Origin: Hydrogenovibrio sp. SC-1
GTDB lineage: Bacteria > Pseudomonadota > Gammaproteobacteria > Thiomicrospirales > Thiomicrospiraceae
Assembly: GCF_002848135.1 (NCBI RefSeq)
Contig: NZ_PKGB01000009.1
Location: 41,996 to 105,995, forward strand
DNA length: 64,000 bases
Reading direction: 5' to 3'
The notes below the pieces were generated by a model. The model ran no database searches. It was not told the origin of the DNA and was given only the letters and a program-made list of their open reading frames with translations. Of this stretch, positions 1-64,000 are shown in pieces; position 1 is the first letter of the stretch, and each line of letters begins with the position of its first letter. Position numbers and translations under genes: made by a program.

Positions 1-624
1 TACCCTGATGTGGCTGTAAATCGTCAGCAGTTAATCTCGAGTCTTTCTTTGCCCAGTTCCCCTTGTTGGCTAGATCAAGTGCACAGTGACCGTGTTATTC
101 AATGCACGAAAAACACTGACTCAACTTTTCTACCCCAAGCGGATGCCAGTTGGACAGACCAACACAATAGGGTGCTAGCCGTGATGACAGCAGATTGTTT
201 GCCATTATTAGTCAGAGATGTGTCTGGAACCGTAGTGGCGGCAATCCATGCGGGTTGGAAAGGGCTTTTGAATCAGATTATTATTAAAACAGTGTCGCAA
301 TTGCCTGTCGCCAGTGACCAGTTAGAAGTTTGGATTGGTCCAGCCATTAGCCAGCCCTATTTTGAAGTGGGTCAGGAAGTCCATCAACAATTTGTAGACG
401 TGGATGAGCGCTATCGTTCATTCTTTGCCCAGTCATCAGCAACAGGAAAATGGTTGCTAAATCTACCAGGCCTGGCAGAATTTCAGTTAAACCAATGTGG
501 TGTGACAAGCGTTCTTCAGAGTCAATTATGTAGTTACCATCAAGCCGAGTGGTTCTATTCCTATCGCCGAGAGGGGCAAACAGGGCGCATGGCTTCGTTA
601 ATCTGGATTGAGCAGTCTGATTAA
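1..624 (+). CDS. pgeF: Peptidoglycan editing factor PgeF / YfiH-type laccase-domain protein, 5'-truncated by window edge
   Basis: The frame is open from base 1, so the start lies outside the window; the GTG at 10 is internal, since the family has a conserved Asn-Arg stretch here. Visible YfiH/DUF152 motifs are QVHSD, the MTADCLPLL segment with the metal/catalytic Cys, and AAIHAGWKG with a metal-binding His. Family members are cytosolic zinc enzymes acting on purine nucleosides, and in E. coli PgeF removes misincorporated L-Ser from peptidoglycan precursors; which role applies here is inference. The gene converges on the antiporter gene with a 16-base gap. One copy of CCAGGCCTGG lies inside it at 466-475 and encodes Pro-Gly-Leu. 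Confidence 0.9.
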   Translation, partial: YPDVAVNRQQLISSLSLPSSPCWLDQVHSDRVIQCTKNTDSTFLPQADASWTDQHNRVLAVMTADCLPLLVRDVSGTVVAAIHAGWKGLLNQIIIKTVSQLPVASDQLEVWIGPAISQPYFEVGQEVHQQFVDVDERYRSFFAQSSATGKWLLNLPGLAEFQLNQCGVTSVLQSQLCSYHQAEWFYSYRREGQTGRMASLIWIEQSD

Positions 625-640
625 TGCCAAATGGTTCGCG

Positions 641-2620
641 TTAGCCTCGGTTAATGCTGTATTCCAATTTACTAATATTTTCGGGTAATCCTTGCACAAT
701 CAAAACATCTTCAAAGCGTAAACGCGTCCCTGGATCTGGATCATCCCCGCGAACTGATCCGCGTTTAATGGACTTAATGGTGATTTTTAAGTCGACAGCC
801 GGTAGTTCTGAAAGACGTTTCCCAATCGCATTCGCATCTTCGTGAATATGAATGGGTTGAATGACTTCGCCCAGTTGAGCATGTTCAAAAGGAATATGAT
901 CAGATTCTCCAGGGTAAAATCCATTGAGCAGGTGATAACGACCTTCTCGTGCCATGCGAGTCTGTTTCAAAACCTGGCTGGGGGGCTTGCCCACCATTAA
1001 TAGCAGGTGGGATGCTAACATGATGCTCGATTCAAAGGTGTCCGGAACTACCTCAGTCGCACCTGCCTGGGTTAGTTCATTTATATGAGTATCATCAAGC
1101 GATCTGACCAACACGGGAATATTGAGGGCGATATCATGCAAGCTGCGTAGTGTTTTAATTGATGCATGATAGTCATGAAAGGTAATCATTGCGACTTTGG
1201 CTTGTTCAATATTGGTGGCCTTAATAATACTGTGCTTGGCTGAATCTCCGAAATAGACCGGTTCACCACTTTGTTGGGCTTCTCTAACCCGTTTAATATC
1301 CATATCCAGTGCCACAAAGGGAACATGTGCTTGTTCCAAAAATTTCGCTGTTGTCTGCCCTACACGACCAAACCCAAATAGCACGACATGGTTCGACAGG
1401 TGTTTGCTATCTTCCTGAATGACATTTTCCATTTCGGAAAAATTATTTTGGTAACTTTTACTACACAGACGACTGGCAATCCGGCCATTGAATTTGATGA
1501 GTACAGGGGTAAACATCATGCTGATAACGGCTGCCGTTAACAGAATTTGACCTAATTGTTCTTCTAGCACCTTGTAAGACAGCGCTAGAGTGAGGAGTAC
1601 TAACCCAAATTCCCCAACCTGTGACAGTGAGATGGCAGTTCGAAGACTGATTCCTTCCGCCTTCTTAAAAGCGCGCATGACGAAAAAAATGACCAAAGCT
1701 TTGAGGAGCATAATGCCGATTGCGATCGCAATAATCATGACAAAGTGCTGACCGATCAGTTCAGGAGAAATCATCATACCAACGGTAATAAAGAATAACC
1801 CCAGTAAGATATCTTGGAAGGGGCGAATGTCGGCTTCAATTTGGTGGCGGTATTCGGTTTCACCTAGCATCATACCGGCTAAAAAAGCGCCGAGCGTCAT
1901 GGATATGCCCATTTCTTCGGTAAAGGCAGCAGCACTCAGTACCACGGTTAGCACGGTTAAGGTAAATAATTCCTGTGATTTGGAGGTTGCCACTTCATTA
2001 AAAAGTGGACGTAATAAGTAACGCCCAGCAAATAGCATAACCACAACCACGATGGCACCTTTGAAAAAGGCAAGACCCAATTCCGAAGCGAGCGAATTGC
2101 CCGTTGCGCTTCCCAGTGCGGGGATTAAAATCAATAACGGAATAGCCATAATATCTTGGAAAATCAAGATGCCAACGGTCGATCGACCATGTCGTGTTTG
2201 AATTTCAGATTGTTCAGTGAGTTGCTTTATGACGATGGCGGTGGATGAGAGTGCAAAAGCACTGGCAATAACGATGCCGGATTCAATTGAGAGTCCAAAT
2301 AAGTAGGCTACCAGAAAGACCAACAAGCCAGTGACGAAAACCTGAAAGCTGCCAAAACCAAATACAATTCTACGCATGGCAATCATTTGGGTGAGTGAGA
2401 ACTCAAGCCCAATGGCAAAGAGCAAAAAGACTACACCAAATTCAGCGAGAAAGCTGATGCTTTGTTCGCTTTGAATGATAGCAAAACCAAAGGGGCCGAC
2501 AATAATACCAACCAAGATATAGTTTAAAATTGGTGGCAGGTGAATCCGTCTTGAGATGGATACCAGTCCAACCGTAATGAGTAGTAAGAAAACAATGTTC
2601 AGGAGTATGTGGTCAAACAT
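641..2620 (-). CDS. CPA2-family monovalent cation:proton antiporter (Kef/YbaL type) with RCK domain
   Basis: 659 residues. The first roughly 380 residues are very hydrophobic, with about 12 membrane spans of the Na+/H+ exchanger fold (RIHLPPILNYILVGIIVGP near residue 25). Then comes a cytoplasmic TrkA-N/RCK domain with a Rossmann motif FGFGRVGQ at about 413-420, and a C-terminal TrkA-C domain (about 565-655). This order is typical of KefB/KefC/YbaL inner-membrane proteins that exchange K+ or Na+ for protons under nucleotide control. A glutathione-gated KefC role cannot be told from YbaL-like function by eye. The gene lies 16 bases downstream of nadC on the same strand, so co-transcription is likely. 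Confidence 0.88.
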   Translation of the reverse strand: MFDHILLNIVFLLLITVGLVSISRRIHLPPILNYILVGIIVGPFGFAIIQSEQSISFLAEFGVVFLLFAIGLEFSLTQMIAMRRIVFGFGSFQVFVTGLLVFLVAYLFGLSIESGIVIASAFALSSTAIVIKQLTEQSEIQTRHGRSTVGILIFQDIMAIPLLILIPALGSATGNSLASELGLAFFKGAIVVVVMLFAGRYLLRPLFNEVATSKSQELFTLTVLTVVLSAAAFTEEMGISMTLGAFLAGMMLGETEYRHQIEADIRPFQDILLGLFFITVGMMISPELIGQHFVMIIAIAIGIMLLKALVIFFVMRAFKKAEGISLRTAISLSQVGEFGLVLLTLALSYKVLEEQLGQILLTAAVISMMFTPVLIKFNGRIASRLCSKSYQNNFSEMENVIQEDSKHLSNHVVLFGFGRVGQTTAKFLEQAHVPFVALDMDIKRVREAQQSGEPVYFGDSAKHSIIKATNIEQAKVAMITFHDYHASIKTLRSLHDIALNIPVLVRSLDDTHINELTQAGATEVVPDTFESSIMLASHLLLMVGKPPSQVLKQTRMAREGRYHLLNGFYPGESDHIPFEHAQLGEVIQPIHIHEDANAIGKRLSELPAVDLKITIKSIKRGSVRGDDPDPGTRLRFEDVLIVQGLPENISKLEYSINRG

Positions 2621-2636
2621 GACGGTCGTCTAATTC

Positions 2637-3479
2637 CTATTCAAGGTGAAATCGCATTGAAAAATCAATGGCATGAAGGTGTTTTGTAATGGCGCCAGTC
2701 GAAATATAATCAACACCCGTTTGTGTCAATTCGGCTAAGTCGTTCAGCTCAACATTGCCTGATACTTCTAATTTACAGCGGTGATTGACCCATTCTACAG
2801 CTTGTTCAATCATTTCTAGTGAGAAATTGTCTAGCATAATAATATCCGCTTTGGCTTTAACGGCTTGTTCAACTTCCGCTAGACTTTCCGTTTCAACTTC
2901 TATGAGTTTATTTGGGTGATGGCTTTTGGCAAGGCTAACGGCTTGTTCGATGCCGCCAGCAGCCATAATATGATTTTCTTTGATGAGAATGGCATCGTAT
3001 AGGCCAATACGATGGTTTGTGCCTCCACCACAGTGGACCGCATATTTTTGAGCCAGTCTTAATCCTGGAAGCGTCTTCCGAGTGTCTAGTAATTGAGTAT
3101 AACCATTTTTTAATGCTTTCACATAGCGGTTCGTTGCAGTGGCCGTGCCGGATAGAGTTTGTAAAAAGTTTAGTGCGCTGCGTTCTGCGGTGAGAATCGA
3201 TTGAGCTGACCCTTTAAGGTGACAAATGACACTGCCGGCATGCACCGCTTCCCCTTCAGACACCTGCCAATCAAGCTCAATGTTAGCGTCAACTGCGCGA
3301 ATAACTCCATCAAACCATGGGCGGCCACAAATAATGGCGGGTTCATTGGTGATAACCGTTGCTGACGATTGTTGGGTTGGGGGAATTAGATCTGCGGTTA
3401 AATCGCCTGTCCCAATATCTTCTTGCAAAGCGGCTTGAATATTGACGGTTAGATCCTGGAAATAATTTATCTGTGTCAT
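2637..3479 (-). CDS. nadC: Nicotinate-nucleotide pyrophosphorylase (carboxylating)
   Basis: 280 residues, normal length for NadC, the cytosolic enzyme converting quinolinate and PRPP to nicotinate mononucleotide in de novo NAD synthesis. Hallmarks are DTRKT at 132-136, HCGGGTNHR at 149-157, KENH at 167-170 and a later DIIMLDNFS motif of the TIM-barrel half. The ATG at 3479 gives the expected N-terminus with the LQEDIGTGDLTAD substrate-binding segment at 19-30. nadA and nadB are not in the window. It appears to be transcribed with the downstream antiporter gene. Confidence 0.96.
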   Translation of the reverse strand: MTQINYFQDLTVNIQAALQEDIGTGDLTADLIPPTQQSSATVITNEPAIICGRPWFDGVIRAVDANIELDWQVSEGEAVHAGSVICHLKGSAQSILTAERSALNFLQTLSGTATATNRYVKALKNGYTQLLDTRKTLPGLRLAQKYAVHCGGGTNHRIGLYDAILIKENHIMAAGGIEQAVSLAKSHHPNKLIEVETESLAEVEQAVKAKADIIMLDNFSLEMIEQAVEWVNHRCKLEVSGNVELNDLAELTQTGVDYISTGAITKHLHAIDFSMRFHLE

Positions 3480-3508
3480 TTTTTGGTTTCTTAATAGTTA
3501 AAGTGTCA

Positions 3509-4573
3509 TCAGTCGTTTGGTGTCACAATTGCATTTCGGCCTGAATTTTTGGCTTGATACAGCAGCTTGTCCGCTCGCTGGATGGCTTCTTTCAGGGGGG
3601 TATTTTGCATGACTTCAACGAGCCCAGCACTAAATTGGATAGGCTTATCTAGTGACTGTTGTGAATTTAAATAATCATTTAACTCATTGAGTTGGGCGTA
3701 TGCAAGTTTCAAAGTGCTCGGGAATAAGACTAAAAACTCTTCACCGCCGTGTCGTGATACCATTTGCCCTTTATCGGCGGTGATTTTTGAGAGGCCTTGA
3801 GCATAGTCTCTTAAAATTTGGTCCCCCATTTCATGTCCATACTGATCATTGTAGGTTTTAAAATGGTCAATGTCTAAAATGGCTAAACACAGCTGCGGAT
3901 GACGGTGTTGCGCTAAAGTGTATATTTTGGAAAAGGCTTGTCGATTATAGAGCTGTGTTAAAGAATCTCTTTCAGCTAACACCTTGAGCTGTTGCGCATA
4001 TTCTTCCGCTTTTTGTTTTTCAAGTTGGTAGCGCTTGCTCATCATATTCATAATTAAAATACAGACCCAGATCGATAATACATAGGTAAACAAGTTATCT
4101 TGCAGTCTTGCGGTATCGTCAGGGTATTGATAAATCCACTGTTGGGTTATAGGCTCAATGAGAAGCAGAATCATCGGTATAATCGTTAATAGACTAAAAA
4201 AGACCATTTTTACGCGTGGTTTTTCATGGAAAAGCGTTTGAATATAGGTTATGGCGATAAAGGAAAGAATCAAGCTTGGTCCGAGAGACCCTGCATTAAA
4301 ATACCAGTTAAGTGGGATAATTAACACTACCGAAATAAGAATAAAGACCATTGCCATGCTATCAAACTGATTGTAAAAACGAGAGCGATACCAAATGAAT
4401 AAATGGATGGGGGTGACGATGCCGATTAGAAAGTAACTAAAATTGCGATCACCTGTTTCAAACTGCAAATTGAATAGTCCGGCTGATAGGTACAAAATGA
4501 CACCGCCCAGTAGAATCCCATGATGGGTATAGTGGAAAGGGTTGTCTTTATTGCCGAGTAGCCAGTGAAACAT
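3509..4573 (-). CDS. Membrane-anchored diguanylate cyclase (GGDEF)
   Basis: 354 residues. About six hydrophobic segments fill residues 15-180, followed by a short helical linker (about 182-200) and a GGDEF domain beginning at RDSLTQLYNR. The active site is intact: LDIDHFKTYND metal-binding loop at 233-243 and GGEEF at 276-280. The usual product-inhibition I-site (RxxD nine and six residues before GGEEF) is absent; those positions are Asp267 and Gln270. The protein should make cyclic-di-GMP at the inner membrane in response to an unknown signal and probably lacks canonical allosteric feedback. The membrane part resembles no named sensor domain I recognise. Confidence 0.9.
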   Translation of the reverse strand: MFHWLLGNKDNPFHYTHHGILLGGVILYLSAGLFNLQFETGDRNFSYFLIGIVTPIHLFIWYRSRFYNQFDSMAMVFILISVVLIIPLNWYFNAGSLGPSLILSFIAITYIQTLFHEKPRVKMVFFSLLTIIPMILLLIEPITQQWIYQYPDDTARLQDNLFTYVLSIWVCILIMNMMSKRYQLEKQKAEEYAQQLKVLAERDSLTQLYNRQAFSKIYTLAQHRHPQLCLAILDIDHFKTYNDQYGHEMGDQILRDYAQGLSKITADKGQMVSRHGGEEFLVLFPSTLKLAYAQLNELNDYLNSQQSLDKPIQFSAGLVEVMQNTPLKEAIQRADKLLYQAKNSGRNAIVTPND

Positions 4574-4765
4574 GAGCAGGAGGTTGCCTCTTAGGTACGA
4601 ATCAGTGATGAAATAACCAAAATAATAGAAACTTTCGTTATTATAGAAGATTCATAAAAATGATTTTGAGATGAATTGGTTAAACCCTTTTGTTTTTAAC
4701 GAAAGTGCGCCCTCATTGAATCATTTTGGCTAATTAAATTGTTCTGAAATTAAAAAGTAGAGTTG

Positions 4766-5344
4766 ATGAATTCATTCCAACCGCAACTATTTACTGTCGA
4801 TCTTAACCATCATCTTTTTCAAGGGGTTCGGTATGTACCGAGTCCCAATCAGGATGAGCGCCCTAATGAACAGGACTTATCTCTCATTGTGATTCATGGC
4901 ATTAGTTTGCCCCCCGGTCAATTTGGTGGCAAAGGGGTAGAGCAACTTTTTACCAATCAACTCGATGAAACGGAAGATTTTTATTATGCTGAGATCGCGC
5001 ACTTAAAAGTATCGTCTCATCTTTATATTCAGCGATCGGGTGCATTGACGCAATTTGTGCCTTTTAATCAACGGGCTTGGCATGCCGGCGTGTCCTGTTT
5101 TGAAGGACGAGAAAGATGTAATGACTTTTCAATTGGCATCGAATTGGAAGGAACCGATACGACCCCTTATACTGCCAGCCAATATCAAACATTAAAGCAA
5201 GTCATTGAGGGATTGTTAAACGCTTATCCGAGTTTATCAAAGCGGCCGATTGTTGGGCATTGTGATATCGCGCCTCAACGTAAGACCGATCCAGGGCCTT
5301 ACTTTGTATGGCAGGCTATTGATTCGACTTTTCAAAAAACGTAA
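4766..5344 (+). CDS. ampD: 1,6-anhydro-N-acetylmuramyl-L-alanine amidase AmpD
   Basis: About 192 residues, a usual AmpD length. AmpD is the cytosolic zinc amidase that splits anhydro-muropeptides during cell-wall recycling. The amidase_2 signature is complete: IVIHGISLPP with the first zinc His near residue 44, SSHLYIQRSG, RAWHAG, FSIGIELEG, and VGHCDIAPQRKTDPGP carrying the last His/Asp ligands. A TTG at 4763 directly precedes the ATG at 4766; I prefer the ATG, although the upstream ribosome site is weak. The gene starts divergently from the diguanylate cyclase across a 190-base AT-rich spacer in which I see no other gene. Confidence 0.95.
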   Translation: MNSFQPQLFTVDLNHHLFQGVRYVPSPNQDERPNEQDLSLIVIHGISLPPGQFGGKGVEQLFTNQLDETEDFYYAEIAHLKVSSHLYIQRSGALTQFVPFNQRAWHAGVSCFEGRERCNDFSIGIELEGTDTTPYTASQYQTLKQVIEGLLNAYPSLSKRPIVGHCDIAPQRKTDPGPYFVWQAIDSTFQKT

Positions 5345-5378
5345 AGCGATAACGAAACAGCGAGGGACGGGGTTCTCT

Positions 5379-5603
5379 TTAAGCAATCCAGCCTACCTTT
5401 TTTGAGGAGGATTTTCCTTGGTTGGGTTTAGGTGTGAACTTTAAACAGGGTTGGCCCGAGCTCTCTAAAACCACAGCACTCGGCATCTGCTTGGTTTTAA
5501 AACCAAATGCTTTACATCCTCTTGGCTGTCTTTCATCCCAAGTGATGAAAAAATATCGGCACTTGAAGCAGTCAATGGGTTGAGGGGAATTAGTTTTACT
5601 CAT
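5379..5603 (-). CDS. Small Cys-rich conserved protein (four-cysteine, probable metal-binding)
   Basis: 74 residues. Two cysteines form CFKC near residue 12-15, a third lies in PRGCKAFGFKTKQMPS and a fourth in SSGQPCLKF, a CxxC-Cx-Cx arrangement that could hold zinc or an iron-sulfur cluster. The internal motifs look strongly conserved and I have a general memory of this small family as an uncharacterised protein of many proteobacteria. The N- and C-terminal tails are polar and low complexity. It converges on ampD with a 34-base gap. Function unknown. Confidence 0.7.
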   Translation of the reverse strand: MSKTNSPQPIDCFKCRYFFITWDERQPRGCKAFGFKTKQMPSAVVLESSGQPCLKFTPKPNQGKSSSKKVGWIA

Positions 5604-5764
5604 TAGGCTCGATAAAATTTTTTATGGATTAAATATAATTAAATCATGATATGATTCGCACAAAATCAATACAGATTGCAACTGGAGATTACCAGCGGTT
5701 TTTCGTATACTTTGTAACCGAGTTTATTTTACAAGAAAACATCACATACTATAAAGGGTAAAGC

Positions 5765-6280
5765 ATGAGTCAAGTTGGATTATTCTACGGCACTGACACG
5801 GGCAACACTGAACGCGTAGCAGATATGATTAAAGATAAGATCGGCAGTGATCTGGTTGATGTTTATGATATTGCCACCGCAAGCCCAGATGATTTTGCAA
5901 AGTATGACAAGATCATTTTAGGTCAACCGACTTGGTATTATGGCGAGTTACAGAGTAGTTGGGATGACTTTTGGGATGAGTTTAAAGAAATCGATTTTAC
6001 TGGAAAAACCTTCGCCTGTTTTGGGTTAGGGGATCAAGCTGATTACGCCGAGTATTTCCTAGATGCAATGGGCATGATGCATGATATTGCATTGGAAAAT
6101 GGTGGGATTCCAGCGGGTTATTGGCCAACGGATGGCTTTGAATTTGATGAATCTAAAGCCATTACCGAAGATAGCGAATTTTTTGTTGGGCTTGCTATTG
6201 ATGAAGACCAACAGCCTGAAATGACCGCCGAGCGTGTTGATACTTGGGTTGATCAGATCAAAGAAGAAATGGAATTATAA
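5765..6280 (+). CDS. fldA: Long-chain flavodoxin
   Basis: 171 residues, typical of long-chain flavodoxins: small cytosolic FMN proteins that replace ferredoxin under iron limitation. The FMN phosphate loop GTDTGNTE lies at residues 9-16, followed by the isoalloxazine-contacting PTWYYGELQ loop and the FGLGDQADYAEYF loop. It has its own promoter region and ends at a strong hairpin terminator at 6317-6345, so it is probably monocistronic. The ATG at 5765 follows an AAAGGGTAAAGC ribosome-binding sequence. No clear Fur box was identified upstream. Confidence 0.95.
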   Translation: MSQVGLFYGTDTGNTERVADMIKDKIGSDLVDVYDIATASPDDFAKYDKIILGQPTWYYGELQSSWDDFWDEFKEIDFTGKTFACFGLGDQADYAEYFLDAMGMMHDIALENGGIPAGYWPTDGFEFDESKAITEDSEFFVGLAIDEDQQPEMTAERVDTWVDQIKEEMEL

Positions 6281-6316
6281 GAACTTTAGAGTATATAAAT
6301 CCAAACAAACACTCTT

Positions 6317-6345
6317 AAAACCACCCAGGCCTGGGTGGTTTTTTT
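6317..6345 (+). terminator. Bidirectional intrinsic terminator built on CCAGGCCTGG
   Basis: A perfect 26-base palindrome (6317-6342) made of an A-run, CCACCCAGGCCTGGGTGG and a T-run. It lies between the convergent flavodoxin and glycosyltransferase genes and can end both transcripts. The centre is the recurrent CCAGGCCTGG unit at 6325-6334. Confidence 0.88.
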
Positions 6346-6353
6346 ATTGCTGG

Positions 6354-7514
6354 CTATCCTTGATTGATGCTTGATTGATGTTTTTGGCAAAACTGCTGAA
6401 AGGAATGAGCAATATCATAATTTTCGATATGAGGCCGACTGTTAGATTGCCATAGCCGCAAAATATTTTGATCGGTTAAGACATTATATAAAGTCTGCTG
6501 CCAGACGTTTTGCTCATTCGCTTTTAAAATACAGCCCGTTTCGTTGTGTTTGATTAGGCTCTGAGGGCCACCAATATCTGATACTATGCAGCCCAGTCCG
6601 CTGGCCTGTGCTTCCATAATGACTTGTCCTAAAGTATCCGTTATCGACGGAAACACAAAAATATCGGATGATGCATAGAGCTTTGATAAAGCTTGACCTT
6701 GTATCGGTCCTAGAAAATGCACATGGTGATCTTGAGACTGATTTGCGAGTTTTCGAAATCTTCCCTCACCAACTAAAATCAAATCTGCTTCCAGCATAGG
6801 GTGAGCTTGCATTAGTGCTTGCCAGGTTTTGAGTAAGAAGGGGATGTTTTTTTCAACATTTATACGCCCGACATATAACACCTTAAGACGTTTTTCAGAC
6901 AAATTAAATTGGTTCCAAATGGCATTGGATTGATGTTTTGGGTTGAAACGCTCTAAGTTAGTTCCTGGTCGCAGGGTTGAAATTTGATTTGTTTTCAGTT
7001 GAATGTCAGTTTCCATGATGGGTAAGTAGGCATCAGAACGCGAAAAAACATGCTCAAATGGTCTGTAAAATTTCGCCATTATTTTGTCGGTTTGTTTTTT
7101 TAACCAGTTCGAATGGGTGAGATCCAGTATATAGGCTGGGAAGTCGGTATGATAAGTGCCAACCACTGGGATTTTAAGTTTCTCTGCCTCTTTCTTGGCT
7201 ATCCATCCCAAGGGGCCAGGGGTTGAAATGTGCACTTTATCAGGTTGATGCTGCAGTAAAAGTTGGGTAATCGCCTTGCGGCTGGGCCAGACGATATCCA
7301 ATTCTTGATAAAAGGGCATCGCCACTCTAAATCTCAGTGGTAAGTTATGAATATAAGACTTATCGGGAATGGGTTTTTGGGTGGCAGTGATGATTTGTAA
7401 ATCAAAATGCTCTGACGCCTGACTGTTATAATGAGCCTGTTCGCCCATATCTTGAATAAATCTAGAAACACCATTTAAATCGCCGAGCGTATCAGTAAAT
7501 AAGCAAACTTTCAT
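6354..7514 (-). CDS. GT4-family glycosyltransferase (glycolipid / alpha-mannosyltransferase-like), second of a tandem pair
   Basis: About 386 residues from the ATG at 7514 (MKVCLFTDTLGDLNGVSRF). An upstream in-frame ATG at 7616 would add 34 residues unlike the family and would read through the palindrome at 7597-7610, so I reject it. It has a GT-B fold: the N-terminal TDTLGDLNGVSRF and GTYHTDFPAYI loops, a LYVGRINVEKN nucleotide-site motif, and a C-terminal FVFPSITDTLGQVIMEAQASG segment equivalent to the EX7E motif of retaining GT4 enzymes. It resembles enzymes that add sugars to diacylglycerol or phosphatidylinositol. Sugar and acceptor are not decided by sequence; the neighbours suggest diacylglycerol. 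It is cytosolic or membrane-associated. Confidence 0.85.
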   Translation of the reverse strand: MKVCLFTDTLGDLNGVSRFIQDMGEQAHYNSQASEHFDLQIITATQKPIPDKSYIHNLPLRFRVAMPFYQELDIVWPSRKAITQLLLQHQPDKVHISTPGPLGWIAKKEAEKLKIPVVGTYHTDFPAYILDLTHSNWLKKQTDKIMAKFYRPFEHVFSRSDAYLPIMETDIQLKTNQISTLRPGTNLERFNPKHQSNAIWNQFNLSEKRLKVLYVGRINVEKNIPFLLKTWQALMQAHPMLEADLILVGEGRFRKLANQSQDHHVHFLGPIQGQALSKLYASSDIFVFPSITDTLGQVIMEAQASGLGCIVSDIGGPQSLIKHNETGCILKANEQNVWQQTLYNVLTDQNILRLWQSNSRPHIENYDIAHSFQQFCQKHQSSINQG

Positions 7515-7590
7515 GATCGTTATCATCCATCGATTATTGTTGAAAAGATACAGGGCGAATGATGGGTTGCCTATGGAGACTTTTTGACGG

Positions 7591-7610
7591 AAAAAAGACC
7601 AGGCCTGGTC
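7591..7610 (-). terminator. CCAGGCCTGG hairpin followed by T-run on the minus strand
   Basis: GACCAGGCCTGGTC (7597-7610) is a perfect palindrome. Read on the minus strand, the direction of both glycosyltransferase genes, it is followed at once by six T residues (A-run at 7591-7596). It lies right after the stop of the first glycosyltransferase gene and could attenuate the second. The hairpin has essentially no loop beyond its own GGCC centre, so efficiency is uncertain. Confidence 0.5.
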
Positions 7611-7615
7611 ATTCA

Positions 7616-8662
7616 TTAATCCTGTTTAAAATATGTTGGGTCAATTACGGCAAGGTGACTTAAAAATTGTTTGGTTGCACCTTGCCAAGTATAGGTTGGA
7701 ATGGATTCAGCAATCTTTTTGGGGTGTGTTTTCAGTTCAAGCGCTTGCTGAATGGCGATGGCTAAATCTTCATTTAAATAGCCATTCACACCCGGGGTAA
7801 CGATATCTTTGGGTCCCGTCACCGGAAAGGCTGCGACGGGGGTGCCACATGCAATGGCCTCTAAATTTACAACGCCAAAAGTATCTGTTAGCGATGGAAA
7901 AACAAATACATCTGCACTAGCGTAATAACTTGCCAACTCTGCACCTGACTTGGGTCCAACAAAATCAACATCGGGATAAGCTTTTTCTAGCGTTGCCAGA
8001 TCTGGTCCTCTTCCAACCACCACTTTTTGTCCAACGAGGTTTAAGTCCAAAAAACTGAGGAGATTTTTTTCCGGCGCAATGCGACCCACATATAAGTAGA
8101 TGGGTGTTTTATAGCCTAAGTCCGTTCTTGCTTGCGGATTGAAAATATTGGTGTCTACACCTCGGCTCATCAAAACCATTTTTGGAAATCCTTGCGATTT
8201 TAATTCATTCAGCACACTGGGTGCAGGCACCAGTGTCCGTTCCGAATGACCGTGAAATCGTCGCAAAATGGCATAAATCCAACTCTTAGGAATGGGAAAA
8301 CGCGCATGAATGTATTCTGGATATTTAGTGTGGTAAGCCGAGGTAAAAGGCAAATGGTGTTTTATTGCAACGCGCCTTGCTTTCCAGCCTAAAGCGCCTT
8401 CAGTCGCAATATGAATGGCATGGGGTTGAAATTGTAATATTCGTTTTTCTAATCCCTTGCTTCGCCATACGAAAGGGATTTCAGGATAGGTCGGTAGAGG
8501 CAGGTGCTGATAATTATTCGGCTCAATCACATCCACTTCAATTTGTTGGCTTTGTAAGTGATTAACCAATTGTGACAGGGTCGTGACAACCCCATTGACC
8601 TGTGGTTTCCAAGCATCGGTCACCAAGGTAATCCGTTGAATGGGTAGCTGACGGTCCTGCAT
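7616..8662 (-). CDS. GT4-family glycosyltransferase, Agt/MgtA-like (candidate diacylglycerol glycosyltransferase)
   Basis: 348 residues. The N-terminus TLVTDAWKPQVNGVVTTL is the signature of the GT4 subgroup containing alpha-glycosyl-diacylglycerol and sulfoquinovosyl-type lipid glycosyltransferases. Further motifs are AYHTKYPEYIHARFP, LYVGRIAPEKNLLSF (donor site) and FVFPSLTDTFGVVNLEAIACG (retaining-enzyme EX7E region). The ATG at 8662 has a good AAGGAAG ribosome site. It is divergent from the PlcP-like gene across a 180-base spacer holding a PHO-box-like array. PlcP and Agt pairs are known to swap phospholipids for glycolipids under phosphate starvation in other proteobacteria; assigning this gene to that role is inference from context. 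Confidence 0.86.
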   Translation of the reverse strand: MQDRQLPIQRITLVTDAWKPQVNGVVTTLSQLVNHLQSQQIEVDVIEPNNYQHLPLPTYPEIPFVWRSKGLEKRILQFQPHAIHIATEGALGWKARRVAIKHHLPFTSAYHTKYPEYIHARFPIPKSWIYAILRRFHGHSERTLVPAPSVLNELKSQGFPKMVLMSRGVDTNIFNPQARTDLGYKTPIYLYVGRIAPEKNLLSFLDLNLVGQKVVVGRGPDLATLEKAYPDVDFVGPKSGAELASYYASADVFVFPSLTDTFGVVNLEAIACGTPVAAFPVTGPKDIVTPGVNGYLNEDLAIAIQQALELKTHPKKIAESIPTYTWQGATKQFLSHLAVIDPTYFKQD

Positions 8663-8753
8663 TTGAGCTTCCTTAAATTCGAATTTGTAACTTCAACCTT
8701 AAATGTTATTTATGAAAATAATATGAATGTCTTATTAATATTCTTTTTAGAAT

Positions 8754-8782
8754 CAGTCATTTAATTGTCAATAAAGCGTCAT
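8754..8782 (+). promoter_or_regulatory. Candidate PHO box (three tandem half-sites, 11-bp period)
   Basis: Three 7-mers, CAGTCAT (8754-8760), TTGTCAA (8765-8771) and GCGTCAT (8776-8782), share a GTCA core at 8756, 8767 and 8778, exactly 11 bp apart, with AT-rich 4-base spacers (TTAA, TAAA). This is the geometry of PhoB binding sites (CTGTCAT direct repeats). A possible -10, TCTGAT, lies at 8795-8800, 12 bases downstream. Orientation favours the PlcP-like gene; the divergent glycosyltransferase could share the site. Confidence 0.65.
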
Positions 8783-8835
8783 TTAGTCGGCGTTTCTGAT
8801 CGCTAAACTGGGTCAAATTTTTGATAAATGACTGG

Positions 8836-9681
8836 ATGATCCGGATGAAAGACACCCCTTTAGCCTTGATGCCTGACTGGATGGAAAACATTGAAGCAGA
8901 TGACTTGATTGTTGCCGAGAACAACCACCAATTTAGTGATTACCGCAGTATTTTTATATCCGATGTGCATCTGGGTTCAAAAGGGGCTAAGGCTGACTTT
9001 CTCTCCGAATTCTTGAAATATAACCGATGTGAAAAATTGTATTTAGTAGGCGATATTATTGATGGATGGCGTTTACGAAAACGTATCTTTTGGCCGCAAG
9101 CCCATACCAATGTGATTCGACGTATTCTGACAAAAGCGAAGCGTGGCACAGATGTCATCTTTGTTACCGGCAATCATGATGATTTTCTTAGGCGCTATTC
9201 TGGCGTGGATTTTGGCAATATTAAACTCACGGACGAAGCGGTTCATACCTGCACCAACGGTGAAAAATTATTAGTGGTCCACGGCGATAAGTATGACGGT
9301 GTGATTCAAACTCAAAAATGGTTGGCAGTGCTGGGCGATTGGGGATATGAGTCACTGGTAGTGGCCAACCGATACTTCAATCGCATTCGTCATAAGTTCG
9401 GGATGGGCTACTGGTCATTATCTGCTTATATCAAACAAAAGGTCAAATCAGCAGTTTCGTTTATTTCAGCTTATGAAGAGGCCGTGGTGGGTGATTGTCA
9501 TAAAAAAGGCTACAAAGGGGTGGTCTGTGGTCATATTCACCATCCTGAGATTCGCGAAATTAACGGCATAGATTATTTTAATTGTGGTGACTGGGTAGAG
9601 TCTTGTACCGCCATTGTTGAAACACAATCGGGAGAAATGAAGTTGCTGCGTTGGGTGGAAATCAATCATGACAATCAATAA
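8836..9681 (+). CDS. PlcP-like metallophosphoesterase (COG2908; phospholipase C-type lipid-remodelling enzyme)
   Basis: About 282 residues. Calcineurin-like phosphoesterase motifs occur in order: SDVHLGS, GDIIDGW, GNHDD, VVHGDKYD and GHIHHPE. The internal WRLRKRIFWPQAHTN and YWSLSAYIKQKVKSAV segments match the longer COG2908 subgroup containing PlcP, which removes head groups from phosphatidyl lipids to give diacylglycerol under phosphate starvation, rather than the shorter LpxH of lipid A synthesis. An LpxH-like role is the alternative. The start is uncertain: ATG at 8836, ATG at 8845 (TGGA eight bases upstream) or TTG at 8821. A PHO-box-like array lies about 55 bases upstream and ugd follows 44 bases downstream. 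Confidence 0.82.
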   Translation: MIRMKDTPLALMPDWMENIEADDLIVAENNHQFSDYRSIFISDVHLGSKGAKADFLSEFLKYNRCEKLYLVGDIIDGWRLRKRIFWPQAHTNVIRRILTKAKRGTDVIFVTGNHDDFLRRYSGVDFGNIKLTDEAVHTCTNGEKLLVVHGDKYDGVIQTQKWLAVLGDWGYESLVVANRYFNRIRHKFGMGYWSLSAYIKQKVKSAVSFISAYEEAVVGDCHKKGYKGVVCGHIHHPEIREINGIDYFNCGDWVESCTAIVETQSGEMKLLRWVEINHDNQ

Positions 9682-9725
9682 ACGATTTTTGTTTTGAAGC
9701 AAGCCGTTGAGGTGGGGAGAATAGA

Positions 9726-11057
9726 GTGAAAATCAGTGTTTTTGGTACAGGATATGTTGGCTTAGTCACTGGCGCCTGCCTATCAGAGGTTGGTCATGAC
9801 GTAATTTGTGTTGATCATAATTCCGATATTATTGCGCAATTGACACAGGGAAAAATTCCGATTTGGGAACCTGGGTTAGAGTCTATCGTGCAGCGAAATC
9901 ATCAAGTTGGGAATTTAACTTTTACCACTGATGCTCGACAAGCCGTTGAGCAAACCGATGTGATTTTTATTGCAGTTGGTACGCCCCCGGGTGAAGATGG
10001 TTCTGCCGACTTACAGCAGGTATTGGCGGTATCAAAAGAAATAGCACTGGCAATGAATGGTCCTAAACTGTTAATTAACAAGTCGACGGTTCCGGTTGGT
10101 ACAGCCCCAAAAGTGCAAGAGACGGTGACGGCTCATCTGGAGATGTCTTACTCGTTCAGCGTGGTTTCAAATCCAGAGTTTTTGAAAGAAGGATCGGCGG
10201 TGACTGATTTTATGAAACCGGATCGGATTATTGTCGGGGTTGATAATGACGCTGCGAGAGAAACACTAAAGCAGCTTTATGCGCCCTTTAATCGTAATCA
10301 TGATCGAATGGTGTTTATGGATGTTCCTTCGGCGGAATTGACAAAGTATGCCGCTAATACGTTACTGGCAACCAAAATATCGTTTATGAATGAGCTGGCA
10401 AACCTAGCTGAAGATTTAGGTGCAGATATTGAATCGGTTCGTCAAGGCATTGGTTCTGACCCTAGAATTGGTTACCACTTTATTTATCCCGGCTGTGGTT
10501 ATGGCGGTTCTTGTTTTCCAAAAGATGTTAAGGCTTTAATTCATATCGGCCAATCTCAAGGCCATGCCATGGATATTTTAAACTCGGTTGAAGCGGTCAA
10601 TAAACAACAGAAGGATCGATTATTCAATAAGTTAGCGAGGCACTATGGTAGCGAATCCAATTTAAAAGGCCTTAAATTCGCCGTTTGGGGGCTTACTTTT
10701 AAGCCTAATACCGATGACCTGCGAGAAGCGCCCAGTTTGAATTTAATACAGGACTTACTGAGGGTTGGTGCTCGAGTTCAAGTTTTTGATCCAGTTGCAA
10801 TGGATGAAGCTAAGCAGTTATTTAACGGGATTAACGGTATTGATTTTTGTCAAGATAAGTACGCTGCGTTGAATGATGCGGATGCTTTAATCTTGGTTAC
10901 GGAGTGGCGGAGTTTTCAAGCTCCAGACTTTGTTGAAATGGAAGAGCGGTTGACAAAAAAAACGTTGTTTGATGGACGTAATCAGTATGATCCTCATTGG
11001 ATGAAAGAACAGGGCTGGCATTATGAAGGCATCGGTCGTGGAGTTATTGGAAAATGA
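9726..11057 (+). CDS. ugd: UDP-glucose 6-dehydrogenase
   Basis: 443 residues; oxidises UDP-glucose to UDP-glucuronate with NAD+ in the cytosol. An N-terminal Rossmann motif GTGYVG lies at 7-12 and an NPEFLKEGSA motif in the middle. The catalytic Cys263 sits in GYGGSCFPKD, and the C-terminal domain begins at LKFAVWGLTFKPNTDD. The GTG start at 9726 is preceded by a strong GGGGAGA ribosome site. It follows the PlcP-like gene and overlaps dgkA by four bases, so the three probably form one transcript. With no capsule or O-antigen cluster visible nearby, UDP-glucuronate could supply a glucuronosyl lipid made by the adjacent glycosyltransferases (inference). Confidence 0.95.
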   Translation: MKISVFGTGYVGLVTGACLSEVGHDVICVDHNSDIIAQLTQGKIPIWEPGLESIVQRNHQVGNLTFTTDARQAVEQTDVIFIAVGTPPGEDGSADLQQVLAVSKEIALAMNGPKLLINKSTVPVGTAPKVQETVTAHLEMSYSFSVVSNPEFLKEGSAVTDFMKPDRIIVGVDNDAARETLKQLYAPFNRNHDRMVFMDVPSAELTKYAANTLLATKISFMNELANLAEDLGADIESVRQGIGSDPRIGYHFIYPGCGYGGSCFPKDVKALIHIGQSQGHAMDILNSVEAVNKQQKDRLFNKLARHYGSESNLKGLKFAVWGLTFKPNTDDLREAPSLNLIQDLLRVGARVQVFDPVAMDEAKQLFNGINGIDFCQDKYAALNDADALILVTEWRSFQAPDFVEMEERLTKKTLFDGRNQYDPHWMKEQGWHYEGIGRGVIGK

Positions 11058-11434
11058 AACCAGGGCATCGTGGATTTGTCAGAATTTTTAAAGCTGCTGG
11101 CTACTCATGGAAGGGGATAAAAGCCTGTTATCAAAATGAGTCCGCATTTCGTCAAGAACTGGGGTTGTTACTAGTTCTCAGTCCATTAGCGATGTGGTTG
11201 TCCAATAATGCGGTGGAGTTTATTTTACTAATTGGTTCGGTCGTGATGCTATTGGTGGTCGAGTTGCTCAATACTGCCATAGAAATGGTAGTGGATAGAC
11301 AAGGCGAGGAGTGGCACGAACTATCTGGATTGGCGAAGGATCTGGGATCGGCAGCGGTGTTTGTGATGTTGGGATTATGTGTGTTGGTGTGGGGGGCTTT
11401 AATTATTTCCTATTTAGATTTAAGCCCATTTTGA
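11054..11434 (+). CDS. dgkA: Diacylglycerol kinase (prokaryotic DgkA type)
   Basis: 126 residues, the normal size of the trimeric inner-membrane enzyme that phosphorylates diacylglycerol to phosphatidate. It has an N-terminal amphipathic region with AAGYSWKGIKA and NESAFRQEL, then three membrane spans; the catalytic motif ELLNTAIEMVVD lies near residues 75-86. Its ATG overlaps the ugd stop (ATGA at 11054-11057), implying translational coupling. Association with a PlcP-like enzyme that releases diacylglycerol suggests a recycling or overflow role. A terminator-like hairpin with a CCAGGCCTGG core follows at 11461. Confidence 0.95.
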   Translation: MKPGHRGFVRIFKAAGYSWKGIKACYQNESAFRQELGLLLVLSPLAMWLSNNAVEFILLIGSVVMLLVVELLNTAIEMVVDRQGEEWHELSGLAKDLGSAAVFVMLGLCVLVWGALIISYLDLSPF

Positions 11435-11460
11435 ACTACGTGTATTTGATTTGAAGCGTA

Positions 11461-11487
11461 AAAATCAACCAGGCCTGGGGGATTTTT
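11461..11487 (+). terminator. Probable terminator after dgkA with CCAGGCCTGG core
   Basis: AAAATC (11461-11466) pairs with GATTTT (11481-11486) around CCAGGCCTGG (11469-11478), followed by T-rich sequence. The stem has mismatches between the two parts, so the strength is moderate. Confidence 0.6.
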
Positions 11488-11549
11488 ATATAAAATTTAA
11501 TCTGAAAGCGGCAAAATTGTTACGTGTTTTTCTAAGCAGTTGTTTTTAT

Positions 11550-11577
11550 TTGATTCTGATTAAGAAATCGTTATAAT
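11550..11577 (+). promoter_or_regulatory. Sigma-70-type promoter of the rpsF operon
   Basis: TTGATT (11550-11555), a 16-base spacer and a perfect TATAAT (11572-11577). Transcription would begin near 11584, leaving about 100 bases of leader before rpsF. Confidence 0.65.
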
Positions 11578-11623
11578 ACCTGCCTTTCAGTCTTAACAAT
11601 TCTGAATTTCCTTGCTTCACTGA

Positions 11624-11646
11624 CTTAACCCGCACATCGGATTAGG
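11624..11646 (+). promoter_or_regulatory. Candidate S6:S18 autoregulatory leader hairpin
   Basis: CTTAA-C-CCG, loop CACAT, CGG-A-TTAGG forms an imperfect hairpin in the rpsF leader. rpsF leaders in many bacteria carry a hairpin with an exposed CCG that mimics the rRNA site of the S6:S18 dimer. The match here is by eye only. Confidence 0.35.
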
Positions 11647-11683
11647 CAGGAAGCTTACTTTAAATCCATAAGGAGATTAATGA

Positions 11684-12028
11684 ATGCGTCATTATGAAGT
11701 CGTATTTTTAGTGCACCCTGATCAAAGCGAACAGGTTCCTGCCATGCTAGAGCGTTACCGCGGTCTTATCGAAGAAAATGGTGGAGCGATTCACCGTCTA
11801 GAAGATTGGGGTCGTCGTCAACTTGCTTACTTAATCAATAAAGTCCACAAAGCCCATTATATTTTGATGAATATCGAATGTGATCAGGCGACTTTAAGCG
11901 AGCTTGAAAACTTGTTTTATTACAACGATGCGGTTTTACGTAATATGTTTATTAAGCGTAAAGAAGCAATTACAGAGCCTTCAGTAATGGCTTCTCAGAA
12001 AGAAGATAAGCGTAGAGGAGATAAGTAA
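11684..12028 (+). CDS. rpsF: 30S ribosomal protein S6
   Basis: 114 residues. Begins [18 protein letters not shown], the invariant S6 start, and contains the [14 protein letters not shown] motif. The C-terminal tail is short and charged. The ATG at 11684 has an AAGGAGATTAATGA ribosome site. S6 pairs with S18 on the 30S platform, and the rpsR start overlaps the rpsF stop by one base, keeping the partners at equal output. First gene of the rpsF-rpsR-DUF2232-rplI cluster. Confidence 0.98.
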
Positions 12029-12255
12029 TGGCTAGAGGTTTCGGAAGAAAAAAATTCTGTCGTTTCACAGTTGAAGGCGTTAAAGAGATTGATTATAAAG
12101 ATCTTGATACCTTAAGAAGCTACATCACAGAAACAGGTAAAATCGTTCCAAGTCGTATTACTGGAACCTGTGCAAAATATCAGCGTCAGTTGTCTACAGC
12201 GATTAAACGCGCTCGTTATTTGGCATTATTGCCTTATACAGATCAACATAAATAA
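12028..12255 (+). CDS. rpsR: 30S ribosomal protein S18
   Basis: 75 residues, the standard length. Contains [18 protein letters not shown], the [18 protein letters not shown] core and the basic [15 protein letters not shown] tail that binds 16S rRNA with S6. The ATG overlaps the last base of the rpsF stop. The neighbouring DUF2232 gene and rplI follow in the order common to gammaproteobacteria. Confidence 0.98.
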
Positions 12256-12287
12256 GTTTGATTGTGGAATGAACAAAGGATAAATAC

Positions 12288-13172
12288 ATGTTAAGTGTTG
12301 CAAATTTTATTATGCGGGGTCCCAAACAGGCCTTCATAGCGACACTGATTTTATCCATTTTAACTGTTTGGATTGCCCCGTTAGGGGTGTTAGTGGGCGC
12401 GATCATTGCCTTGGTAACATTAAGAATCGGTGTACAAGAAGGCTTTAAAGTTCTCCTTGTTGCTATGGTCTCAGTACTGGCTGTTACCAGCTATTATGCT
12501 GGCTCCATGCTCCCAGGCTGGGTTGCTGTTTTTGAATATATGTTACCGATTTGGCTGTTGAGCTGGGTATTGCGACAAACCAATTCATTAGCATTAAGTC
12601 TCAGCTTAAATATGTTGATGGTTGGGGTGGCTGTTATCGGCTTTCACTGGTTAGTTGGTGACCCCGTTAGCTGGTGGCAACAAGTTTTTAAAGACTACTT
12701 GTTGCCAGTGTTTGAGCAAAGCGGTACCGCTTACCCACAGCAGATGCTAGAGAGCATGACAGAGGTTGCAACACTGCTATTGGCCATGTTCGTGGTGGTG
12801 TTATGGTTTAGTATCATTTTGTTAGGAAGATGGTGGCAGAGTAAGCTCTATGCCCCAGGTCAATTCCAAGCAGATTTTTATGATATTCGGCTACCTAAAA
12901 ACATTGCTTTTTTAGCTGTGGTGGTTGCGTTGCTGGGCTTGTTTACCCAAGCTGTGCTAGTTCAAGATTTATCAAGTGTGCTGATGGCCGGTTTGATGTT
13001 TCAAGGATTGGCCGTTGCACACCACTCGGCCAATAAGCGCCAACTGAATGGTTTTTGGTTAGGGGGTTTATATGTTTTATTATTTTTGTTCCCACAAACA
13101 ATATTGATTTTAGCGACTATCGGTTTAATAGACACTTGGGTGGATATTCGAAACCGTTGGTCTCAGTCCTAA
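12288..13172 (+). CDS. DUF2232 / YybS-like multi-spanning membrane protein
   Basis: 294 residues, mostly hydrophobic with about eight predicted membrane spans and no signal for export. Position between rpsR and rplI and overall character match the DUF2232 membrane proteins found there in many gammaproteobacteria. Their function is not established; a membrane transport or energy-coupling S-component-like role has been considered for the family. An AAAGGA ribosome site precedes the ATG at 12288. No catalytic motif is evident. Confidence 0.75.
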   Translation: MLSVANFIMRGPKQAFIATLILSILTVWIAPLGVLVGAIIALVTLRIGVQEGFKVLLVAMVSVLAVTSYYAGSMLPGWVAVFEYMLPIWLLSWVLRQTNSLALSLSLNMLMVGVAVIGFHWLVGDPVSWWQQVFKDYLLPVFEQSGTAYPQQMLESMTEVATLLLAMFVVVLWFSIILLGRWWQSKLYAPGQFQADFYDIRLPKNIAFLAVVVALLGLFTQAVLVQDLSSVLMAGLMFQGLAVAHHSANKRQLNGFWLGGLYVLLFLFPQTILILATIGLIDTWVDIRNRWSQS

Positions 13173-13224
13173 AATGGCTCAAGGGTCAGTTTAGGGTGAG
13201 CATTTAATTTTAGAGGTTTTAGCC

Positions 13225-13674
13225 ATGAATGTTATTTTACTTGAAAAAGTAGCCAACCTAGGAACACTGGGTGATCAGGTGACGGTTAAGTCTGGATTTG
13301 CACGTAATTTCTTAATCCCTCAGGGGAAAGCAAAGCCAGCAACTAAAGACAATATTGCCGAGTTTGAAGCACGTCGTGCAGACTTAGAGAAGCAAGCTGC
13401 TGAAGCTTTAGCTGCTGCTCAGGCGCTTTATGAACAAATGAACGGCACTGTTGTGACCATTGAATCGGTTGCCGGTGATGAAGGGAAGTTGTTCGGTTCA
13501 ATCGGTACAGCGGATATCGCAGATGCATTAGCAACCGCTGGTTTCGAAGTTGAACGTAAAAACATCCGTATGCCAGAAGGCGCTTTGCGCTTTGTGGGAA
13601 CTTTCGAGTTCGATGTTGAATTACACTCAGATGTCATTGCATCAATTACGGTTGAAGTGAAAGCTGCTGAATAA
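13225..13674 (+). CDS. rplI: 50S ribosomal protein L9
   Basis: 149 residues, the standard L9 length: N-terminal globular domain starting [19 protein letters not shown] with the [13 protein letters not shown] rRNA-contacting segment, a long alanine-rich connecting helix (about 45-75), and a C-terminal domain with [12 protein letters not shown]. It ends the ribosomal part of the cluster, followed by a strong terminator at 13701-13729. Confidence 0.98.
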
Positions 13675-13700
13675 GCTTTTAACCTATCGGTTAGCAATGT

Positions 13701-13729
13701 AAAAAGCGAGGCGAGTCCTCGCTTTTTTT
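13701..13729 (+). terminator. Intrinsic terminator after rplI
   Basis: AAAAAGCGAG (13701-13710) pairs with CTCGCTTTTT (13718-13727) across a seven-base loop, followed by more T residues. Confidence 0.9.
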
Positions 13730-13882
13730 ATATGGGTGCCCAGTCAATTTGTGGCAATTTTTTTGAAAGCGATTTAACAATTCATTTAATCTTGCTCGTT
13801 ATTGGCCGTATAATATTCGATTCATTTATAAGCCGAAGGTTACGTTTGATAGCTGATGTGGTGACCGTTAATATGGGAATCT

Positions 13883-15304
13883 ATGAGTCAAGAAGCCTTA
13901 TTTAAAACCCCTCCTCATTCAATTGAATCTGAGCAATCTGTCATCGGTGGTTTGTTATTGGATAACGAAAAGTTATCTGACGTTTCAGTTGTCTTAAGAG
14001 AATTCGATTTTTATACCCAAGCGCATCAATTGATTTATGGTGCGATTTTAACGCTTAGTGAGCGTGGTCGTCCGTTTGATGTCGTCACAGTGATCGAGCA
14101 TCTAGACTCAATCGGTAAACTGGTTGATGCGGGAGACAAGACCTATTTAGTGGACTTGGTTTCCAATACGCCGGGTTCGGTCAATATTGAATTCTATGCG
14201 GAAATTGTGCGGGAAAAATCCATATTACGGGCATTAATCACCGCTTCGAATGAAATCTCAGAAGCCAGTTATTTTCCGCAAGGCCGTGAAATTCGGGAAG
14301 TGCTTGATTACGCCGAATCAAAGGTCATGCAGATCGCAGAGCATGGTTCCAGTCAACAGCGTGATTACCAAACCATGCGTGACCTGTTGAATCAGGCTTT
14401 GTCCACCATTGATGAGCGCTTTAATTCTGATGGCACCATTACGGGTGCGGCAACCAAGTTCAGCGATTTTGATGAGGTCACATCAGGTTTGCAAAAGGGT
14501 GACCTAATTATTGTTGCGGGACGGCCATCAATGGGGAAAACCACCTTCTCGATGAATATGGCAGAGAATATTGCTTTGCAAGGTGTCCCTGTTGCGGTTT
14601 TTAGTATGGAAATGCCAGGTTCTCAATTGGTGTTGAGGATGATTAGTTCATTAGGACGCATTGAAGCTGATCGTATTCGGACCGGTAAATTGCAAGATCA
14701 GGACTGGCATAATTTAAATCTCGCCGTGGGCCAGTTGAGCACAGCCAATCTCTATATTGATGATACACCAGCATTGATGATTACCGATCTGCGTGCTCGA
14801 GCCAGGCGGATTGATAAAGATATTCGCGATGAACAATTTAAAGAAGCCGAAGCAAAAGGGGTCGAAGACCCAGCAGCGCATGTGACTGGATTAGGATTAA
14901 TTGTGATCGATTACTTGCAATTAATGCGAGGCTCAACCAATACCGATAACCGTGTGAATGAAATCTCTGAAATTTCTCGTGGTTTGAAGGCGATTGCCAA
15001 AGAATTGGATGTTCCCGTGGTGGCGTTGTCTCAGTTAAGTCGTAACCTAGAACAACGTCCAGATAAGCGCCCCAAAATGGCAGATTTGCGTGAATCTGGG
15101 GCGATTGAGCAGGATGCGGATTTGATTATTTTTATTTATAGAGATGAAGTTTATCACCCTGACTCGGATGATAAAGGCACGGCCGAAATTATTTTAGGCA
15201 AACATCGTAATGGTGCCTTGGATACGGTTCGCTTGACCTTTATCGGGCAATATACCAAATTTGAAAATCATGCAGGCTTTGATGTACCCGATGATCCTTA
15301 TTAA
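13883..15304 (+). CDS. dnaB: Replicative DNA helicase DnaB
   Basis: 473 residues, standard length with no intein. The N-terminal domain (PPHSIESEQSVIGGLL) binds primase; the C-terminal RecA-like motor has Walker A GRPSMGKTT near 212-220, Walker B LIVIDYLQLM and the LSQLSRNLEQRPDKRP H3/H4 region. It forms the hexameric helicase of the replication fork. It has its own upstream region with a TATAAT at 13809-13814 but only a weak -35. alr follows 34 bases later, an association common in gammaproteobacteria. Confidence 0.98.
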   Translation: MSQEALFKTPPHSIESEQSVIGGLLLDNEKLSDVSVVLREFDFYTQAHQLIYGAILTLSERGRPFDVVTVIEHLDSIGKLVDAGDKTYLVDLVSNTPGSVNIEFYAEIVREKSILRALITASNEISEASYFPQGREIREVLDYAESKVMQIAEHGSSQQRDYQTMRDLLNQALSTIDERFNSDGTITGAATKFSDFDEVTSGLQKGDLIIVAGRPSMGKTTFSMNMAENIALQGVPVAVFSMEMPGSQLVLRMISSLGRIEADRIRTGKLQDQDWHNLNLAVGQLSTANLYIDDTPALMITDLRARARRIDKDIRDEQFKEAEAKGVEDPAAHVTGLGLIVIDYLQLMRGSTNTDNRVNEISEISRGLKAIAKELDVPVVALSQLSRNLEQRPDKRPKMADLRESGAIEQDADLIIFIYRDEVYHPDSDDKGTAEIILGKHRNGALDTVRLTFIGQYTKFENHAGFDVPDDPY

Positions 15305-15338
15305 CCATCTCAATATTGTAAAAGGCGGTCATTAAACG

Positions 15339-16412
15339 ATGGGTGCTTATCGTCCTGTTCGAGCGGTCATTGACTTATCCGCCTTGCCAAAAAATCTGCA
15401 AGTGGTTCGTCATTATGCGCCTAAGTCTAAAATTTTAGCCATTATTAAATCCAATGGTTATGGTCATGGTATTGGACGGGTGGCCGCGCAATTGAGTAAA
15501 GCGGATGGGTTTGGTGTTGCATGTATTGAAGAAGCCATATTACTTCGGCAAAAGGGTTTTCTGCATCGGATTGTTTTGTTAGAAGGCTTGTTTTCAGAAG
15601 CTGAATTAGCACTCGCCATTCAGCATCGATTTGATTTTGTGGTTCATTCGGACCTGCAATTATCGTGGTTATTGGCCGCACAAACATCTACGCCACTTAA
15701 TATTTGGCTTAAAGTGGATACCGGTATGCATCGGTTAGGGTTTTTGCCAGAGGCATTACCCGATGTTTTCGAAAAATTGAATCAATTAAAAATGCCATTT
15801 CAACTGTATTGCCTTTCGCACTTCTCTTCTGCGGATGAATCTGAGGCAGTGACTCAGCAACAATTCAGTGTTTTTCAAGAGGTGACAGCACCCGTTTCTT
15901 GTGCCAAAAGTCTGGCAAATTCTGCAGCGGTTCAGCGTTTTCCAGAGAGTCACTTAGATTGGGTTCGTCCAGGCATTATGCTCTATGGTGCGAGTGCAAC
16001 ACATGAGCGGGTGGCCGGGCTGCACCCAGTAATGACACTGATGTCTAAAGTCATTGCATTAAAGTGGTTGGATGTCGATGAAGCCGTTGGATACGGTCAA
16101 ACTTGGCAAGCAACTCAGAGAACCTTAATCGCAGTGGTGGCAATTGGCTATGGTGATGGATATCCGCGTCATGCACCAAACGGCACGCCGGTATTGATTC
16201 ATGGACAGCAGGTGCCGTTAGTGGGGCGAGTGTCGATGGACATGATTACCGTGGATGTCACCACATTATCGGATCAAATGGCTATTGGTGATGACGTGAT
16301 TTTGTGGGGGAAGGGGTTGAGTGTGGATGTCATTGCCCAGGCTAGTGGAACCATTGGTTATGAATTATTATGCGGCGTCACCCAGCGGGTGCCAAGAGTA
16401 GAGGAAACCTAA
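15339..16412 (+). CDS. alr: Alanine racemase
   Basis: 357 residues. PLP enzyme making D-alanine for peptidoglycan. The PLP lysine is Lys37 in IIKSNGYGHG; the substrate-site motif KVDTGMHRLGF, HFSSADE, the WVRPGIMLYGAS phosphate-binding region and the catalytic Tyr of VGYGQTW are all present. DMITVDVT completes the C-terminal beta domain. An AAAGGCGG ribosome site precedes the ATG. The nudF-like gene starts three bases after its stop, suggesting coupling. Confidence 0.97.
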   Translation: MGAYRPVRAVIDLSALPKNLQVVRHYAPKSKILAIIKSNGYGHGIGRVAAQLSKADGFGVACIEEAILLRQKGFLHRIVLLEGLFSEAELALAIQHRFDFVVHSDLQLSWLLAAQTSTPLNIWLKVDTGMHRLGFLPEALPDVFEKLNQLKMPFQLYCLSHFSSADESEAVTQQQFSVFQEVTAPVSCAKSLANSAAVQRFPESHLDWVRPGIMLYGASATHERVAGLHPVMTLMSKVIALKWLDVDEAVGYGQTWQATQRTLIAVVAIGYGDGYPRHAPNGTPVLIHGQQVPLVGRVSMDMITVDVTTLSDQMAIGDDVILWGKGLSVDVIAQASGTIGYELLCGVTQRVPRVEET

Positions 16413-16415
16413 ACG

Positions 16416-17021
16416 ATGCAAACCGAGTCGATCAAGCAGTTTGAGATTTCTAAAATTGAAAAAGTCTATGATGGTTTTTTCAAAATGCATCAAATCACTT
16501 TTCGGCATGGTTTATATCAAGGGGGCTGGTCTGAGCCTTTGATTCGAGAGTTATTTGGCCGAGGCCAGGCAGTCGTGGTTTTGTTGTATGATTCGAAAGC
16601 ACAACAAGTGATTCTGATTGAGCAAATTCGTGCGGGAACTTTACAGCATGCGACTGGTAATAATGCCCAGGCCTGGTTGATTGAACCGGTTGCAGGCATG
16701 ATTGAAGCCGGTGAATCGAAGCTGTCGGCTTGCCAGAGGGAAACCCGAGAGGAAGCCGGTGTTGAAGTCAGCACATTTGAGCCGATTTGTCACTTTTACC
16801 CCAGTCCTGGTGGCAGTGATGAAGTACTGTATTTATATGGCGCAGAAGTGAATGTTGATGATTTGCCTGATTACGCGGGTGAAGCCAGCGAGATGGAGGA
16901 CATTCGGTTAATTAAAATGCCATTTCATGATGCCAAAGCCAAACTGTTGAAGGCCGAATTTAATGTTGCCAGTACCATCATCGGGTTGCAATGGCTGTTT
17001 TACCAAAAACTGGCCGATTAG
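16416..17021 (+). CDS. nudF: ADP-ribose pyrophosphatase (Nudix, NudF/TrgB type)
   Basis: 201 residues. A complete Nudix box runs from about residue 94 to 116 (GMIEAGE ... RETREEAGVEV), followed by the FYPSPGGSDEVLYLYGAEV segment typical of ADP-sugar pyrophosphatases, which hydrolyse ADP-ribose to AMP and ribose-5-phosphate. It sits three bases behind alr. A copy of CCAGGCCTGG lies inside at 16667-16676 and encodes Gln-Ala-Trp just before the Nudix box. Confidence 0.9.
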   Translation: MQTESIKQFEISKIEKVYDGFFKMHQITFRHGLYQGGWSEPLIRELFGRGQAVVVLLYDSKAQQVILIEQIRAGTLQHATGNNAQAWLIEPVAGMIEAGESKLSACQRETREEAGVEVSTFEPICHFYPSPGGSDEVLYLYGAEVNVDDLPDYAGEASEMEDIRLIKMPFHDAKAKLLKAEFNVASTIIGLQWLFYQKLAD

Positions 17022-17057
17022 GGACAAGTATTTTTAAAAGGAAGAGGAGGCGTCAAA

Positions 17058-17468
17058 TTGTTTGATTTGTTTAAAAATAGTCGTTTGTCGTATCCGCTAA
17101 ATTGGATTGTCTGGGGTATCAGTGTTTCTGGGGTGCTGTATTGGTTGTTTTTTGCCTTTATTGAAAAGGCATTTTTAGATAGAGTGTTCGGCGGTACCGC
17201 ACTCTTTGTCGATTTATTGCTGGGCTTACCCGTGGTGTTGATCTTTGCACTGGTAGTGTATGCACTGATATATTGGGGGCTAAAAGTCCTTGTGATTTTA
17301 TTGTTGCCTAATTGGTTTGAACGGATCGAGTCGACCGACACCCTGCTAAGTGATACCTTAGAAGAGGGTGACTGGGTAGAGCCAGCTTCGCCTGAAACCG
17401 ATAAAGAAACGCCCACCAATCCGACGGCTTCTTCAAGCTCTAAAACCCATTCAAAAACGGATGATTAA
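17058..17468 (+). CDS. Small membrane protein of unknown function
   Basis: 136 residues from a TTG start at 17058, supported by a GAAGAGGAGG ribosome site seven bases upstream. Two to three hydrophobic spans (about 15-35, 48-70 and possibly 72-85) are followed by an acidic, Ser/Thr/Pro-rich cytoplasmic tail (about 95-136). No family recognised. The last bases overlap the start of the MATE transporter gene by eight bases, so the two are almost certainly translated from one mRNA; a link to transporter function is possible but unproven. Confidence 0.65.
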   Translation: MFDLFKNSRLSYPLNWIVWGISVSGVLYWLFFAFIEKAFLDRVFGGTALFVDLLLGLPVVLIFALVVYALIYWGLKVLVILLLPNWFERIESTDTLLSDTLEEGDWVEPASPETDKETPTNPTASSSSKTHSKTDD

Positions 17469-18858
17469 TCGATTACAACCGATTCAATGGCAGCCTTATC
17501 GCCGTGAGTTGAGTTATCTATTTCGATTGTCGTTGCCGATTCTATTGGCACAACTGGCGTTAACCGGCTTGGGGGTTGTCGATACCATTATGTCCGGGCG
17601 CGTTGGCACGGAAGACCTGGCGGCAATTGGGCTGGGAAGCAGTTTGTTATTGCCAATCTTTATGATTGCCACAGGGATATTGTTGGCCTTGACGCCGTTG
17701 GTAGCTAAGCAAAAAGGTAAAGAAAACTGGGATGGCGTTAGCGCGCTGTTGCATCAAGCGATTTGGGTGGCGCTACCCTTAGGGATCCTGTCTGGGGTTT
17801 TGTTAATGCATTTGCAGTGGGTGTTAACTGAATTATCCCTTTCGGATAAGGTGTTTCAGCTCACTGACGATTATCTGTTTTATTGTGCATTTGGCTTGCC
17901 GGGCATCGCGCTATACCAAGCATTCCGTTTTTTTTGGGAAGGGTTAGGTATGACGTTACCCACCTTATCGATTAGCTTTTTTGCACTTTTACTCAATATT
18001 CCATTGAATGCGCTCTTTGTTTACGGCTGGGGTCCTGTCGAGGCTTATGGGGCGGCAGGGTGTGGCATTGCCACCGCAATTGTGATGTGGACCATGTTGG
18101 GGTTAGCGATTGCTTATGTCAAAAAATCTCAGCATACGTGTCACCTGGTTAAACTGACATCGAAACAATTTCAGTCACCCAGTTGGGCGAATGGCATAGC
18201 AGACCTACTCAATCTAGGGGTTCCTAATACCTTAGCTTTACTCTTTGAGATCAGTTTGTTTAGTTTTATTGCATTGTTTATTGCACACTTGGGTGCGGTG
18301 GTTATCGCTGCTCACCAAGTCACGATTAGCTACACAGGGCTAGCCTTTATGGTGCCACTCAGCTTTGCCATGGCGGTTACGGTTCGTAGCGGACTGGCTT
18401 ATGGTCAAGCCAGTTTAAGTGCGCTGAGAATCAGTTTACGAACTGGCATGGGGGTGGCCGTGGTGGTCAGTAGTGGCATTGCGTTGGTGACGTTTCTGAT
18501 GATGGATGATATCGCCCAAATTTACACTCAAGATGCACAAGTGATTGCTTTGGCCTCAACCTTATTATTTTTAGCGGCAACCTACCAAGTGTTTGATGCG
18601 ATTCAAGTGGTTTCAGCAGGCGCATTAAGAGGGCTGCACAGTACGAAAGTGACCATGATTGTGACCTTTATCAGTTATTGGTTGATTGGTATGGGGTTAG
18701 GGGCTGTCTTCGCATTTACCGATTGGATTGTCCCCGCCATGGGCGTCGCTGGGTTCTGGCTGGGCATCGTGTTGGGGTTGGTGTTGGCCGCAATATTATT
18801 GCAGCTTAAACTGCGATTTTTAATTCAACGTCTGATTCGGACTGGCGAAATACGGTAA
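17461..18858 (+). CDS. MATE-family multidrug/sodium efflux protein (NorM-like)
   Basis: 465 residues with 12 predicted membrane spans, the size and pseudo-twofold layout of MATE exporters. Conserved elements include LPILLAQLALTGLGVVDTIMSGRVG near the N-terminus and the equivalent AAHQVTISYTGLAFMVPLSFAMAVTVR region in the second half. Such inner-membrane proteins expel cationic compounds in exchange for Na+ or H+. The ATG overlaps the upstream small gene. Substrates cannot be read from the sequence. Confidence 0.92.
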   Translation: MINRLQPIQWQPYRRELSYLFRLSLPILLAQLALTGLGVVDTIMSGRVGTEDLAAIGLGSSLLLPIFMIATGILLALTPLVAKQKGKENWDGVSALLHQAIWVALPLGILSGVLLMHLQWVLTELSLSDKVFQLTDDYLFYCAFGLPGIALYQAFRFFWEGLGMTLPTLSISFFALLLNIPLNALFVYGWGPVEAYGAAGCGIATAIVMWTMLGLAIAYVKKSQHTCHLVKLTSKQFQSPSWANGIADLLNLGVPNTLALLFEISLFSFIALFIAHLGAVVIAAHQVTISYTGLAFMVPLSFAMAVTVRSGLAYGQASLSALRISLRTGMGVAVVVSSGIALVTFLMMDDIAQIYTQDAQVIALASTLLFLAATYQVFDAIQVVSAGALRGLHSTKVTMIVTFISYWLIGMGLGAVFAFTDWIVPAMGVAGFWLGIVLGLVLAAILLQLKLRFLIQRLIRTGEIR

Positions 18859-18868
18859 GGAAGCGAAG

Positions 18869-19252
18869 ATGTCGAAATTATGTCCGTGTGGATCGAAAAA
18901 GACCTATTCAAATTGTTGTGAGCCTTTCCATTTAGGACAAGCCACAGCGCAAACGGCAGAAGCCTTGATGCGTTCACGTTACAGTGCCTATGTACTTGAA
19001 AATGAAACGTATTTGCTAAAAACCTGGGCAAAAACCACCAGGCCTGGTCAAATTCCCTTTGAAAAAGGGCTGGTGTGGACGAAGTTACGGGTGATAAAAA
19101 CCCAAAAAGGCCAAGCCACAGACACCGAAGGAAAAGTTTGGTTTAAAGCCTATTATCAACAGGCAGATCAAAAAGGGGTCATGAGTGAAAAAAGTTTCTT
19201 TATTCGAGATGAACAATCGCAATGGGTCTATGTCAACGGTGAGGTACGATAG
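18869..19252 (+). CDS. YchJ-like SEC-C motif protein (UPF0225)
   Basis: 127 residues. The SEC-C zinc motif CPCGSKKTYSNCC lies at 5-17, followed by EALMRSRYSAYV, the signature of the YchJ/UPF0225 family. Function is unknown; SEC-C motifs bind zinc and occur in SecA. The ribosome site is AAGGAAG. It overlaps nothing and lies ten bases after the MATE gene. A CCAGGCCTGG copy at 19038-19047 encodes Arg-Pro-Gly within a variable loop. Confidence 0.88.
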   Translation: MSKLCPCGSKKTYSNCCEPFHLGQATAQTAEALMRSRYSAYVLENETYLLKTWAKTTRPGQIPFEKGLVWTKLRVIKTQKGQATDTEGKVWFKAYYQQADQKGVMSEKSFFIRDEQSQWVYVNGEVR

Positions 19253-19272
19253 AGCACCATTATCGATAGTGC

Positions 19273-19443
19273 CTATTTCTGCAAAGGGGTGTCGTCAGAA
19301 TTCGATTCTGTGGTTTCACTTGAATTTTTAAAAAAACGATACAGCCACCACATAGACAATCCAACCACCAAGGCGCTGGCGATTAAGAGTGCCAGTGTAA
19401 TGAGTAGCGCACTACCAACATCATCCAAACCAATACTGTGCAT
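19273..19443 (-). CDS. Short single-span membrane protein of unknown function
   Basis: 56 residues from the ATG at 19443, chosen because AAGGAAGG lies just upstream; a longer in-frame start at 19500 has no such site. One membrane span (about residues 11-33, LLITLALLIASALVVGLSMW) is followed by a basic stretch WLYRFFK and an acidic Ser/Thr-rich tail. No family recognised. It converges with the YchJ-like gene. Confidence 0.55.
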   Translation of the reverse strand: MHSIGLDDVGSALLITLALLIASALVVGLSMWWLYRFFKNSSETTESNSDDTPLQK

Positions 19444-19574
19444 ATCCTTCCTTTTAATCGATGACCGGATTAATCGGTCTTTAATGTTGAAAACAATCAC
19501 TTTGCAAAATGGGTTTTACATTCTACAATACAAACACCTTAACAGTTTAAAATTTCCAGAGAAGTGTTCATCGA

Positions 19575-20726
19575 ATGGCGCAAACCATCTCAGAATTAGA
19601 AAAAGAACGGGCCGAATTGCTGAAAGTGATTGAAAGCAAAGCCCAAAACATGTCCTCTTCACGCCCAGAAGCACCTGATGGGAAGACGGAACATACTTTA
19701 AACGACTGGTTAAATGCAGCAGAGGAAGTTATGCCAACACGTTCATCTCGCAATTCATCAAAGACTCAGTCAGCCTCAACACCTCCCCGAGCTAAGCCAA
19801 ACAAAGCCTCATTTTTTGGGGTGATCATTATGTTGTCGCTGTTTTTAACGATTTTGGGCGTGATGTTTATTGCCTATACCAATATCAACAGTGAACTGCA
19901 AAATGCGCTGGCTATTAATGAAGAAACGAATAAAGAATTGACTGAAGTCAAGCAAGCGCTTACTGAGCTTCAAGCCGCTAATGCAGCTTCGGGGCAGGGC
20001 GATCTTTTTGTTGAGTTGCAGCAAAGAGTCACTTCACTTGAAGGACAGCTCAAGGCTTTAAAAATGCAGCAAGCAGAAGTGGTTAGTTTGCCAGGGGCTG
20101 TGTCAGAAACAAAAGATGTCGTAGCGCCCTTGGCTATTGAGCAATTGCCTTCTAATGTGGTGACGACTGAAGTATTGGAGCAAAAACTACAAGAATATAC
20201 TAAAGGGATTGACCAAAAGCTGGAAACAATTCTGGCCTATCTTAATAATGAAAAACAGTCTCCGGTGCAATTAAAGGCGCAAAAACAGCCAGTCAAACAG
20301 GCCGAAGTCAAAATTGCTGAGCCGCAGATAAAACAGCCCGAAACACCCACTGTCAAACCGATGAATCAACCCGTGGTTCGTTTGGTACAAAAAGTTACAA
20401 CCCCAAAGGTGGTTGAACCCAAGGCTCCCCTTAAAAACTATACTGCGGATGTCAAATGGCTAGTTGAGGAACCCGCCTTTAACTACACCTTGCAATTAGC
20501 CAGTATGTCAGAACGTAACTCGGTCGAAAAAATGATCGAACAGAAAAACCTACAAGGCGCACACATCATTCCCTTAAAACGCAACGGGGAACCCTATTAT
20601 GTTTTGTTATCGGGAAGCTATGAATCTCGATCCGAAGCCGATAAAGCCGCCCAGAGTTATAAAAGCAACTTTGGTATCTCACCTTGGGTGCGAAAAATCA
20701 AAGACTTAAGCAATAAGCTAAACTAA
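19575..20726 (+). CDS. SPOR-domain membrane protein with coiled coil
   Basis: 383 residues. A cytoplasmic N-terminus with a helical stretch, one membrane span at about 79-102 (SFFGVIIMLSLFLTILG...), a periplasmic coiled coil (about 105-165), a Lys/Gln/Pro-rich linker (about 225-290) and a C-terminal SPOR domain beginning FNYTLQLASMSERNSVEKM. SPOR domains bind glycan strands stripped of stem peptides at division septa. The architecture recalls DamX or FtsN-like proteins, without clear identity to either. A cell-envelope or division role is inferred. Confidence 0.82.
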   Translation: MAQTISELEKERAELLKVIESKAQNMSSSRPEAPDGKTEHTLNDWLNAAEEVMPTRSSRNSSKTQSASTPPRAKPNKASFFGVIIMLSLFLTILGVMFIAYTNINSELQNALAINEETNKELTEVKQALTELQAANAASGQGDLFVELQQRVTSLEGQLKALKMQQAEVVSLPGAVSETKDVVAPLAIEQLPSNVVTTEVLEQKLQEYTKGIDQKLETILAYLNNEKQSPVQLKAQKQPVKQAEVKIAEPQIKQPETPTVKPMNQPVVRLVQKVTTPKVVEPKAPLKNYTADVKWLVEEPAFNYTLQLASMSERNSVEKMIEQKNLQGAHIIPLKRNGEPYYVLLSGSYESRSEADKAAQSYKSNFGISPWVRKIKDLSNKLN

Positions 20727-20750
20727 CCGCTAAATTCCGCATGAAAGAGG

Positions 20751-20779
20751 TTGACTTACGCAGAGTCAATCTCTATAAT
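20751..20779 (+). promoter_or_regulatory. Near-perfect sigma-70 promoter of the tRNA-Leu/tRNA-Val pair
   Basis: TTGACT (20751-20756), a 17-base spacer and TATAAT (20774-20779), followed by a GC-rich CGCGC start region typical of stringently controlled stable-RNA promoters, 19 bases before the tRNA-Leu. Confidence 0.88.
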
Positions 20780-20798
20780 TCGCGCATTCTTTACGAAT

Positions 20799-20885
20799 GC
20801 CAGTGTGATGAAATTGGTAGACATGACGGATTCAAAATCCGTTGCTAGTAATAGCGTGGCGGTTCGAGTCCGCCCACTGGTACCA
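20799..20885 (+). tRNA. tRNA-Leu (CAA anticodon)
   Basis: 87 bases including encoded CCA. The acceptor stem GCCAGTG/CACTGGT closes with a G-U pair. The anticodon loop TTCAAAA gives CAA, reading UUG codons. A long variable arm (GTTGCTAGTAATAGCGTGGC region) and TTCGAGTC T-loop confirm a class II tRNA-Leu. Confidence 0.97.
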
Positions 20886-20904
20886 TCCTCGTATATCTCT
20901 ATAT

Positions 20905-20981
20905 ACGACCGTAGCTCAGTTGGTTAGAGCACCACCTTGACATGGTGGGGGTCGGTGGTTCGAATCCACTCGGTCGTACCA
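20905..20981 (+). tRNA. tRNA-Val (GAC anticodon)
   Basis: 77 bases including encoded CCA. The acceptor stem ACGACCG/CGGTCGT pairs fully; the anticodon loop TTGACAT gives GAC (Val GUC/GUU). D-loop AGCTCAGTTGGT and T-loop GGTTCGAATCC are canonical. It lies 19 bases after tRNA-Leu in the same transcript. Confidence 0.97.
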
Positions 20982-21181
20982 ATTTTTCTATAAATTCATT
21001 ATGTTCATCGATTTTTTTGATGATATGATTCTTCGTGATTTTTATTTGATCGGCGACACTTTCTGTTTCGAAATCTTTGTTTTGTGACCTCTAATATTAT
21101 TTGTTATGCGACGTACTGAATCTTAAATATGCCCAAAACCGGTAACGTCATTGAAAATTTAACTGTACAAGAGAATTAAGT

Positions 21182-21997
21182 TTGAAAATTATTAAAGCAC
21201 TGTTAATGGTGATCGTTTTTATCATTATTAAGCTATTCAGCTGGCTGTTTATCAGCACCCGAAAAACCGTAGATGTTGGTGTGGACGCATTTCATTCTGT
21301 TAAAAACAGTGGCAGTTTTGATGAAGCCTATCGCAACTTTGCTTCTAATAAATACGCCAAAGCCCGGTTAAGTATCCCCGAAGAAATTATTGCCTTAATG
21401 GCCAAGATCGCCTCCAGTGATGGCAAAGTTAGCGCCCTGGAAGTTGATTATATGAGTGATACCATTGTTTCAATCGCTAAAGCGATGATTGCAGCAGGGC
21501 TCAATGAAAGATTAGTGGAACAGATTAAGAAGAAATTGTTCCGCCTCGCTAATCAAGCAAAGCGCGATGACAAGCCCGTTTCTTACTACTGTCATTTACT
21601 GTCCAAATCAGGCGCAGAAGTGAGGACGGGGGCGATGCTGCAAATTATATCGTTTGCGAATTTGGACGGCTTGTCAGATAAAACCCAAGCCACGTTATTT
21701 GAAATTGGTGCTTGCCTGCACTTTTCGAAGTCGCAGATTGAACGGTTTTTTGAAGATGTCAATGGAGCCGTTCAGTCCCGTTATGATTTGCAAAAGGACC
21801 CTTATGAAATCCTAGGCTGTGACGAATCAGATGATTTTTCAAAAATTAAAAAAGCTTATCGTCAACAGGTCAAACAAAATCACCCAGACTATATGCATGG
21901 TAAAGGGTTAGATGATCTAGAAATCAAAAAAGCAACCGAAAAAATGCAAGAAATTAACGCCGCGTATGAAGAGATTAAGCGACGAAACAACCTGTAA
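21182..21997 (+). CDS. DjlA-like membrane-anchored J-domain co-chaperone
   Basis: 271 residues from a TTG start at 21182. One N-terminal membrane span (about 4-24), a TerB-like helical domain (about 60-185, EEIIALMAKIASSDGKVSALEVDYM), and a C-terminal J domain with the obligatory HPD in KQNHPDYMHG. This order matches DjlA, a type III DnaJ anchored in the inner membrane that stimulates DnaK. A TTG start with only a weak GAGAA upstream site suggests low translation. A CCAGGCCTGG copy follows the gene at 22015. Confidence 0.85.
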   Translation: MKIIKALLMVIVFIIIKLFSWLFISTRKTVDVGVDAFHSVKNSGSFDEAYRNFASNKYAKARLSIPEEIIALMAKIASSDGKVSALEVDYMSDTIVSIAKAMIAAGLNERLVEQIKKKLFRLANQAKRDDKPVSYYCHLLSKSGAEVRTGAMLQIISFANLDGLSDKTQATLFEIGACLHFSKSQIERFFEDVNGAVQSRYDLQKDPYEILGCDESDDFSKIKKAYRQQVKQNHPDYMHGKGLDDLEIKKATEKMQEINAAYEEIKRRNNL

Positions 21998-22013
21998 AAC
22001 CTTGTCAAAAATT

Positions 22014-22025
22014 ACCAGGCCTGGT
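22014..22025. repeat. Intergenic ACCAGGCCTGGT palindrome
   Basis: A perfect 12-base palindrome 17 bases after the djlA-like gene. There is no T-run next to it, so it is not a classic terminator; it is listed as a member of the CCAGGCCTGG repeat set. The remaining sequence up to 22237 (about 210 bases) holds nothing else I can recognise. Confidence 0.6.
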
Positions 22026-22237
22026 GGAAATACGGTGAGTTATAGTCGTTTTATCTAAGTTGCGAAAGGGCGTGTTGCACATTCAGCAGGGGGTGTTTTT
22101 GATGTTTGAATTATTATTCTGTCAGTGATAATCCTGTCTTTCCCATCCCAATTAATAACTCGTTTAAAATCAAAAACCAATTCACCTATACGGGGTTATA
22201 ATGCAAGTGATGTCATTTATTCTTGGGGGCTTTTTAC

Positions 22238-24316
22238 ATGAGCTTGTGCATTTTGTGGCTAAATCGGTTAGCAAGAAGGGCTTTGACTTGGTTGCCATTG
22301 TTGGCGGTGAGCGTGGTTTTAAACGGCTGTACAAGCGGCACTTCAGTATCGGATGAGGATGCACGTGCGGTGAATGATTTTATCGCCTCAACGAAGGTGG
22401 CAAAAAACATCCAGCCCATTACTGATTCAGATTTATTGCTTTCCATTTTGCGGGAGGGCATGTCACGACAAAGCCGTGTGATGCAGATTGAGTTTCAGGA
22501 AGCGGTAATGGCAACAGATAGCGCTACGGCAAATTCTACAGCGTCATCGTCAACTTCTAGAACCAATGTTCAAGTCGCAGGAGTTGATGAGGCGGATCGA
22601 ATGAAGAGTGATGGGCAGCGACTTTATGCCATTCGCACGGATCGGTCGTACCAGAAGCAAAATCAGCTTCGAGTTTTTAATCTAAAGTCAGGACCGACTT
22701 CGGAACACCTAGCGGATGTGTCAGTGGGCCAAATCGATGACCCAACGTTGAGTGGTCTCTATTTACTGGATAATCAAAGAGTGGTGTTACTCTATGGTGG
22801 TAATCAATTCCAATATTTTGAATTCTGGTGGGACAGTTGGTCATGGCAACAGCGAACCAATGTGGTTGAAGTTGTTGATTTGAGTGATCCGACGAACCCC
22901 GTCACGGAAGCACGCTTAGTTATTGATGGCAGTCAGGTAACAACCCGTAAGATTGGTAATCACCTATATTTACTCAATCGCTATACGCCAAATATCGATC
23001 AATTTGAACCGCATCCTTATTCTGATCAGAAGAAAGCTGAAAATCAACAATTACTGGCATCCATCGATTTAGCCGACCTCTTGCCCAAAATAAATACGGG
23101 CGATACGGATGAACCCTTGGTGACGGCTTCCAGTTGTTATCTACCTCCAATTGAAGATGCCGATAAACTGTCTGCTGATGTTATTGCTCTGGTTGACATC
23201 AACTTGGACCAAATCAGCGGATGGCAAAGTCGTTGCATCGTAGGCGCGACTGAAACTATGTTTGTGACAGCCAATGCGGCTTATTTGGCAACGTCTCGCT
23301 ATGACTATGACGCGGGTACTGGTGATGTCGTTTATGATGCCAATATGGTGACGGATATTCATAAATTTTCCCTAACAGAGGCTGGTCCTGAGTATCGTGG
23401 CAGTGGCCAAGTGATTGGTCAACTGGGTTGGGACAATAAAAAGAAACCCTTTCGTTTTGGTGAGTATAACGGCATGTTAGCGGTCATTACCTCCGAAGGC
23501 TCGACTTGGGATGCGAGTTCATCAACGCGGTTAACTATATTAAAAGAGGGGGTGGGCAATGAACTCGAACAGCTTGCTACTTTGCCGGGGTTAGGCAAAC
23601 CTGGTGAAAGCCTCTATGCAGCGCGTTTTTTAGATCGGTATGCTTATTTAGTGACCTTTAAAAATACCGATCCGCTTTATGTGATTGATATCAGTGATCC
23701 AAATAATTTAGTGGTGGGTGAGTTAGACGTGCCCGGTTATTCTGAATATCTTCACCCGTTATCCGGCGGATATTTGTTAGGTGTGGGTAAGGATGCTGTG
23801 GATGCCACCGATAATCGAGATGGACTTTTTGCTTGGTATCAAGGGGTTAAAATTGCGCTTTATGATGTTAGAGACGCGGCAAACCCTGTCGAGTTAGTTA
23901 ACAAAGTAATTGGTAAGCGAGGAACCGTTTCCACGGCAAACGTTGATCACCATGGTGTTGTGTGGTTGCCGGCTGATGCGACAAAAGGTCGATTGGCACG
24001 TTTGGCATTGCCTGTTCAATTGCACAATGAACCTGTCACAACCAGTTATGACTGGGATAGTGCAGATTGGACGCAAACGGGATTAAAAATGTTTGAAATT
24101 GATGATGGCTCTGTTTCGGGAAAGGTGGCGATAGCTGAGAAAGCAGAACTGGTGGTTGAAAGAAATAGCGGAGGGCAAAGTTATCCGGTGACAGGTGTTT
24201 ATCAGGATCGCGGGGTGATTGTTGGCGACCTTGTCTATTACTTACATGGTGACCAACTCTGGTCTGGCAACTGGGCAAGCTCGAATATTGCTGATGGGCC
24301 GATACCCGCGCAATAA
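22238..24316 (+). CDS. Secreted beta-propeller lipoprotein (PF09826-like, COG4880)
   Basis: About 692 residues from the ATG at 22238, which has GGGGG nine bases upstream. An N-terminal basic and hydrophobic signal segment ends in LNGC with Cys31, a probable lipidation site, though Asn before Gly is unusual for a lipobox. The rest shows repeated propeller-like blades with VVDLSDPTNPV, VIDISDPNNLVVG and LYDVRDAANPVEL motifs, and the EADRMKSDG-type motif (here VDEADRMKSDGQRLYAI) characteristic of the beta-propeller-domain family. Likely exported and envelope-bound; no ligand is known. The gene stands alone with no catalytic motif visible. Confidence 0.82.
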   Translation: MSLCILWLNRLARRALTWLPLLAVSVVLNGCTSGTSVSDEDARAVNDFIASTKVAKNIQPITDSDLLLSILREGMSRQSRVMQIEFQEAVMATDSATANSTASSSTSRTNVQVAGVDEADRMKSDGQRLYAIRTDRSYQKQNQLRVFNLKSGPTSEHLADVSVGQIDDPTLSGLYLLDNQRVVLLYGGNQFQYFEFWWDSWSWQQRTNVVEVVDLSDPTNPVTEARLVIDGSQVTTRKIGNHLYLLNRYTPNIDQFEPHPYSDQKKAENQQLLASIDLADLLPKINTGDTDEPLVTASSCYLPPIEDADKLSADVIALVDINLDQISGWQSRCIVGATETMFVTANAAYLATSRYDYDAGTGDVVYDANMVTDIHKFSLTEAGPEYRGSGQVIGQLGWDNKKKPFRFGEYNGMLAVITSEGSTWDASSSTRLTILKEGVGNELEQLATLPGLGKPGESLYAARFLDRYAYLVTFKNTDPLYVIDISDPNNLVVGELDVPGYSEYLHPLSGGYLLGVGKDAVDATDNRDGLFAWYQGVKIALYDVRDAANPVELVNKVIGKRGTVSTANVDHHGVVWLPADATKGRLARLALPVQLHNEPVTTSYDWDSADWTQTGLKMFEIDDGSVSGKVAIAEKAELVVERNSGGQSYPVTGVYQDRGVIVGDLVYYLHGDQLWSGNWASSNIADGPIPAQ

Positions 24317-24372
24317 TACTTTGTACGAGAATAGGTTTGTGCTGAGGCAAGTTGAATCAGGGAGCAAAAACG

Positions 24373-25251
24373 ATGAGAGACATTGAGCAAGTGGTAATTT
24401 TAGGTGGAACTGGATTCATTGGATCGCATTTAAAATCGCATTTTGAAGCATTAGGGCTCTCGGTAAAGGTTTTTGGTCGTGATGCGTTTCAGTCGCGTTC
24501 GCATTTACAGTCGTTGGTGAATGGTTGTGATCTGTTGATTATGCTGGCGGGAGCGAATGTGGGTGAATGATGGACTCGGGCGCATAAGCAAGCATTGTGG
24601 GATAGTCGTCTAAAAACCAATCAACTGTTACAAGCTGCTTTACAAAAGTGTGACCAGTCACCTAAACGCATTATTTCAGCTTCTGCTATCGGCATTTATC
24701 CTGAAAGGGATTGTGAGCACCCCGTTGATGAGCAATGTACCGAGATTGGCTTAAATGTATTGGGTCAATTGGGCGCGGATTGGGAGGCTGCAAGCAAACT
24801 ATTGCAGCCTGAACCTTTAATTTTCCGCTTTGGTGTGGTGCTCGGCGCAGGTGGCGGTGCTCTGGCAAAAATGTTACCCGCATTTAAGCTTGGATTAGGT
24901 GGGCCTGTCGCAGGCGGAAAACAATGCTTTTCTTGGGTGCATATACAAGATTTGGTTCATGCGTTTGAATTTGCATGGCGTCATCCCGAAATGCAGGGAG
25001 CGTATAATGTGACCTCTCCGGTGCCTGTAACAAACCGCGTTTTCGGAAGGGCGTTGGCAAAGGTGTTGCATCGTCCTTTTTGGTTGCCATTACCTTATTG
25101 GCAGTTAAAGTTGATGTTTGGTGAGGGGGCGCAAGTCTTAACGCTTTCTTCCTCAGTGCTACCCACTCGACTACAACAGAGTGGCTTTTGTTTTCAATTT
25201 CCGGAAATCGAACAGGCATTGCAAAATCTGTTATCAAAGTCGGGCAAATAA
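24373..25251 (+). pseudogene. TIGR01777/YfcH-type NAD(P)-dependent epimerase, interrupted by an in-frame TGA
   Basis: The frame from ATG 24373 to 25251 would encode about 292 residues, the usual size of the SDR39U1/YfcH family, but TGA at 24568-24570 stops it after residue 65. Homology is uninterrupted across the stop: GGTGFIGSHL and LAGANVGE precede it, and WTRAHKQALWDSRLKTNQLL, SASAIGIYP, FRFGVVLG and FSWVHIQDL follow in the same frame. Family members usually have Arg at this position before Trp, so a CGA-to-TGA transition is the simple explanation. The second part could restart at TTG 24595, but it would lack the NAD-binding loop. It is either a recent pseudogene, a sequencing error, or a readthrough gene. 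Confidence 0.8.
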
Positions 25252-25344
25252 AGTGCTGTATTATCAAAACGTAACCAAGATTGTGGTTTATGGCTGGAAT
25301 TCGGGGTAAATTGCGCGAATATGAGCATAAAAGCAAAGCTTTGT

Positions 25345-25373
25345 TTGACAAGCTTGGGCTGCTTATTTATAAT
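25345..25373 (+). promoter_or_regulatory. Exact-consensus sigma-70 promoter upstream of rimP
   Basis: TTGACA (25345-25350), exactly 17 bases, TATAAT (25368-25373): all 12 consensus bases are matched. Transcription would start near 25380 and meet hairpins and a terminator within 80 bases. Confidence 0.9.
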
Positions 25374-25411
25374 TCGGGCAGTTTTTTAAATCTCTATTAA
25401 GAGAGGGTTTT

Positions 25412-25461
25412 TTTAAGCCTTCTGCTTAAATTTTAAAAACCCCGTTTTTACGGGGTTTTTT
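25412..25461 (+). terminator. Leader hairpin plus strong intrinsic terminator in front of rimP-nusA-infB
   Basis: A 7-bp hairpin TTTAAGC/GCTTAAA (25412-25430) is followed at once by AAAAACCCCG/CGGGGTTTTT (25435-25444 with 25451-25460) and a T-run. Placed between a consensus promoter and rimP, this reads as an attenuator or the end of a short (about 80-base) RNA. An earlier weak hairpin CTCTATTAAGAG with a T-run sits near 25392-25411. Confidence 0.8.
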
Positions 25462-25485
25462 ATTTTTTGAATTAAGGAAAATTTG

Positions 25486-25938
25486 GTGACGCTAGAAGAA
25501 AAAATTGCCCAGCTGGTTCGTCCAACGGTTGAAAGTTTAGGGTTTGAACTTTGGGGATGTGAATATATCCCCGCTGGTAAGCATTCCACTTTGAGATTGT
25601 TTATTGAAAGTGAAACGGGTGTCACTGTGGATGATTGTGGACGCGTCAGTCGCCAAATTAGTGCTTTAATGGATGTTGAAGACCCGATTGCCAGCGCTTA
25701 TATGTTGGAAGTGTCTTCACCGGGTATGGATCGGTTGTTATTTACCCCTGAACAATTTAAGACTTATGAGGGCGAAATTGTACAAGTCAGAACCTCAAGT
25801 CCTGTGATGGGGCGCAAGCGTTTTAAAGGCGTGATGTTGCAAGTCAGCGATCAAGATATTGTTGTTGAAGTGGATGGCGAAGCCTATGAGCTCGCATACG
25901 ATTTAATTGATAAGGCCAATTTGGTGCCACAGTTTTAA
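25486..25938 (+). CDS. rimP: Ribosome maturation factor RimP
   Basis: About 150 residues. Starts at GTG 25486 (a TTG at 25483 is also in frame), with AAGGAAA upstream. RimP motifs seen are [41 protein letters not shown] and [15 protein letters not shown], with a C-terminal SH3-like domain. It assists 30S maturation. First gene of the rimP-nusA-infB-rbfA-truB cluster; nusA starts 28 bases later. Confidence 0.96.
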
Positions 25939-25966
25939 AAACTCCCATAGTTTTGAGGAAAGAACA

Positions 25967-27454
25967 ATGAGTAAAGAAGTTTTAGCAGTTGTTGAAATCA
26001 TGTCAAATGAAAAAGGCGTGGATAAAGAAATTATCTTTGAAGCGATTGAAGCAGCTTTGGCGACCGCAACCCGTAAAAATCACAATGATGAAATTGATGT
26101 GCGTGTTTCCATTGACAGAACAACTGGTGACTATGAAACCTTTAGACGTTGGGAAGTGATTGAAGATGATCTAGAAATCGAAGGTAATGTTGGCTGGTAT
26201 ATTCGTCAAATGGATGCCGTTGATGAAGATCCGCACGCAGTTCCTGGTGATTTTATTGAAGAGCAAATTGAGTCTATTGAATTTGGTCGTATCGGTGCAC
26301 AAACGGCAAAACAAGTTATTATTCAGAAAGTGCGTGAAGCGGAACGCAAGAAAGTCGTTGAAGAGTATTCTAAGCGCATTGGCGAAATTATCACCGGTCA
26401 AGTCAAGCGCGTTGATCGTGGCGATGTCATTTTAGATTTAGGTGATAATGTTGATGCGGTGATTCCACGTTCAGAATTAATCAACCGTGAAAACTTTAGA
26501 ATGGGTGATCGGGTTAGAGGGTATGTTCAGGAAGTCTCTTTCCGTCCTCGTGGTGCTCAAATCATTATGTCCCGTGCTTGTAAAGAAATGCTGATTGAGC
26601 TGTTTAAAATTGAAGTACCTGAAATCGGCGATGATTTGATTGACATTATGAGCGCGGCCAGAGATGTGGGCTTGCGTGCGAAAGTGGCGGTGAGAGCCAA
26701 TGATCCACGCCTTGATCCGATTGGTGCTTGTGTGGGCATGAGAGGTGGACGTGTTCAGGCAGTGACCAATGAATTGAATGGCGAGCGCATTGATATCGTG
26801 TTGTGGGATCCAAATGATGCCCAGTTTGTTATTAATGCCATGGCACCTGCTGAAGTGACTTCAATTATGGTAGATGAAGATAAACATACCATGGATTTAG
26901 CAGTCGATGACGAGCAGCTATCTCAAGCCATTGGTAAAAATGGCCAAAACATCCGTTTGGCTTCTGAACTAACTGGATGGATATTGAATGTTATGTCAGA
27001 AACCGATATGGCAGCTAAACACGAAACAGAGTCAAAAACACAAATAGATCTATTTGTGAACGGGCTGGATGTTGATGAAGAACTGGCTGAAGTACTCGTG
27101 GCCGAAGGCTTTACGACTTTGGAAGAAGTCGCTTATGTCCCTTCTGCTGAAATGCTAGAAATTGAAGGGTTTGATGAAGAGATTGTTTCGGTATTGAAAG
27201 AGCGTGCGAAGGATGCCCTTTTAACACAAGCCATTGCCAATGAAGAAAAAACCGCCATGGCCGAACCCGCACAAGATTTATTAGATTTAGATGGAATGAA
27301 TGAAGAGATGGCGAAAAAGCTGGCCTCCAATGGGATTGTGACCCAAGAGGATCTTGCCGATTTGGCCACAGATGAGTTATTAGAAATAGTCGAACTGGAT
27401 GCGGAATCAGCCAGTGAGTTGATTTTGAAAGCCCGCGCACCATGGTTTGAATAA
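25967..27454 (+). CDS. nusA: Transcription termination/antitermination factor NusA
   Basis: 495 residues from the ATG at 25967 ([18 protein letters not shown]), preceded by TTGAGGAAAG; an earlier in-frame start inside rimP is rejected. The layout is an N-terminal RNA-polymerase-binding domain, S1 domain (about 135-200, [21 protein letters not shown]), two KH domains and two C-terminal acidic helix-hairpin-helix repeats (about 365-495), as in E. coli. It modulates pausing and Rho or intrinsic termination, and is commonly autoregulated through the leader of its own operon, which here contains terminator hairpins. Confidence 0.97.
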
Positions 27455-27473
27455 TTTAGGAGGGCACGAGAAT

Positions 27474-29966
27474 ATGTCTCAAGTATCAATAAAACAGTTT
27501 GCTGAAACGCTGACAATGTCTGTGGAGAAGCTTCTTACGCAATTAAATGAAGCAGGCGTAAAAGGTAAGAAAGAATCCGACACTTTGTCAGAAGATGAGA
27601 AATTAACCCTACTAAATTACTTAAAAGGGTTGCACGGTGATAAGTCTAATGCGCCTAACAAAGTAACTCTAAAGCGGAAGCAGGTTCAAAAATTAAATCT
27701 GTCCTCTGGTTCTGGTAAGCGTACCGTTAATGTTGAAGTCCGCAAGAAAAGAACCTATGTGAAAAAACCAGAGACGGTTGAAGAGCCTGAAGTTGAAGTG
27801 CCAGTGGTTGAGTCGACTCCGGTGGAGACTCCAACAGAAACGCCAGCTTCAGTGGAAACAACGGCACCTTCTGAAACGGTTGAAAAAGCAGAAGCCGAAA
27901 CTACTTCTGAGACGAAAGCCAAACCAGAAGAGAACACTAATGTCGAACCACCAGTGGTTGATATAGCGGCTGTTGAACCCGTGGTAGAAGTCGAAAAACG
28001 ACACCATAAGCATGACAAGAAAAAGCAGGCTGTACCAGTTAAAGATGAGCCTAAAGCAAAAGGCAAACCTAAACCAAAAGAAAAGCAGTCTAAGAAAACC
28101 TTGGCTATGACGGGTGAGCAAACCTTTGGTCGTCGTCGTCATAATAAAGGTCATAAGAAGAATCATCATAATGCGGATAATGAACATGGTTTCCAAAAGC
28201 CAGTTGAAAAGCAGGTTCGCGAAGTGGCATTGGGTGAAACCATTAAAGTCTCTGACTTAGCCGATAAAATGGCAGTTAAAGCCACAGAGGTCATTAAAAC
28301 CATGATGTCCTTTGGCACGATGGTAACCATTAACCAAGTGCTGGATCAAGAAACAGCGCAATTGGTAGTTGAAGAAATGGGGCACAAGGTCGTCTTGGTG
28401 AATGAAAACCAAATTGAAGACGATGTTGTTAACCAGAACTATGATGGTGAAACCGTTCAACGCTCGCCAGTCGTTACCATTATGGGTCACGTTGACCATG
28501 GTAAAACGTCATTGTTGGATTATATTCGAAGCGCTAAAGTGGCGCATGGTGAGTCGGGTGGGATTACCCAGCATATTGGTGCTTATCATGTCGAAACGGA
28601 TCATGGAGGGGTTACCTTTATCGATACTCCGGGCCATGAAGCCTTTACCGCAATGCGTGCGCGTGGTGCGAAAGTGACCGATGTGGTTGTTATTGTGGTG
28701 GCTGCCGATGATGGCGTGATGCCTCAGACCAAAGAAGCGATTGCGCATGCAAAAGCGGCTGATTTAGGTATGGTTATCGCGATTAACAAGATGGATAAAG
28801 AAGGTGCCAACCCTGACAGAGTTATGCAAGAATTGGTGACTGAAGAAGTTGTGCCTGAAGAATGGGGTGGCGATGTTCAATTTGTTCGCGTTTCCGCCAA
28901 GACGGGTGAGGGAGTGGACGATTTATTGAATGCCATTTTGTTACAGTCTGAAATTCTTGAACTGGAAGCGCCTGTTGAAGGTCCAGCGAAAGGGGTTGTG
29001 GTTGAATCTCGTTTGGATAAAGGGCGAGGCCCTGTCGCTACCGTGTTGGTTCAGTCCGGTACTTTGCGTAAGGGTGATATTGCCTTATGTGGTATGGAAT
29101 ATGGTCGTGTACGTGCTTTAGTCAATGAATTGGGTGAAAATGTCCAGCAAGCAGGTCCTTCGATGCCAGTAGAAGTACTGGGGATGTCGGGTGTACCCGT
29201 TGCTGGTGATGATATGATTACCGTTGAATCTGAGCGTAAGGCACGTGAAGTAGCGATGTTCCGCCAGAGCAAGCATAAAGAGAAGAAGATTGCGCGTCAG
29301 CAGAAGTCGAAATTGGATAATATGTTCAATAAGATGGAAGAAGGCGATATTCAGACCGTTAATATCATTCTGAAAGCGGATGTACAAGGGTCGATTGAAG
29401 CGATTGTTGATGCGTTAGTTAAACTGTCGAATGATGAGGTGAAAGTTGCGGTGATTTCATCAGGCGTTGGTGGAATTACTGAAACGGATGCTAACTTAGC
29501 CCTGGCTTCAGATGCGTTATTGTTCGGGTTCAATGTCCGTGCGGATGTTAAAGCCAAGCGTTTGATTGATTCGGAAGGTATTTTCCTTAAATACTATAGC
29601 GTTATTTATGAAATCGTTGATGAAGTGAAACGCGCGATTGAAGGGAAGCTGTCACCTGACTTTAAAGAAGAAATTATTGGGATCGCAGATGTCCGTGATG
29701 TCTTTAAAGCACCTAAAATTGGCTTGATTGCCGGTTGTATGGTGACGGATGGTATTGTGAAACGAAACAATCCTATCCGGGTGTTGCGTGACAATATCGT
29801 GATTTATGAAGGCGCTTTAGAATCGTTACGTCGCTTTAAAGATGATGTGAATGAAGTTCGCCAAGCGATGGAGTGTGGGATCGGTGTTAAAGATTACAAC
29901 GATGTCAGAGTTGGCGATCAAATTGAGGTCTTTGAGCGAGTTGAAGTGAAACGGACTTTAGATTGA
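27474..29966 (+). CDS. infB: Translation initiation factor IF-2
   Basis: 830 residues from the ATG at 27474, which has an AGGAGGGC ribosome site. The N-terminal IF2 module ([20 protein letters not shown]) is followed by a long charged linker rich in Glu, Pro, Thr, Lys and His (about 85-245). The G domain has G1 [10 protein letters not shown]3 DTPGHEAF and G4 NKMDK, and the C-terminal domains carry initiator tRNA. The low-complexity linker explains the open frames seen in other frames here. It joins the initiator tRNA to the 30S subunit and drives subunit joining. Confidence 0.98.
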
Positions 29967-30023
29967 GTCGTTTCTTTCAATTTAATATCGCTTAACCCTT
30001 TCAATTAAGTTCGTTCTTTTTTC

Positions 30024-30053
30024 AATGCCCCTTATGATGGGGCATTGTTGTTT
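30024..30053 (+). terminator. Hairpin between infB and rbfA
   Basis: AATGCCCC (30024-30031) pairs with GGGGCATT (30039-30046) over a seven-base loop, followed by GTTGTTTT. The broken T-run and position inside the operon suggest partial termination or an mRNA processing/stability hairpin. Confidence 0.6.
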
Positions 30054-30076
30054 TAGCTAAGTGAGCAAACAAAATT

Positions 30077-30442
30077 ATGAGTGAAGAAATTAGTAGACCG
30101 AATCGAGTCGCGCTAGAGATACGTAAGACTTTGATGGAGATTTTACAGCGTGAAACCAAAGATCCACGTTTGGCAAGTGTGAATATTACCGAGTGCAAAG
30201 TCAGTAAAGATTTAAGTATCGCAACGGTCTATTTCACCTTAATCGGTGTGAATGAACAAGACCCTGCCGCGCAAGATGCCATTACAGCCTTGAAGAAAGC
30301 AAAAGGGTTTTTCCGTAGCGAGATCGGTAAGCGCATGAAATTACGTTTAACGCCTGAAATTCGATTTTTTTATGACACGGTCGCAGAAAATGCCAGTCAT
30401 ATTGAAGATTTGATTTTTAAAGCCCTTCACCAACCAAAATAA
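30077..30442 (+). CDS. rbfA: Ribosome-binding factor A
   Basis: 121 residues, standard length. Contains the KH-like fold with NRVALEIRKTLMEILQRETKDPRL and VYFTLIG motifs and RLTPEIRFFYD near the C-terminus. Cold-shock 30S maturation factor. It lies in the conserved infB-rbfA-truB order, and truB follows 16 bases later. Confidence 0.97.
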   Translation: MSEEISRPNRVALEIRKTLMEILQRETKDPRLASVNITECKVSKDLSIATVYFTLIGVNEQDPAAQDAITALKKAKGFFRSEIGKRMKLRLTPEIRFFYDTVAENASHIEDLIFKALHQPK

Positions 30443-30458
30443 GGGCTTGAGGTGATCC

Positions 30459-31352
30459 GTGGCTAAGAAACAATGGCAGTCCGTCAATGGTTTGGTGTTA
30501 TTAAACAAGCCAGAGGGCGTTACTTCTAACGGTGTTTTGCAACAGGTTCGTCGGCTGTACAATGCTAAAAAAGCGGGGCATACAGGTGCTTTAGATCCTT
30601 TTGCGACCGGGCTCCTGCCAATTTGTTTTGGCGAGGCGACAAAAGTATCTGGGTTATTATTGGATTCAGATAAACGGTACTTAGCCACTCTGCAGTTGGG
30701 GTCGGCCACGGATTCAGGGGATAAGGATGGTGCTGTCATTGCTCAAGCAGTTGTCCCTGAATTATCAGAGGTCGATATTGAGTCGGTCTTGCAGCGCTTT
30801 ATGGGGGATCAAACTCAAATCCCGCCGATGTATTCAGCACTCAAGCATCAAGGCAAGCCGCTCTATGAATACGCCCGTGCTGGCATTGAAATTGAGCGTC
30901 CAGCTCGACCTATCCGTATTGATTTGTTAACGTTAAAATCCTATTCCAAAAACGTACTCCAGTTTGATGTATTGTGTTCCAAAGGCACTTATGTGCGCAC
31001 TTTGGCAGAAGACATTGCCAAGGCACTGGGTACTTTGGGTCATTTGACGGCATTACATCGTATACAAACCGGTAGTTTAAATGCCGATCAAATGGTGACC
31101 CTTGAGCAGATTGAAGCTGATTTGGCTGGGTGCTTACTACCTTTTGACTTACCATTAAAACACCTTCAAGCACTGTGTTTATCTGAGCAGGATACGGATA
31201 CTATTCAACATGGTGGCAAATTGGCGATCGACCGACCTGAAACTGATTGGGTTCGATTGTATGATCCCAATAATCGATTTATAGGCATAGGGGAATGGCA
31301 ATTGGAAAAGCAGCTGTTAAAACCCAAAAGACTGTTTAATTTGGACAGTTAA
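30459..31352 (+). CDS. truB: tRNA pseudouridine(55) synthase TruB
   Basis: 297 residues from a GTG at 30459 (TTGAGGTGATCC upstream). The catalytic Asp46 lies in GHTGALDPFATGLLP, with later KRYLATLQLG, QIPPMYSALKHQGKPLYEYAR and CSKGTYVRTLAEDI motifs. It makes pseudouridine 55 in the T-loop of tRNAs. The start of the next gene (31355) is two bases beyond the stop, so the methyltransferase is in the operon. Confidence 0.97.
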   Translation: MAKKQWQSVNGLVLLNKPEGVTSNGVLQQVRRLYNAKKAGHTGALDPFATGLLPICFGEATKVSGLLLDSDKRYLATLQLGSATDSGDKDGAVIAQAVVPELSEVDIESVLQRFMGDQTQIPPMYSALKHQGKPLYEYARAGIEIERPARPIRIDLLTLKSYSKNVLQFDVLCSKGTYVRTLAEDIAKALGTLGHLTALHRIQTGSLNADQMVTLEQIEADLAGCLLPFDLPLKHLQALCLSEQDTDTIQHGGKLAIDRPETDWVRLYDPNNRFIGIGEWQLEKQLLKPKRLFNLDS

Positions 31353-31354
31353 GC

Positions 31355-32224
31355 ATGATTGACGCCCATCTGCCTTTAATTGATTTGCGTGCTGAGGATG
31401 CTTATCAATCTGGGCATTATCTTGAGGCAACCCACTTGCCGTGGCCAGATTTACAAACTCGTCTCAATGAACTACCCGAGCGCCCAGCAAGCTTGCAATT
31501 GCTGGGCGATGATCTGACACTCGCTACTGCCAGCGCCTTTTTAATCGATAAGGGCTATTCCATTTCGAATCAGATGACTCTTTATGCGTTTGAACAATAC
31601 TGCCAAAAACACCCAGGCCTGGTCGTTTTAGGTTCAGATTCTCGTGCATTATGGCAACCCACACCGCTATTATTAGAGTTTATTAAGCACCTTGAAAATA
31701 ACGATTTACCCTCAATGGTTTTATCAAATCGTCGCTTGGCATTGGATATCGGGTGTGGCGGTGGTCGTGATAGTGTTTATTTGGCGTTGCGTGGTTGGCA
31801 GGTGATTGCTATCGATCGAGAGCAACGGGTATTGCAGCGCGCTGAACAACTCGCGCAGTCAACGGGTCAAACAGTGCCGATTGATTGGCGGGCTTGCGCT
31901 GTTGAAGCGGATGGATGTTTGCCTGAGCAGCAATTGGACTTGATTGTGATGATGCGTTTTCTCAATCGATCTGTCGTTGCCCAAATGGCACAAATGCTCA
32001 AGCCAGGAGGGTATGTGGTGATACAAACGTTTGTTGAAGGTGTGGAGCAGATGGGATCGCCTAAAAACCCAAATTATATTTTAAAAAAAGGGGAACTGGC
32101 AAAAACCTTTGGTGCTTTTGACGTAATTGTTGATAGAATAGATGCCTTAAAAGATGGACGCCCTGTTGCGTCTTTTATCGCACAAAAACGGGAGACTGAT
32201 GATGTTAGAAATGAGCGCGGATGA
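31355..32224 (+). CDS. Rhodanese-like domain fused to class I SAM-dependent methyltransferase
   Basis: 289 residues. The first half (about 1-85) resembles a rhodanese domain (LIDLRAEDAYQSGHYLEATHLPW), but the active-site loop where Cys is expected reads QLLGDDLTLA, so sulfurtransferase activity is unlikely. The second half has SAM motif I ALDIGCGGGRDSVYLALRG near 129-147, motif II VIAIDRE and a later QMLKPGGYVVIQTF, like TehB/thiopurine methyltransferase-type enzymes. Substrate unknown. It follows truB by two bases and overlaps the next gene by 23 bases. A CCAGGCCTGG copy at 31613-31622 encodes Pro-Gly-Leu in the inter-domain region. Confidence 0.8.
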   Translation: MIDAHLPLIDLRAEDAYQSGHYLEATHLPWPDLQTRLNELPERPASLQLLGDDLTLATASAFLIDKGYSISNQMTLYAFEQYCQKHPGLVVLGSDSRALWQPTPLLLEFIKHLENNDLPSMVLSNRRLALDIGCGGGRDSVYLALRGWQVIAIDREQRVLQRAEQLAQSTGQTVPIDWRACAVEADGCLPEQQLDLIVMMRFLNRSVVAQMAQMLKPGGYVVIQTFVEGVEQMGSPKNPNYILKKGELAKTFGAFDVIVDRIDALKDGRPVASFIAQKRETDDVRNERG

Positions 32225-32693
32225 ATTGTTTGAATATTTTCAAGCTAATGCAATTTGTGAATCCTTACACAGAGCTGATGTGGAAGTGTTGCATCTTTTT
32301 CTAAAAGAGTTGCGTTTAAAGAAAGGAGACGTGATTTCTGAGCTAGGTGATATTGGTGATTCGTTGTTTTTTATTTTAAAAGGTAAAGTCACCTTAACGG
32401 TTAATGACGGTAAAAATGATTTGGAAGTTGGTTGTCAGGGACCCGGTAACTTAATTGGGGAAATGTCCTTTTTTGATCGTAAGCCACGGATGTTAAAAAT
32501 GTCGGCGAAATCAAAAGAAGTGTGCTTGTTAGAATTGAATCGTGCCATGTATGACCGTTTAAAAGTGGAACATCCCTATATTGCGGTGAACCTAGTTGAG
32601 AATGCGGTGGTAAGCCTGGATCACTTGATTCGTTCAATGAGCCACAATGTGTCGCATTTAAAGCATTATATGACGGGGTTTGGTCGCCATTAA
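32202..32693 (+). CDS. Cyclic-nucleotide-binding-domain protein without DNA-binding domain
   Basis: About 163 residues from the ATG at 32202, with GGGAGA seven bases upstream. One cNMP-binding/CRP-like beta-roll: LKELRLKKGDVISELGDIGDSLFFILKGKVTLTV, then GPGNLIGEMSFFDRKPR, then a helix. The phosphate-binding cassette motif GE-S is present (IGEMSFF), but the Arg of true cAMP binders is replaced in part, so the ligand is uncertain. There is no helix-turn-helix. It ends with a helical tail (SLDHLIRSMSHNVSHLKHYM). Its start overlaps the methyltransferase gene, suggesting the two work together. Confidence 0.78.
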   Translation: MLEMSADELFEYFQANAICESLHRADVEVLHLFLKELRLKKGDVISELGDIGDSLFFILKGKVTLTVNDGKNDLEVGCQGPGNLIGEMSFFDRKPRMLKMSAKSKEVCLLELNRAMYDRLKVEHPYIAVNLVENAVVSLDHLIRSMSHNVSHLKHYMTGFGRH

Positions 32694-32709
32694 AAGCGGT
32701 TAAAATCAA

Positions 32710-32737
32710 TAGACATTGATAGCAAATTGTGTATAAT
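32710..32737 (+). promoter_or_regulatory. Promoter of rpsO
   Basis: TAGACA (32710-32715, five of six consensus bases), a 16-base spacer and TATAAT (32732-32737). The rpsO ATG is at 32805. Confidence 0.7.
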
Positions 32738-32804
32738 TCACAGCTTGATTCTGCCATCGGTTGCGGAATGAATTTTTAAACCGATTTAAATAAGGAATAT
32801 TTAA

Positions 32805-33071
32805 ATGTTAACATCAGAGCAAAGAGCTGCTATTGTTGCGGATTACGCAACATCAGAAGGGGACACCGGTTCTCCAGAAGTACAGGTTGCATTATTAACG
32901 CACCGCATCACTTATCTAACAGAACACTTCAAAACCCATATTCATGATAACCACTCTCGTACTGGTTTATTGAGATTGGTTAGTCGTCGTCGTAAATTAT
33001 TAGATTATTTACACAAAAAGAATGCACAAAGATATTTTGACTTGATTAAAAAGCTTGGTTTGCGTAAGTAA
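32805..33071 (+). CDS. rpsO: 30S ribosomal protein S15
   Basis: 88 residues, nearly the standard 89. Contains [43 protein letters not shown] and the KLGLR end. Binds 16S rRNA helices 20-22. Followed by a terminator and then pnp, the classic rpsO-pnp pair. Confidence 0.98.
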
Positions 33072-33101
33072 AGTTAAGTTGACAGTCACAGAGATACCTT
33101 T

Positions 33102-33134
33102 AAAAAACCTTAGCCTTGGCTGAGGTTTTTTTTT
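33102..33134 (+). terminator. Intrinsic terminator after rpsO
   Basis: AACCTTAGCC and GGCTGAGGTT pair with one G-U, flanked by an A-run on the left and nine T residues on the right (33126-33134). Confidence 0.88.
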
Positions 33135-33228
33135 ATCAAGACAAACGTGCTTTGATGGTTGTGTGACCGCCATTTTGTTGTAAAATGACTGCGTTATTGA
33201 GTCACAACCAGCCAGAAACCTTTTAAAG

Positions 33229-33297
33229 CCTGAATCCTCAGCGGTTGTTTTCAACTTACGCAGATGTGTGAGTCTTAAAAGCCGCTGAGGATTCAGG
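33229..33297 (+). promoter_or_regulatory. Long stem-loop in the pnp leader (probable RNase III site)
   Basis: CCTGAATCCTCAGCGG (33229-33244) is exactly complementary to CCGCTGAGGATTCAGG (33282-33297), a 16-bp perfect stem with a 37-base loop, 62 bases before the pnp ATG. In E. coli the pnp leader forms a long duplex cut by RNase III, which lets PNPase repress its own mRNA. Position and size here fit that role. Confidence 0.75.
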
Positions 33298-33358
33298 TTT
33301 CAATGGCTAAGCCAATTCTGCTCATACCGATTGAGCTTCATGAAACAAGGATAATAGA

Positions 33359-35482
33359 ATGTCAAAAATTACCAAAACCTTCCAGTATGGTCAACATCAA
33401 GTTCGTATTGAAACTGGTGAAATTGCTCGTCAAGCCGACGGTGCTGTCATGATCGCAATGGGCGATACCCAGTTGTTGGTCACGGTGGTCGCTGCTAAAA
33501 GTGCTAAACCGGGTCAGGATTTTTTCCCATTGACCGTGCAATATCAAGAAAAAGCGTATGCAGCGGGTCGCATTCCGGGTGGATTCCTAAAGCGAGAAGG
33601 ACGTCCTTCAGAAAAAGAAACACTGACGTCTCGATTAATTGATCGTCCAATCCGTCCATTATTTCCAAAAGGCTTTATGAATGAAGTTCAAGTGATTGCG
33701 ACAGTCATTTCTTTGGATCCAGAAATCGGAACCGAAGTGCCTGCCATGTTGGGAACCTCAGCCGCGTTAGCCATTTCTGGAATCCCGTTTGAAGGACCAA
33801 TTGGTGCGGCTGTTGTTGGCTATATTGATGAAGAATATTGTTTAAACCCTTCTGTTGAATTGTTGGAAACGTCTGATTTGGAGTTAAGCGTCGCTGGTAC
33901 CGCCGATGCCGTGTTAATGGTTGAATCGGAAGCTTCTGAATTGTCTGAAGAAGTGATGTTAGGTGCCGTGATGTTCGGTCATGAACAAATGCAAACCGCC
34001 ATTCAAGCGATTAATGAGTTAAAAGCCGAAGCGGGCAAACCTGCTTGGGAATGGCAAGCGGTGCTCGAAGATGAAGCACTCAAAGATCAGGTTTTTTCGG
34101 CGATTCGTGCTGACATTGAAGCGGCTTATTCCATTGCCGATAAGATGGATCGCTATGCAGCGATTGATCAGGCAAAACAAAAAGCACTTGAAGAGCTAGA
34201 AGTTTCAGAAGCCAACCCAGAAGGGTATGACACTGCTGATATTGAAAAGATGGTTTCTAAGTTACAAAAAGAAATCGTACGCGGTCGTATTATTGCCGGA
34301 GAGCCAAGAATTGATGGTCGTGATACGCAAACTGTTCGTTCAATTGATTGCCAAGTAGGCATTTTGCCAAAAGTCCATGGTTCAGCCTTGTTTACGCGGG
34401 GTGAAACCCAAGCGTTAGTGGTGACCACACTGGGAACCGAAAAGGATGCCAAACTGGTTGATGATTTATTGGGGTCTTATAGTGATCGCTTTATGTTGCA
34501 TTACAACTTTCCTCCTTACTCTGTGGGTGAGTGTGGTCGTGTTGGTTCACCTGGTCGTCGTGAAATCGGTCATGGTATGTTGGCGCGTCGTGGGGTTGCA
34601 GCCTTATTGCCGACTGCCGATGAATTCCCTTATACCATTCGGGTTGTCTCGGAAATTACCGAATCCAATGGTTCTTCATCTATGGCAACGGTATGTGGTA
34701 CCTCTATGTCCTTAATGCATGCCGGCGTACCGATCGCTGCACCGATTGCAGGGATCGCGATGGGCTTGGTCAAAGAAGAATCAGGTTTCGCCGTTTTGTC
34801 TGATATTTTAGGGGATGAAGATCATCTAGGGGATATGGACTTTAAAGTGGCGGGAACAGATCAAGGTGTCACCGCCTTGCAAATGGATATTAAAATTACC
34901 GGTATTACCCGAGAAATCATGGAAATTGCGTTAGAGCAAGCAAAAGCCGGTCGTTTGCATATTTTGGGCGAAATGAAAAAAGCCATTGATGTTTCTAATA
35001 CTGATGTTGCTTCGACAGCACCGCGTTTCTTTAATGTCAAAGTGAAGCCAGAAAAAGTACGTGAAATTATTGGGAAAGGTGGCGCAACCATTCGTTCCAT
35101 TACCGAAGAAACGGGTGTGACTATTGAAATTGATGATGATGGTAATGTCAAAATTGCAGCAGTTGATGATGCATCGGCCAATGCCGCTAAAGCACGGATT
35201 GCCGAAATTACCGCTGAGCCAGAAATTGGTAAAACCTATGATGCGGTAGTGAAGAAGATCGTTGATTTTGGTGCTTTTGTTGCCTATATGCCAGGCCGTG
35301 AAGGCTTGGTACATGTTTCTCAAATTGCTGAAGAGCGTGTAGAAGATGTGAATCAGTATTTAAAAGAAGGTCAGGCGATTAAAGTGAAACTGACAGATAT
35401 TGATAAGCAAGGCCGCGTTAAGTTGTCGATGAAAGCTGTTGCCGCAGATGCTCAAGCATCTGCTAATACGTCAGACGACTAA
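33359..35482 (+). CDS. pnp: Polynucleotide phosphorylase
   Basis: 707 residues, normal length. Two RNase PH domains (first about 10-230, second about 315-550 with [15 protein letters not shown] and [14 protein letters not shown]), a KH domain ([16 protein letters not shown], about 560-573) and a C-terminal S1 domain ([26 protein letters not shown]). It is the 3'-to-5' phosphorolytic RNase of the degradosome. A long leader stem-loop upstream suggests autoregulation. Ends at a strong terminator. Confidence 0.98.
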
Positions 35483-35499
35483 GGCTACTTGGCTCCATA

Positions 35500-35536
35500 C
35501 CGTTAAAAAAGCCGTTTATACGGCTTTTTTTAACGG
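35500..35536 (+). terminator. Intrinsic terminator after pnp
   Basis: A-run plus GCCG (35505-35514) pairs with CGGC plus T-run (35521-35531) across a six-base loop; the outer CCGTTA/TAACGG extends the stem. Confidence 0.9.
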
Positions 35537-35571
35537 TTTTAATTCTAAAAACTGTTTATTAGAGACCCTAT

Positions 35572-38484
35572 ATGACTGCTCATCATCCTGCCTTTGAATT
35601 TCAAAACGAACACGCGATTGACTCCCTAAAGCTCACCGTCCAACACTTTAAGCACAAAGTTACCGGTGCGGATCATTATCATTTAGCTGCCGACGATCCG
35701 CAGAATGTGTTTATGGTTGCGTTAAGAACGGTGCCGATGGATTCAACTGGGGTCGCGCATATTTTAGAGCATACAGTATTATGTGGTAGTGACCGTTATC
35801 CGGTTCGGGATCCATTTTTTATGATGATTCGGCGTTCATTAAACACTTTTATGAATGCGTTTACGTCAAGCGATTGGACGGCTTATCCATTTGCCACTGA
35901 AAATCGTAAAGACTTCCAAAATTTATTACAGGTCTATTTGGATGCTGTGTTTTTTCCAAAGATCGAACGCCTAGATTTTTTGCAAGAAGGGCATCGCTTA
36001 GAATTTGCAGAAATGGATAATCCTGAGTCGGAATTGACTTATAAAGGGGTGGTCTTTAATGAAATGAAGGGAGCCATGAGTTCGCCCGTTTCGATGCTTT
36101 GGCAAAAGTTTTCGGCTGAACTCTATCCCACTTCAACCTATCACTATAATAGTGGCGGTGATCCCGAAGACATCCCAGAATTAAGTTACGAGCAATTGGT
36201 CGACTTCCACCAATTTCATTATCACCCATCCAATGCAGTCTTTTTCACTTATGGGGATATTCCTGCTGAGCAACATCAAACGCAATTTGAGGCGCTAGCG
36301 CTGTCCCGGTTTTCTTCAACGGTTGATAAAGTTCGGGTCTCGACAGAGAATCGCTATACCGAACCAAAATCTGTCAATGGTCACTATGCGTTGAATGAGG
36401 CCGATTTAAGCCGTAAAACCCATGTGGTGATGGGGTGGTTATTGGGCGAAAATCAAAATCCAATGGATGTGCTCAAAGGGAATTTATTAAGTGCAATCTT
36501 ATTGGATAATAGCGCATCGCCTTTGCGACAAGCTTTAGAACAGTCTGAATTGTTGAATGCGCCATCACCTTTATGCGGGTTGGAAGATTCAAATAAAGAG
36601 ATGGTGTTTGCTGTTGGTGCGCAAGGGACGGACCCAGAACATGCTCAGGCAATTGAGACGCTCATTTTAACGACCTTGAAAAAGGTGGTGGATGAGGGCG
36701 TCGATGCAGACCAAGTAGAAGCGATGTTGCATCAATTAGAGTTTTCACAGAGAGAAATCGGCGGCGATAGTTACCCTTACGGATTACAGTTGATTATGCA
36801 ATCCATGGCGGGTGCGATGCATGATGGGGATCCGATTGCGCTGTTAGATACCGATGCTGCCTTGAAGCAATTACGCCTGGAAGCGGAAAACCCACGGTTT
36901 ATTCCCGAATTGATTCAACAGTGGATATTGGATAATCCGCATCGTGTCTGTTTAACCTTGGCTCCGGATGATCAGCTTTCGCAACAGCAAGAGGATGCCG
37001 AAAAAGCACGGCTATCCGCTATTCAGTCTGACTTGTCTGATGAAGAAAAACAGGCGATCGTCGCCCAATCGTTAGCCTTAAAGGCGCGTCAGGAGCAACA
37101 AGATGATGTGTCGATATTGCCAGAAGTGACGAAGGATGATGTGCCTGCAGAGATTAAACAAATCGATCCGACGCTAACCCATCAAGCCCCGAAACTGACT
37201 GCATATCAGGCAGGGACGAATGGCTTAACCTATCAACAACTTTTGCTATCCTTGCCTGACCTAACTGAGGGTGAACAGGCGGTATTACCTTTATTCAATG
37301 CCTGCTTAACGGAAATGGGGTCAGCAGGGCGAGATTATCTGCAAACCCAATCGCTACAAGCCGCGGTGACTGGCGGGCTTTCTGCACGCAGTGCCGTTCG
37401 GGCTCATCTATTTGACGATCAAGCCTTTTACAGTCACTTTATTTTGTCAGGTAAAGCGCTCAATCGGAATCAAAATGCATTGGCAGATTTGATGTTGGAA
37501 ACCCTACAGTCTGTAAGATTTGATGAGCGGGATCGGATTCAAGATTTAATCGGTCAAATTCGCACCTCAGTCGATCAAGGGGTGACAGGCAATGGCCATG
37601 GTTTAGCTATGTCCGCTGCGAACCAGAATGCCTCCGCTGTCGCCAGTTGGCAGTTTCAACGCACTGGGTTTGCCGGCATTCAAACCATTAAAGGTCTCTA
37701 CGATTCACTTTCTAACCCCAGTGGGCTAGATGACATCATTGATCAGTTTCAGTCGATTCAGGCCAAGTTATTACAGGCCGATAAGCAATCGTTAGTGATT
37801 GCGGATGAAAATGGTTTGGATGGGGCGATTAACAGTACACTGCGCTGGCAAGACTTAATGAAACAAACTTCGGCACAGCAGGGCTTACAATTGAGCGCTT
37901 CCCACCAAAAAATTCACCAGGCCTGGGTAACCAGTACCCAAGTGAATTTCTGTGCGAAGTCTTATCCAGCGGTGATGGCTGGGCATGCAGATGCCCCTGT
38001 GTTATCGGTGTTGGGTGCTTGTTTGCGAAATGGCTTTTTGCATGCTCAGATTCGCGAGAAAGGCGGGGCTTATGGCGGTGGTGCCAGTTATAACAGTGAA
38101 GCGGGTGCCTTTGCATTCTTCTCTTATCGCGATCCACGTTTATTAGAAACGCTGTCAGATTTTGATGTCGCTTTGGATTGGATCATGGGGCCTGAGGCCA
38201 CACAAGCGAAAGTGGATGAAGCCATTTTAAACGTGGTCAGTTCCATCGATAAACCCGGCTCACCTGCGGGTGAGGCTCGAAAGGCGTTTTATCAGTCACT
38301 TTATGGTCGAACCCATGATTTGAGAATGCAGCATCGACAAGGGGTTTTACAAACCACTTTAGCTGATTGCCAGCGAGTTGCGCAAACTTACTTGAAACCT
38401 GAAAAGGCCTCAGTGGCGGTATTAACGCACAGCGGTAAAGTGGCTGAATTGGAAGCAGACGGGTTTGATATTCATACCTTATAA
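35572..38484 (+). CDS. M16C-family zinc metalloprotease (presequence-protease/Cym1-like)
   Basis: 970 residues, typical of single-chain M16C peptidases related to mitochondrial PreP. The inverted zinc motif HILEH is at 63-67 with a downstream Glu in VVFNEMKGAMSS; the M16C linker domain lies near 460-540, and a C-terminal inactive half contains REKGGAYGGGASYNSEAG. It degrades unfolded peptides inside a closed chamber and has no signal peptide. It stands as its own unit after the pnp terminator. A CCAGGCCTGG copy at 37917-37926 encodes Gln-Ala-Trp. Confidence 0.9.
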   Translation: MTAHHPAFEFQNEHAIDSLKLTVQHFKHKVTGADHYHLAADDPQNVFMVALRTVPMDSTGVAHILEHTVLCGSDRYPVRDPFFMMIRRSLNTFMNAFTSSDWTAYPFATENRKDFQNLLQVYLDAVFFPKIERLDFLQEGHRLEFAEMDNPESELTYKGVVFNEMKGAMSSPVSMLWQKFSAELYPTSTYHYNSGGDPEDIPELSYEQLVDFHQFHYHPSNAVFFTYGDIPAEQHQTQFEALALSRFSSTVDKVRVSTENRYTEPKSVNGHYALNEADLSRKTHVVMGWLLGENQNPMDVLKGNLLSAILLDNSASPLRQALEQSELLNAPSPLCGLEDSNKEMVFAVGAQGTDPEHAQAIETLILTTLKKVVDEGVDADQVEAMLHQLEFSQREIGGDSYPYGLQLIMQSMAGAMHDGDPIALLDTDAALKQLRLEAENPRFIPELIQQWILDNPHRVCLTLAPDDQLSQQQEDAEKARLSAIQSDLSDEEKQAIVAQSLALKARQEQQDDVSILPEVTKDDVPAEIKQIDPTLTHQAPKLTAYQAGTNGLTYQQLLLSLPDLTEGEQAVLPLFNACLTEMGSAGRDYLQTQSLQAAVTGGLSARSAVRAHLFDDQAFYSHFILSGKALNRNQNALADLMLETLQSVRFDERDRIQDLIGQIRTSVDQGVTGNGHGLAMSAANQNASAVASWQFQRTGFAGIQTIKGLYDSLSNPSGLDDIIDQFQSIQAKLLQADKQSLVIADENGLDGAINSTLRWQDLMKQTSAQQGLQLSASHQKIHQAWVTSTQVNFCAKSYPAVMAGHADAPVLSVLGACLRNGFLHAQIREKGGAYGGGASYNSEAGAFAFFSYRDPRLLETLSDFDVALDWIMGPEATQAKVDEAILNVVSSIDKPGSPAGEARKAFYQSLYGRTHDLRMQHRQGVLQTTLADCQRVAQTYLKPEKASVAVLTHSGKVAELEADGFDIHTL

Positions 38485-38533
38485 TTCGCGAACTTTTAAT
38501 GCGTTGGTAGAATCCAAATAAACCTGTTTTGGT

Positions 38534-39697
38534 TTAGCTGGGTTCTGCCAATATCCAGTATTGCAATTTCCACAGATCGAATAATAAAGCATAATTGTCC
38601 GGATTTTGCCAGTCACTAGGCGCTAATACGGATTGATTACACAGGGTTTTAACAAAATCATCTGTTGCGCCTTGTTTATCCCATATCGCACCATTGATAT
38701 ATAGCAATAGATTTTGATCGAGCTGGGTGTAGCCAAAGCGACAAACAGGGTCTTTTTCAAACTGGGTTGCCGTTGGTAACGCTTCACAAAACTCACTTAA
38801 CTTCGGCGTTTCTGCTTCTGTTAGCGGTTCGGGCAGCTGTTGTGCACTGGTTGGATCCAGTTGGGTAGCAAAACGGCCAAACCAGGTTTTCAGCTGTTTT
38901 GGATCGGCTAATGCGGATTCTAATAACTGTTGGGCTTGGGTAACGGCCGCATCCGTAATCTCACCAGGATTGAGGTTAGGTTGCCATAGAGGATCTTGAT
39001 ATAGCGCCTGGAAGCCATTGGTTTCTGAAAGGTGGTCACCAAAGCTATCCCATAGTTCTTGACCGCGATAACTACGATAGCCAATCGAATAGGTCATGCA
39101 GTCATCATCAAGGGCAATGCCATGATGTCCCCATTTCGGTGGAATATAGAGAATATCGCCGGCCTCAAAATCAAAACTGTCTTCAATGTTGAAGCTTTGC
39201 ATTAATCGTAGGTCAACACCTTGAATGGCATTGGTTTCGGTGCAATCCTGTGATGTGAGGTGCCAGCGTCGTTTACCGGCCGCTTGCAGTAAGAACACAT
39301 CATAATGGTCGTAATGCGGGCCAACATTGCCTCCCGTCACGGCATAACTGACCATAATGTCATCAATGCGCCAACGCGGTAAAAAATCAAATTCCTCTAG
39401 CAACGCGGTGACTTCCGGAATCAGTCGGTCCATGCCTTGTATCAGTAGGGTCCAGTCTTGATCAGGCAAGTTAGCATAAGTCTGCTCGTCAAATGGCCCT
39501 TTACGGAGTTGATAATCATTGGGGGATTGTTGAATCACCAGACGGCTTTCAACTTCATCCTCGAGCGATAACCCGGCTAATTCTTCAGCAGTGATGGGAG
39601 ATTGAAACCCAGGTAACGCATTGCGGATCACTAAAGGCTGTTTTTGCCAATAGTCCTTTAAAAATGTGTCGAGGCTAATCTCGTTAAATTGAATCAT
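38534..39697 (-). CDS. roxA: Ribosomal protein uL16 3-hydroxylase RoxA (cupin 4 / YcfD)
   Basis: 387 residues. JmjC-like 2-oxoglutarate oxygenase: iron ligands His128 and Asp130 in GGNVGPHYDHYDVF, and a distal His in WGHHGIALDD near 190. The N-terminal DYWQKQPLVIRNALPG segment is typical of cupin-4 ribosomal oxygenases, and the C-terminal winged helix is of YcfD length (E. coli 373). It should hydroxylate an arginine on L16. Transcribed after purB but separated by a strong palindromic terminator. Confidence 0.9.
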   Translation of the reverse strand: MIQFNEISLDTFLKDYWQKQPLVIRNALPGFQSPITAEELAGLSLEDEVESRLVIQQSPNDYQLRKGPFDEQTYANLPDQDWTLLIQGMDRLIPEVTALLEEFDFLPRWRIDDIMVSYAVTGGNVGPHYDHYDVFLLQAAGKRRWHLTSQDCTETNAIQGVDLRLMQSFNIEDSFDFEAGDILYIPPKWGHHGIALDDDCMTYSIGYRSYRGQELWDSFGDHLSETNGFQALYQDPLWQPNLNPGEITDAAVTQAQQLLESALADPKQLKTWFGRFATQLDPTSAQQLPEPLTEAETPKLSEFCEALPTATQFEKDPVCRFGYTQLDQNLLLYINGAIWDKQGATDDFVKTLCNQSVLAPSDWQNPDNYALLFDLWKLQYWILAEPS

Positions 39698-39728
39698 ATC
39701 GCGCGTCCAATGCAGAAGGGAAGAAGGG

Positions 39729-39758
39729 TTAAAAGCAACCAGGCCTGGTTGCTTTTAA
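39729..39758 (-). terminator. Perfect 30-base palindromic terminator with CCAGGCCTGG centre
   Basis: A perfect palindrome between purB and roxA: arms TTAAAAGCAA and TTGCTTTTAA flank CCAGGCCTGG (39739-39748). Read on the minus strand it follows the purB stop by about 15 bases and ends in a T-run. Confidence 0.8.
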
Positions 39759-39772
39759 TGGAGGGGAGTCGC

Positions 39773-41185
<1,413 letters not shown>

Positions 41186-41279
41186 TCAAGCTAAAAATTG
41201 CGGCTATTATAACCGATTCTCTTTGATAATTGAGGGGAGAAGTCATCAGGCCTGGGTAAAATTGGATTCTGCTGAGTGA

Positions 41280-42980
41280 CTATTTTAAATCCGCTAATAA
41301 GGCTTTGGCGTGTGCAATGGCGTCATCATACGCATTGGTAAATTCAATTTTCCCTTCGCGTTTGCGTAAGCCCGCTTTGCGCAGTTTAAGCAATAGTCGA
41401 GGTTGGAGTTGGTTAATGACCATACTGATTTTGTGTTTTTCAAAATTTTGAATGATGGTTTCCATTGCAATGATCGCACTCATATCAATCATGCTGACTT
41501 CACGCATATCCAACACCACAATGCGTACTTCGGGTGAAACCGTGTTCAATTGGTTCATGGTTTTTTGCGCGGTTCCGAAAAACAAAGGGCCATTAATGTC
41601 ATAAACAGCGATTTCATCGGGCAAGCCTTTCGGATGCTCATGTTGAGGAACTCGATCATTGGTCGTCACGTCAATGCTTCGCTTAATGAACAGGCTGGCG
41701 GCCATGGCCATACCGATGGCGACGGCAATGGTCATATCGAACAGCACGGTTAAAATGAAACAAGTTAGCAATACGATTACATCGCCACGTGGTGCACTTT
41801 TTATAATACGGGCAAAATGATGTGATTCACTCATATTCCAAGCAACCATGATTAATAAGGCGGCCATGGAACTCATTGGAATATAGGATAAGATCGGCGC
41901 AAACACGATAATGGCTAATAAAATAAATAAACCATGAATCACGGATGCCAAAGGCGTTGTTCCGCCCGCTTTGACATTGGCTGCTGTCCGGGCAATGGCT
42001 GCGGTTGCAGGGATACCACCGAAGAAAGGTACGACCATATTCCCAATGCCTTGGCCAATTAGTTCGTCATTTGGCTGGTGCTTTTTACCACTCATTCCAT
42101 CTGCCGCTGTTGCACAAAGTAAGGATTCTAATGCGCCTAAAATGGCGATGGTCATCGCAGCAGGTAGTAGGGTGCGGAATAGTTCAAAACTAAAGCCAAT
42201 GGGAGTGCCATTGGCATTCGGTAAATTCCAGGGCCATTCAAACTGTGGGAGCAGAGGCGGGATACCTTGTCCGATAAGGCCATTTACATCAAACTGAAAA
42301 CGGCTGCCAATGGTTTCAACATCAAAGCCAATAATACTGACATTTAGCCCCATCGCAATCAGGGTGCCCACCAGGATGGCAATCAGGTGTCCAGGAATTT
42401 TTGAGTGAGACTTGGGCCAAAGAATGAGTACCAATAAGGTAATGAAACCGATAATGGCCTCTTGCCAGTCAAGGGAGGGTAAGGCCAGCAGGATTTGCCA
42501 GACTTTATCGAAAAAATGGCCTTCTAAAGTGGCAACCTCTAGTCCTAAGAAATCGACGACTTGAAAGGTGGCGATGACTACGCCAATTCCAGCCGTAAAG
42601 CCAATAATCACTGGGTAGGGGACAATTTCAATGAGCCGCCCCAGTTTTGATAGACCCAGCAACACGAGAATGACACCTGCCAGAAATCCACTGATCAGCA
42701 GCCCACCAAAACCAAATTGCTGCACTATCGGTAATAGCACTACCACGAAAGCAGCTGTTGGACCCGAAATGTTCACACGCGATCCGCCGATCAGGGCAAC
42801 CAAAATACCGGTAATCATGGCAGTATAAAGCCCATGTTGTGGTGGTACCCCAATTGCAATCGCCAGAGCCATTGAAAGCGGTAGCGCAATGACGCCTACG
42901 GTTAATCCCGCATTGATATCGCCTTGAATGGAAGCTGAACTAATACGATCTTCAAAGGAATTTTTGAGCGCGGAGAACAT
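41280..42980 (-). CDS. SulP-family anion permease with STAS domain (candidate bicarbonate or sulfate transporter)
   Basis: About 566 residues from the ATG at 42980 (MFSALKNSFEDR); a longer start at 43046 adds an unlikely polar leader. Eleven to fourteen membrane spans with the SulP signatures DINAGLTVGVIALPLSMALAIAIG and NISGPTAAFVVVLLP, and a C-terminal STAS domain (VRIVVLDMREVSMIDMSA) at about 465-566. SulP proteins carry sulfate, bicarbonate or dicarboxylates; in Thiomicrospira-group bacteria SulP proteins have been shown to be dissolved-inorganic-carbon transporters. No carbonic anhydrase lies beside it, so substrate is inference. Confidence 0.9.
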   Translation of the reverse strand: MFSALKNSFEDRISSASIQGDINAGLTVGVIALPLSMALAIAIGVPPQHGLYTAMITGILVALIGGSRVNISGPTAAFVVVLLPIVQQFGFGGLLISGFLAGVILVLLGLSKLGRLIEIVPYPVIIGFTAGIGVVIATFQVVDFLGLEVATLEGHFFDKVWQILLALPSLDWQEAIIGFITLLVLILWPKSHSKIPGHLIAILVGTLIAMGLNVSIIGFDVETIGSRFQFDVNGLIGQGIPPLLPQFEWPWNLPNANGTPIGFSFELFRTLLPAAMTIAILGALESLLCATAADGMSGKKHQPNDELIGQGIGNMVVPFFGGIPATAAIARTAANVKAGGTTPLASVIHGLFILLAIIVFAPILSYIPMSSMAALLIMVAWNMSESHHFARIIKSAPRGDVIVLLTCFILTVLFDMTIAVAIGMAMAASLFIKRSIDVTTNDRVPQHEHPKGLPDEIAVYDINGPLFFGTAQKTMNQLNTVSPEVRIVVLDMREVSMIDMSAIIAMETIIQNFEKHKISMVINQLQPRLLLKLRKAGLRKREGKIEFTNAYDDAIAHAKALLADLK

Positions 42981-43190
42981 ATCGAGTCCAATAAAAATAA
43001 AACGGCTATTATACAAGCACTCAGGCTTATCGTCATTCAATAACACAAAAAATGATCAATATGATTTTTCAATAATCGCAATATAGGTCTTTCGGTCGTC
43101 AATGTGCTAATCATATCTTACCATCAGTCAATTCCAGAAACAGGTATGGTCAAACAAAATAAAGCGGTGTTGAAATTGTTAAACAAGGCT

Positions 43191-43219
43191 TTGACTGTCT
43201 GCGCTCGCTAAAGTAAGAT
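43191..43219 (+). promoter_or_regulatory. Promoter of minCDE
   Basis: TTGACT (43191-43196), a 17-base spacer, TAAGAT (43214-43219). The minC ATG is at 43254. The rest of the spacer between the SulP gene and minC (about 270 bases) is AT-rich with no recognisable gene. Confidence 0.7.
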
Positions 43220-43253
43220 TCCCGCTTTATTAGATAGGGAAGTTAGCCATTTC

Positions 43254-43952
43254 ATGAGCAAAGTCGTCGATTTAAAAGGTTCAATATTATCCTTAACGGT
43301 GTTAAGTCTTTTTAGTGATCAAATTGATGAGACCAAACAGGCGATTGCCGCAAAAATCGATCAAGCGCCCGATTTTTTTGTGGGGGTACCAGTGGTGTTG
43401 GCGCCGCAGGTTGCTTTGTCGGATCCCACTTTTTTAGCGCTATTGGTCGAATATTTACGGCAGCGTCAAATGATTCCCATTGGTGTTCGGACCGAAGATG
43501 AGGGAATTAAAGAACAGGCAGACTATGCAGGCCTGGCGGTTTTTCCCGTTGAAAAAGCAAAAAAATCGTCCAAGCAGTCTTCAGAAGTTCAGCCAGAGAC
43601 AGAACAAACCGGATTAAAGTCCGCCTTAATGGTTAAAGGCTCGGTTCGGTCAGGCCAGCAAATCGTGGCGAAAGACCGAGATGTGATTGTTATGGGTTCG
43701 GTGAATCCAGGCGCTGAAGTGGTCGCGGATGGGCACGTTCATGTTTTTGGCAAGGTCATGGGCAAGGTGTTTGCGGGTGCTGCGGGTGAAACCAGTGCTA
43801 AAATTTTTGCCAAGCAACTGTCCCCTGAATTAGTGTGTATTGCCGGACTCTATCAATTGTCTGAAGATATTGATCCCGCCTATCAAAAGGGTTTTGTTGA
43901 GGTCAGCTTGCAAGACAATAGATTGGTTTTTAACACGGGTTTATTGGGATAG
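43254..43952 (+). CDS. minC: Septum site-determining protein MinC
   Basis: 232 residues. MinC_N (about 1-105) and the C-terminal beta-helix with SVRSGQQIVAKDRDVIVMGSV, VVADGHVHVFGKVMGKVFAGA and the LSPELVCIAGLY segment. It inhibits FtsZ assembly away from midcell. First gene of minC-minD-minE. A CAGGCCTGG palindrome variant occurs at 43528-43536 inside the N-terminal domain. Confidence 0.96.
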   Translation: MSKVVDLKGSILSLTVLSLFSDQIDETKQAIAAKIDQAPDFFVGVPVVLAPQVALSDPTFLALLVEYLRQRQMIPIGVRTEDEGIKEQADYAGLAVFPVEKAKKSSKQSSEVQPETEQTGLKSALMVKGSVRSGQQIVAKDRDVIVMGSVNPGAEVVADGHVHVFGKVMGKVFAGAAGETSAKIFAKQLSPELVCIAGLYQLSEDIDPAYQKGFVEVSLQDNRLVFNTGLLG

Positions 43953-44020
43953 TTTAGAATACGGCTCAGGCCAATATTTACAAATTTTATTCAATTCATT
44001 TAATCTAGGGAGTCGCTTAG

Positions 44021-44833
44021 GTGTCACGCGTAATCGTTGTAACCTCAGGAAAAGGTGGGGTCGGAAAAACCACTACCAGTGCAAGTATTTCAGCCGGTTT
44101 GGCCTTAAAAGGATTTAAGGTCGCGGTCATCGATTTTGATGTGGGTTTAAGAAATCTGGATTTAATTATGGGCTGCGAAAGACGGGTAGTTTACGACTTT
44201 GTCAATGTGGTTCAAGGGGAAGCGTCTTTGAATCAAGCACTGATTCGCGATAAACGAATTAAAAATCTCTATATTTTGGCCGCTTCGCAAACGCGTGATA
44301 AAGATGCTTTGACCCAAGAAGGTGTTGAAAAAGTCATTGAAGATTTAAAAGCGGATGGGTTTGACTTTATTATCTGCGATTCCCCTGCCGGTATTGAGAA
44401 GGGCGCGCAATTGGCTTTATATTTTGCGGATGAAGCCATCGTTGTGACCAATCCGGAAGTGTCTTCCGTGCGTGATTCAGATCGAATTTTAGGGATTTTA
44501 CAGGCTAAGTCTAAACGGGCAGAATCGGGTGACGAAGGGATTGTTGAGCACTTGGTGCTGACGCGTTATAACCCAAGCCGAGTGGAAAGCGGTGAAATGC
44601 TGTCGGTAGAAGATGTCGTGGATCTACTCAATATCCCACTGTTAGGCGTGATTCCCGAATCAGAGCAGGTGCTCAATGCATCTAATGCGGGTGAACCGGT
44701 TATCCTGGATACGGAAGCCGATGCGGCGCAGGCCTATACTGATGTGGTAGATCGGTTTCTAGGCGAAGAAAAAGCCCATCGTTTCTTAACGGCTGAGAAA
44801 AAAGGCCTGTTCAAAAAATTGTTTGGGAAGTAG
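44021..44833 (+). CDS. minD: Septum site-determining ATPase MinD
   Basis: 270 residues from a GTG at 44021 (GGGAGTCGCTTAG upstream). Deviant Walker A KGGVGKTTTS at 11-20, switch I DFDVGLRNLDLIMGCERRVVYD region, and a C-terminal amphipathic membrane-targeting helix (KKGLFKKLFGK). It recruits MinC to the membrane and oscillates with MinE. minE starts three bases after the stop. Confidence 0.98.
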   Translation: MSRVIVVTSGKGGVGKTTTSASISAGLALKGFKVAVIDFDVGLRNLDLIMGCERRVVYDFVNVVQGEASLNQALIRDKRIKNLYILAASQTRDKDALTQEGVEKVIEDLKADGFDFIICDSPAGIEKGAQLALYFADEAIVVTNPEVSSVRDSDRILGILQAKSKRAESGDEGIVEHLVLTRYNPSRVESGEMLSVEDVVDLLNIPLLGVIPESEQVLNASNAGEPVILDTEADAAQAYTDVVDRFLGEEKAHRFLTAEKKGLFKKLFGK

Positions 44834-44836
44834 CGG

Positions 44837-45091
44837 ATGGCATTATTAGATTATTTACTGGGACAACGGAAAAAGAAAACGGCCAATTTAGCCAAGGATC
44901 GGCTACAAATTTTATTGGCGCACGAACGTTCGGAACGTCATGCACCGGAGTACTTGCCTCAAATGCGCGATGAAATTTTAGCGGTGATTTCAAAATATGT
45001 GGAAATTGACCAGGAGCAATTGCAGATTTCCATTGATGAAGCCAATGGCTTTGAAGTCCTTGAATTGAATCTGGTATTGCCAGATAAATAA
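44837..45091 (+). CDS. minE: Cell division topological specificity factor MinE
   Basis: 84 residues. The N-terminal MALLDYLLGQRKK membrane-binding helix, the ANLAKDRLQILLAHERSERHAPEYL contact helix that displaces MinC from MinD, and the C-terminal beta domain are all present. Three bases behind minD. Confidence 0.97.
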   Translation: MALLDYLLGQRKKKTANLAKDRLQILLAHERSERHAPEYLPQMRDEILAVISKYVEIDQEQLQISIDEANGFEVLELNLVLPDK

Positions 45092-45148
45092 CGAGGGTAT
45101 TTTTTTCGGAAAGTTTAAGGGTTTCTCGCGAAAAAAAACCGCTATTTT

Positions 45149-45162
45149 GACCAGGCCTGGTC
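45149..45162. repeat. GACCAGGCCTGGTC palindrome between minE and the csiV-like gene
   Basis: A perfect 14-base palindrome in the 102-base gap between convergent genes, with TTTTs on both flanks (TATTTT left, ATTTTG right). It could act as a weak bidirectional terminator. Confidence 0.6.
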
Positions 45163-45193
45163 ATTTTGATTGATTGGATAGGACAAAAGGGGA

Positions 45194-45832
45194 TTATTCC
45201 CCTTGGTATTGTATTTGCATCAAGACGCCGTAAATGGGATGGTCAAAATAGTGCAATTCGCCTGACTTTATTTTGCGAGATTCTTTGAGCTCGAAACGCC
45301 AAAACTCCGGTAAAAAGGCTTCTTCTGTATGTTGATTTTGCGCAAAAGCGGCTAGCAATCTTTCAGGAATTTTCCGTTCAAGTTCTAAGTGTAGTTGCAC
45401 ATGAGCAAAGCGCGATTTATAAAAGGTCAGTGTGCCTTCAACACGCGACTGATGGCTTTCTTCCGGTAGCACTTCAATAATCAGCGGTACGGCTTCTTCT
45501 TCAGGTTTCCCTTCTAAAATCCAGCTGCTGTGTTTCAAAATTCGATAGCCTTTTTCGGGTGTCATCTTAGCCACCTGTTCTGACAGCATGAATTGCTCCG
45601 GTAGTAATTCTTCTGGCGGCATTTCAGCTTCTTCAAAATCAATTATTTCGGGGTTAGGGCGCCAATATTCTTCTGTCCAACCGCGTAACGCTAGGGTTTC
45701 AAAGATAACCATTTCCACTTGGTATTTAGGATTGGCGCTGGCACCTTCTTCCATTTCTGGTTCTGGAGCAGCTTGTGCATGAATTGTGCATAGACTCCAG
45801 ATGAATAGCGTTGTAAGCAGTTTCTTTAGCAT
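45194..45832 (-). CDS. CsiV-like periplasmic protein (PF10972)
   Basis: 212 residues with a signal peptide (MLKKLLTTLFIWSLCTIHAQA-A, cleavage near 21-22). The motif NPKYQVEMVIFETLALRGWTE... and the later TLTFYKSRFAHVQLHLEL plus HYFDHPIYGVLMQIQY match the CsiV family, peptidoglycan-binding proteins studied in Vibrio that help cell-wall synthesis. Identification is by overall pattern. Its ATG overlaps the mfd stop by seven bases, so it is translated with mfd, an association I recall in other gammaproteobacteria. Confidence 0.7.
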   Translation of the reverse strand: MLKKLLTTLFIWSLCTIHAQAAPEPEMEEGASANPKYQVEMVIFETLALRGWTEEYWRPNPEIIDFEEAEMPPEELLPEQFMLSEQVAKMTPEKGYRILKHSSWILEGKPEEEAVPLIIEVLPEESHQSRVEGTLTFYKSRFAHVQLHLELERKIPERLLAAFAQNQHTEEAFLPEFWRFELKESRKIKSGELHYFDHPIYGVLMQIQYQGE

Positions 45833-48800
45833 GCGGATTCCTTGTTAGCAATGGTCGTCAGTAGTAGGTTAATGGCAGCAAGTCGCTGACTGACCTCGGG
45901 AAAATCATCAAAATATTTTAATTCACTTTGCCCTTTAAGTTGGTATTGTTTTGGATGATTTTGAATCAGTTGAATGAGGGCAAGGGGATCAATATTGGGT
46001 TGATTGCCAAACTGTAGGCGAATCATGCTGTCACTGGCTTCACATTTTTTCAGATTAAGTGCGTCTAACTTTAACTTTACCAGTGTAGCGGTAAACAGGT
46101 TTTGCACTTGTGGCGGCAGCAATCCAAAACGGTCAATCATTTCCACCTGCAGTTCTTGCAGCGCGTTTTCATCGCCAGCGCTGGCAATGCGTTTATAAAA
46201 TACCAACCGAGTATGAATGTCGGGTAAGTAAGTTTCTGGAATGAGAGTCGGTACGCCTAAATCCACTTCAGCACCACTGTGAAGCTGCGTATTGAGTTCG
46301 GGTTGGTTTCCGGATTTGAGTGCTTTAACCGCTCGCTCGAGAATTTCAGTGTAGAGACCAAAACCGATTTCTTGGATTTGTCCAGATTGCCCATCCCCAA
46401 GTAATTCACCCGCTCCGCGAATTTCCAGATCGTGACTGGCCAGCATAAAACCCGCGCCCAGGGTGTCGTGTTTAGCAATGGCCGTGAGTCGTTTTTCGGC
46501 ATCTTTGGTCATCAGTGATTTGCCGGCAGTGAAGAGGTAAGCGTAAGCCTTGTGGTGTGACCGACCCACTCGACCGCGTAACTGGTGTAACTGTGCCAAG
46601 CCAAATTTATCGGCTCGATGAATTAAAATAGTGTTGGCAGTGGGAATATCAATACCGGTTTCGATAATGGTGGTGCAGACCAGAATATGGAAGCGACGAT
46701 GGTAAAAGTCTTGCATGACTTTTTCCAGTTCTCGCTCATGCATTTGTCCGTGTGCCACTTCAATTTTGGCATCGGGCAGTAAGGCTTGCATTTCTTCAGC
46801 CATATAGTCGATTTTATCGACATTATTAAACAATAAATAGACTTGGCCGCCGCGACGAATTTCCCGTAGACAAGCTTCTTTAACTGTGTCGGGATTCCAA
46901 TCTTGCACAAACGTTTGAACCGCAAGGCGTTTTGCGGGCGGTGTGGCAATAATGGACAGATCTCGTAAATCATTCATGGCCATATTCAATGTGCGTGGGA
47001 TGGGCGTTGCGGTCATGGTCAACACATCAACTTCCGTTCTGAGTTTTTTCAATTGCTCTTTCTGGCGCACACCGAAACGATGTTCTTCGTCAATAATAAT
47101 TAAGCCGAGATTGCCAAACTGCATATCATTTTGAATGAGTTTGTGGGTGCCAATAATAATATCAACTTGGTTGTTTTTGACGGCCTCCAGGATTTGCTGG
47201 GTTTGTTTTGCAGTTTGAAAGCGGGATAAGCCTTCAATGCGGATCGGCCAATCGGCAAAACGGTCTTTGAAATTGTCTAAATGTTGTTGCGCCAGTAGCG
47301 TGGTCGGCACTAATACGGCCACTTGCTTGCCCGAGTAAGCGGCAACAAACGCAGCTCGCATAGCCACCTCGGTTTTCCCAAAGCCAACGTCGCCGCACAC
47401 CAAACGATCCATGGGTTTGGGTTGATGCATATCGTCCAACACGGCTTCAATTGCGGCTTGTTGATCGGGCGTTTCTTCAAACGGAAAGTTGGCGGAAAAC
47501 CGAGTATAGGCATCGTCATCTGTGGTATGAGCATGCCCAGGTTTGGCTTCTCGTTGCGCATAAATATCCAGCAGTTCAGCAGCAACATCATGCGCTTTTT
47601 CGGCGGCTTTACGTTTGGCTTTTTCCCATTTATCGGAGCCCAGTTTATGAAGTGGTGCTGTTTCTGCGCTGGCGCCAGTGTAACGGCTAATTAAGTGTAA
47701 TGACGTGACAGGGACATATAGTTTGGCGTCACTGGCATATTGAATCATTAAGAATTCAGTTTCTTCATTTTGTAATGAGAGGGTTTCGAGTCCTAAATAT
47801 CGACCAACGCCGTGGTCAAAATGTACCACAGGATCCCCAACCTCAAGTTCAATGAGGTTGCTGATGCCATTTTCGAACTCGCTATGTTTGCGCTTTCGGC
47901 GACGTTTTTGAATGACCGTTTGACCAAATATCTGCGTTTCAGACAGAATGCAGAAATCGGGCGTTAGAATGGACTCTTCCAATGGGCCAACCACGATTTG
48001 AAAAGGATCGGTGTTGTTTAAAAAGTCAGACCAGCTCTCAATTTGTTTGGGCAGTTTGGCTTTTAATTGTGGGGTACTGCCAAACAGTGTTAATAACGTT
48101 TCGCGGCGACCGGTGGATTCAGCGCAATAGAGAATGCGCTTTGATGATTGGGTGTGATACTGGTCAATAAACGCAACTAGTTTGGCAAAAGGGTAGTCGC
48201 TGTTAGTCTGGAGCGTTAAGTCGGGCACCGATTGGGTATTAAATTGAATACTGTCTTTGTCATCTGCAGCATTTTGCAGTTGTATCCGGTGAAAGGCTCG
48301 AAGTTCACTAAACACATCACTTTCAGAGAGAATTAATTCTTGAGGTTTGAGCAGCGGGTAATCTGGGTTATGCTGGGCTATATCAAACCGTTCTTGATAG
48401 TCTTGCCAGGTGTGCTGAATACCTGCACCAATGTCAGTCTCACTGAAAAAAAGACTGTTTTCTGGGAAGTAATCAAATAACGTGGCTACATCAGTATGAA
48501 ACAGCGATAGATAATATTCCAGCCCATCTAGGGTTTGGTTTTGCGTGACCGATTGATAGAGTTGGGTATTACGCACATTCTCACCAAAGTGGTGGCGGGC
48601 GTTTTGGCGAAACAGCGAAATGCCTTCCGCAGTCAAGTCATATTCTTTTGCTGGCAGTAGTTCAATGGCATCAATGGTGTCGATGCTACGTTGCGTTTCT
48701 GGATCGAAGCTGCGGAGGCTATCAATCTCATTATCAAATAGATCCAATCGGTAAGGGGTTTTGCTGCCAATGGGAAACAGGTCAATAATGGAGCCACGAA

Positions 48801-49317
48801 TAGCAAACTCACCATGTTCCATAACCTGGCTAACCCGTTTATAACTGCCATTTTCTAATTGTTGGCAAAAGGGTTCAATTTCAATTTCATCGCCTTTTTG
48901 CAACAGAAAGGTGAATTTTTCGATAAACGGGTGAGGAGCGACTTTTTGGATCAAAGTGCTGATGGGTAAAATTAGCACACCATTTGATAAACTGGGGAGT
49001 TGATAAAGGGTGGTTAAACGCTGAGAGATAATGTCTTGATGTGGCGAAAAATGGTCGTAAGGTAGGGTTTCCCATTCGGGAAAAGTTAAAATGGGCAGTT
49101 GATCATCACTAAAAAACTTGAAAAGCGAATGATATTGGTTGGCATTGGCCATATTTTCGGTTAGAAAAATCACCAGGCCTGGTTGTTTTTGTGCTTTTGA
49201 AATGACGGCCAGCGCGGTTTCGGCCGCATTGCGACAAGTCCAGTGTGAAAGGTGGCCCTTTAGCGGAAGCTTAGGGGTGTCTGTGAGTGCAGGAGCAGAT
49301 TTTTGAGCTGTAGGCAT
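45826..49317 (-). CDS. mfd: Transcription-repair coupling factor Mfd
   Basis: About 1163 residues from the ATG at 49317; a start at 49374 would add 19 residues, and neither has a convincing ribosome site. A UvrB-like module, RNA-polymerase-interacting domain (GDPVVHFDHGVGRYLGL), RecG-like translocase with Walker A CGDVGFGKTEVAMRA and DEEH box IIDEEHRFGVRQKEQLK, and a C-terminal TRCF domain. It removes stalled RNA polymerase and recruits UvrA. A CCAGGCCTGG copy lies at 49173-49182 near the N-terminus, encoding Gln-Pro-Gly-Leu. Confidence 0.96.
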   Translation of the reverse strand: MPTAQKSAPALTDTPKLPLKGHLSHWTCRNAAETALAVISKAQKQPGLVIFLTENMANANQYHSLFKFFSDDQLPILTFPEWETLPYDHFSPHQDIISQRLTTLYQLPSLSNGVLILPISTLIQKVAPHPFIEKFTFLLQKGDEIEIEPFCQQLENGSYKRVSQVMEHGEFAIRGSIIDLFPIGSKTPYRLDLFDNEIDSLRSFDPETQRSIDTIDAIELLPAKEYDLTAEGISLFRQNARHHFGENVRNTQLYQSVTQNQTLDGLEYYLSLFHTDVATLFDYFPENSLFFSETDIGAGIQHTWQDYQERFDIAQHNPDYPLLKPQELILSESDVFSELRAFHRIQLQNAADDKDSIQFNTQSVPDLTLQTNSDYPFAKLVAFIDQYHTQSSKRILYCAESTGRRETLLTLFGSTPQLKAKLPKQIESWSDFLNNTDPFQIVVGPLEESILTPDFCILSETQIFGQTVIQKRRRKRKHSEFENGISNLIELEVGDPVVHFDHGVGRYLGLETLSLQNEETEFLMIQYASDAKLYVPVTSLHLISRYTGASAETAPLHKLGSDKWEKAKRKAAEKAHDVAAELLDIYAQREAKPGHAHTTDDDAYTRFSANFPFEETPDQQAAIEAVLDDMHQPKPMDRLVCGDVGFGKTEVAMRAAFVAAYSGKQVAVLVPTTLLAQQHLDNFKDRFADWPIRIEGLSRFQTAKQTQQILEAVKNNQVDIIIGTHKLIQNDMQFGNLGLIIIDEEHRFGVRQKEQLKKLRTEVDVLTMTATPIPRTLNMAMNDLRDLSIIATPPAKRLAVQTFVQDWNPDTVKEACLREIRRGGQVYLLFNNVDKIDYMAEEMQALLPDAKIEVAHGQMHERELEKVMQDFYHRRFHILVCTTIIETGIDIPTANTILIHRADKFGLAQLHQLRGRVGRSHHKAYAYLFTAGKSLMTKDAEKRLTAIAKHDTLGAGFMLASHDLEIRGAGELLGDGQSGQIQEIGFGLYTEILERAVKALKSGNQPELNTQLHSGAEVDLGVPTLIPETYLPDIHTRLVFYKRIASAGDENALQELQVEMIDRFGLLPPQVQNLFTATLVKLKLDALNLKKCEASDSMIRLQFGNQPNIDPLALIQLIQNHPKQYQLKGQSELKYFDDFPEVSQRLAAINLLLTTIANKESAC

Positions 49318-49394
49318 GTTTAGTGTATAGGCAAATTTAAATTGATGGTATTCTAACAAAATTGAGTTAGGCATGAAGCGGGGTTTTACGATAA

Positions 49395-50603
49395 ATGAAT
49401 GGACGTTGGGCGTATGATTGGGTACAAATTATGGCGCATAATTTACCCTTAGTCTGGAGTGTCGTCATTGGCAGCATGCTGCTAATGAGCTCAGGCTTGT
49501 TGATTCAGAAAAGTCCGATTCAGTTATTGGATGCCGCTTGGGTTTTAATGAGTTTATTCGCCATGAGTGGGGTTGCGATTAAATTGTTTGATTCTTTAAA
49601 AACGGCGGCCCTGCTACTGATTGTCAGTTGTTTCGTTTGGTTGAGTTTATTAGGTACTTTAGCTTGGTTCACGGTGTCATTGTCTTCGAGTTCGGTCTTG
49701 GCATTAGTGGTGGTGATGACCATGGTTGTGGGGAATTTGGTTCATCTATTGGCGACCTTATTACGTGAAATGGCGAGAGGCGCTTTTCAGCATGATGCCA
49801 TTGCAGAAGCCCTTAAGCTTAATGCAATGCCGATTTTATTATCGAATACGACCACGGCTTTGGGGTTTTTAGTGGCTGGCTTTTATCATCCTCAATGGTT
49901 GGACATGGCTTGGGTAGTTGGCTTGGGGGCGATCATCAGTTATATGGCAATCGTTACTTGGGTTCCGTTAGGGTTGTTGAACTGGTTTTTGGAATTTCGG
50001 GTCGGTCATTATGATGATCGTCATGGTTTTCTGGAAGTGGTTAAAAAAATGCAACGCTTTCCTGTTTGGCTTAGCAGTATGGTGTGGTTATCCTTAGCGC
50101 TGCTGGTGTTTAGTCTCGTATATTTATCACAGTTTATGACCAGTTTGAATGCGGTCTGGATGATGTTATTGGCCTGTTTGGGATTGCTATGGTTGGTCTG
50201 GAAAGATTGGCAGGTCTCTTTGATGGCGATTCTATCCAGTCTTGCAGCGATAGTCTTGGTGCTGACCGGCTACTTTAGTTTACAGCCGGTGGCTGAACTT
50301 TCGGCCATGATTTTAATTGTGCCTTTGGGGATTGTATTAGATGACAGTATTCATTATTTTTCACGTTATTTGCGCTCTAAACAAGGTTTTTTTAAATCCG
50401 CTGAACAGTGTCATCGCTATGCGTTAAGTACGGTTGGGCGCCCAATTTGGCTAACCACGCAATTATTGGTGGTTGGACTGTTTGTGCTGGCTTTTCATCC
50501 ACATGAGTGGGTTGCTCAGGCGAGTTTAGTCACCTTGTTAGCAACCTTATTGGCCTCTTATATTATGTTACTTTGGCTGCCAGCCTATCAGTTAAAACCC
50601 TGA
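49395..50603 (+). CDS. RND/MMPL-like membrane protein lacking periplasmic domains
   Basis: 402 residues, about 11-12 predicted membrane spans. It contains the two duplicated halves of an RND transporter transmembrane domain: PILLSNTTTALGFLVAGF in the first half (matching PxxLTTxTTAxGF) and PLGIVLDDSIHYFSRYLRS in the second (matching GxxVDDxIHxxxRY, TM10). The large periplasmic loops normally between TM1-TM2 and TM7-TM8 are replaced by a few residues. The first half lacks the Asp of its own GxxxD motif (VVGNLVHLLA). It starts divergently from mfd. The substrate is unknown; it may be a reduced transporter or a non-transporting relic. Confidence 0.7.
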   Translation: MNGRWAYDWVQIMAHNLPLVWSVVIGSMLLMSSGLLIQKSPIQLLDAAWVLMSLFAMSGVAIKLFDSLKTAALLLIVSCFVWLSLLGTLAWFTVSLSSSSVLALVVVMTMVVGNLVHLLATLLREMARGAFQHDAIAEALKLNAMPILLSNTTTALGFLVAGFYHPQWLDMAWVVGLGAIISYMAIVTWVPLGLLNWFLEFRVGHYDDRHGFLEVVKKMQRFPVWLSSMVWLSLALLVFSLVYLSQFMTSLNAVWMMLLACLGLLWLVWKDWQVSLMAILSSLAAIVLVLTGYFSLQPVAELSAMILIVPLGIVLDDSIHYFSRYLRSKQGFFKSAEQCHRYALSTVGRPIWLTTQLLVVGLFVLAFHPHEWVAQASLVTLLATLLASYIMLLWLPAYQLKP

Positions 50604-50804
50604 GTTTAATAAGATTATTTTAAATTGTGATTGAAATTTTTTATTGTTAATTAAGGTTGATATGAATGAGAATAACTACTTAAAGTTACGGCAAGATAAT
50701 TTTACCTATTAACCGTTTTTGATAAGCTATAAAAACAAAAAAAAGCGTGTTATGATTGCAGGACTTTTAATGAATATCACTTTAATATCAAAAAGGATGG
50801 ATTT

Positions 50805-52115
50805 ATGGCAACAATAGTCATCGTTGGTTCAAGTACTGGTGGGTTACCAATGGCATACGATGTGCGTAAGCACATTGGAAAAGAGCATACTGTCAAAGTG
50901 GTCAATGCCATTGATGAGTTTAACTTTATTCCGTCAAACCCTTGGGTTGCTGTCGGTTGGCGTAAACCATCGGATATTTCTTTTAAATTAGAACCGCATT
51001 TGGTGCGTAAGGGGATCGAGTTTTATCACCAAACTGCAACAAAGCTGGATGCTGAGAACAATAAACTCACATTAAGTGATGGTAATGAGATGGATTATGA
51101 TTACCTTATTCTTGCAACAGGACCGTCTTTGGCCTTTGATGAAGTGGAAGGGCTAGGGCCTAAAAGCCAAGGTGGGCATACGGTATCCATCTGTACCACG
51201 CCACATTCAGTAGAAGCTTATGACCAGTGGGAAGAATTTTGTAAAGATCCAGGACCAATTGTCTTTGGTGCGGTCCAAGGGGCTTCTTGTTTTGGTCCAG
51301 CCTATGAATTCGGTATGATTATGGAAACCGATTTGCGTAAGCGTAAGATTCGTAGTCAGGTACCAATGACCTTTGTGACGTCCGAGCCTTATGTGGGTCA
51401 CTTGGGCCTTGGTGGTGTTGGCGACTCTAAAGGGTTGATGGAAAATGAGATGCGTGATCGCCATATCAACTGGATTTGTAATGCGAAAGTGACCAAAATT
51501 GAAGATGGCAAAATGTATGTCGATGAGCACAATAATCGTGGCGATGTAATCGATCAACATGAATTACCTTTCAAATATTCAATGATGTTGCCGGCCTTTA
51601 AAGGGTCTAAGTTTTTACAAGATCTAGTTGAACCCGAAAATATGGGTGGGCCTTTAGTGAACCCACGTGGGTTTGTGAAAGTGGATAGCTATAGCCGAAA
51701 CGCAACTTATCATAATATCTATGCATTGGGTGTCGGGATTGCGATTCCACCTGTTGAAGCAACACCAGTGCCCGTCGGAACGCCTAAAACAGGTTTGATG
51801 ATTGAATCCATGGTCACCGCGATTTGTCATAATATCGAAGCCAATCTTGCGGGTAACGGCCCAGTAGAAGAGCCAACCTGGAATACGGTTTGTTTGGCGG
51901 ATATGGGGGATACGGGTGCAGCTTTTGTGGCCTTACCACAAATTCCGCCTCGTAATTTAACCTGGGCAAAACGGGGTAAATGGGTGCATTTAGCGAAGAT
52001 TGCCTTTGAAAAATACTTTATCCGTAATATGAAGGCGGGTAATTCTGAGCCTATTTATCAAAAATATATTATGAAAATGCTGGGTATTAATCGTTTGAAA
52101 TCCGAAAAGCATTAA
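50805..52115 (+). CDS. sqr: Sulfide:quinone oxidoreductase (type VI/SqrF-like)
   Basis: 436 residues. An FAD-binding N-terminus (VIVGSSTGG, 5-13), FNFIPSNPWVAVGWR, and LILATGPSLAFDEVEG. Cys162 in GASCFGPAYEFG is a candidate redox cysteine; other Cys are 130, 146, 225, 341 and 363. The GHLGLGGVGDSKG and PPVEATPVPVGTPKTG motifs match SQR type VI as I remember it. It oxidises sulfide, passing electrons to quinone, as a membrane-associated flavoprotein. The ribosome site is AAAGGATGG. It is followed by its own terminator and appears monocistronic, marking a sulfur-oxidising lifestyle. Confidence 0.88.
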   Translation: MATIVIVGSSTGGLPMAYDVRKHIGKEHTVKVVNAIDEFNFIPSNPWVAVGWRKPSDISFKLEPHLVRKGIEFYHQTATKLDAENNKLTLSDGNEMDYDYLILATGPSLAFDEVEGLGPKSQGGHTVSICTTPHSVEAYDQWEEFCKDPGPIVFGAVQGASCFGPAYEFGMIMETDLRKRKIRSQVPMTFVTSEPYVGHLGLGGVGDSKGLMENEMRDRHINWICNAKVTKIEDGKMYVDEHNNRGDVIDQHELPFKYSMMLPAFKGSKFLQDLVEPENMGGPLVNPRGFVKVDSYSRNATYHNIYALGVGIAIPPVEATPVPVGTPKTGLMIESMVTAICHNIEANLAGNGPVEEPTWNTVCLADMGDTGAAFVALPQIPPRNLTWAKRGKWVHLAKIAFEKYFIRNMKAGNSEPIYQKYIMKMLGINRLKSEKH

Positions 52116-52137
52116 GATAATCGATTTAACTCCATTC

Positions 52138-52166
52138 AAAACGCCCTCTCAAATGAGGGCGTTTTT
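52138..52166 (+). terminator. Intrinsic terminator after sqr
   Basis: AAAACGCCCTC (52138-52148) pairs with GAGGGCGTTTT (52155-52165) around a six-base loop. Confidence 0.92.
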
Positions 52167-52192
52167 GTTGGTATGGAATATGCCTTAATCGG

Positions 52193-52198
52193 TATAAT
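52193..52198 (+). promoter_or_regulatory. Extended -10 TATAAT overlapping the start of a likely leaderless mRNA
   Basis: TATAAT (52193-52198) lies only six bases before the ATG at 52205, so transcription would start at or next to the start codon. A weak -35, TTGGTA at 52168-52173 with a 19-base spacer, is the best I can find. No ribosome site is seen. Confidence 0.5.
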
Positions 52199-52204
52199 AC
52201 CGCG

Positions 52205-52831
52205 ATGAATTTACTACAGACACTCTACTTTTTGGATTTATTAGGCACGGTCGTTTTTGCAATGACTGGGCTATTGGCTGCCAGCCGTAAACAGCTGGAT
52301 CTGTTTGGGGCTGTGGTCATTGCGATGGTGACGGCTGTGGGAGGCGGTACCTTAAGAGATTTAATCCTCGATCAACCCGTTTTTTGGATCACCCAAAATA
52401 TTTACATTTATGTGGTGGTGATTTCAACGTTATTCTTGTTTTTTTATGCACGCTTTAAAACTATTCCCATTACTTTGTTGGTGTATTTAGATGCGCTTGG
52501 CTTGGCCGTTTTTAGTGTGATTGGCGCACAAAAAGCCATGGCTCTTGGCTTGTCTGATCCAATTGTGATTATGACAGGGGTAATGACTGGGGTTGTTGGC
52601 GGTGTGATTCGTGATGTATTAATGGGAGAAGTACCGTTAATTTTTCGTAAAGAAATCTATGCAACCGCTTCTTTTGTCGGCATTAGCTTGTTATTGGTGT
52701 TGGTCGATATGAAAATTCCGATGGATATGGCCATTATTGCTTCTATTGGCGTTATTTTTATTTTTAGAGTGTGGGCCATTTTGTTTAATATTGGCTTGCC
52801 AGTTTTTCAGCCGATCAATTATTCGGATTGA
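52205..52831 (+). CDS. TRIC-like trimeric cation channel family protein (UPF0126/YicG type)
   Basis: 208 residues with seven predicted membrane spans. It has a duplicated signature: FAMTGLLAASRKQLDLFG ... AVGGGTLRDLILD in the first half and VIGAQKAMALGL ... GVVGGVIRDVLMGEVP in the second, the hallmark of the UPF0126/TRIC potassium-selective channels. Physiological role in bacteria is poorly known. The ATG has no ribosome site and lies right behind a TATAAT, suggesting a leaderless transcript. It is followed 43 bases later by the Lol permease gene. Confidence 0.88.
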   Translation: MNLLQTLYFLDLLGTVVFAMTGLLAASRKQLDLFGAVVIAMVTAVGGGTLRDLILDQPVFWITQNIYIYVVVISTLFLFFYARFKTIPITLLVYLDALGLAVFSVIGAQKAMALGLSDPIVIMTGVMTGVVGGVIRDVLMGEVPLIFRKEIYATASFVGISLLLVLVDMKIPMDMAIIASIGVIFIFRVWAILFNIGLPVFQPINYSD

Positions 52832-52874
52832 GTTTAATCGTCATAATGAAACTGATTTAACAGCAAGGAAAACT

Positions 52875-54125
52875 ATGTTTAAACTCCCTTATGAGTTGTT
52901 ATTGGGTGTTCGTTATACCCGTGCAAAGCGCCGCAATGGCTTTATATCCTTTATTTCTTTGTCGTCGATGATTGGCATTGCGTTGGGGGTAACGGCGCTC
53001 ATTACGGTGCTGTCGATTATGAATGGCTTTCAGCAGGAATTACGTGATCGTATTTTAGATATGACGGCGCACATGACCTTGTCACAACAAGGTGAGCGTT
53101 TGACACACTGGCAAGACCTCTATCATGTGGTAAAACAACTCCCTAATGTGTCTGGCGCAGCGCCAAATGCAATGGGGCAGGGAATGTTGACTAGCGGCGA
53201 TAAGGTGAAAGGCGTGGTTGTTCGCGGCGTTTTGCCCCGTTATGAACGGGAAGTCGCTGATATTGATAGCAAGATGGTTTATGGTCAATTAGCTGACTTG
53301 GCCTCCCGAGATTACAACATTATTATTGGTACTGAGCTTGCCAATGGGTTGGGCGTATCCATTGGCGATAAGATTACCTTGGTGGCACCACAAGCATCCA
53401 TTTCACCGATGGGAGTGATGCCACGATTAAAGCGTTTTACCGTTTCAGGGTTGTTTGAAGTAGGTATGCATGAGTATGACAGTGCTTTGGCGATTATCCA
53501 TATCGAGGATGCCCAGCGCATATTTAAAATGGGCAATCAAGTGTCGGCACTGCAATTGCGGTTAAATGACTTGTTTGATGTGCAAACGGTTCGCGACCAA
53601 TTATCAGCAGAATTAGATGAATTGCTGTATATGCGCGATTGGACACAACAACATGCCAATTTCTTTAAAGCCATTGAAATGGAAAAGAAGATGATGTTTA
53701 TTGTGCTGGCACTGATTATTATGGTGGCGGCGTTTAATATCGTCTCGACGATGGTAATGGTGGTGACCGATAAACAAAAAGACATCGCAGTGTTAAGAAC
53801 CATTGGGGCGTCACCGTTAAGTATCCAAACCATTTTTATGGTGCAGGGTATGATTATTGGGGTGATGGGAGCAATTTTGGGCATCGCAGGCGGGGTGGCG
53901 ATTGCATTAAATATCGATGTGATTGTGCCGTTTATTGAAGGGGTGTTTGGATTTCAGTTCTTTCCTGCCGATGTGTATTACATTAGTAAGATTCCATCTG
54001 ACCTCCATTGGGATGACGTTTGGTTTGTCGCCGGTCTGGCCTTTGTTTTAACGTTATTGGCCACGCTTTATCCAGCAAGAAGAGCAGCCAATACCCAGCC
54101 GGCGGAGGCATTACGCTATGAGTGA
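52875..54125 (+). CDS. lolC: Lipoprotein-releasing ABC transporter permease (LolC/LolE/LolF)
   Basis: 416 residues from the ATG at 52875 with an AAGGA site. It has four membrane spans around a large periplasmic domain: N-terminal PYELLLGVRYTRAKRRNGFISFISLSSMIGIALGV, periplasmic part about 50-265, then FtsX-like C-terminal region DKQKDIAVLRTIGAS. The LolCDE complex extracts lipoproteins from the inner membrane to LolA. Only one permease gene accompanies lolD here, so it may be the LolF type that serves both permease roles. lolC is used as a general symbol. Overlaps lolD by eight bases. Confidence 0.88.
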   Translation: MFKLPYELLLGVRYTRAKRRNGFISFISLSSMIGIALGVTALITVLSIMNGFQQELRDRILDMTAHMTLSQQGERLTHWQDLYHVVKQLPNVSGAAPNAMGQGMLTSGDKVKGVVVRGVLPRYEREVADIDSKMVYGQLADLASRDYNIIIGTELANGLGVSIGDKITLVAPQASISPMGVMPRLKRFTVSGLFEVGMHEYDSALAIIHIEDAQRIFKMGNQVSALQLRLNDLFDVQTVRDQLSAELDELLYMRDWTQQHANFFKAIEMEKKMMFIVLALIIMVAAFNIVSTMVMVVTDKQKDIAVLRTIGASPLSIQTIFMVQGMIIGVMGAILGIAGGVAIALNIDVIVPFIEGVFGFQFFPADVYYISKIPSDLHWDDVWFVAGLAFVLTLLATLYPARRAANTQPAEALRYE

Positions 54126-54813
54126 TTCCATTTTACAGGCCAATGGGCTAGAAAAAACATACAAAGATGGCAAGTTAGAAACGTCGGTAATTCAAGGGCT
54201 GGATTTTCGCTTAACGCCTTGTGAAAAGGTCGCGATTGTCGGCTCATCTGGTTCAGGCAAAAGCACCTTGTTGCACTTGTTAGCCGGTCTGGATCAACCG
54301 ACGGCAGGCGAAGTCACTTTAATGAATAACGCTTTTTCAACCTTAAATGATGTGAAGCGAGGACGACTACGCAATCAATATCTTGGGTTTGTCTATCAAT
54401 TTCATTTTTTACTGCCGGAGTTAACGGCGTTGGAAAACGTAATGTTGCCATTACGAGTACGACGTCAGGCATCAGGCCTGGCTGAAATGGAGGCTAAAGC
54501 GTTACTAGATCGGGTGGGGTTGTCACATCGATTAGGCCACAAGTCTGCTGAATTATCAGGCGGCGAACGCCAAAGAGTGGCCATCGCACGCGCTTTGATT
54601 ACGCGTCCAGCCTGTGTGCTGGCCGATGAACCAACTGGGAATTTGGATGAACACTCAGCACAGCAGGTGTTTGATTTGATGCTCACCTTAAATGAAGAAC
54701 AACAGACTGCATTGGTGGTGGTGACCCACGATTTGAATCTTGCTGCACAAATGGATCGAAGCTACCACCTGACCGAAGGGCGCTTTGATTTGCCAACAGA
54801 GCCAGTCGAATAA
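54118..54813 (+). CDS. lolD: Lipoprotein-releasing system ATPase LolD
   Basis: 231 residues. ABC ATPase with Walker A GSSGSGKST, Q-loop VYQFHFLLPELTALENVMLPL (LolD signature), ABC signature LSGGERQRVAIARAL and Walker B VLADEPTGNLDEHS. The ATG overlaps the permease stop (ATGAGTGA). It couples ATP use to lipoprotein release from the inner membrane. A CAGGCCTGG variant lies at 54473-54481. Confidence 0.95.
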   Translation: MSDSILQANGLEKTYKDGKLETSVIQGLDFRLTPCEKVAIVGSSGSGKSTLLHLLAGLDQPTAGEVTLMNNAFSTLNDVKRGRLRNQYLGFVYQFHFLLPELTALENVMLPLRVRRQASGLAEMEAKALLDRVGLSHRLGHKSAELSGGERQRVAIARALITRPACVLADEPTGNLDEHSAQQVFDLMLTLNEEQQTALVVVTHDLNLAAQMDRSYHLTEGRFDLPTEPVE

Positions 54814-54816
54814 ATT

Positions 54817-56781
54817 ATGTTATCCATCCAAGCAATTGACTTAATGGCGGGTAGTAAAGTTTTATTACAAAACGCCAGTTTGACACTTCATCCCGGACAA
54901 AAAATTGGCTTAATCGGGGCGAATGGTGCCGGTAAATCGACCTTGTTAAAGGCTGTGCTGAATCAAGTTGCTTTGGAAGCGGGCACGATTCAAATGCCTG
55001 AAAGTTGGTTGGTGGGTTATGTGGCACAAGAACAGAGTCATTTACATTTAAATGCGCTGGATTATGTCATGCAAGGGGATTCGCTTTATGCCAAGGTGCG
55101 CGCGCAAATTGATGCAGCCGAATTGAGCAACGCGCATGATGATCTAGTCAAAGCTTACGACCAGCTTGATTTGATTGATGGTTATGAAGTCCCTCAAAAG
55201 GCACAACAACTCTTGTTTGGGTTGGGCTTTAGTGAAGCCGATTTTGATAAGCAGGTCGGTTCGTTTTCTGGGGGCTGGCAAGTCAGACTTAAGCTGGCAG
55301 CCGCTTTGATGCAACGCGCAGATTTATTGCTGCTCGATGAGCCGACAAATCACTTGGATATTGAAGCTGTCGCCTGGTTGGTGCAGTGGTTAAAGCAATT
55401 TCGGGGTGCGGTGATGGTGATTTCGCATGATCGAATGTTTCTGGATGAAGTTGTGCAGGGCGTTGCCCATTTAGATCATCAGAAAATTCAGTTGTATAGT
55501 GGGAATTTTGCCGCATTTGAGCGACAACGCAATGCGCAATTAATGCAGCAACAAGCGTTGCATGATAAGCAAAAGCAACAGATGCAACATCTCAAATCCT
55601 TTATAGAACGCTTTAAAGCCAAAGCCAGTAAAGCGAAGCAAGCGCAAAGTCGGGTTAAAGCGTTGGAAAGGATGGAAACGGTTGCGGCAGTTCAGGCGAT
55701 GAACCCGTTTCAATTTCAAATTGCCGACCCGGATTTTTTACCCGATCCGATGTTGGAAGTAGAAGACCTACAGTTTGGGTATGAAACCAGTCCCATTTTA
55801 AATTCGGTGAATTTAACCCTGCGCGCAGGTGATCGCATTGGCTTGGTTGGTATTAATGGTTCCGGTAAGTCAACTTTATTGAAGTGTTTGATCAAGGAGC
55901 TTAAGCCCCAGCAAGGTAAAGTTTTGCATAGTAAGGGGTTAAAGATTGGTTATTTTGCACAGCATCAATTAGAAGCGTTAAACCCGCAACAGTCGCCTGT
56001 AGCGCATTTGTTAGCCTTGCCGGGTAATGATCAATCGCGAATAACCGATCAGCAAGCGCGTAATTTTTTAGGGCAATTTGGTTTTTCGGCGGATCAAGCC
56101 TTAAGTCCCGTAGTGGATTTTTCCGGTGGTGAAAAGGCTCGACTGTGTTTGGCGTTAATGATTTATCAAAAACCGAACCTAATTATTCTCGATGAACCAA
56201 CCAATCATTTGGATATGGAAACCCGTGATGCGCTTGAGTTGGCGTTGCAAGATTTTTCGGGGGCGCTTATTTTGGTCAGCCATGATCAGCATTTGTTGTC
56301 CAGCATTGTTGATCAGTTTTGGTGGGTGCATAATCAGCAGGTGACGCGTTATCATGGCGATTTAGAGGCTTATCTAAATCAGCGTTTACGAACCTTAAAA
56401 GAAAAACAACAAAGTGCGAATGCTGGCGCAAAAACAACCAGGCCTGGTGTAAATGGTGCCGAAAAATCGGCCGTTAATGATAAAAAGGCACAGCGTCAAC
56501 AGAACGCCGCCATGCGTCAACAACTGCAACAAGCAATGCGCCAGCCTAAGCAACGATTACAAAAGGTGGAGAAGCAGTTGTCCACGGCACAAAAGGCATT
56601 ATTGAATTGCCACCAGCAAATGGAAGACAGTCGTCTCTATGAGTCAGATCAAGCTGAATCACTTAAGGCTATTTTATTGGAAGAAGCCCAGCTTAAATCC
56701 GAAATAGATGACTTGGAAGAAAGCTGGTTAGAATTGGAATCTGAGCTTGAGACAATTGAAGCTCAGTTTGAAGCAAATTAA
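54817..56781 (+). CDS. ABC-F family ATPase (YheS-like)
   Basis: 654 residues, two fused ABC domains without membrane spans: Walker A GANGAGKSTLL (about 33-43) and GINGSGKSTLL (about 347-357), signatures SFSGGWQ and DFSGGEKARL, and Walker B LLLDEPTNHLD and IILDEPTNHLD. The Arm and P-site tRNA-interaction linker (KQKQQMQHLKSFIERFKAK) and a C-terminal coiled coil (about 540-650) fit the YheS/Uup group acting on stalled ribosomes. YheS is the closer match by eye. Three bases behind lolD. A CCAGGCCTGG copy at 56438-56447 encodes Arg-Pro-Gly in the linker before the coiled coil. Confidence 0.88.
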   Translation: MLSIQAIDLMAGSKVLLQNASLTLHPGQKIGLIGANGAGKSTLLKAVLNQVALEAGTIQMPESWLVGYVAQEQSHLHLNALDYVMQGDSLYAKVRAQIDAAELSNAHDDLVKAYDQLDLIDGYEVPQKAQQLLFGLGFSEADFDKQVGSFSGGWQVRLKLAAALMQRADLLLLDEPTNHLDIEAVAWLVQWLKQFRGAVMVISHDRMFLDEVVQGVAHLDHQKIQLYSGNFAAFERQRNAQLMQQQALHDKQKQQMQHLKSFIERFKAKASKAKQAQSRVKALERMETVAAVQAMNPFQFQIADPDFLPDPMLEVEDLQFGYETSPILNSVNLTLRAGDRIGLVGINGSGKSTLLKCLIKELKPQQGKVLHSKGLKIGYFAQHQLEALNPQQSPVAHLLALPGNDQSRITDQQARNFLGQFGFSADQALSPVVDFSGGEKARLCLALMIYQKPNLIILDEPTNHLDMETRDALELALQDFSGALILVSHDQHLLSSIVDQFWWVHNQQVTRYHGDLEAYLNQRLRTLKEKQQSANAGAKTTRPGVNGAEKSAVNDKKAQRQQNAAMRQQLQQAMRQPKQRLQKVEKQLSTAQKALLNCHQQMEDSRLYESDQAESLKAILLEEAQLKSEIDDLEESWLELESELETIEAQFEAN

Positions 56782-56996
56782 GATTCTCGACAGTTGCGGA
56801 AAGCACAGCCGTGTTTCATGCCAAATTTATTCAAAATGTACACCATCGGGCAAAAACCGGTTAAACCAGAAATGAGCAAGTTAATGCCAATAAAGCCGGT
56901 GAGCAATAGCCATAAAGGTGAAACTGCGTAAGCCAGTACTGCGGACAACAATACCATTGTACCAACCATCATCATCATGAATTTTTCAATTACCAT
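56778..56996 (-). CDS. DUF2892 inner-membrane protein (YgaP C-terminal-like)
   Basis: 72 residues. Two hydrophobic spans (about 12-26 and 27-46) followed by GFCPMVYILNKFGMKHGCAFRNC. The GLTGFCPM motif with spaced Cys is typical of DUF2892 proteins, also found as the membrane part of YgaP rhodanese. Function unknown. The last four bases overlap the end of the ABC-F gene (convergent). Confidence 0.75.
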   Translation of the reverse strand: MVIEKFMMMMVGTMVLLSAVLAYAVSPLWLLLTGFIGINLLISGLTGFCPMVYILNKFGMKHGCAFRNCRES

Positions 56997-57100
56997 CGTT
57001 GTTTACCTTTGTTTTTTAATTGCAAGGATATAAAGATATTATCATATCATGATGTTTTGAATAATGAAAATGACTTTTAGAAATAAATACACGCCTTTAC

Positions 57101-57129
57101 TTTCAATAAGTCACTAAAATCAGTATAAT
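57101..57129 (+). promoter_or_regulatory. Candidate tig promoter
   Basis: TTTCAA (57101-57106), a 17-base spacer and TATAAT (57124-57129). The -35 matches only half of the consensus. Confidence 0.45.
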
Positions 57130-57207
57130 TTGCCGTTTATTTTGTCACGCCGTTGAAGCGGGATATCCACTTCGTTATTCGGACTTAAATTTTTGAGATC
57201 AATACCT

Positions 57208-58518
57208 ATGCAAGTAACCGTAGAAAAACCAGAATCAGGGCTAGAACATACGATTAATGTCACTTTACCTTCAACTGATTTAGACAGCAAAGTTGAAAAG
57301 CGTTTAGCGCAAATGCGCTCGACCGTTAAAATGGATGGATTTCGTCCTGGAAAAGTTCCCATGTCAATCGTTAAAAAGCGTTATGGTGGTCAGGTTCGCC
57401 AGGAAATGCTTGGCGAGACGGTTCAAGCCTCTTTTTATGATGCCATCGCAAAGGAAGAATTGAATATTGCGGGCTATCCTCAGTTCCACAAACTGGATGA
57501 GCAGGATGGTCAAATTCTGTATTCTGCCAAGTTTGAAGTGTTTCCAAAAATTGATTTACCAAAATTTAGTGATTTATCAGTTGAACTCAACAAATCTGAA
57601 GTAACGGATAAAGATGTTGATACGATGATTACTAAATTGCGCGAACAAAAGTCTGCTTGGAAGCCTGCCAATGGCAATAAGAAGGCCAAAAAAGGTGATC
57701 AGGTCATTATCGACTTCGTTGGTAAAAAAGACGGCGTTGAGTTTGAAGGTGGAAAAGCAGAAGATGTTCCTTTAGAACTTGGTTCAGGTCGAATGATTCC
57801 TGGTTTTGAAGATGGCATTGAAGGAATGAAGAAAGGTGAAGAAAAAACCATTGATGTGACTTTCCCTGAAGATTACCAGTCTGAAGAGCTTAAAGGGCAA
57901 GCGGTGACTTTTGATATTACCGTTCATTCTGTTCAAACCAAAGTGCTTCCTGAGATTGATGAGGAATTTGTAAAGTCATTGGGTGTTGATGCTGGCACAG
58001 AAGAAGCGTTAACTGCTGAAGTGCGTTCCAATATGGAAAAAGAATTAGCCAGAGCGGTTGAAAATAAAAACCGTACGCTTGTGTTGGACGCCTTGTCTGA
58101 TAAGGTTGAAGTGACTTTGCCTCAAGCGCTAGTTGAACAAGAAGCTCAAACGTTACTTAATCGCCAAGCTGAGCAGTTTAAACAACAAGGAATGAACCCA
58201 GAAGATTTGGGTATTACCACGGATATGTTTAAAGCGGATGCTGAAAAGCGCGTTAAAATCGGTCTTGTGTTAGGTGAAGTGATTAAAGAAAATAATATTG
58301 AAGCCACGGAAGAAGGGCGTAAAGCCTTTATTGAAGAACAAGCTTCTTCCTATGACGATCCACAAGAAGTTATTCAGTGGTATGCCAATAACCCGGATGC
58401 TCAAAAAGAAATTGATGCGATTTTGGTGGAAAGAGAAATCACTAAGCTGATTTTATCTGAAGCGAAAGTCAAAGAAGTCTCTAAAAAGTTTGAAGAAATT
58501 GTCAATACAGCCGCTTAA
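57208..58518 (+). CDS. tig: Trigger factor
   Basis: 436 residues from the ATG at 57208 (MQVTVEKPESGLEHT); an in-frame start 15 bases earlier is less likely. The N-terminal ribosome-binding domain carries FRPGKVPMSIVKKRYG. A PPIase domain (about 155-245, GDQVIIDFVGKKDGVEFEGG) and a C-terminal chaperone domain follow. It is the ribosome-bound chaperone for nascent chains. Followed by a strong terminator and the clpP-clpX-lon series, as in many gammaproteobacteria. Confidence 0.97.
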   Translation: MQVTVEKPESGLEHTINVTLPSTDLDSKVEKRLAQMRSTVKMDGFRPGKVPMSIVKKRYGGQVRQEMLGETVQASFYDAIAKEELNIAGYPQFHKLDEQDGQILYSAKFEVFPKIDLPKFSDLSVELNKSEVTDKDVDTMITKLREQKSAWKPANGNKKAKKGDQVIIDFVGKKDGVEFEGGKAEDVPLELGSGRMIPGFEDGIEGMKKGEEKTIDVTFPEDYQSEELKGQAVTFDITVHSVQTKVLPEIDEEFVKSLGVDAGTEEALTAEVRSNMEKELARAVENKNRTLVLDALSDKVEVTLPQALVEQEAQTLLNRQAEQFKQQGMNPEDLGITTDMFKADAEKRVKIGLVLGEVIKENNIEATEEGRKAFIEEQASSYDDPQEVIQWYANNPDAQKEIDAILVEREITKLILSEAKVKEVSKKFEEIVNTAA

Positions 58519-58542
58519 TTCGGCCTTTTGATTCTTTAAAGA

Positions 58543-58596
58543 CTTAACCTAGGCTACAAAAATCCGTGTTTTTGTAGTAAGGTTAAGTTTTTTTTT
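58543..58596 (+). terminator. Two-part terminator between tig and clpP
   Basis: Outer CTTAACC/GGTTAAG (58543-58549 with 58581-58587) and inner CTACAAAAA/TTTTTGTAG (58554-58562 with 58569-58577), then nine T residues. Confidence 0.88.
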
Positions 58597-58698
58597 AGCC
58601 AGTTAATCGGGATTGTCTGTCGTTTAATGCGCAGTCGCTCGAAAGTTTTTAATAAATAGCCTTTTGCAAAAAAGGTTACAGACAAAAGGTTTATCTTC

Positions 58699-59301
58699 AT
58701 GCATTCCTCTCCAATTCAAGACGCGCTCATCCCGATGGTGATTGAACAAACCAGTCGTGGTGAAAGATCTTTTGATATCTATTCTCGTCTATTAAAAGAA
58801 AGAGTTATTTTTTTGGTGGGCCAGGTTGAGGATCAGATGGCAAATTTGATTGTGGCCCAGCTATTATTTTTGGAATCTGAAAACCCAGATAAAGATATCC
58901 ATTTGTATATTAACTCGCCGGGTGGCAGTGTCACTGCGGGCATGGCAATCTATGATACCATGCGTTTTATCAAGCCAGATGTTAGTACTATGTGTATTGG
59001 TCAAGCGGCCAGCATGGGATCCTTCTTGTTGTCAGCAGGCGCAAAAGGAAAGCGTTTTGTTTTGCCTAACTCACGGGTGATGATTCATCAACCTCTTGGT
59101 GGTTTTCAAGGACAAGCTTCAGATATTGAAATTCATGCTAAAGAAATTATTGAAGTGAAACAACGTCTAAATCAAGCCTTAGCAGATCACACTGGACAGC
59201 CGATTGAAGTGATAGAAAATGACACTGATCGTGATAATTTTATGAGTGCACAACAAGCATGTGATTATGGTTTGGTAGATAAAGTACTCTCACAACGTTA
59301 A
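58699..59301 (+). CDS. clpP: ATP-dependent Clp protease proteolytic subunit
   Basis: 200 residues. Catalytic triad Ser105 ([10 protein letters not shown]), His130 (VMIHQPLGG) and Asp179 (DTDRDNF). It begins with a short propeptide-like [23 protein letters not shown]. It forms the 14-mer proteolytic chamber with ClpX. Follows tig after a terminator; clpX begins 17 bases later. Confidence 0.98.
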
Positions 59302-59318
59302 CCGACAAAGGCAATTAA

Positions 59319-60569
59319 ATGAGTGAAAAAATGTTGTATTGTTCATTTTGTGGTAAAGCTCAAGATGAAGTCAAAAAATTAATTGCAGGGCCTTCTGTTT
59401 ATATTTGCGATGAATGTGTCGAGTTATGCAATGATATTTTGAAAGAAGAATTTGGTGAAGAATCACTCAGTCATTTTGAATTGGATCATTTACCAACCCC
59501 TCATGAAATCAGTGCAATCCTAGATGATTATGTCATTGGTCAATTCCAAGCCAAAAAAGTACTGTCGGTTGCGGTTTATAACCACTATCGCCGTCTGCAA
59601 AGTGGTTATCAGAAAGATGATGTTGAGCTGAATAAGAGTAATATCTTGTTAATTGGCCCGACAGGATCAGGTAAAACGTTATTGGCACAGACATTGGCGC
59701 GCTTATTAGATGTCCCATTTGCTATTGCAGATGCCACGACCTTAACCGAAGCTGGTTATGTTGGAGAGGATGTTGAAAGTATTGTGTTAAAGTTGTTGCA
59801 GCGTTGTGATAATGACCCTGAAAAGGCCGAGCGTGGCATTATTTATATTGACGAAATCGATAAGATTACCCGTAAATCGGAAAATCCATCAATTACACGA
59901 GATGTGTCAGGTGAAGGGGTGCAGCAGGCACTCTTAAAGCTAATTGAAGGGACGGTGGCCAATATTCCCCCTCAAGGTGGGCGTAAACACCCAAATCAAG
60001 ATATGATACAAGTCGATACCTCAAAGATTCTCTTTATTGTCGGCGGGGCTTTTGAAGGACTGGAAAAAATTATTGAGCAACGGACTGAGAAAAACATTGG
60101 TATTGGATTCTCGGCAGAAGTGAAGTCTACTGAGAAGAAAGCGGGTGTTTCTGAGGTATTTCGCAATATTGAACCAGAAGATTTGGTTAAGTTTGGTTTG
60201 ATTCCTGAGTTTGTTGGGCGTTTGCCTGTCGTTGCCTCACTTGAAGAATTGGATGAAAAAGCACTGGTTCAGATTTTGACAGAGCCTAAAAATGCCTTTG
60301 TTAAGCAATATCAGAAAATGTTTGAACTAGAAGGGGCTGCCCTTGAGTTTCGTAAAGATTCGTTAACTGAAATTGCGAAATTGGCAATTGAAAGAAAAAC
60401 AGGTGCCCGTGGATTGCGTTCGATTCTTGAAAAAACTTTATTAGACACCATGTATGACTTACCCAGTTTGAAAAATGTAGAAAAAGTGGTGGTTAATAAA
60501 GCGGTCATTAAGGGCACGAAAAAACCAATCCTAATGTATCAAGAAGCCAGTAAAAAAGCTTCAAACTAA
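59319..60569 (+). CDS. clpX: ClpX ATPase
   Basis: 416 residues, standard length. N-terminal C4 zinc domain with CSFCGK and [13 protein letters not shown]+ Walker [11 protein letters not shown], Walker [12 protein letters not shown], pore loop GYVGEDVES, and the IGF loop that docks with ClpP (about 260-270, NIGIGFSAE). It unfolds tagged substrates such as ssrA for ClpP. A terminator-like hairpin follows. Confidence 0.98.
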
Positions 60570-60587
60570 CCATTCTAATCCTACTTA

Positions 60588-60607
60588 GGCCAGCAATCGT
60601 TGGCCTG
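60588..60607 (+). terminator. Probable terminator after clpX
   Basis: AGGCCA (60588-60593) pairs with TGGCCT (60602-60607) over an eight-base loop, followed by GTTT. The remaining spacer to lon (up to 60764) has no clear sigma-32 promoter that I can confirm. Confidence 0.45.
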
Positions 60608-60764
60608 TTTACGGATCCACCATTCAGTGGTACTCTGTAAATTTTCTAAGTCATTTTATTTTTTTTGCCCTAAGTGGCAAGTTTATTGTTTACATTTTTA
60701 AACTGCGTTGGGTGATTCAGTTTTCTCAGCTGCTTTTTAAACATAATACGAGTCTGATAACGTT

Positions 60765-63209
60765 ATGGATATTGAACAAGTCGAATTCAAAACCAATGTA
60801 TTTGTACTGGCATTAAGAGATGTCGTTGTTTTTCCTGGTATGGTGGTTCCGCTATTTGTTGGGCGTGAAAAGTCAATGAATGCACTAAATTCAGCGATGA
60901 CGGAAGATAAGCAAATATTTTTGGTGACCCAAAAAAATGCAACGGAAGAAACTCCGACCATTGATAATCTTTATCAAGTGGGGGTGATGGCCAATATTCT
61001 ACAACTATTGAAATTGCCAGATGGCACTCTAAAAGTACTTGTGGAAGGGGTCAAACGCTTTGAACTGGTTGGACTTACCGATCGTACCGATTTTTTAATT
61101 GGGGATATTCAACAGTTGCGTTCTAATGAAACGCTGGATAGTGACGGAACCCTATTGGTCAGAACCATTCAAGAGCGTTTTCAAGACTATGCTGACATGA
61201 AGAAAAAAGTGCCCAGTGAAGTCATTAAAAGTGTTCAAAAAATCACGGAACCGAACCGTTTAGTTGATACCATTTCAGCGAATTTAAAGCTGAGTATTGA
61301 AGAAAAACAGTCTCTTTTAGAAATTCTATCGGTTAATGAGCGGTTAGAGCATATTTTACGAACCTTGGAAACCGAATTAGAAATGTTGGAGTCTGAGCAG
61401 CGAATCAATCGTCGCGTCAAGAAAAAAATGGATCAGACACAGCGTAATTTCTATTTAAATACGAAATTGCAGGCGATTCATGAAGAGCTTGGAGAAGCTT
61501 CAGAAGATGGTTTAAAGGAATTTGATCGTCTGAAAGAGCAGGTAGACGCTGCTGGTATGCCAGAAGCTGCATTAAAGGTGGCTAATGAAGAGTTAAAGCG
61601 TTTGAAGCTTATGTCGCCACAATCACCTGAAGCCAATATTGTTAGAACCTACATTGAATGGATGGTGGCGATTCCATGGAAGAAGCGTAGTCGCGTTTCT
61701 AAAGACTTAGAGAAAGCACAGGCGATATTGGATAAGCAGCATTATGGCCTAGAAAAGGTAAAAGAGCGCATTATTGAATATCTTGCGGTGCAGAAACGGG
61801 TTCGGAAAATGAAGGGGCCGATTTTGTGTCTGGTGGGACCACCAGGGGTTGGTAAAACCTCACTTGCCAGATCCATTGCAGAAGCTACCAATCGTAAGTA
61901 TGTACGTATGTCATTGGGTGGTGTACGTGATGAGGCTGAAATCAGAGGGCATCGTAAAACCTATTTAGGGGCTTTGCCTGGCCGTATTATTCAAAAAATG
62001 AAATTGGCCGGAACACGTAATCCTTTGTTTTTGTTAGATGAAATTGACAAGATGGCAAGAGACAATCGCGGTGATCCGGCAAGTGCCTTATTAGAAGTGC
62101 TTGATCCTGAACAAAATAGCACCTTTAACGACCATTATTTGGAAGTCGATTATGATTTATCAGATGTGATGTTTGTTGCAACGTCTAATTCAATGGATAT
62201 TCCTGAAGCCTTATTGGATAGAATGGAAATTATTGACTTGGCAGGCTATACCGAGCGCGAAAAGCTGAATATTGCCGATCGGCATTTATTGCCACGTGCG
62301 ATTAAAGAGCATGGATTAAAACCAGAAGAACTGGACGTGACGCGAGATGCCATTTTAAAGATTATTCAAACCTATACCCGCGAAGCAGGTGTCCGTTTAC
62401 TCGATCAAAACCTCGCAAAAATTTGTCGTAAATCAGTCAAAGAACTCGTTACGGGAGAAGCTCAATCCAAAATAACGGTGACACCTGATTTATTGGAAAA
62501 ATATCTTGGGGTGGCGAAATACCGTTTTGGTTTAGCAGATGAACGCAGTCAGATTGGTCAAGTGGCTGGTTTGGCTTGGACAAGAGTCGGCGGGGATTTA
62601 CTTCGAATTGAAGCTACAGCTATGCCGGGTAAAGGCAAAAATACCTCAACGGGTCAGTTGGGCAGTGTAATGCAAGAATCCACTCAGGCGGCAATGAGTG
62701 TGATTCGTAGCCGATCTAATGAGCTTGGTTTAGCTGACGACTTTTATGAGAAGCAAGATATTCATTTGCATTTCCCTGAAGGAGCCATTAAGAAAGATGG
62801 TCCCAGTGCCGGTATTGCGATTTGTACGGCGATTGCATCAGTGTTGACGAATATCCCTGTGCGTTCTGATGTGGCAATGACGGGAGAGATTACTTTGCGC
62901 GGAGAGGTACTTCCTATTGGTGGCTTAAAAGAAAAGCTGTTAGCTGCTGCGCGTGGTGGCATCAAAACCGTTTTGATCCCTTATGACAATGTTCGTGATC
63001 TTGCTGAAATTGCCGATGAAATTAAATCTGGTTTAGATATTCATCCCGTTCAATGGATAGATGAAGTATTTAAGGTTGCTTTAGAGCGCTTACCCGAACC
63101 AAGGGAAGCGGCAACCTCTGATATCAGTATGGGGCAAGATTTGGAAAAAATTGTGGCCAATAAGCCCGCAGAAAAGCAAATAATCAAAAAAACACCCAAA
63201 AGACACTGA
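60765..63209 (+). CDS. lon: ATP-dependent Lon protease
   Basis: 814 residues. N-terminal LonN domain ([22 protein letters not shown]), AAA+ Walker [11 protein letters not shown], and a C-terminal protease domain with catalytic dyad Ser681 (DGPSAGI) and Lys about 724 (GGLKEKLL). Degrades misfolded and regulatory proteins. Starts 195 bases after clpX. Ends in a basic tail KKTPKRH. hup follows with its own promoter. Confidence 0.98.
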
Positions 63210-63236
63210 AATTGGGCAAAATTCTTTTATTCGGGC

Positions 63237-63266
63237 TTGACAGTAAATGTTGAACGCTGATATAAC
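63237..63266 (+). promoter_or_regulatory. Promoter of hup
   Basis: TTGACA (63237-63242), an 18-base spacer, TATAAC (63261-63266). The hup ATG is at 63324 with GGAGAAACTTTAATC upstream. Confidence 0.8.
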
Positions 63267-63323
63267 TACCTGCAAGCCTGAGGGTGGTCAAAGAATACTA
63301 AATACTATGGAGAAACTTTAATC

Positions 63324-63596
63324 ATGAATAAGACCGAATTAGTTAGTGCAATCGCAGAAGAAGCCGGATTAACAAAAGCAGATGCTGCGAAAGCACTAGA
63401 AGCAACTGTTTCAACTGTAACAAAAGCCTTAAGCTCAGGTGATTCTGTTGCCATTATTGGTTTTGGTACTTTTAAAGTAGGTGAGCGTTCAGCGCGTACA
63501 GGTCGTAATCCTCAAACTGGCGCAGAAATGCAAATCCCTGCTGCACGTGTTCCTAAGTTTTCTGCGGGTAAAGCTTTAAAAGAAGCCGTTAACTAA
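63324..63596 (+). CDS. hupB: HU family DNA-binding protein
   Basis: 90 residues. [21 protein letters not shown] start, [24 protein letters not shown]-binding arm and [20 protein letters not shown] end (here [18 protein letters not shown]). Histone-like dimer that bends DNA. lon-hup order is standard in gammaproteobacteria. Followed by a strong terminator. Confidence 0.97.
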
Positions 63597-63626
63597 GCAA
63601 ATTCATTAATTGGCTTAATACAAAAG

Positions 63627-63676
63627 CCTCTCAATTTTAACCAAATCAATAGGTTAAAATTTGAGGGGTTTTTTTT
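63627..63676 (+). terminator. Intrinsic terminator after hup
   Basis: A 16-17 bp nearly perfect stem: CCTCTCAATTTTAACC (63627-63642) with GGTTAAAATTTGAGGGG (63652-63668), then eight T residues. Confidence 0.92.
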
Positions 63677-63710
63677 GGCTCATATTTTGTTAAAAAAACG
63701 AGCAAAGTGT

Positions 63711-63738
63711 TTGACAAAGCGCTGCAAGACCTTATAAT
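63711..63738 (+). promoter_or_regulatory. Promoter of tRNA-Val/tRNA-Asp
   Basis: TTGACA (63711-63716), a 16-base spacer and TATAAT (63733-63738), followed by GCGC, as expected for a stable RNA promoter. Confidence 0.88.
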
Positions 63739-63798
63739 ACGCGCATCAGTTAATCCAAGGTCATTAAGTTTTGGATTAAATGTGAAGACATCAAAATT

Positions 63799-63874
63799 GG
63801 GTGATTAGCTCAGCTGGGAGAGCATCGCCCTTACAAGGCGAGGGTCACTGGTTCGAACCCAGTATCACCCACCA
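63799..63874 (+). tRNA. tRNA-Val (TAC anticodon)
   Basis: 76 bases including encoded CCA. The acceptor GGGTGAT/ATCACCC pairs fully; anticodon loop CTTACAA gives TAC, reading GUA and other Val codons. T-loop GGTTCGAACCC. Confidence 0.97.
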
Positions 63875-63891
63875 ATTTTGAGGCCCGATAC

Positions 63892-63968
63892 GGAGTGGTA
63901 GTTCAGCTGGTTAGAATACTTGCCTGTCACGCAGGGGGTCGCGGGTTCGAGTCCCGTCCACTCCGCCA
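63892..63968 (+). tRNA. tRNA-Asp (GTC anticodon)
   Basis: 77 bases including encoded CCA. The acceptor GGAGTGG/CCACTCC pairs fully; the anticodon loop CTGTCAC gives GTC. T-loop GGGTTCGAGTCCC. It is 17 bases behind tRNA-Val in the same transcript. Confidence 0.97.
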
Positions 63969-64000
63969 TTACGGTTTTCATTGTGAATGTTTAAGCAACC

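What the first reader, a model, noticed from the sequence alone, without database searches (positions are those of the whole stretch)
466..56447. CCAGGCCTGG palindrome is massively over-represented across the window
Exact copies start at 466, 6325, 7599, 11469, 16667, 19038, 22015, 31613, 37917, 39739, 45151, 49173 and 56438 (13). Three 9-of-10 variants with the CAGGCCTGG core are at 41246, 43527 and 54472. A 10-mer should occur about 0.06 times in 64 kb of random sequence. Spacing is irregular, at one per about 4 kb. Seven of the 16 are intergenic although intergenic DNA is only about a tenth of the window. The unit is two CCWGG (Dcm-type) sites back to back around a GGCC. Unlike REP elements it has no longer conserved body, so it recalls the HIP1-type signature palindromes of cyanobacteria. 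Its purpose (methylation target, protein site, uptake or architectural signal) is unknown.
Basis: seen in the sequence. Interest (0 to 1): 0.75.

Follow-up and report, generated by a model that had tools for sequence, protein, structure and literature searches.

The report
Palindromic DNA uptake tags with dialects
This bacterium's genome carries 367 copies of a ten-letter palindrome, while close relatives carry different words in hundreds of copies; these words are likely tags for recognising and taking up DNA of one's own kind, which would make this only the third bacterial family known to use such tags.

Summary
The 13 copies of CCAGGCCTGG are real (chance 0.05); the whole genome has 367, the reversed control 0. 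It is not a bare 10-mer: flanks form a symmetric AAAAYRA-CCAGGCCTGG-TYRTTTT, inside genes too. Of 67 sampled copies 28 are intergenic (9% of the DNA), 27 of them within 45 bp of a gene 3' end.

Of 62 genomes in the family, 26 carry 234-856 copies. Others carry different words in large numbers: B CCCAACCTGG (400, 364), C CCCAGCCTGG (326), D ACCGGCCGGT (1025), E nCAGGCCTGn (466-1173), F GTCCCCGACTT (139). B, C and F are asymmetric, a GC-rich core plus one T-tract.

Copies are kept at orthologous places (16 of 18, 4.9 expected), arise without insertion where alignments are ungapped, and are missing from one low-GC stretch. The best reading is a DNA uptake sequence with dialects, a class stated to be known only in Neisseriaceae and Pasteurellaceae. 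Uptake and the receptor are not shown; density is lower than in those families. Main rivals: a chromosome-organising protein, HIP1-like methylation.

The parts
466..475 (.). A word, inside ORF 10-624 (+), read as Pro-Gly-Leu
6325..6334 (.). A word, intergenic, tail-to-tail, with hairpin-forming flanks and a T run
7599..7608 (.). A word, in the first codons of the longest form of ORF 6354-7616 (-); perhaps upstream of the true start
11469..11478 (.). A word, intergenic, 34 bp after the ORF that ends at 11434
16667..16676 (.). A word, inside ORF 16416-17021 (+), read as Gln-Ala-Trp
19038..19047 (.). A word, inside ORF 18869-19252 (+), read as Arg-Pro-Gly
22015..22024 (.). A word, intergenic, 17 bp after the ORF that ends at 21997
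31613..31622 (.). A word, inside ORF 31355-32224 (+), read as Pro-Gly-Leu
37917..37926 (.). A word, inside ORF 35572-38484 (+), read as Gln-Ala-Trp
39739..39748 (.). A word, intergenic, centre of a 30-bp perfect palindrome (39729-39758)
45151..45160 (.). A word, intergenic, tail-to-tail between ORFs ending at 45091 (+) and 45194 (-)
49173..49182 (.). A word, inside ORF 45826-49374 (-), read as Pro-Gly-Leu
56438..56447 (.). A word, inside ORF 54817-56781 (+), read as Arg-Pro-Gly
16801..16810 (.). one-mismatch variant CCAGTCCTGG
41246..41255 (.). one-mismatch variant TCAGGCCTGG, between two ORFs
43527..43536 (.). one-mismatch variant GCAGGCCTGG, inside an ORF
54472..54481 (.). one-mismatch variant TCAGGCCTGG, inside an ORF

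Best explanation
The palindrome is likely a DNA uptake sequence: a word that a surface DNA receptor of the natural-transformation machinery is predicted to prefer, so that the cell would take up DNA of its own kind, and that would therefore have multiplied in the genome by biased uptake and recombination. Shown: a 24-bp consensus (AAAAYRA-CCAGGCCTGG-TYRTTTT) in hundreds of copies; counterpart words in relatives, most of them with the same build (GC-rich core plus A/T tract), i.e. dialects; appearance by substitution at ungapped places of one aligned gene; strong keeping at orthologous places; placement at gene 3' ends; absence from one low-GC stretch; a ComEC (transformation channel) gene in 36 of the 37 genomes in which a word was found. 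Inferred: that these bacteria are naturally transformable, that a pilus-borne receptor reads the word, that uptake-driven recombination keeps it, and that the intergenic copies serve as terminators on the side. One way to picture the palindrome is as two overlapping, inverted half-words CCTGGTYRTTTT.
For: Enrichment: 367 against 0 reversed; 67 against 0.32 expected in 455 kb. Dialect counts over the family. Core plus AT tract in A, B, C, E and F and inverted pairs in B and C. 28 of 67 intergenic where 6 would be expected, 15 of 28 tail-to-tail, 0 head-to-head; extended hairpins in 12 of 28 intergenic against 2 of 39 intragenic copies. Orthologous keeping 16 of 18 against 4.9, P 2.7e-9. In comEC one aligned place carries the A word in 9, the B word in 3 and the bare E core in 3 of 24 genomes, by dialect except for G026 and G004. 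Even spacing of F (P < 0.0002), of the window's copies (P 0.006) and of C (P 0.004). A 38-kb stretch without copies, low in GC for most of its length. ComEC in 56 of 62 genomes. These are properties printed for DUS/USS.
Against: No uptake, transformation or binding was tested. No receptor found: the one minor pilin followed is also in word-less genomes, and its tree fits the dialects no better than ComEC's (5 changes each on 19 shared genomes). ComEC does not separate genomes with and without a word. G000 shows an MSHA-like pilus and no GspH/FimT match. Density (1 per 6.7 kb in G000, 1 per about 12 kb for F, 1 per 2.8 kb for D) is below the roughly 1 per kb printed for DUS/USS. Spacing is not significantly even on contig 1 of G000 (P 0.59; 0.07 without the gap) or for CAGGCCTG in G008 (P 0.60). 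The D word has only weak flanks.
Confidence: 0.7

Rival explanations
1. The word is the binding site of a nucleoid- or chromosome-organising protein (in the manner of Noc, SlmA or MatP sites, recalled) that needs sites spread over the chromosome; the dialects follow changes in that protein.
For: Two-fold symmetry of A with correlated flanks, spread-out and partly even placement and orthologous keeping would fit.
Against: B, C and F are asymmetric over 18-20 bp, unlike a homodimer's site; placement follows gene 3' ends, and hundreds of copies change identity between congeners. Macrodomain or replichore position was not tested.
Confidence: 0.14
2. A HIP1-like word: an orphan DNA methyltransferase and a methylation-directed repair process make and keep GC-rich palindromes, with alternates in relatives that changed methylase.
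For: HIP1 also is replaced by other palindromes in some relatives and deviates mostly at its outer positions (PMC4390886, abstract and passages); here 20 of 35 one-mismatch words differ at the outermost position.
Against: HIP extensions keep the palindrome (passage), while B, C and F are asymmetric and 18-20 bp long. A rough motif scan found no m5C methylase and two N4/N6 candidates in 521 kb of G000, but four fifths of the genome were not scanned, so this is weak.
Confidence: 0.1
3. Dispersed terminator or REP-like repeats spread by insertion, with no role in uptake.
For: 27 of 28 intergenic copies lie within 45 bp of a gene 3' end, with hairpin arms and T runs.
Against: 39 of 67 copies are inside genes with the same flanks; in comEC the word appears by substitution in ungapped alignment at column 3368 and nearly so at 3056; no conserved body beyond about 8 bp from the core apart from a slight A excess at -17/-18.
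Confidence: 0.04

Closest known systems
Uptake signal sequence (USS) of Pasteurellaceae
   Same: Hundreds of copies, GC-rich core with AT-rich segments at fixed distance, subclade-specific types, hairpins at terminators, not insertions, relatively even distribution (PMC1626085, PMC7811141, PMC1852404: passages)
   Different: USS is asymmetric with AT segments on one side only and about 1 copy per kb; here A, D and E are palindromic and copies are 3-12 kb apart; no shared core. A reference title speaks of palindromic USS in terminators (title only), which means paired copies
DNA uptake sequence (DUS) of Neisseriaceae, read by the minor pilin ComP
   Same: Eight dialects known, inverted pairs at terminators, motif more conserved than its surroundings, absent from recently acquired genes (PMC12616744 introduction; PMC3630211 and PMC2397512 passages)
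   Different: DUS is continuous, 10-13 nt, without flanking AT motifs and asymmetric; DUS dialects keep an inner CTG, whereas D and F share no core with A. Overlapping inverted DUS are mentioned for S. muelleri (passage) and may be the nearest likeness to the palindrome
HIP1 and alternate HIPs of cyanobacteria
   Same: Genome-wide GC-rich palindrome, replaced by other words in some relatives; deviations mostly at outer positions
   Different: HIP words and extensions are palindromic and tied to methylases; here three of six dialects are asymmetric and the conserved stretch is 18-24 bp

Membership tests
DNA uptake sequences (DUS/USS class) | Short word in hundreds to thousands of copies, far above chance | tested here: met
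   367 copies, reversed control 0; 67 against 0.32 in 455 kb
DNA uptake sequences (DUS/USS class) | Dialects that follow subclades | tested here: met
   Words A-F; B/C and E each one clade on the ComEC tree, all classes 7 changes against 10.3 shuffled
DNA uptake sequences (DUS/USS class) | Intergenic copies form hairpins at terminators, often as inverted pairs | tested here: met
   3 inverted pairs among 36 B copies and 3 among 20 C copies
DNA uptake sequences (DUS/USS class) | Conserved above surroundings and formed by substitution, not insertion | tested here: met
   16 of 18 kept against 4.9; comEC columns 3056 and 3368
DNA uptake sequences (DUS/USS class) | Under-represented in recently acquired DNA | tested here: inconclusive
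   One 38-kb gap, mostly 34-37% GC, whose second half reads as polysaccharide genes; no systematic test
DNA uptake sequences (DUS/USS class) | Density of about one per kb | tested here: not met
   1 per 6.7 kb (G000), 1 per 2.8 kb (D), 1 per about 12 kb (F); a usual, not a defining, property
DNA uptake sequences (DUS/USS class) | The word raises DNA uptake; a cognate receptor | not testable with these tools
   No uptake data; no receptor identified
HIP1-type palindromes | Palindromic word and alternates | tested here: not met
   B, C and F asymmetric
HIP1-type palindromes | Cognate methyltransferase | tested here: inconclusive
   Rough motif scan of about a fifth of G000
REP-like repeats | Longer body, extragenic, spread by insertion | tested here: not met
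   39 of 67 intragenic; substitutions without insertion in comEC

The most novel reading that the evidence does not exclude
A third bacterial family with self-recognising DNA uptake, evolved apart from Neisseriaceae and Pasteurellaceae, whose old uptake word is a 24-bp palindrome and whose members have rewritten it into at least five other words, some asymmetric, even within one genus.
Probability: 0.62. Interest if true: 0.9.

Novelty: new variant of a known kind. Interest (0 to 1): 0.82.

Why it matters
A 2025 paper states that only two families are known to discriminate DNA by a word at the uptake step (PMC12616744, introduction). A third family with six words and several switches would let one ask how a receptor and hundreds of genomic sites change together, test molecular drive against selection with independent changes, and look for receptors by matching words to surface proteins. 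It would also give a practical tag for transforming these bacteria.

Tried and rejected
Dcm/CCWGG methylation: B and C keep one CCTGG, D and F none. An oriented half-site hidden in A (one tract being enough): not supported, since left and right flank scores are not negatively correlated (r 0.26 with one-sided P about 0.05 in intragenic G000, 0.20 n.s. intergenic, 0.52 in G002/G009, 0.30 in ten other A genomes); in the E genomes r is -0.01, undecided. Chi- or KOPS-like strand polarity: B 205 forward and 195 reverse in G001, 198 and 166 in G010; replichores were not located, so this is weak, and I printed a hand-typed count of 68 for G010 that should read 64, not used here. ComEC as predictor of the word: no. 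The 296-aa minor pilin as receptor: in 55 of 62 genomes, all six sampled word-less ones included; its tree needs 5 changes of class on 19 shared genomes, as does ComEC's. GspH/FimT family in G000: no match. Viral contigs: none holds the 24-bp consensus, which says little. The genome-contig scan gave only distant PNPase homologues (80 loci) and was not used.

Words not found: 80-140 kb each of G012, G018, G037, G042, G043 and G047. 19 of the 62 genomes were not sampled, or too little (G007 22 kb, G017 4 kb), to look for a word of their own.

Full report
OBSERVATION. The window lies in a 2.45-Mb genome of 41 contigs (G000) with 367 copies and none of the reversed control. In 455 kb of G000 (window plus the stretches) there are 67 copies: 0.32 expected by a third-order Markov model, 35 one-mismatch words against 9.0 (20 of them at the outermost position), and 116 two-mismatch words against 118.9. 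A fifth-order model trained on the same DNA, hence inflated by the word itself, still gives only 2.9.

ANATOMY. Around 67 copies the flanks are conserved: A at -7 81%, -6 72%, -5 70%, -4 55%, C/T at -3 92%, A/G at -2 74%, A at -1 61%, counted over both sides. The word is thus AAAAYRA-CCAGGCCTGG-TYRTTTT. Intragenic copies keep these flanks (A at -7 74%), intergenic ones more strictly (91%). The two sides are not negatively correlated, and are positively correlated in G002/G009 (r 0.52) and in ten other A genomes (0.30); in G000 r is 0.26 and 0.20, not clearly significant. In G005/G006 (10 copies) the flank differs: G at -8, T at -6, -5 and -3.

PLACES. With a simple ORF and hexamer gene caller (coding fraction 0.908) 28 copies are intergenic and 39 intragenic (P 1.4e-12). 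All 28 lie in gaps bounded by at least one gene 3' end (80% of intergenic bases do), 27 within 45 bp of it and one 311 bp away; 15 are tail-to-tail (8.2% of intergenic bases) and none head-to-head (20.2%). Perfect palindrome extension of 6 bp or more occurs in 12 of 28 intergenic and 2 of 39 intragenic copies: intergenic copies look like bidirectional terminators, intragenic ones mostly do not. Intragenic copies read as Gln-Ala-Trp (19), Pro-Gly-Leu (15) or Arg-Pro-Gly (5). A 38-kb gap without copies on contig 1 (159.8-197.9 kb) falls from 42.5% to 34-37% GC; its second half reads by eye as sugar and polysaccharide genes; I did not read the first half.

DIALECTS. Of 62 genomes in the family, 26 carry 234-856 copies; the ten congeners split into 6 with 367-677 and 4 with 0-1; the 51 genomes of other families have at most 35, with reversed controls up to 13. 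k-mer scans of stretches from low genomes found other words. B, ACCCCAACCTGGYAGATTTT, in G001 and G010: 400 and 364 copies of CCCAACCTGG, at most 7 in the other 60. C, ACCCCAGCCTGGYAGATTTT, in G004: 326 of CCCAGCCTGG, at most 11 in the other 61. D, ACCGGCCGGT, in G031: 1025, at most 15 in the other 61. E, the A word with free outer core positions, in G021 and G025 by alignment and by counts also in G035, G053 and G061: CAGGCCTG 466-1173 with 15-44 full A words. F, GGGGGTCCCCGACTTTTT, in G016: 139 of GTCCCCGACTT, at most 1 in the 20 other genomes searched. B, C and F are asymmetric with one T-tract. Inverted pairs 26-34 bp apart: 3 among 36 B copies, 3 among 20 C copies (the C pairs read from the list). 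With G059 (106 A words) 37 of 62 genomes have a word; 6 sampled genomes show none; 19 were not sampled enough.

HISTORY. On a ComEC tree of 24 genomes the five classes need 7 changes (shuffled mean 10.3, as low in 0 of 200); A needs 4 and occurs in all main branches, so it is probably old (inference); B/C is one clade. In the comEC codon alignment one place (column 824, an indel-rich loop, so exact homology rests on the aligner) holds the A word in 9 genomes, the B word in 3 (G001, G010, and G004, whose own word is C, one letter away), the bare CAGGCCTG in 3 (G021 and G025 of dialect E, and G026 of dialect A), a one-mismatch A in 1 and nothing like it in 8, of 24. At column 3368 (ungapped) and 3056 (nearly so) the word appears by substitution. 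In four pairs of related genomes 16 of 18 copies are identical in the partner, against 4.9 expected from 10-mers of the same GC content (P 2.7e-9); in G005/G006 all 5 are kept while flanks are 55-82% identical; both losses, in G009, are CCAGGTCTGG. These pairs cover 13-19 kb each around comEC, so this is a local sample.

SPACING. F is strikingly even (CV 0.52, null 0.96, P < 0.0002; 100 of 139 copies, those listed); so are the window's A copies (0.50, P 0.006) and C forward copies (P 0.004). Not significant: contig 1 of G000 (P 0.59; 0.07 when split at the gap) and the first 64 CAGGCCTG of G008 (P 0.60, though short spacings are rare there, 5% against 22%). Contig 1 plus window: P 0.02.

MECHANISM. 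High copy number, dialects, core plus AT tract, inverted pairs and terminators, conservation above the surroundings, formation by substitution and fairly even spread are properties printed for DUS and USS (PMC12616744 introduction; passages of PMC1626085, PMC2397512, PMC7811141, PMC3630211, PMC1852404). The family carries ComEC (56 of 62; 36 of the 37 with a word, the exception G059 being 82% complete; 20 of the 25 others). G000 has an MSHA-like pilus cluster (MshL at its curated cut-off) and two neighbouring ATPase genes on contig 7 that I take for PilT and PilU by recall. I commit to biased DNA uptake; uptake, receptor and transformability are inferred. A change from a symmetric to an asymmetric word is easier to picture for a monomeric, pilin-like reader than for a homodimeric DNA-binding protein (inference).

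RIVALS. A chromosome-organising protein is not excluded. HIP1-like methylation shares palindromes, alternates and outer-position deviations (PMC4390886, abstract and passages) but does not account for B, C and F. REP-like or pure terminator readings fail on the intragenic copies.

NOVELTY. The exact word is in 11 held papers, none of whose titles or abstract openings concerns a bacterial genome repeat (listing). No held paper has 'uptake signal sequence' with Thiomicrospira, or 'uptake sequence' with Thiomicrospira, Piscirickettsiaceae or Hydrogenovibrio; most subscription journals are not in the library. The 2025 paper states that two families are known.

Noticed in passing
G000 contig 1:159.8-197.9 kb (L024, L025): 38 kb without the word, GC falling to 34-37%; the second half reads as sugar and polysaccharide genes, probably acquired
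   Followed up: partly
L026:16301-19520 (G000 contig 1:216.3-219.5 kb): Four copies of the word within 3.2 kb of a type II secretion gene cluster, much denser than average
   Followed up: no
L179 (G000 contig 14:1-15000): A pilus and conjugation-like gene cluster with its own secretion ATPases and two prepilin-like proteins
   Followed up: no
L225, L226 (G000 contig 3; G013 contig 1): The 296-aa minor pilin of G000 is nearer to that of G013, of another genus (66%), than to its congeners' (52% or less), unlike ComEC (38% with G013, 75% with G003): possible gene exchange
   Followed up: partly
G037 and G047, whole genomes: 15 copies each of the D word ACCGGCCGGT against 2-3 of the reversed control: perhaps a relic or foreign dialect
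   Followed up: no
L121-L125 (G004 contig 1:1-100000): Many 12-mers each occur 26-27 times, so a long unit is repeated there; neither its arrangement nor its nature was looked at
   Followed up: no
L131-L135 (G002 contig 1:1-100000): A second palindrome, TTGTTAACAA, 4 copies against 0.16 expected
   Followed up: no
L188, L189 (G005, G006): Same A core with a different flank (TTTTGA upstream in place of the A-tract): a flank sub-dialect
   Followed up: partly
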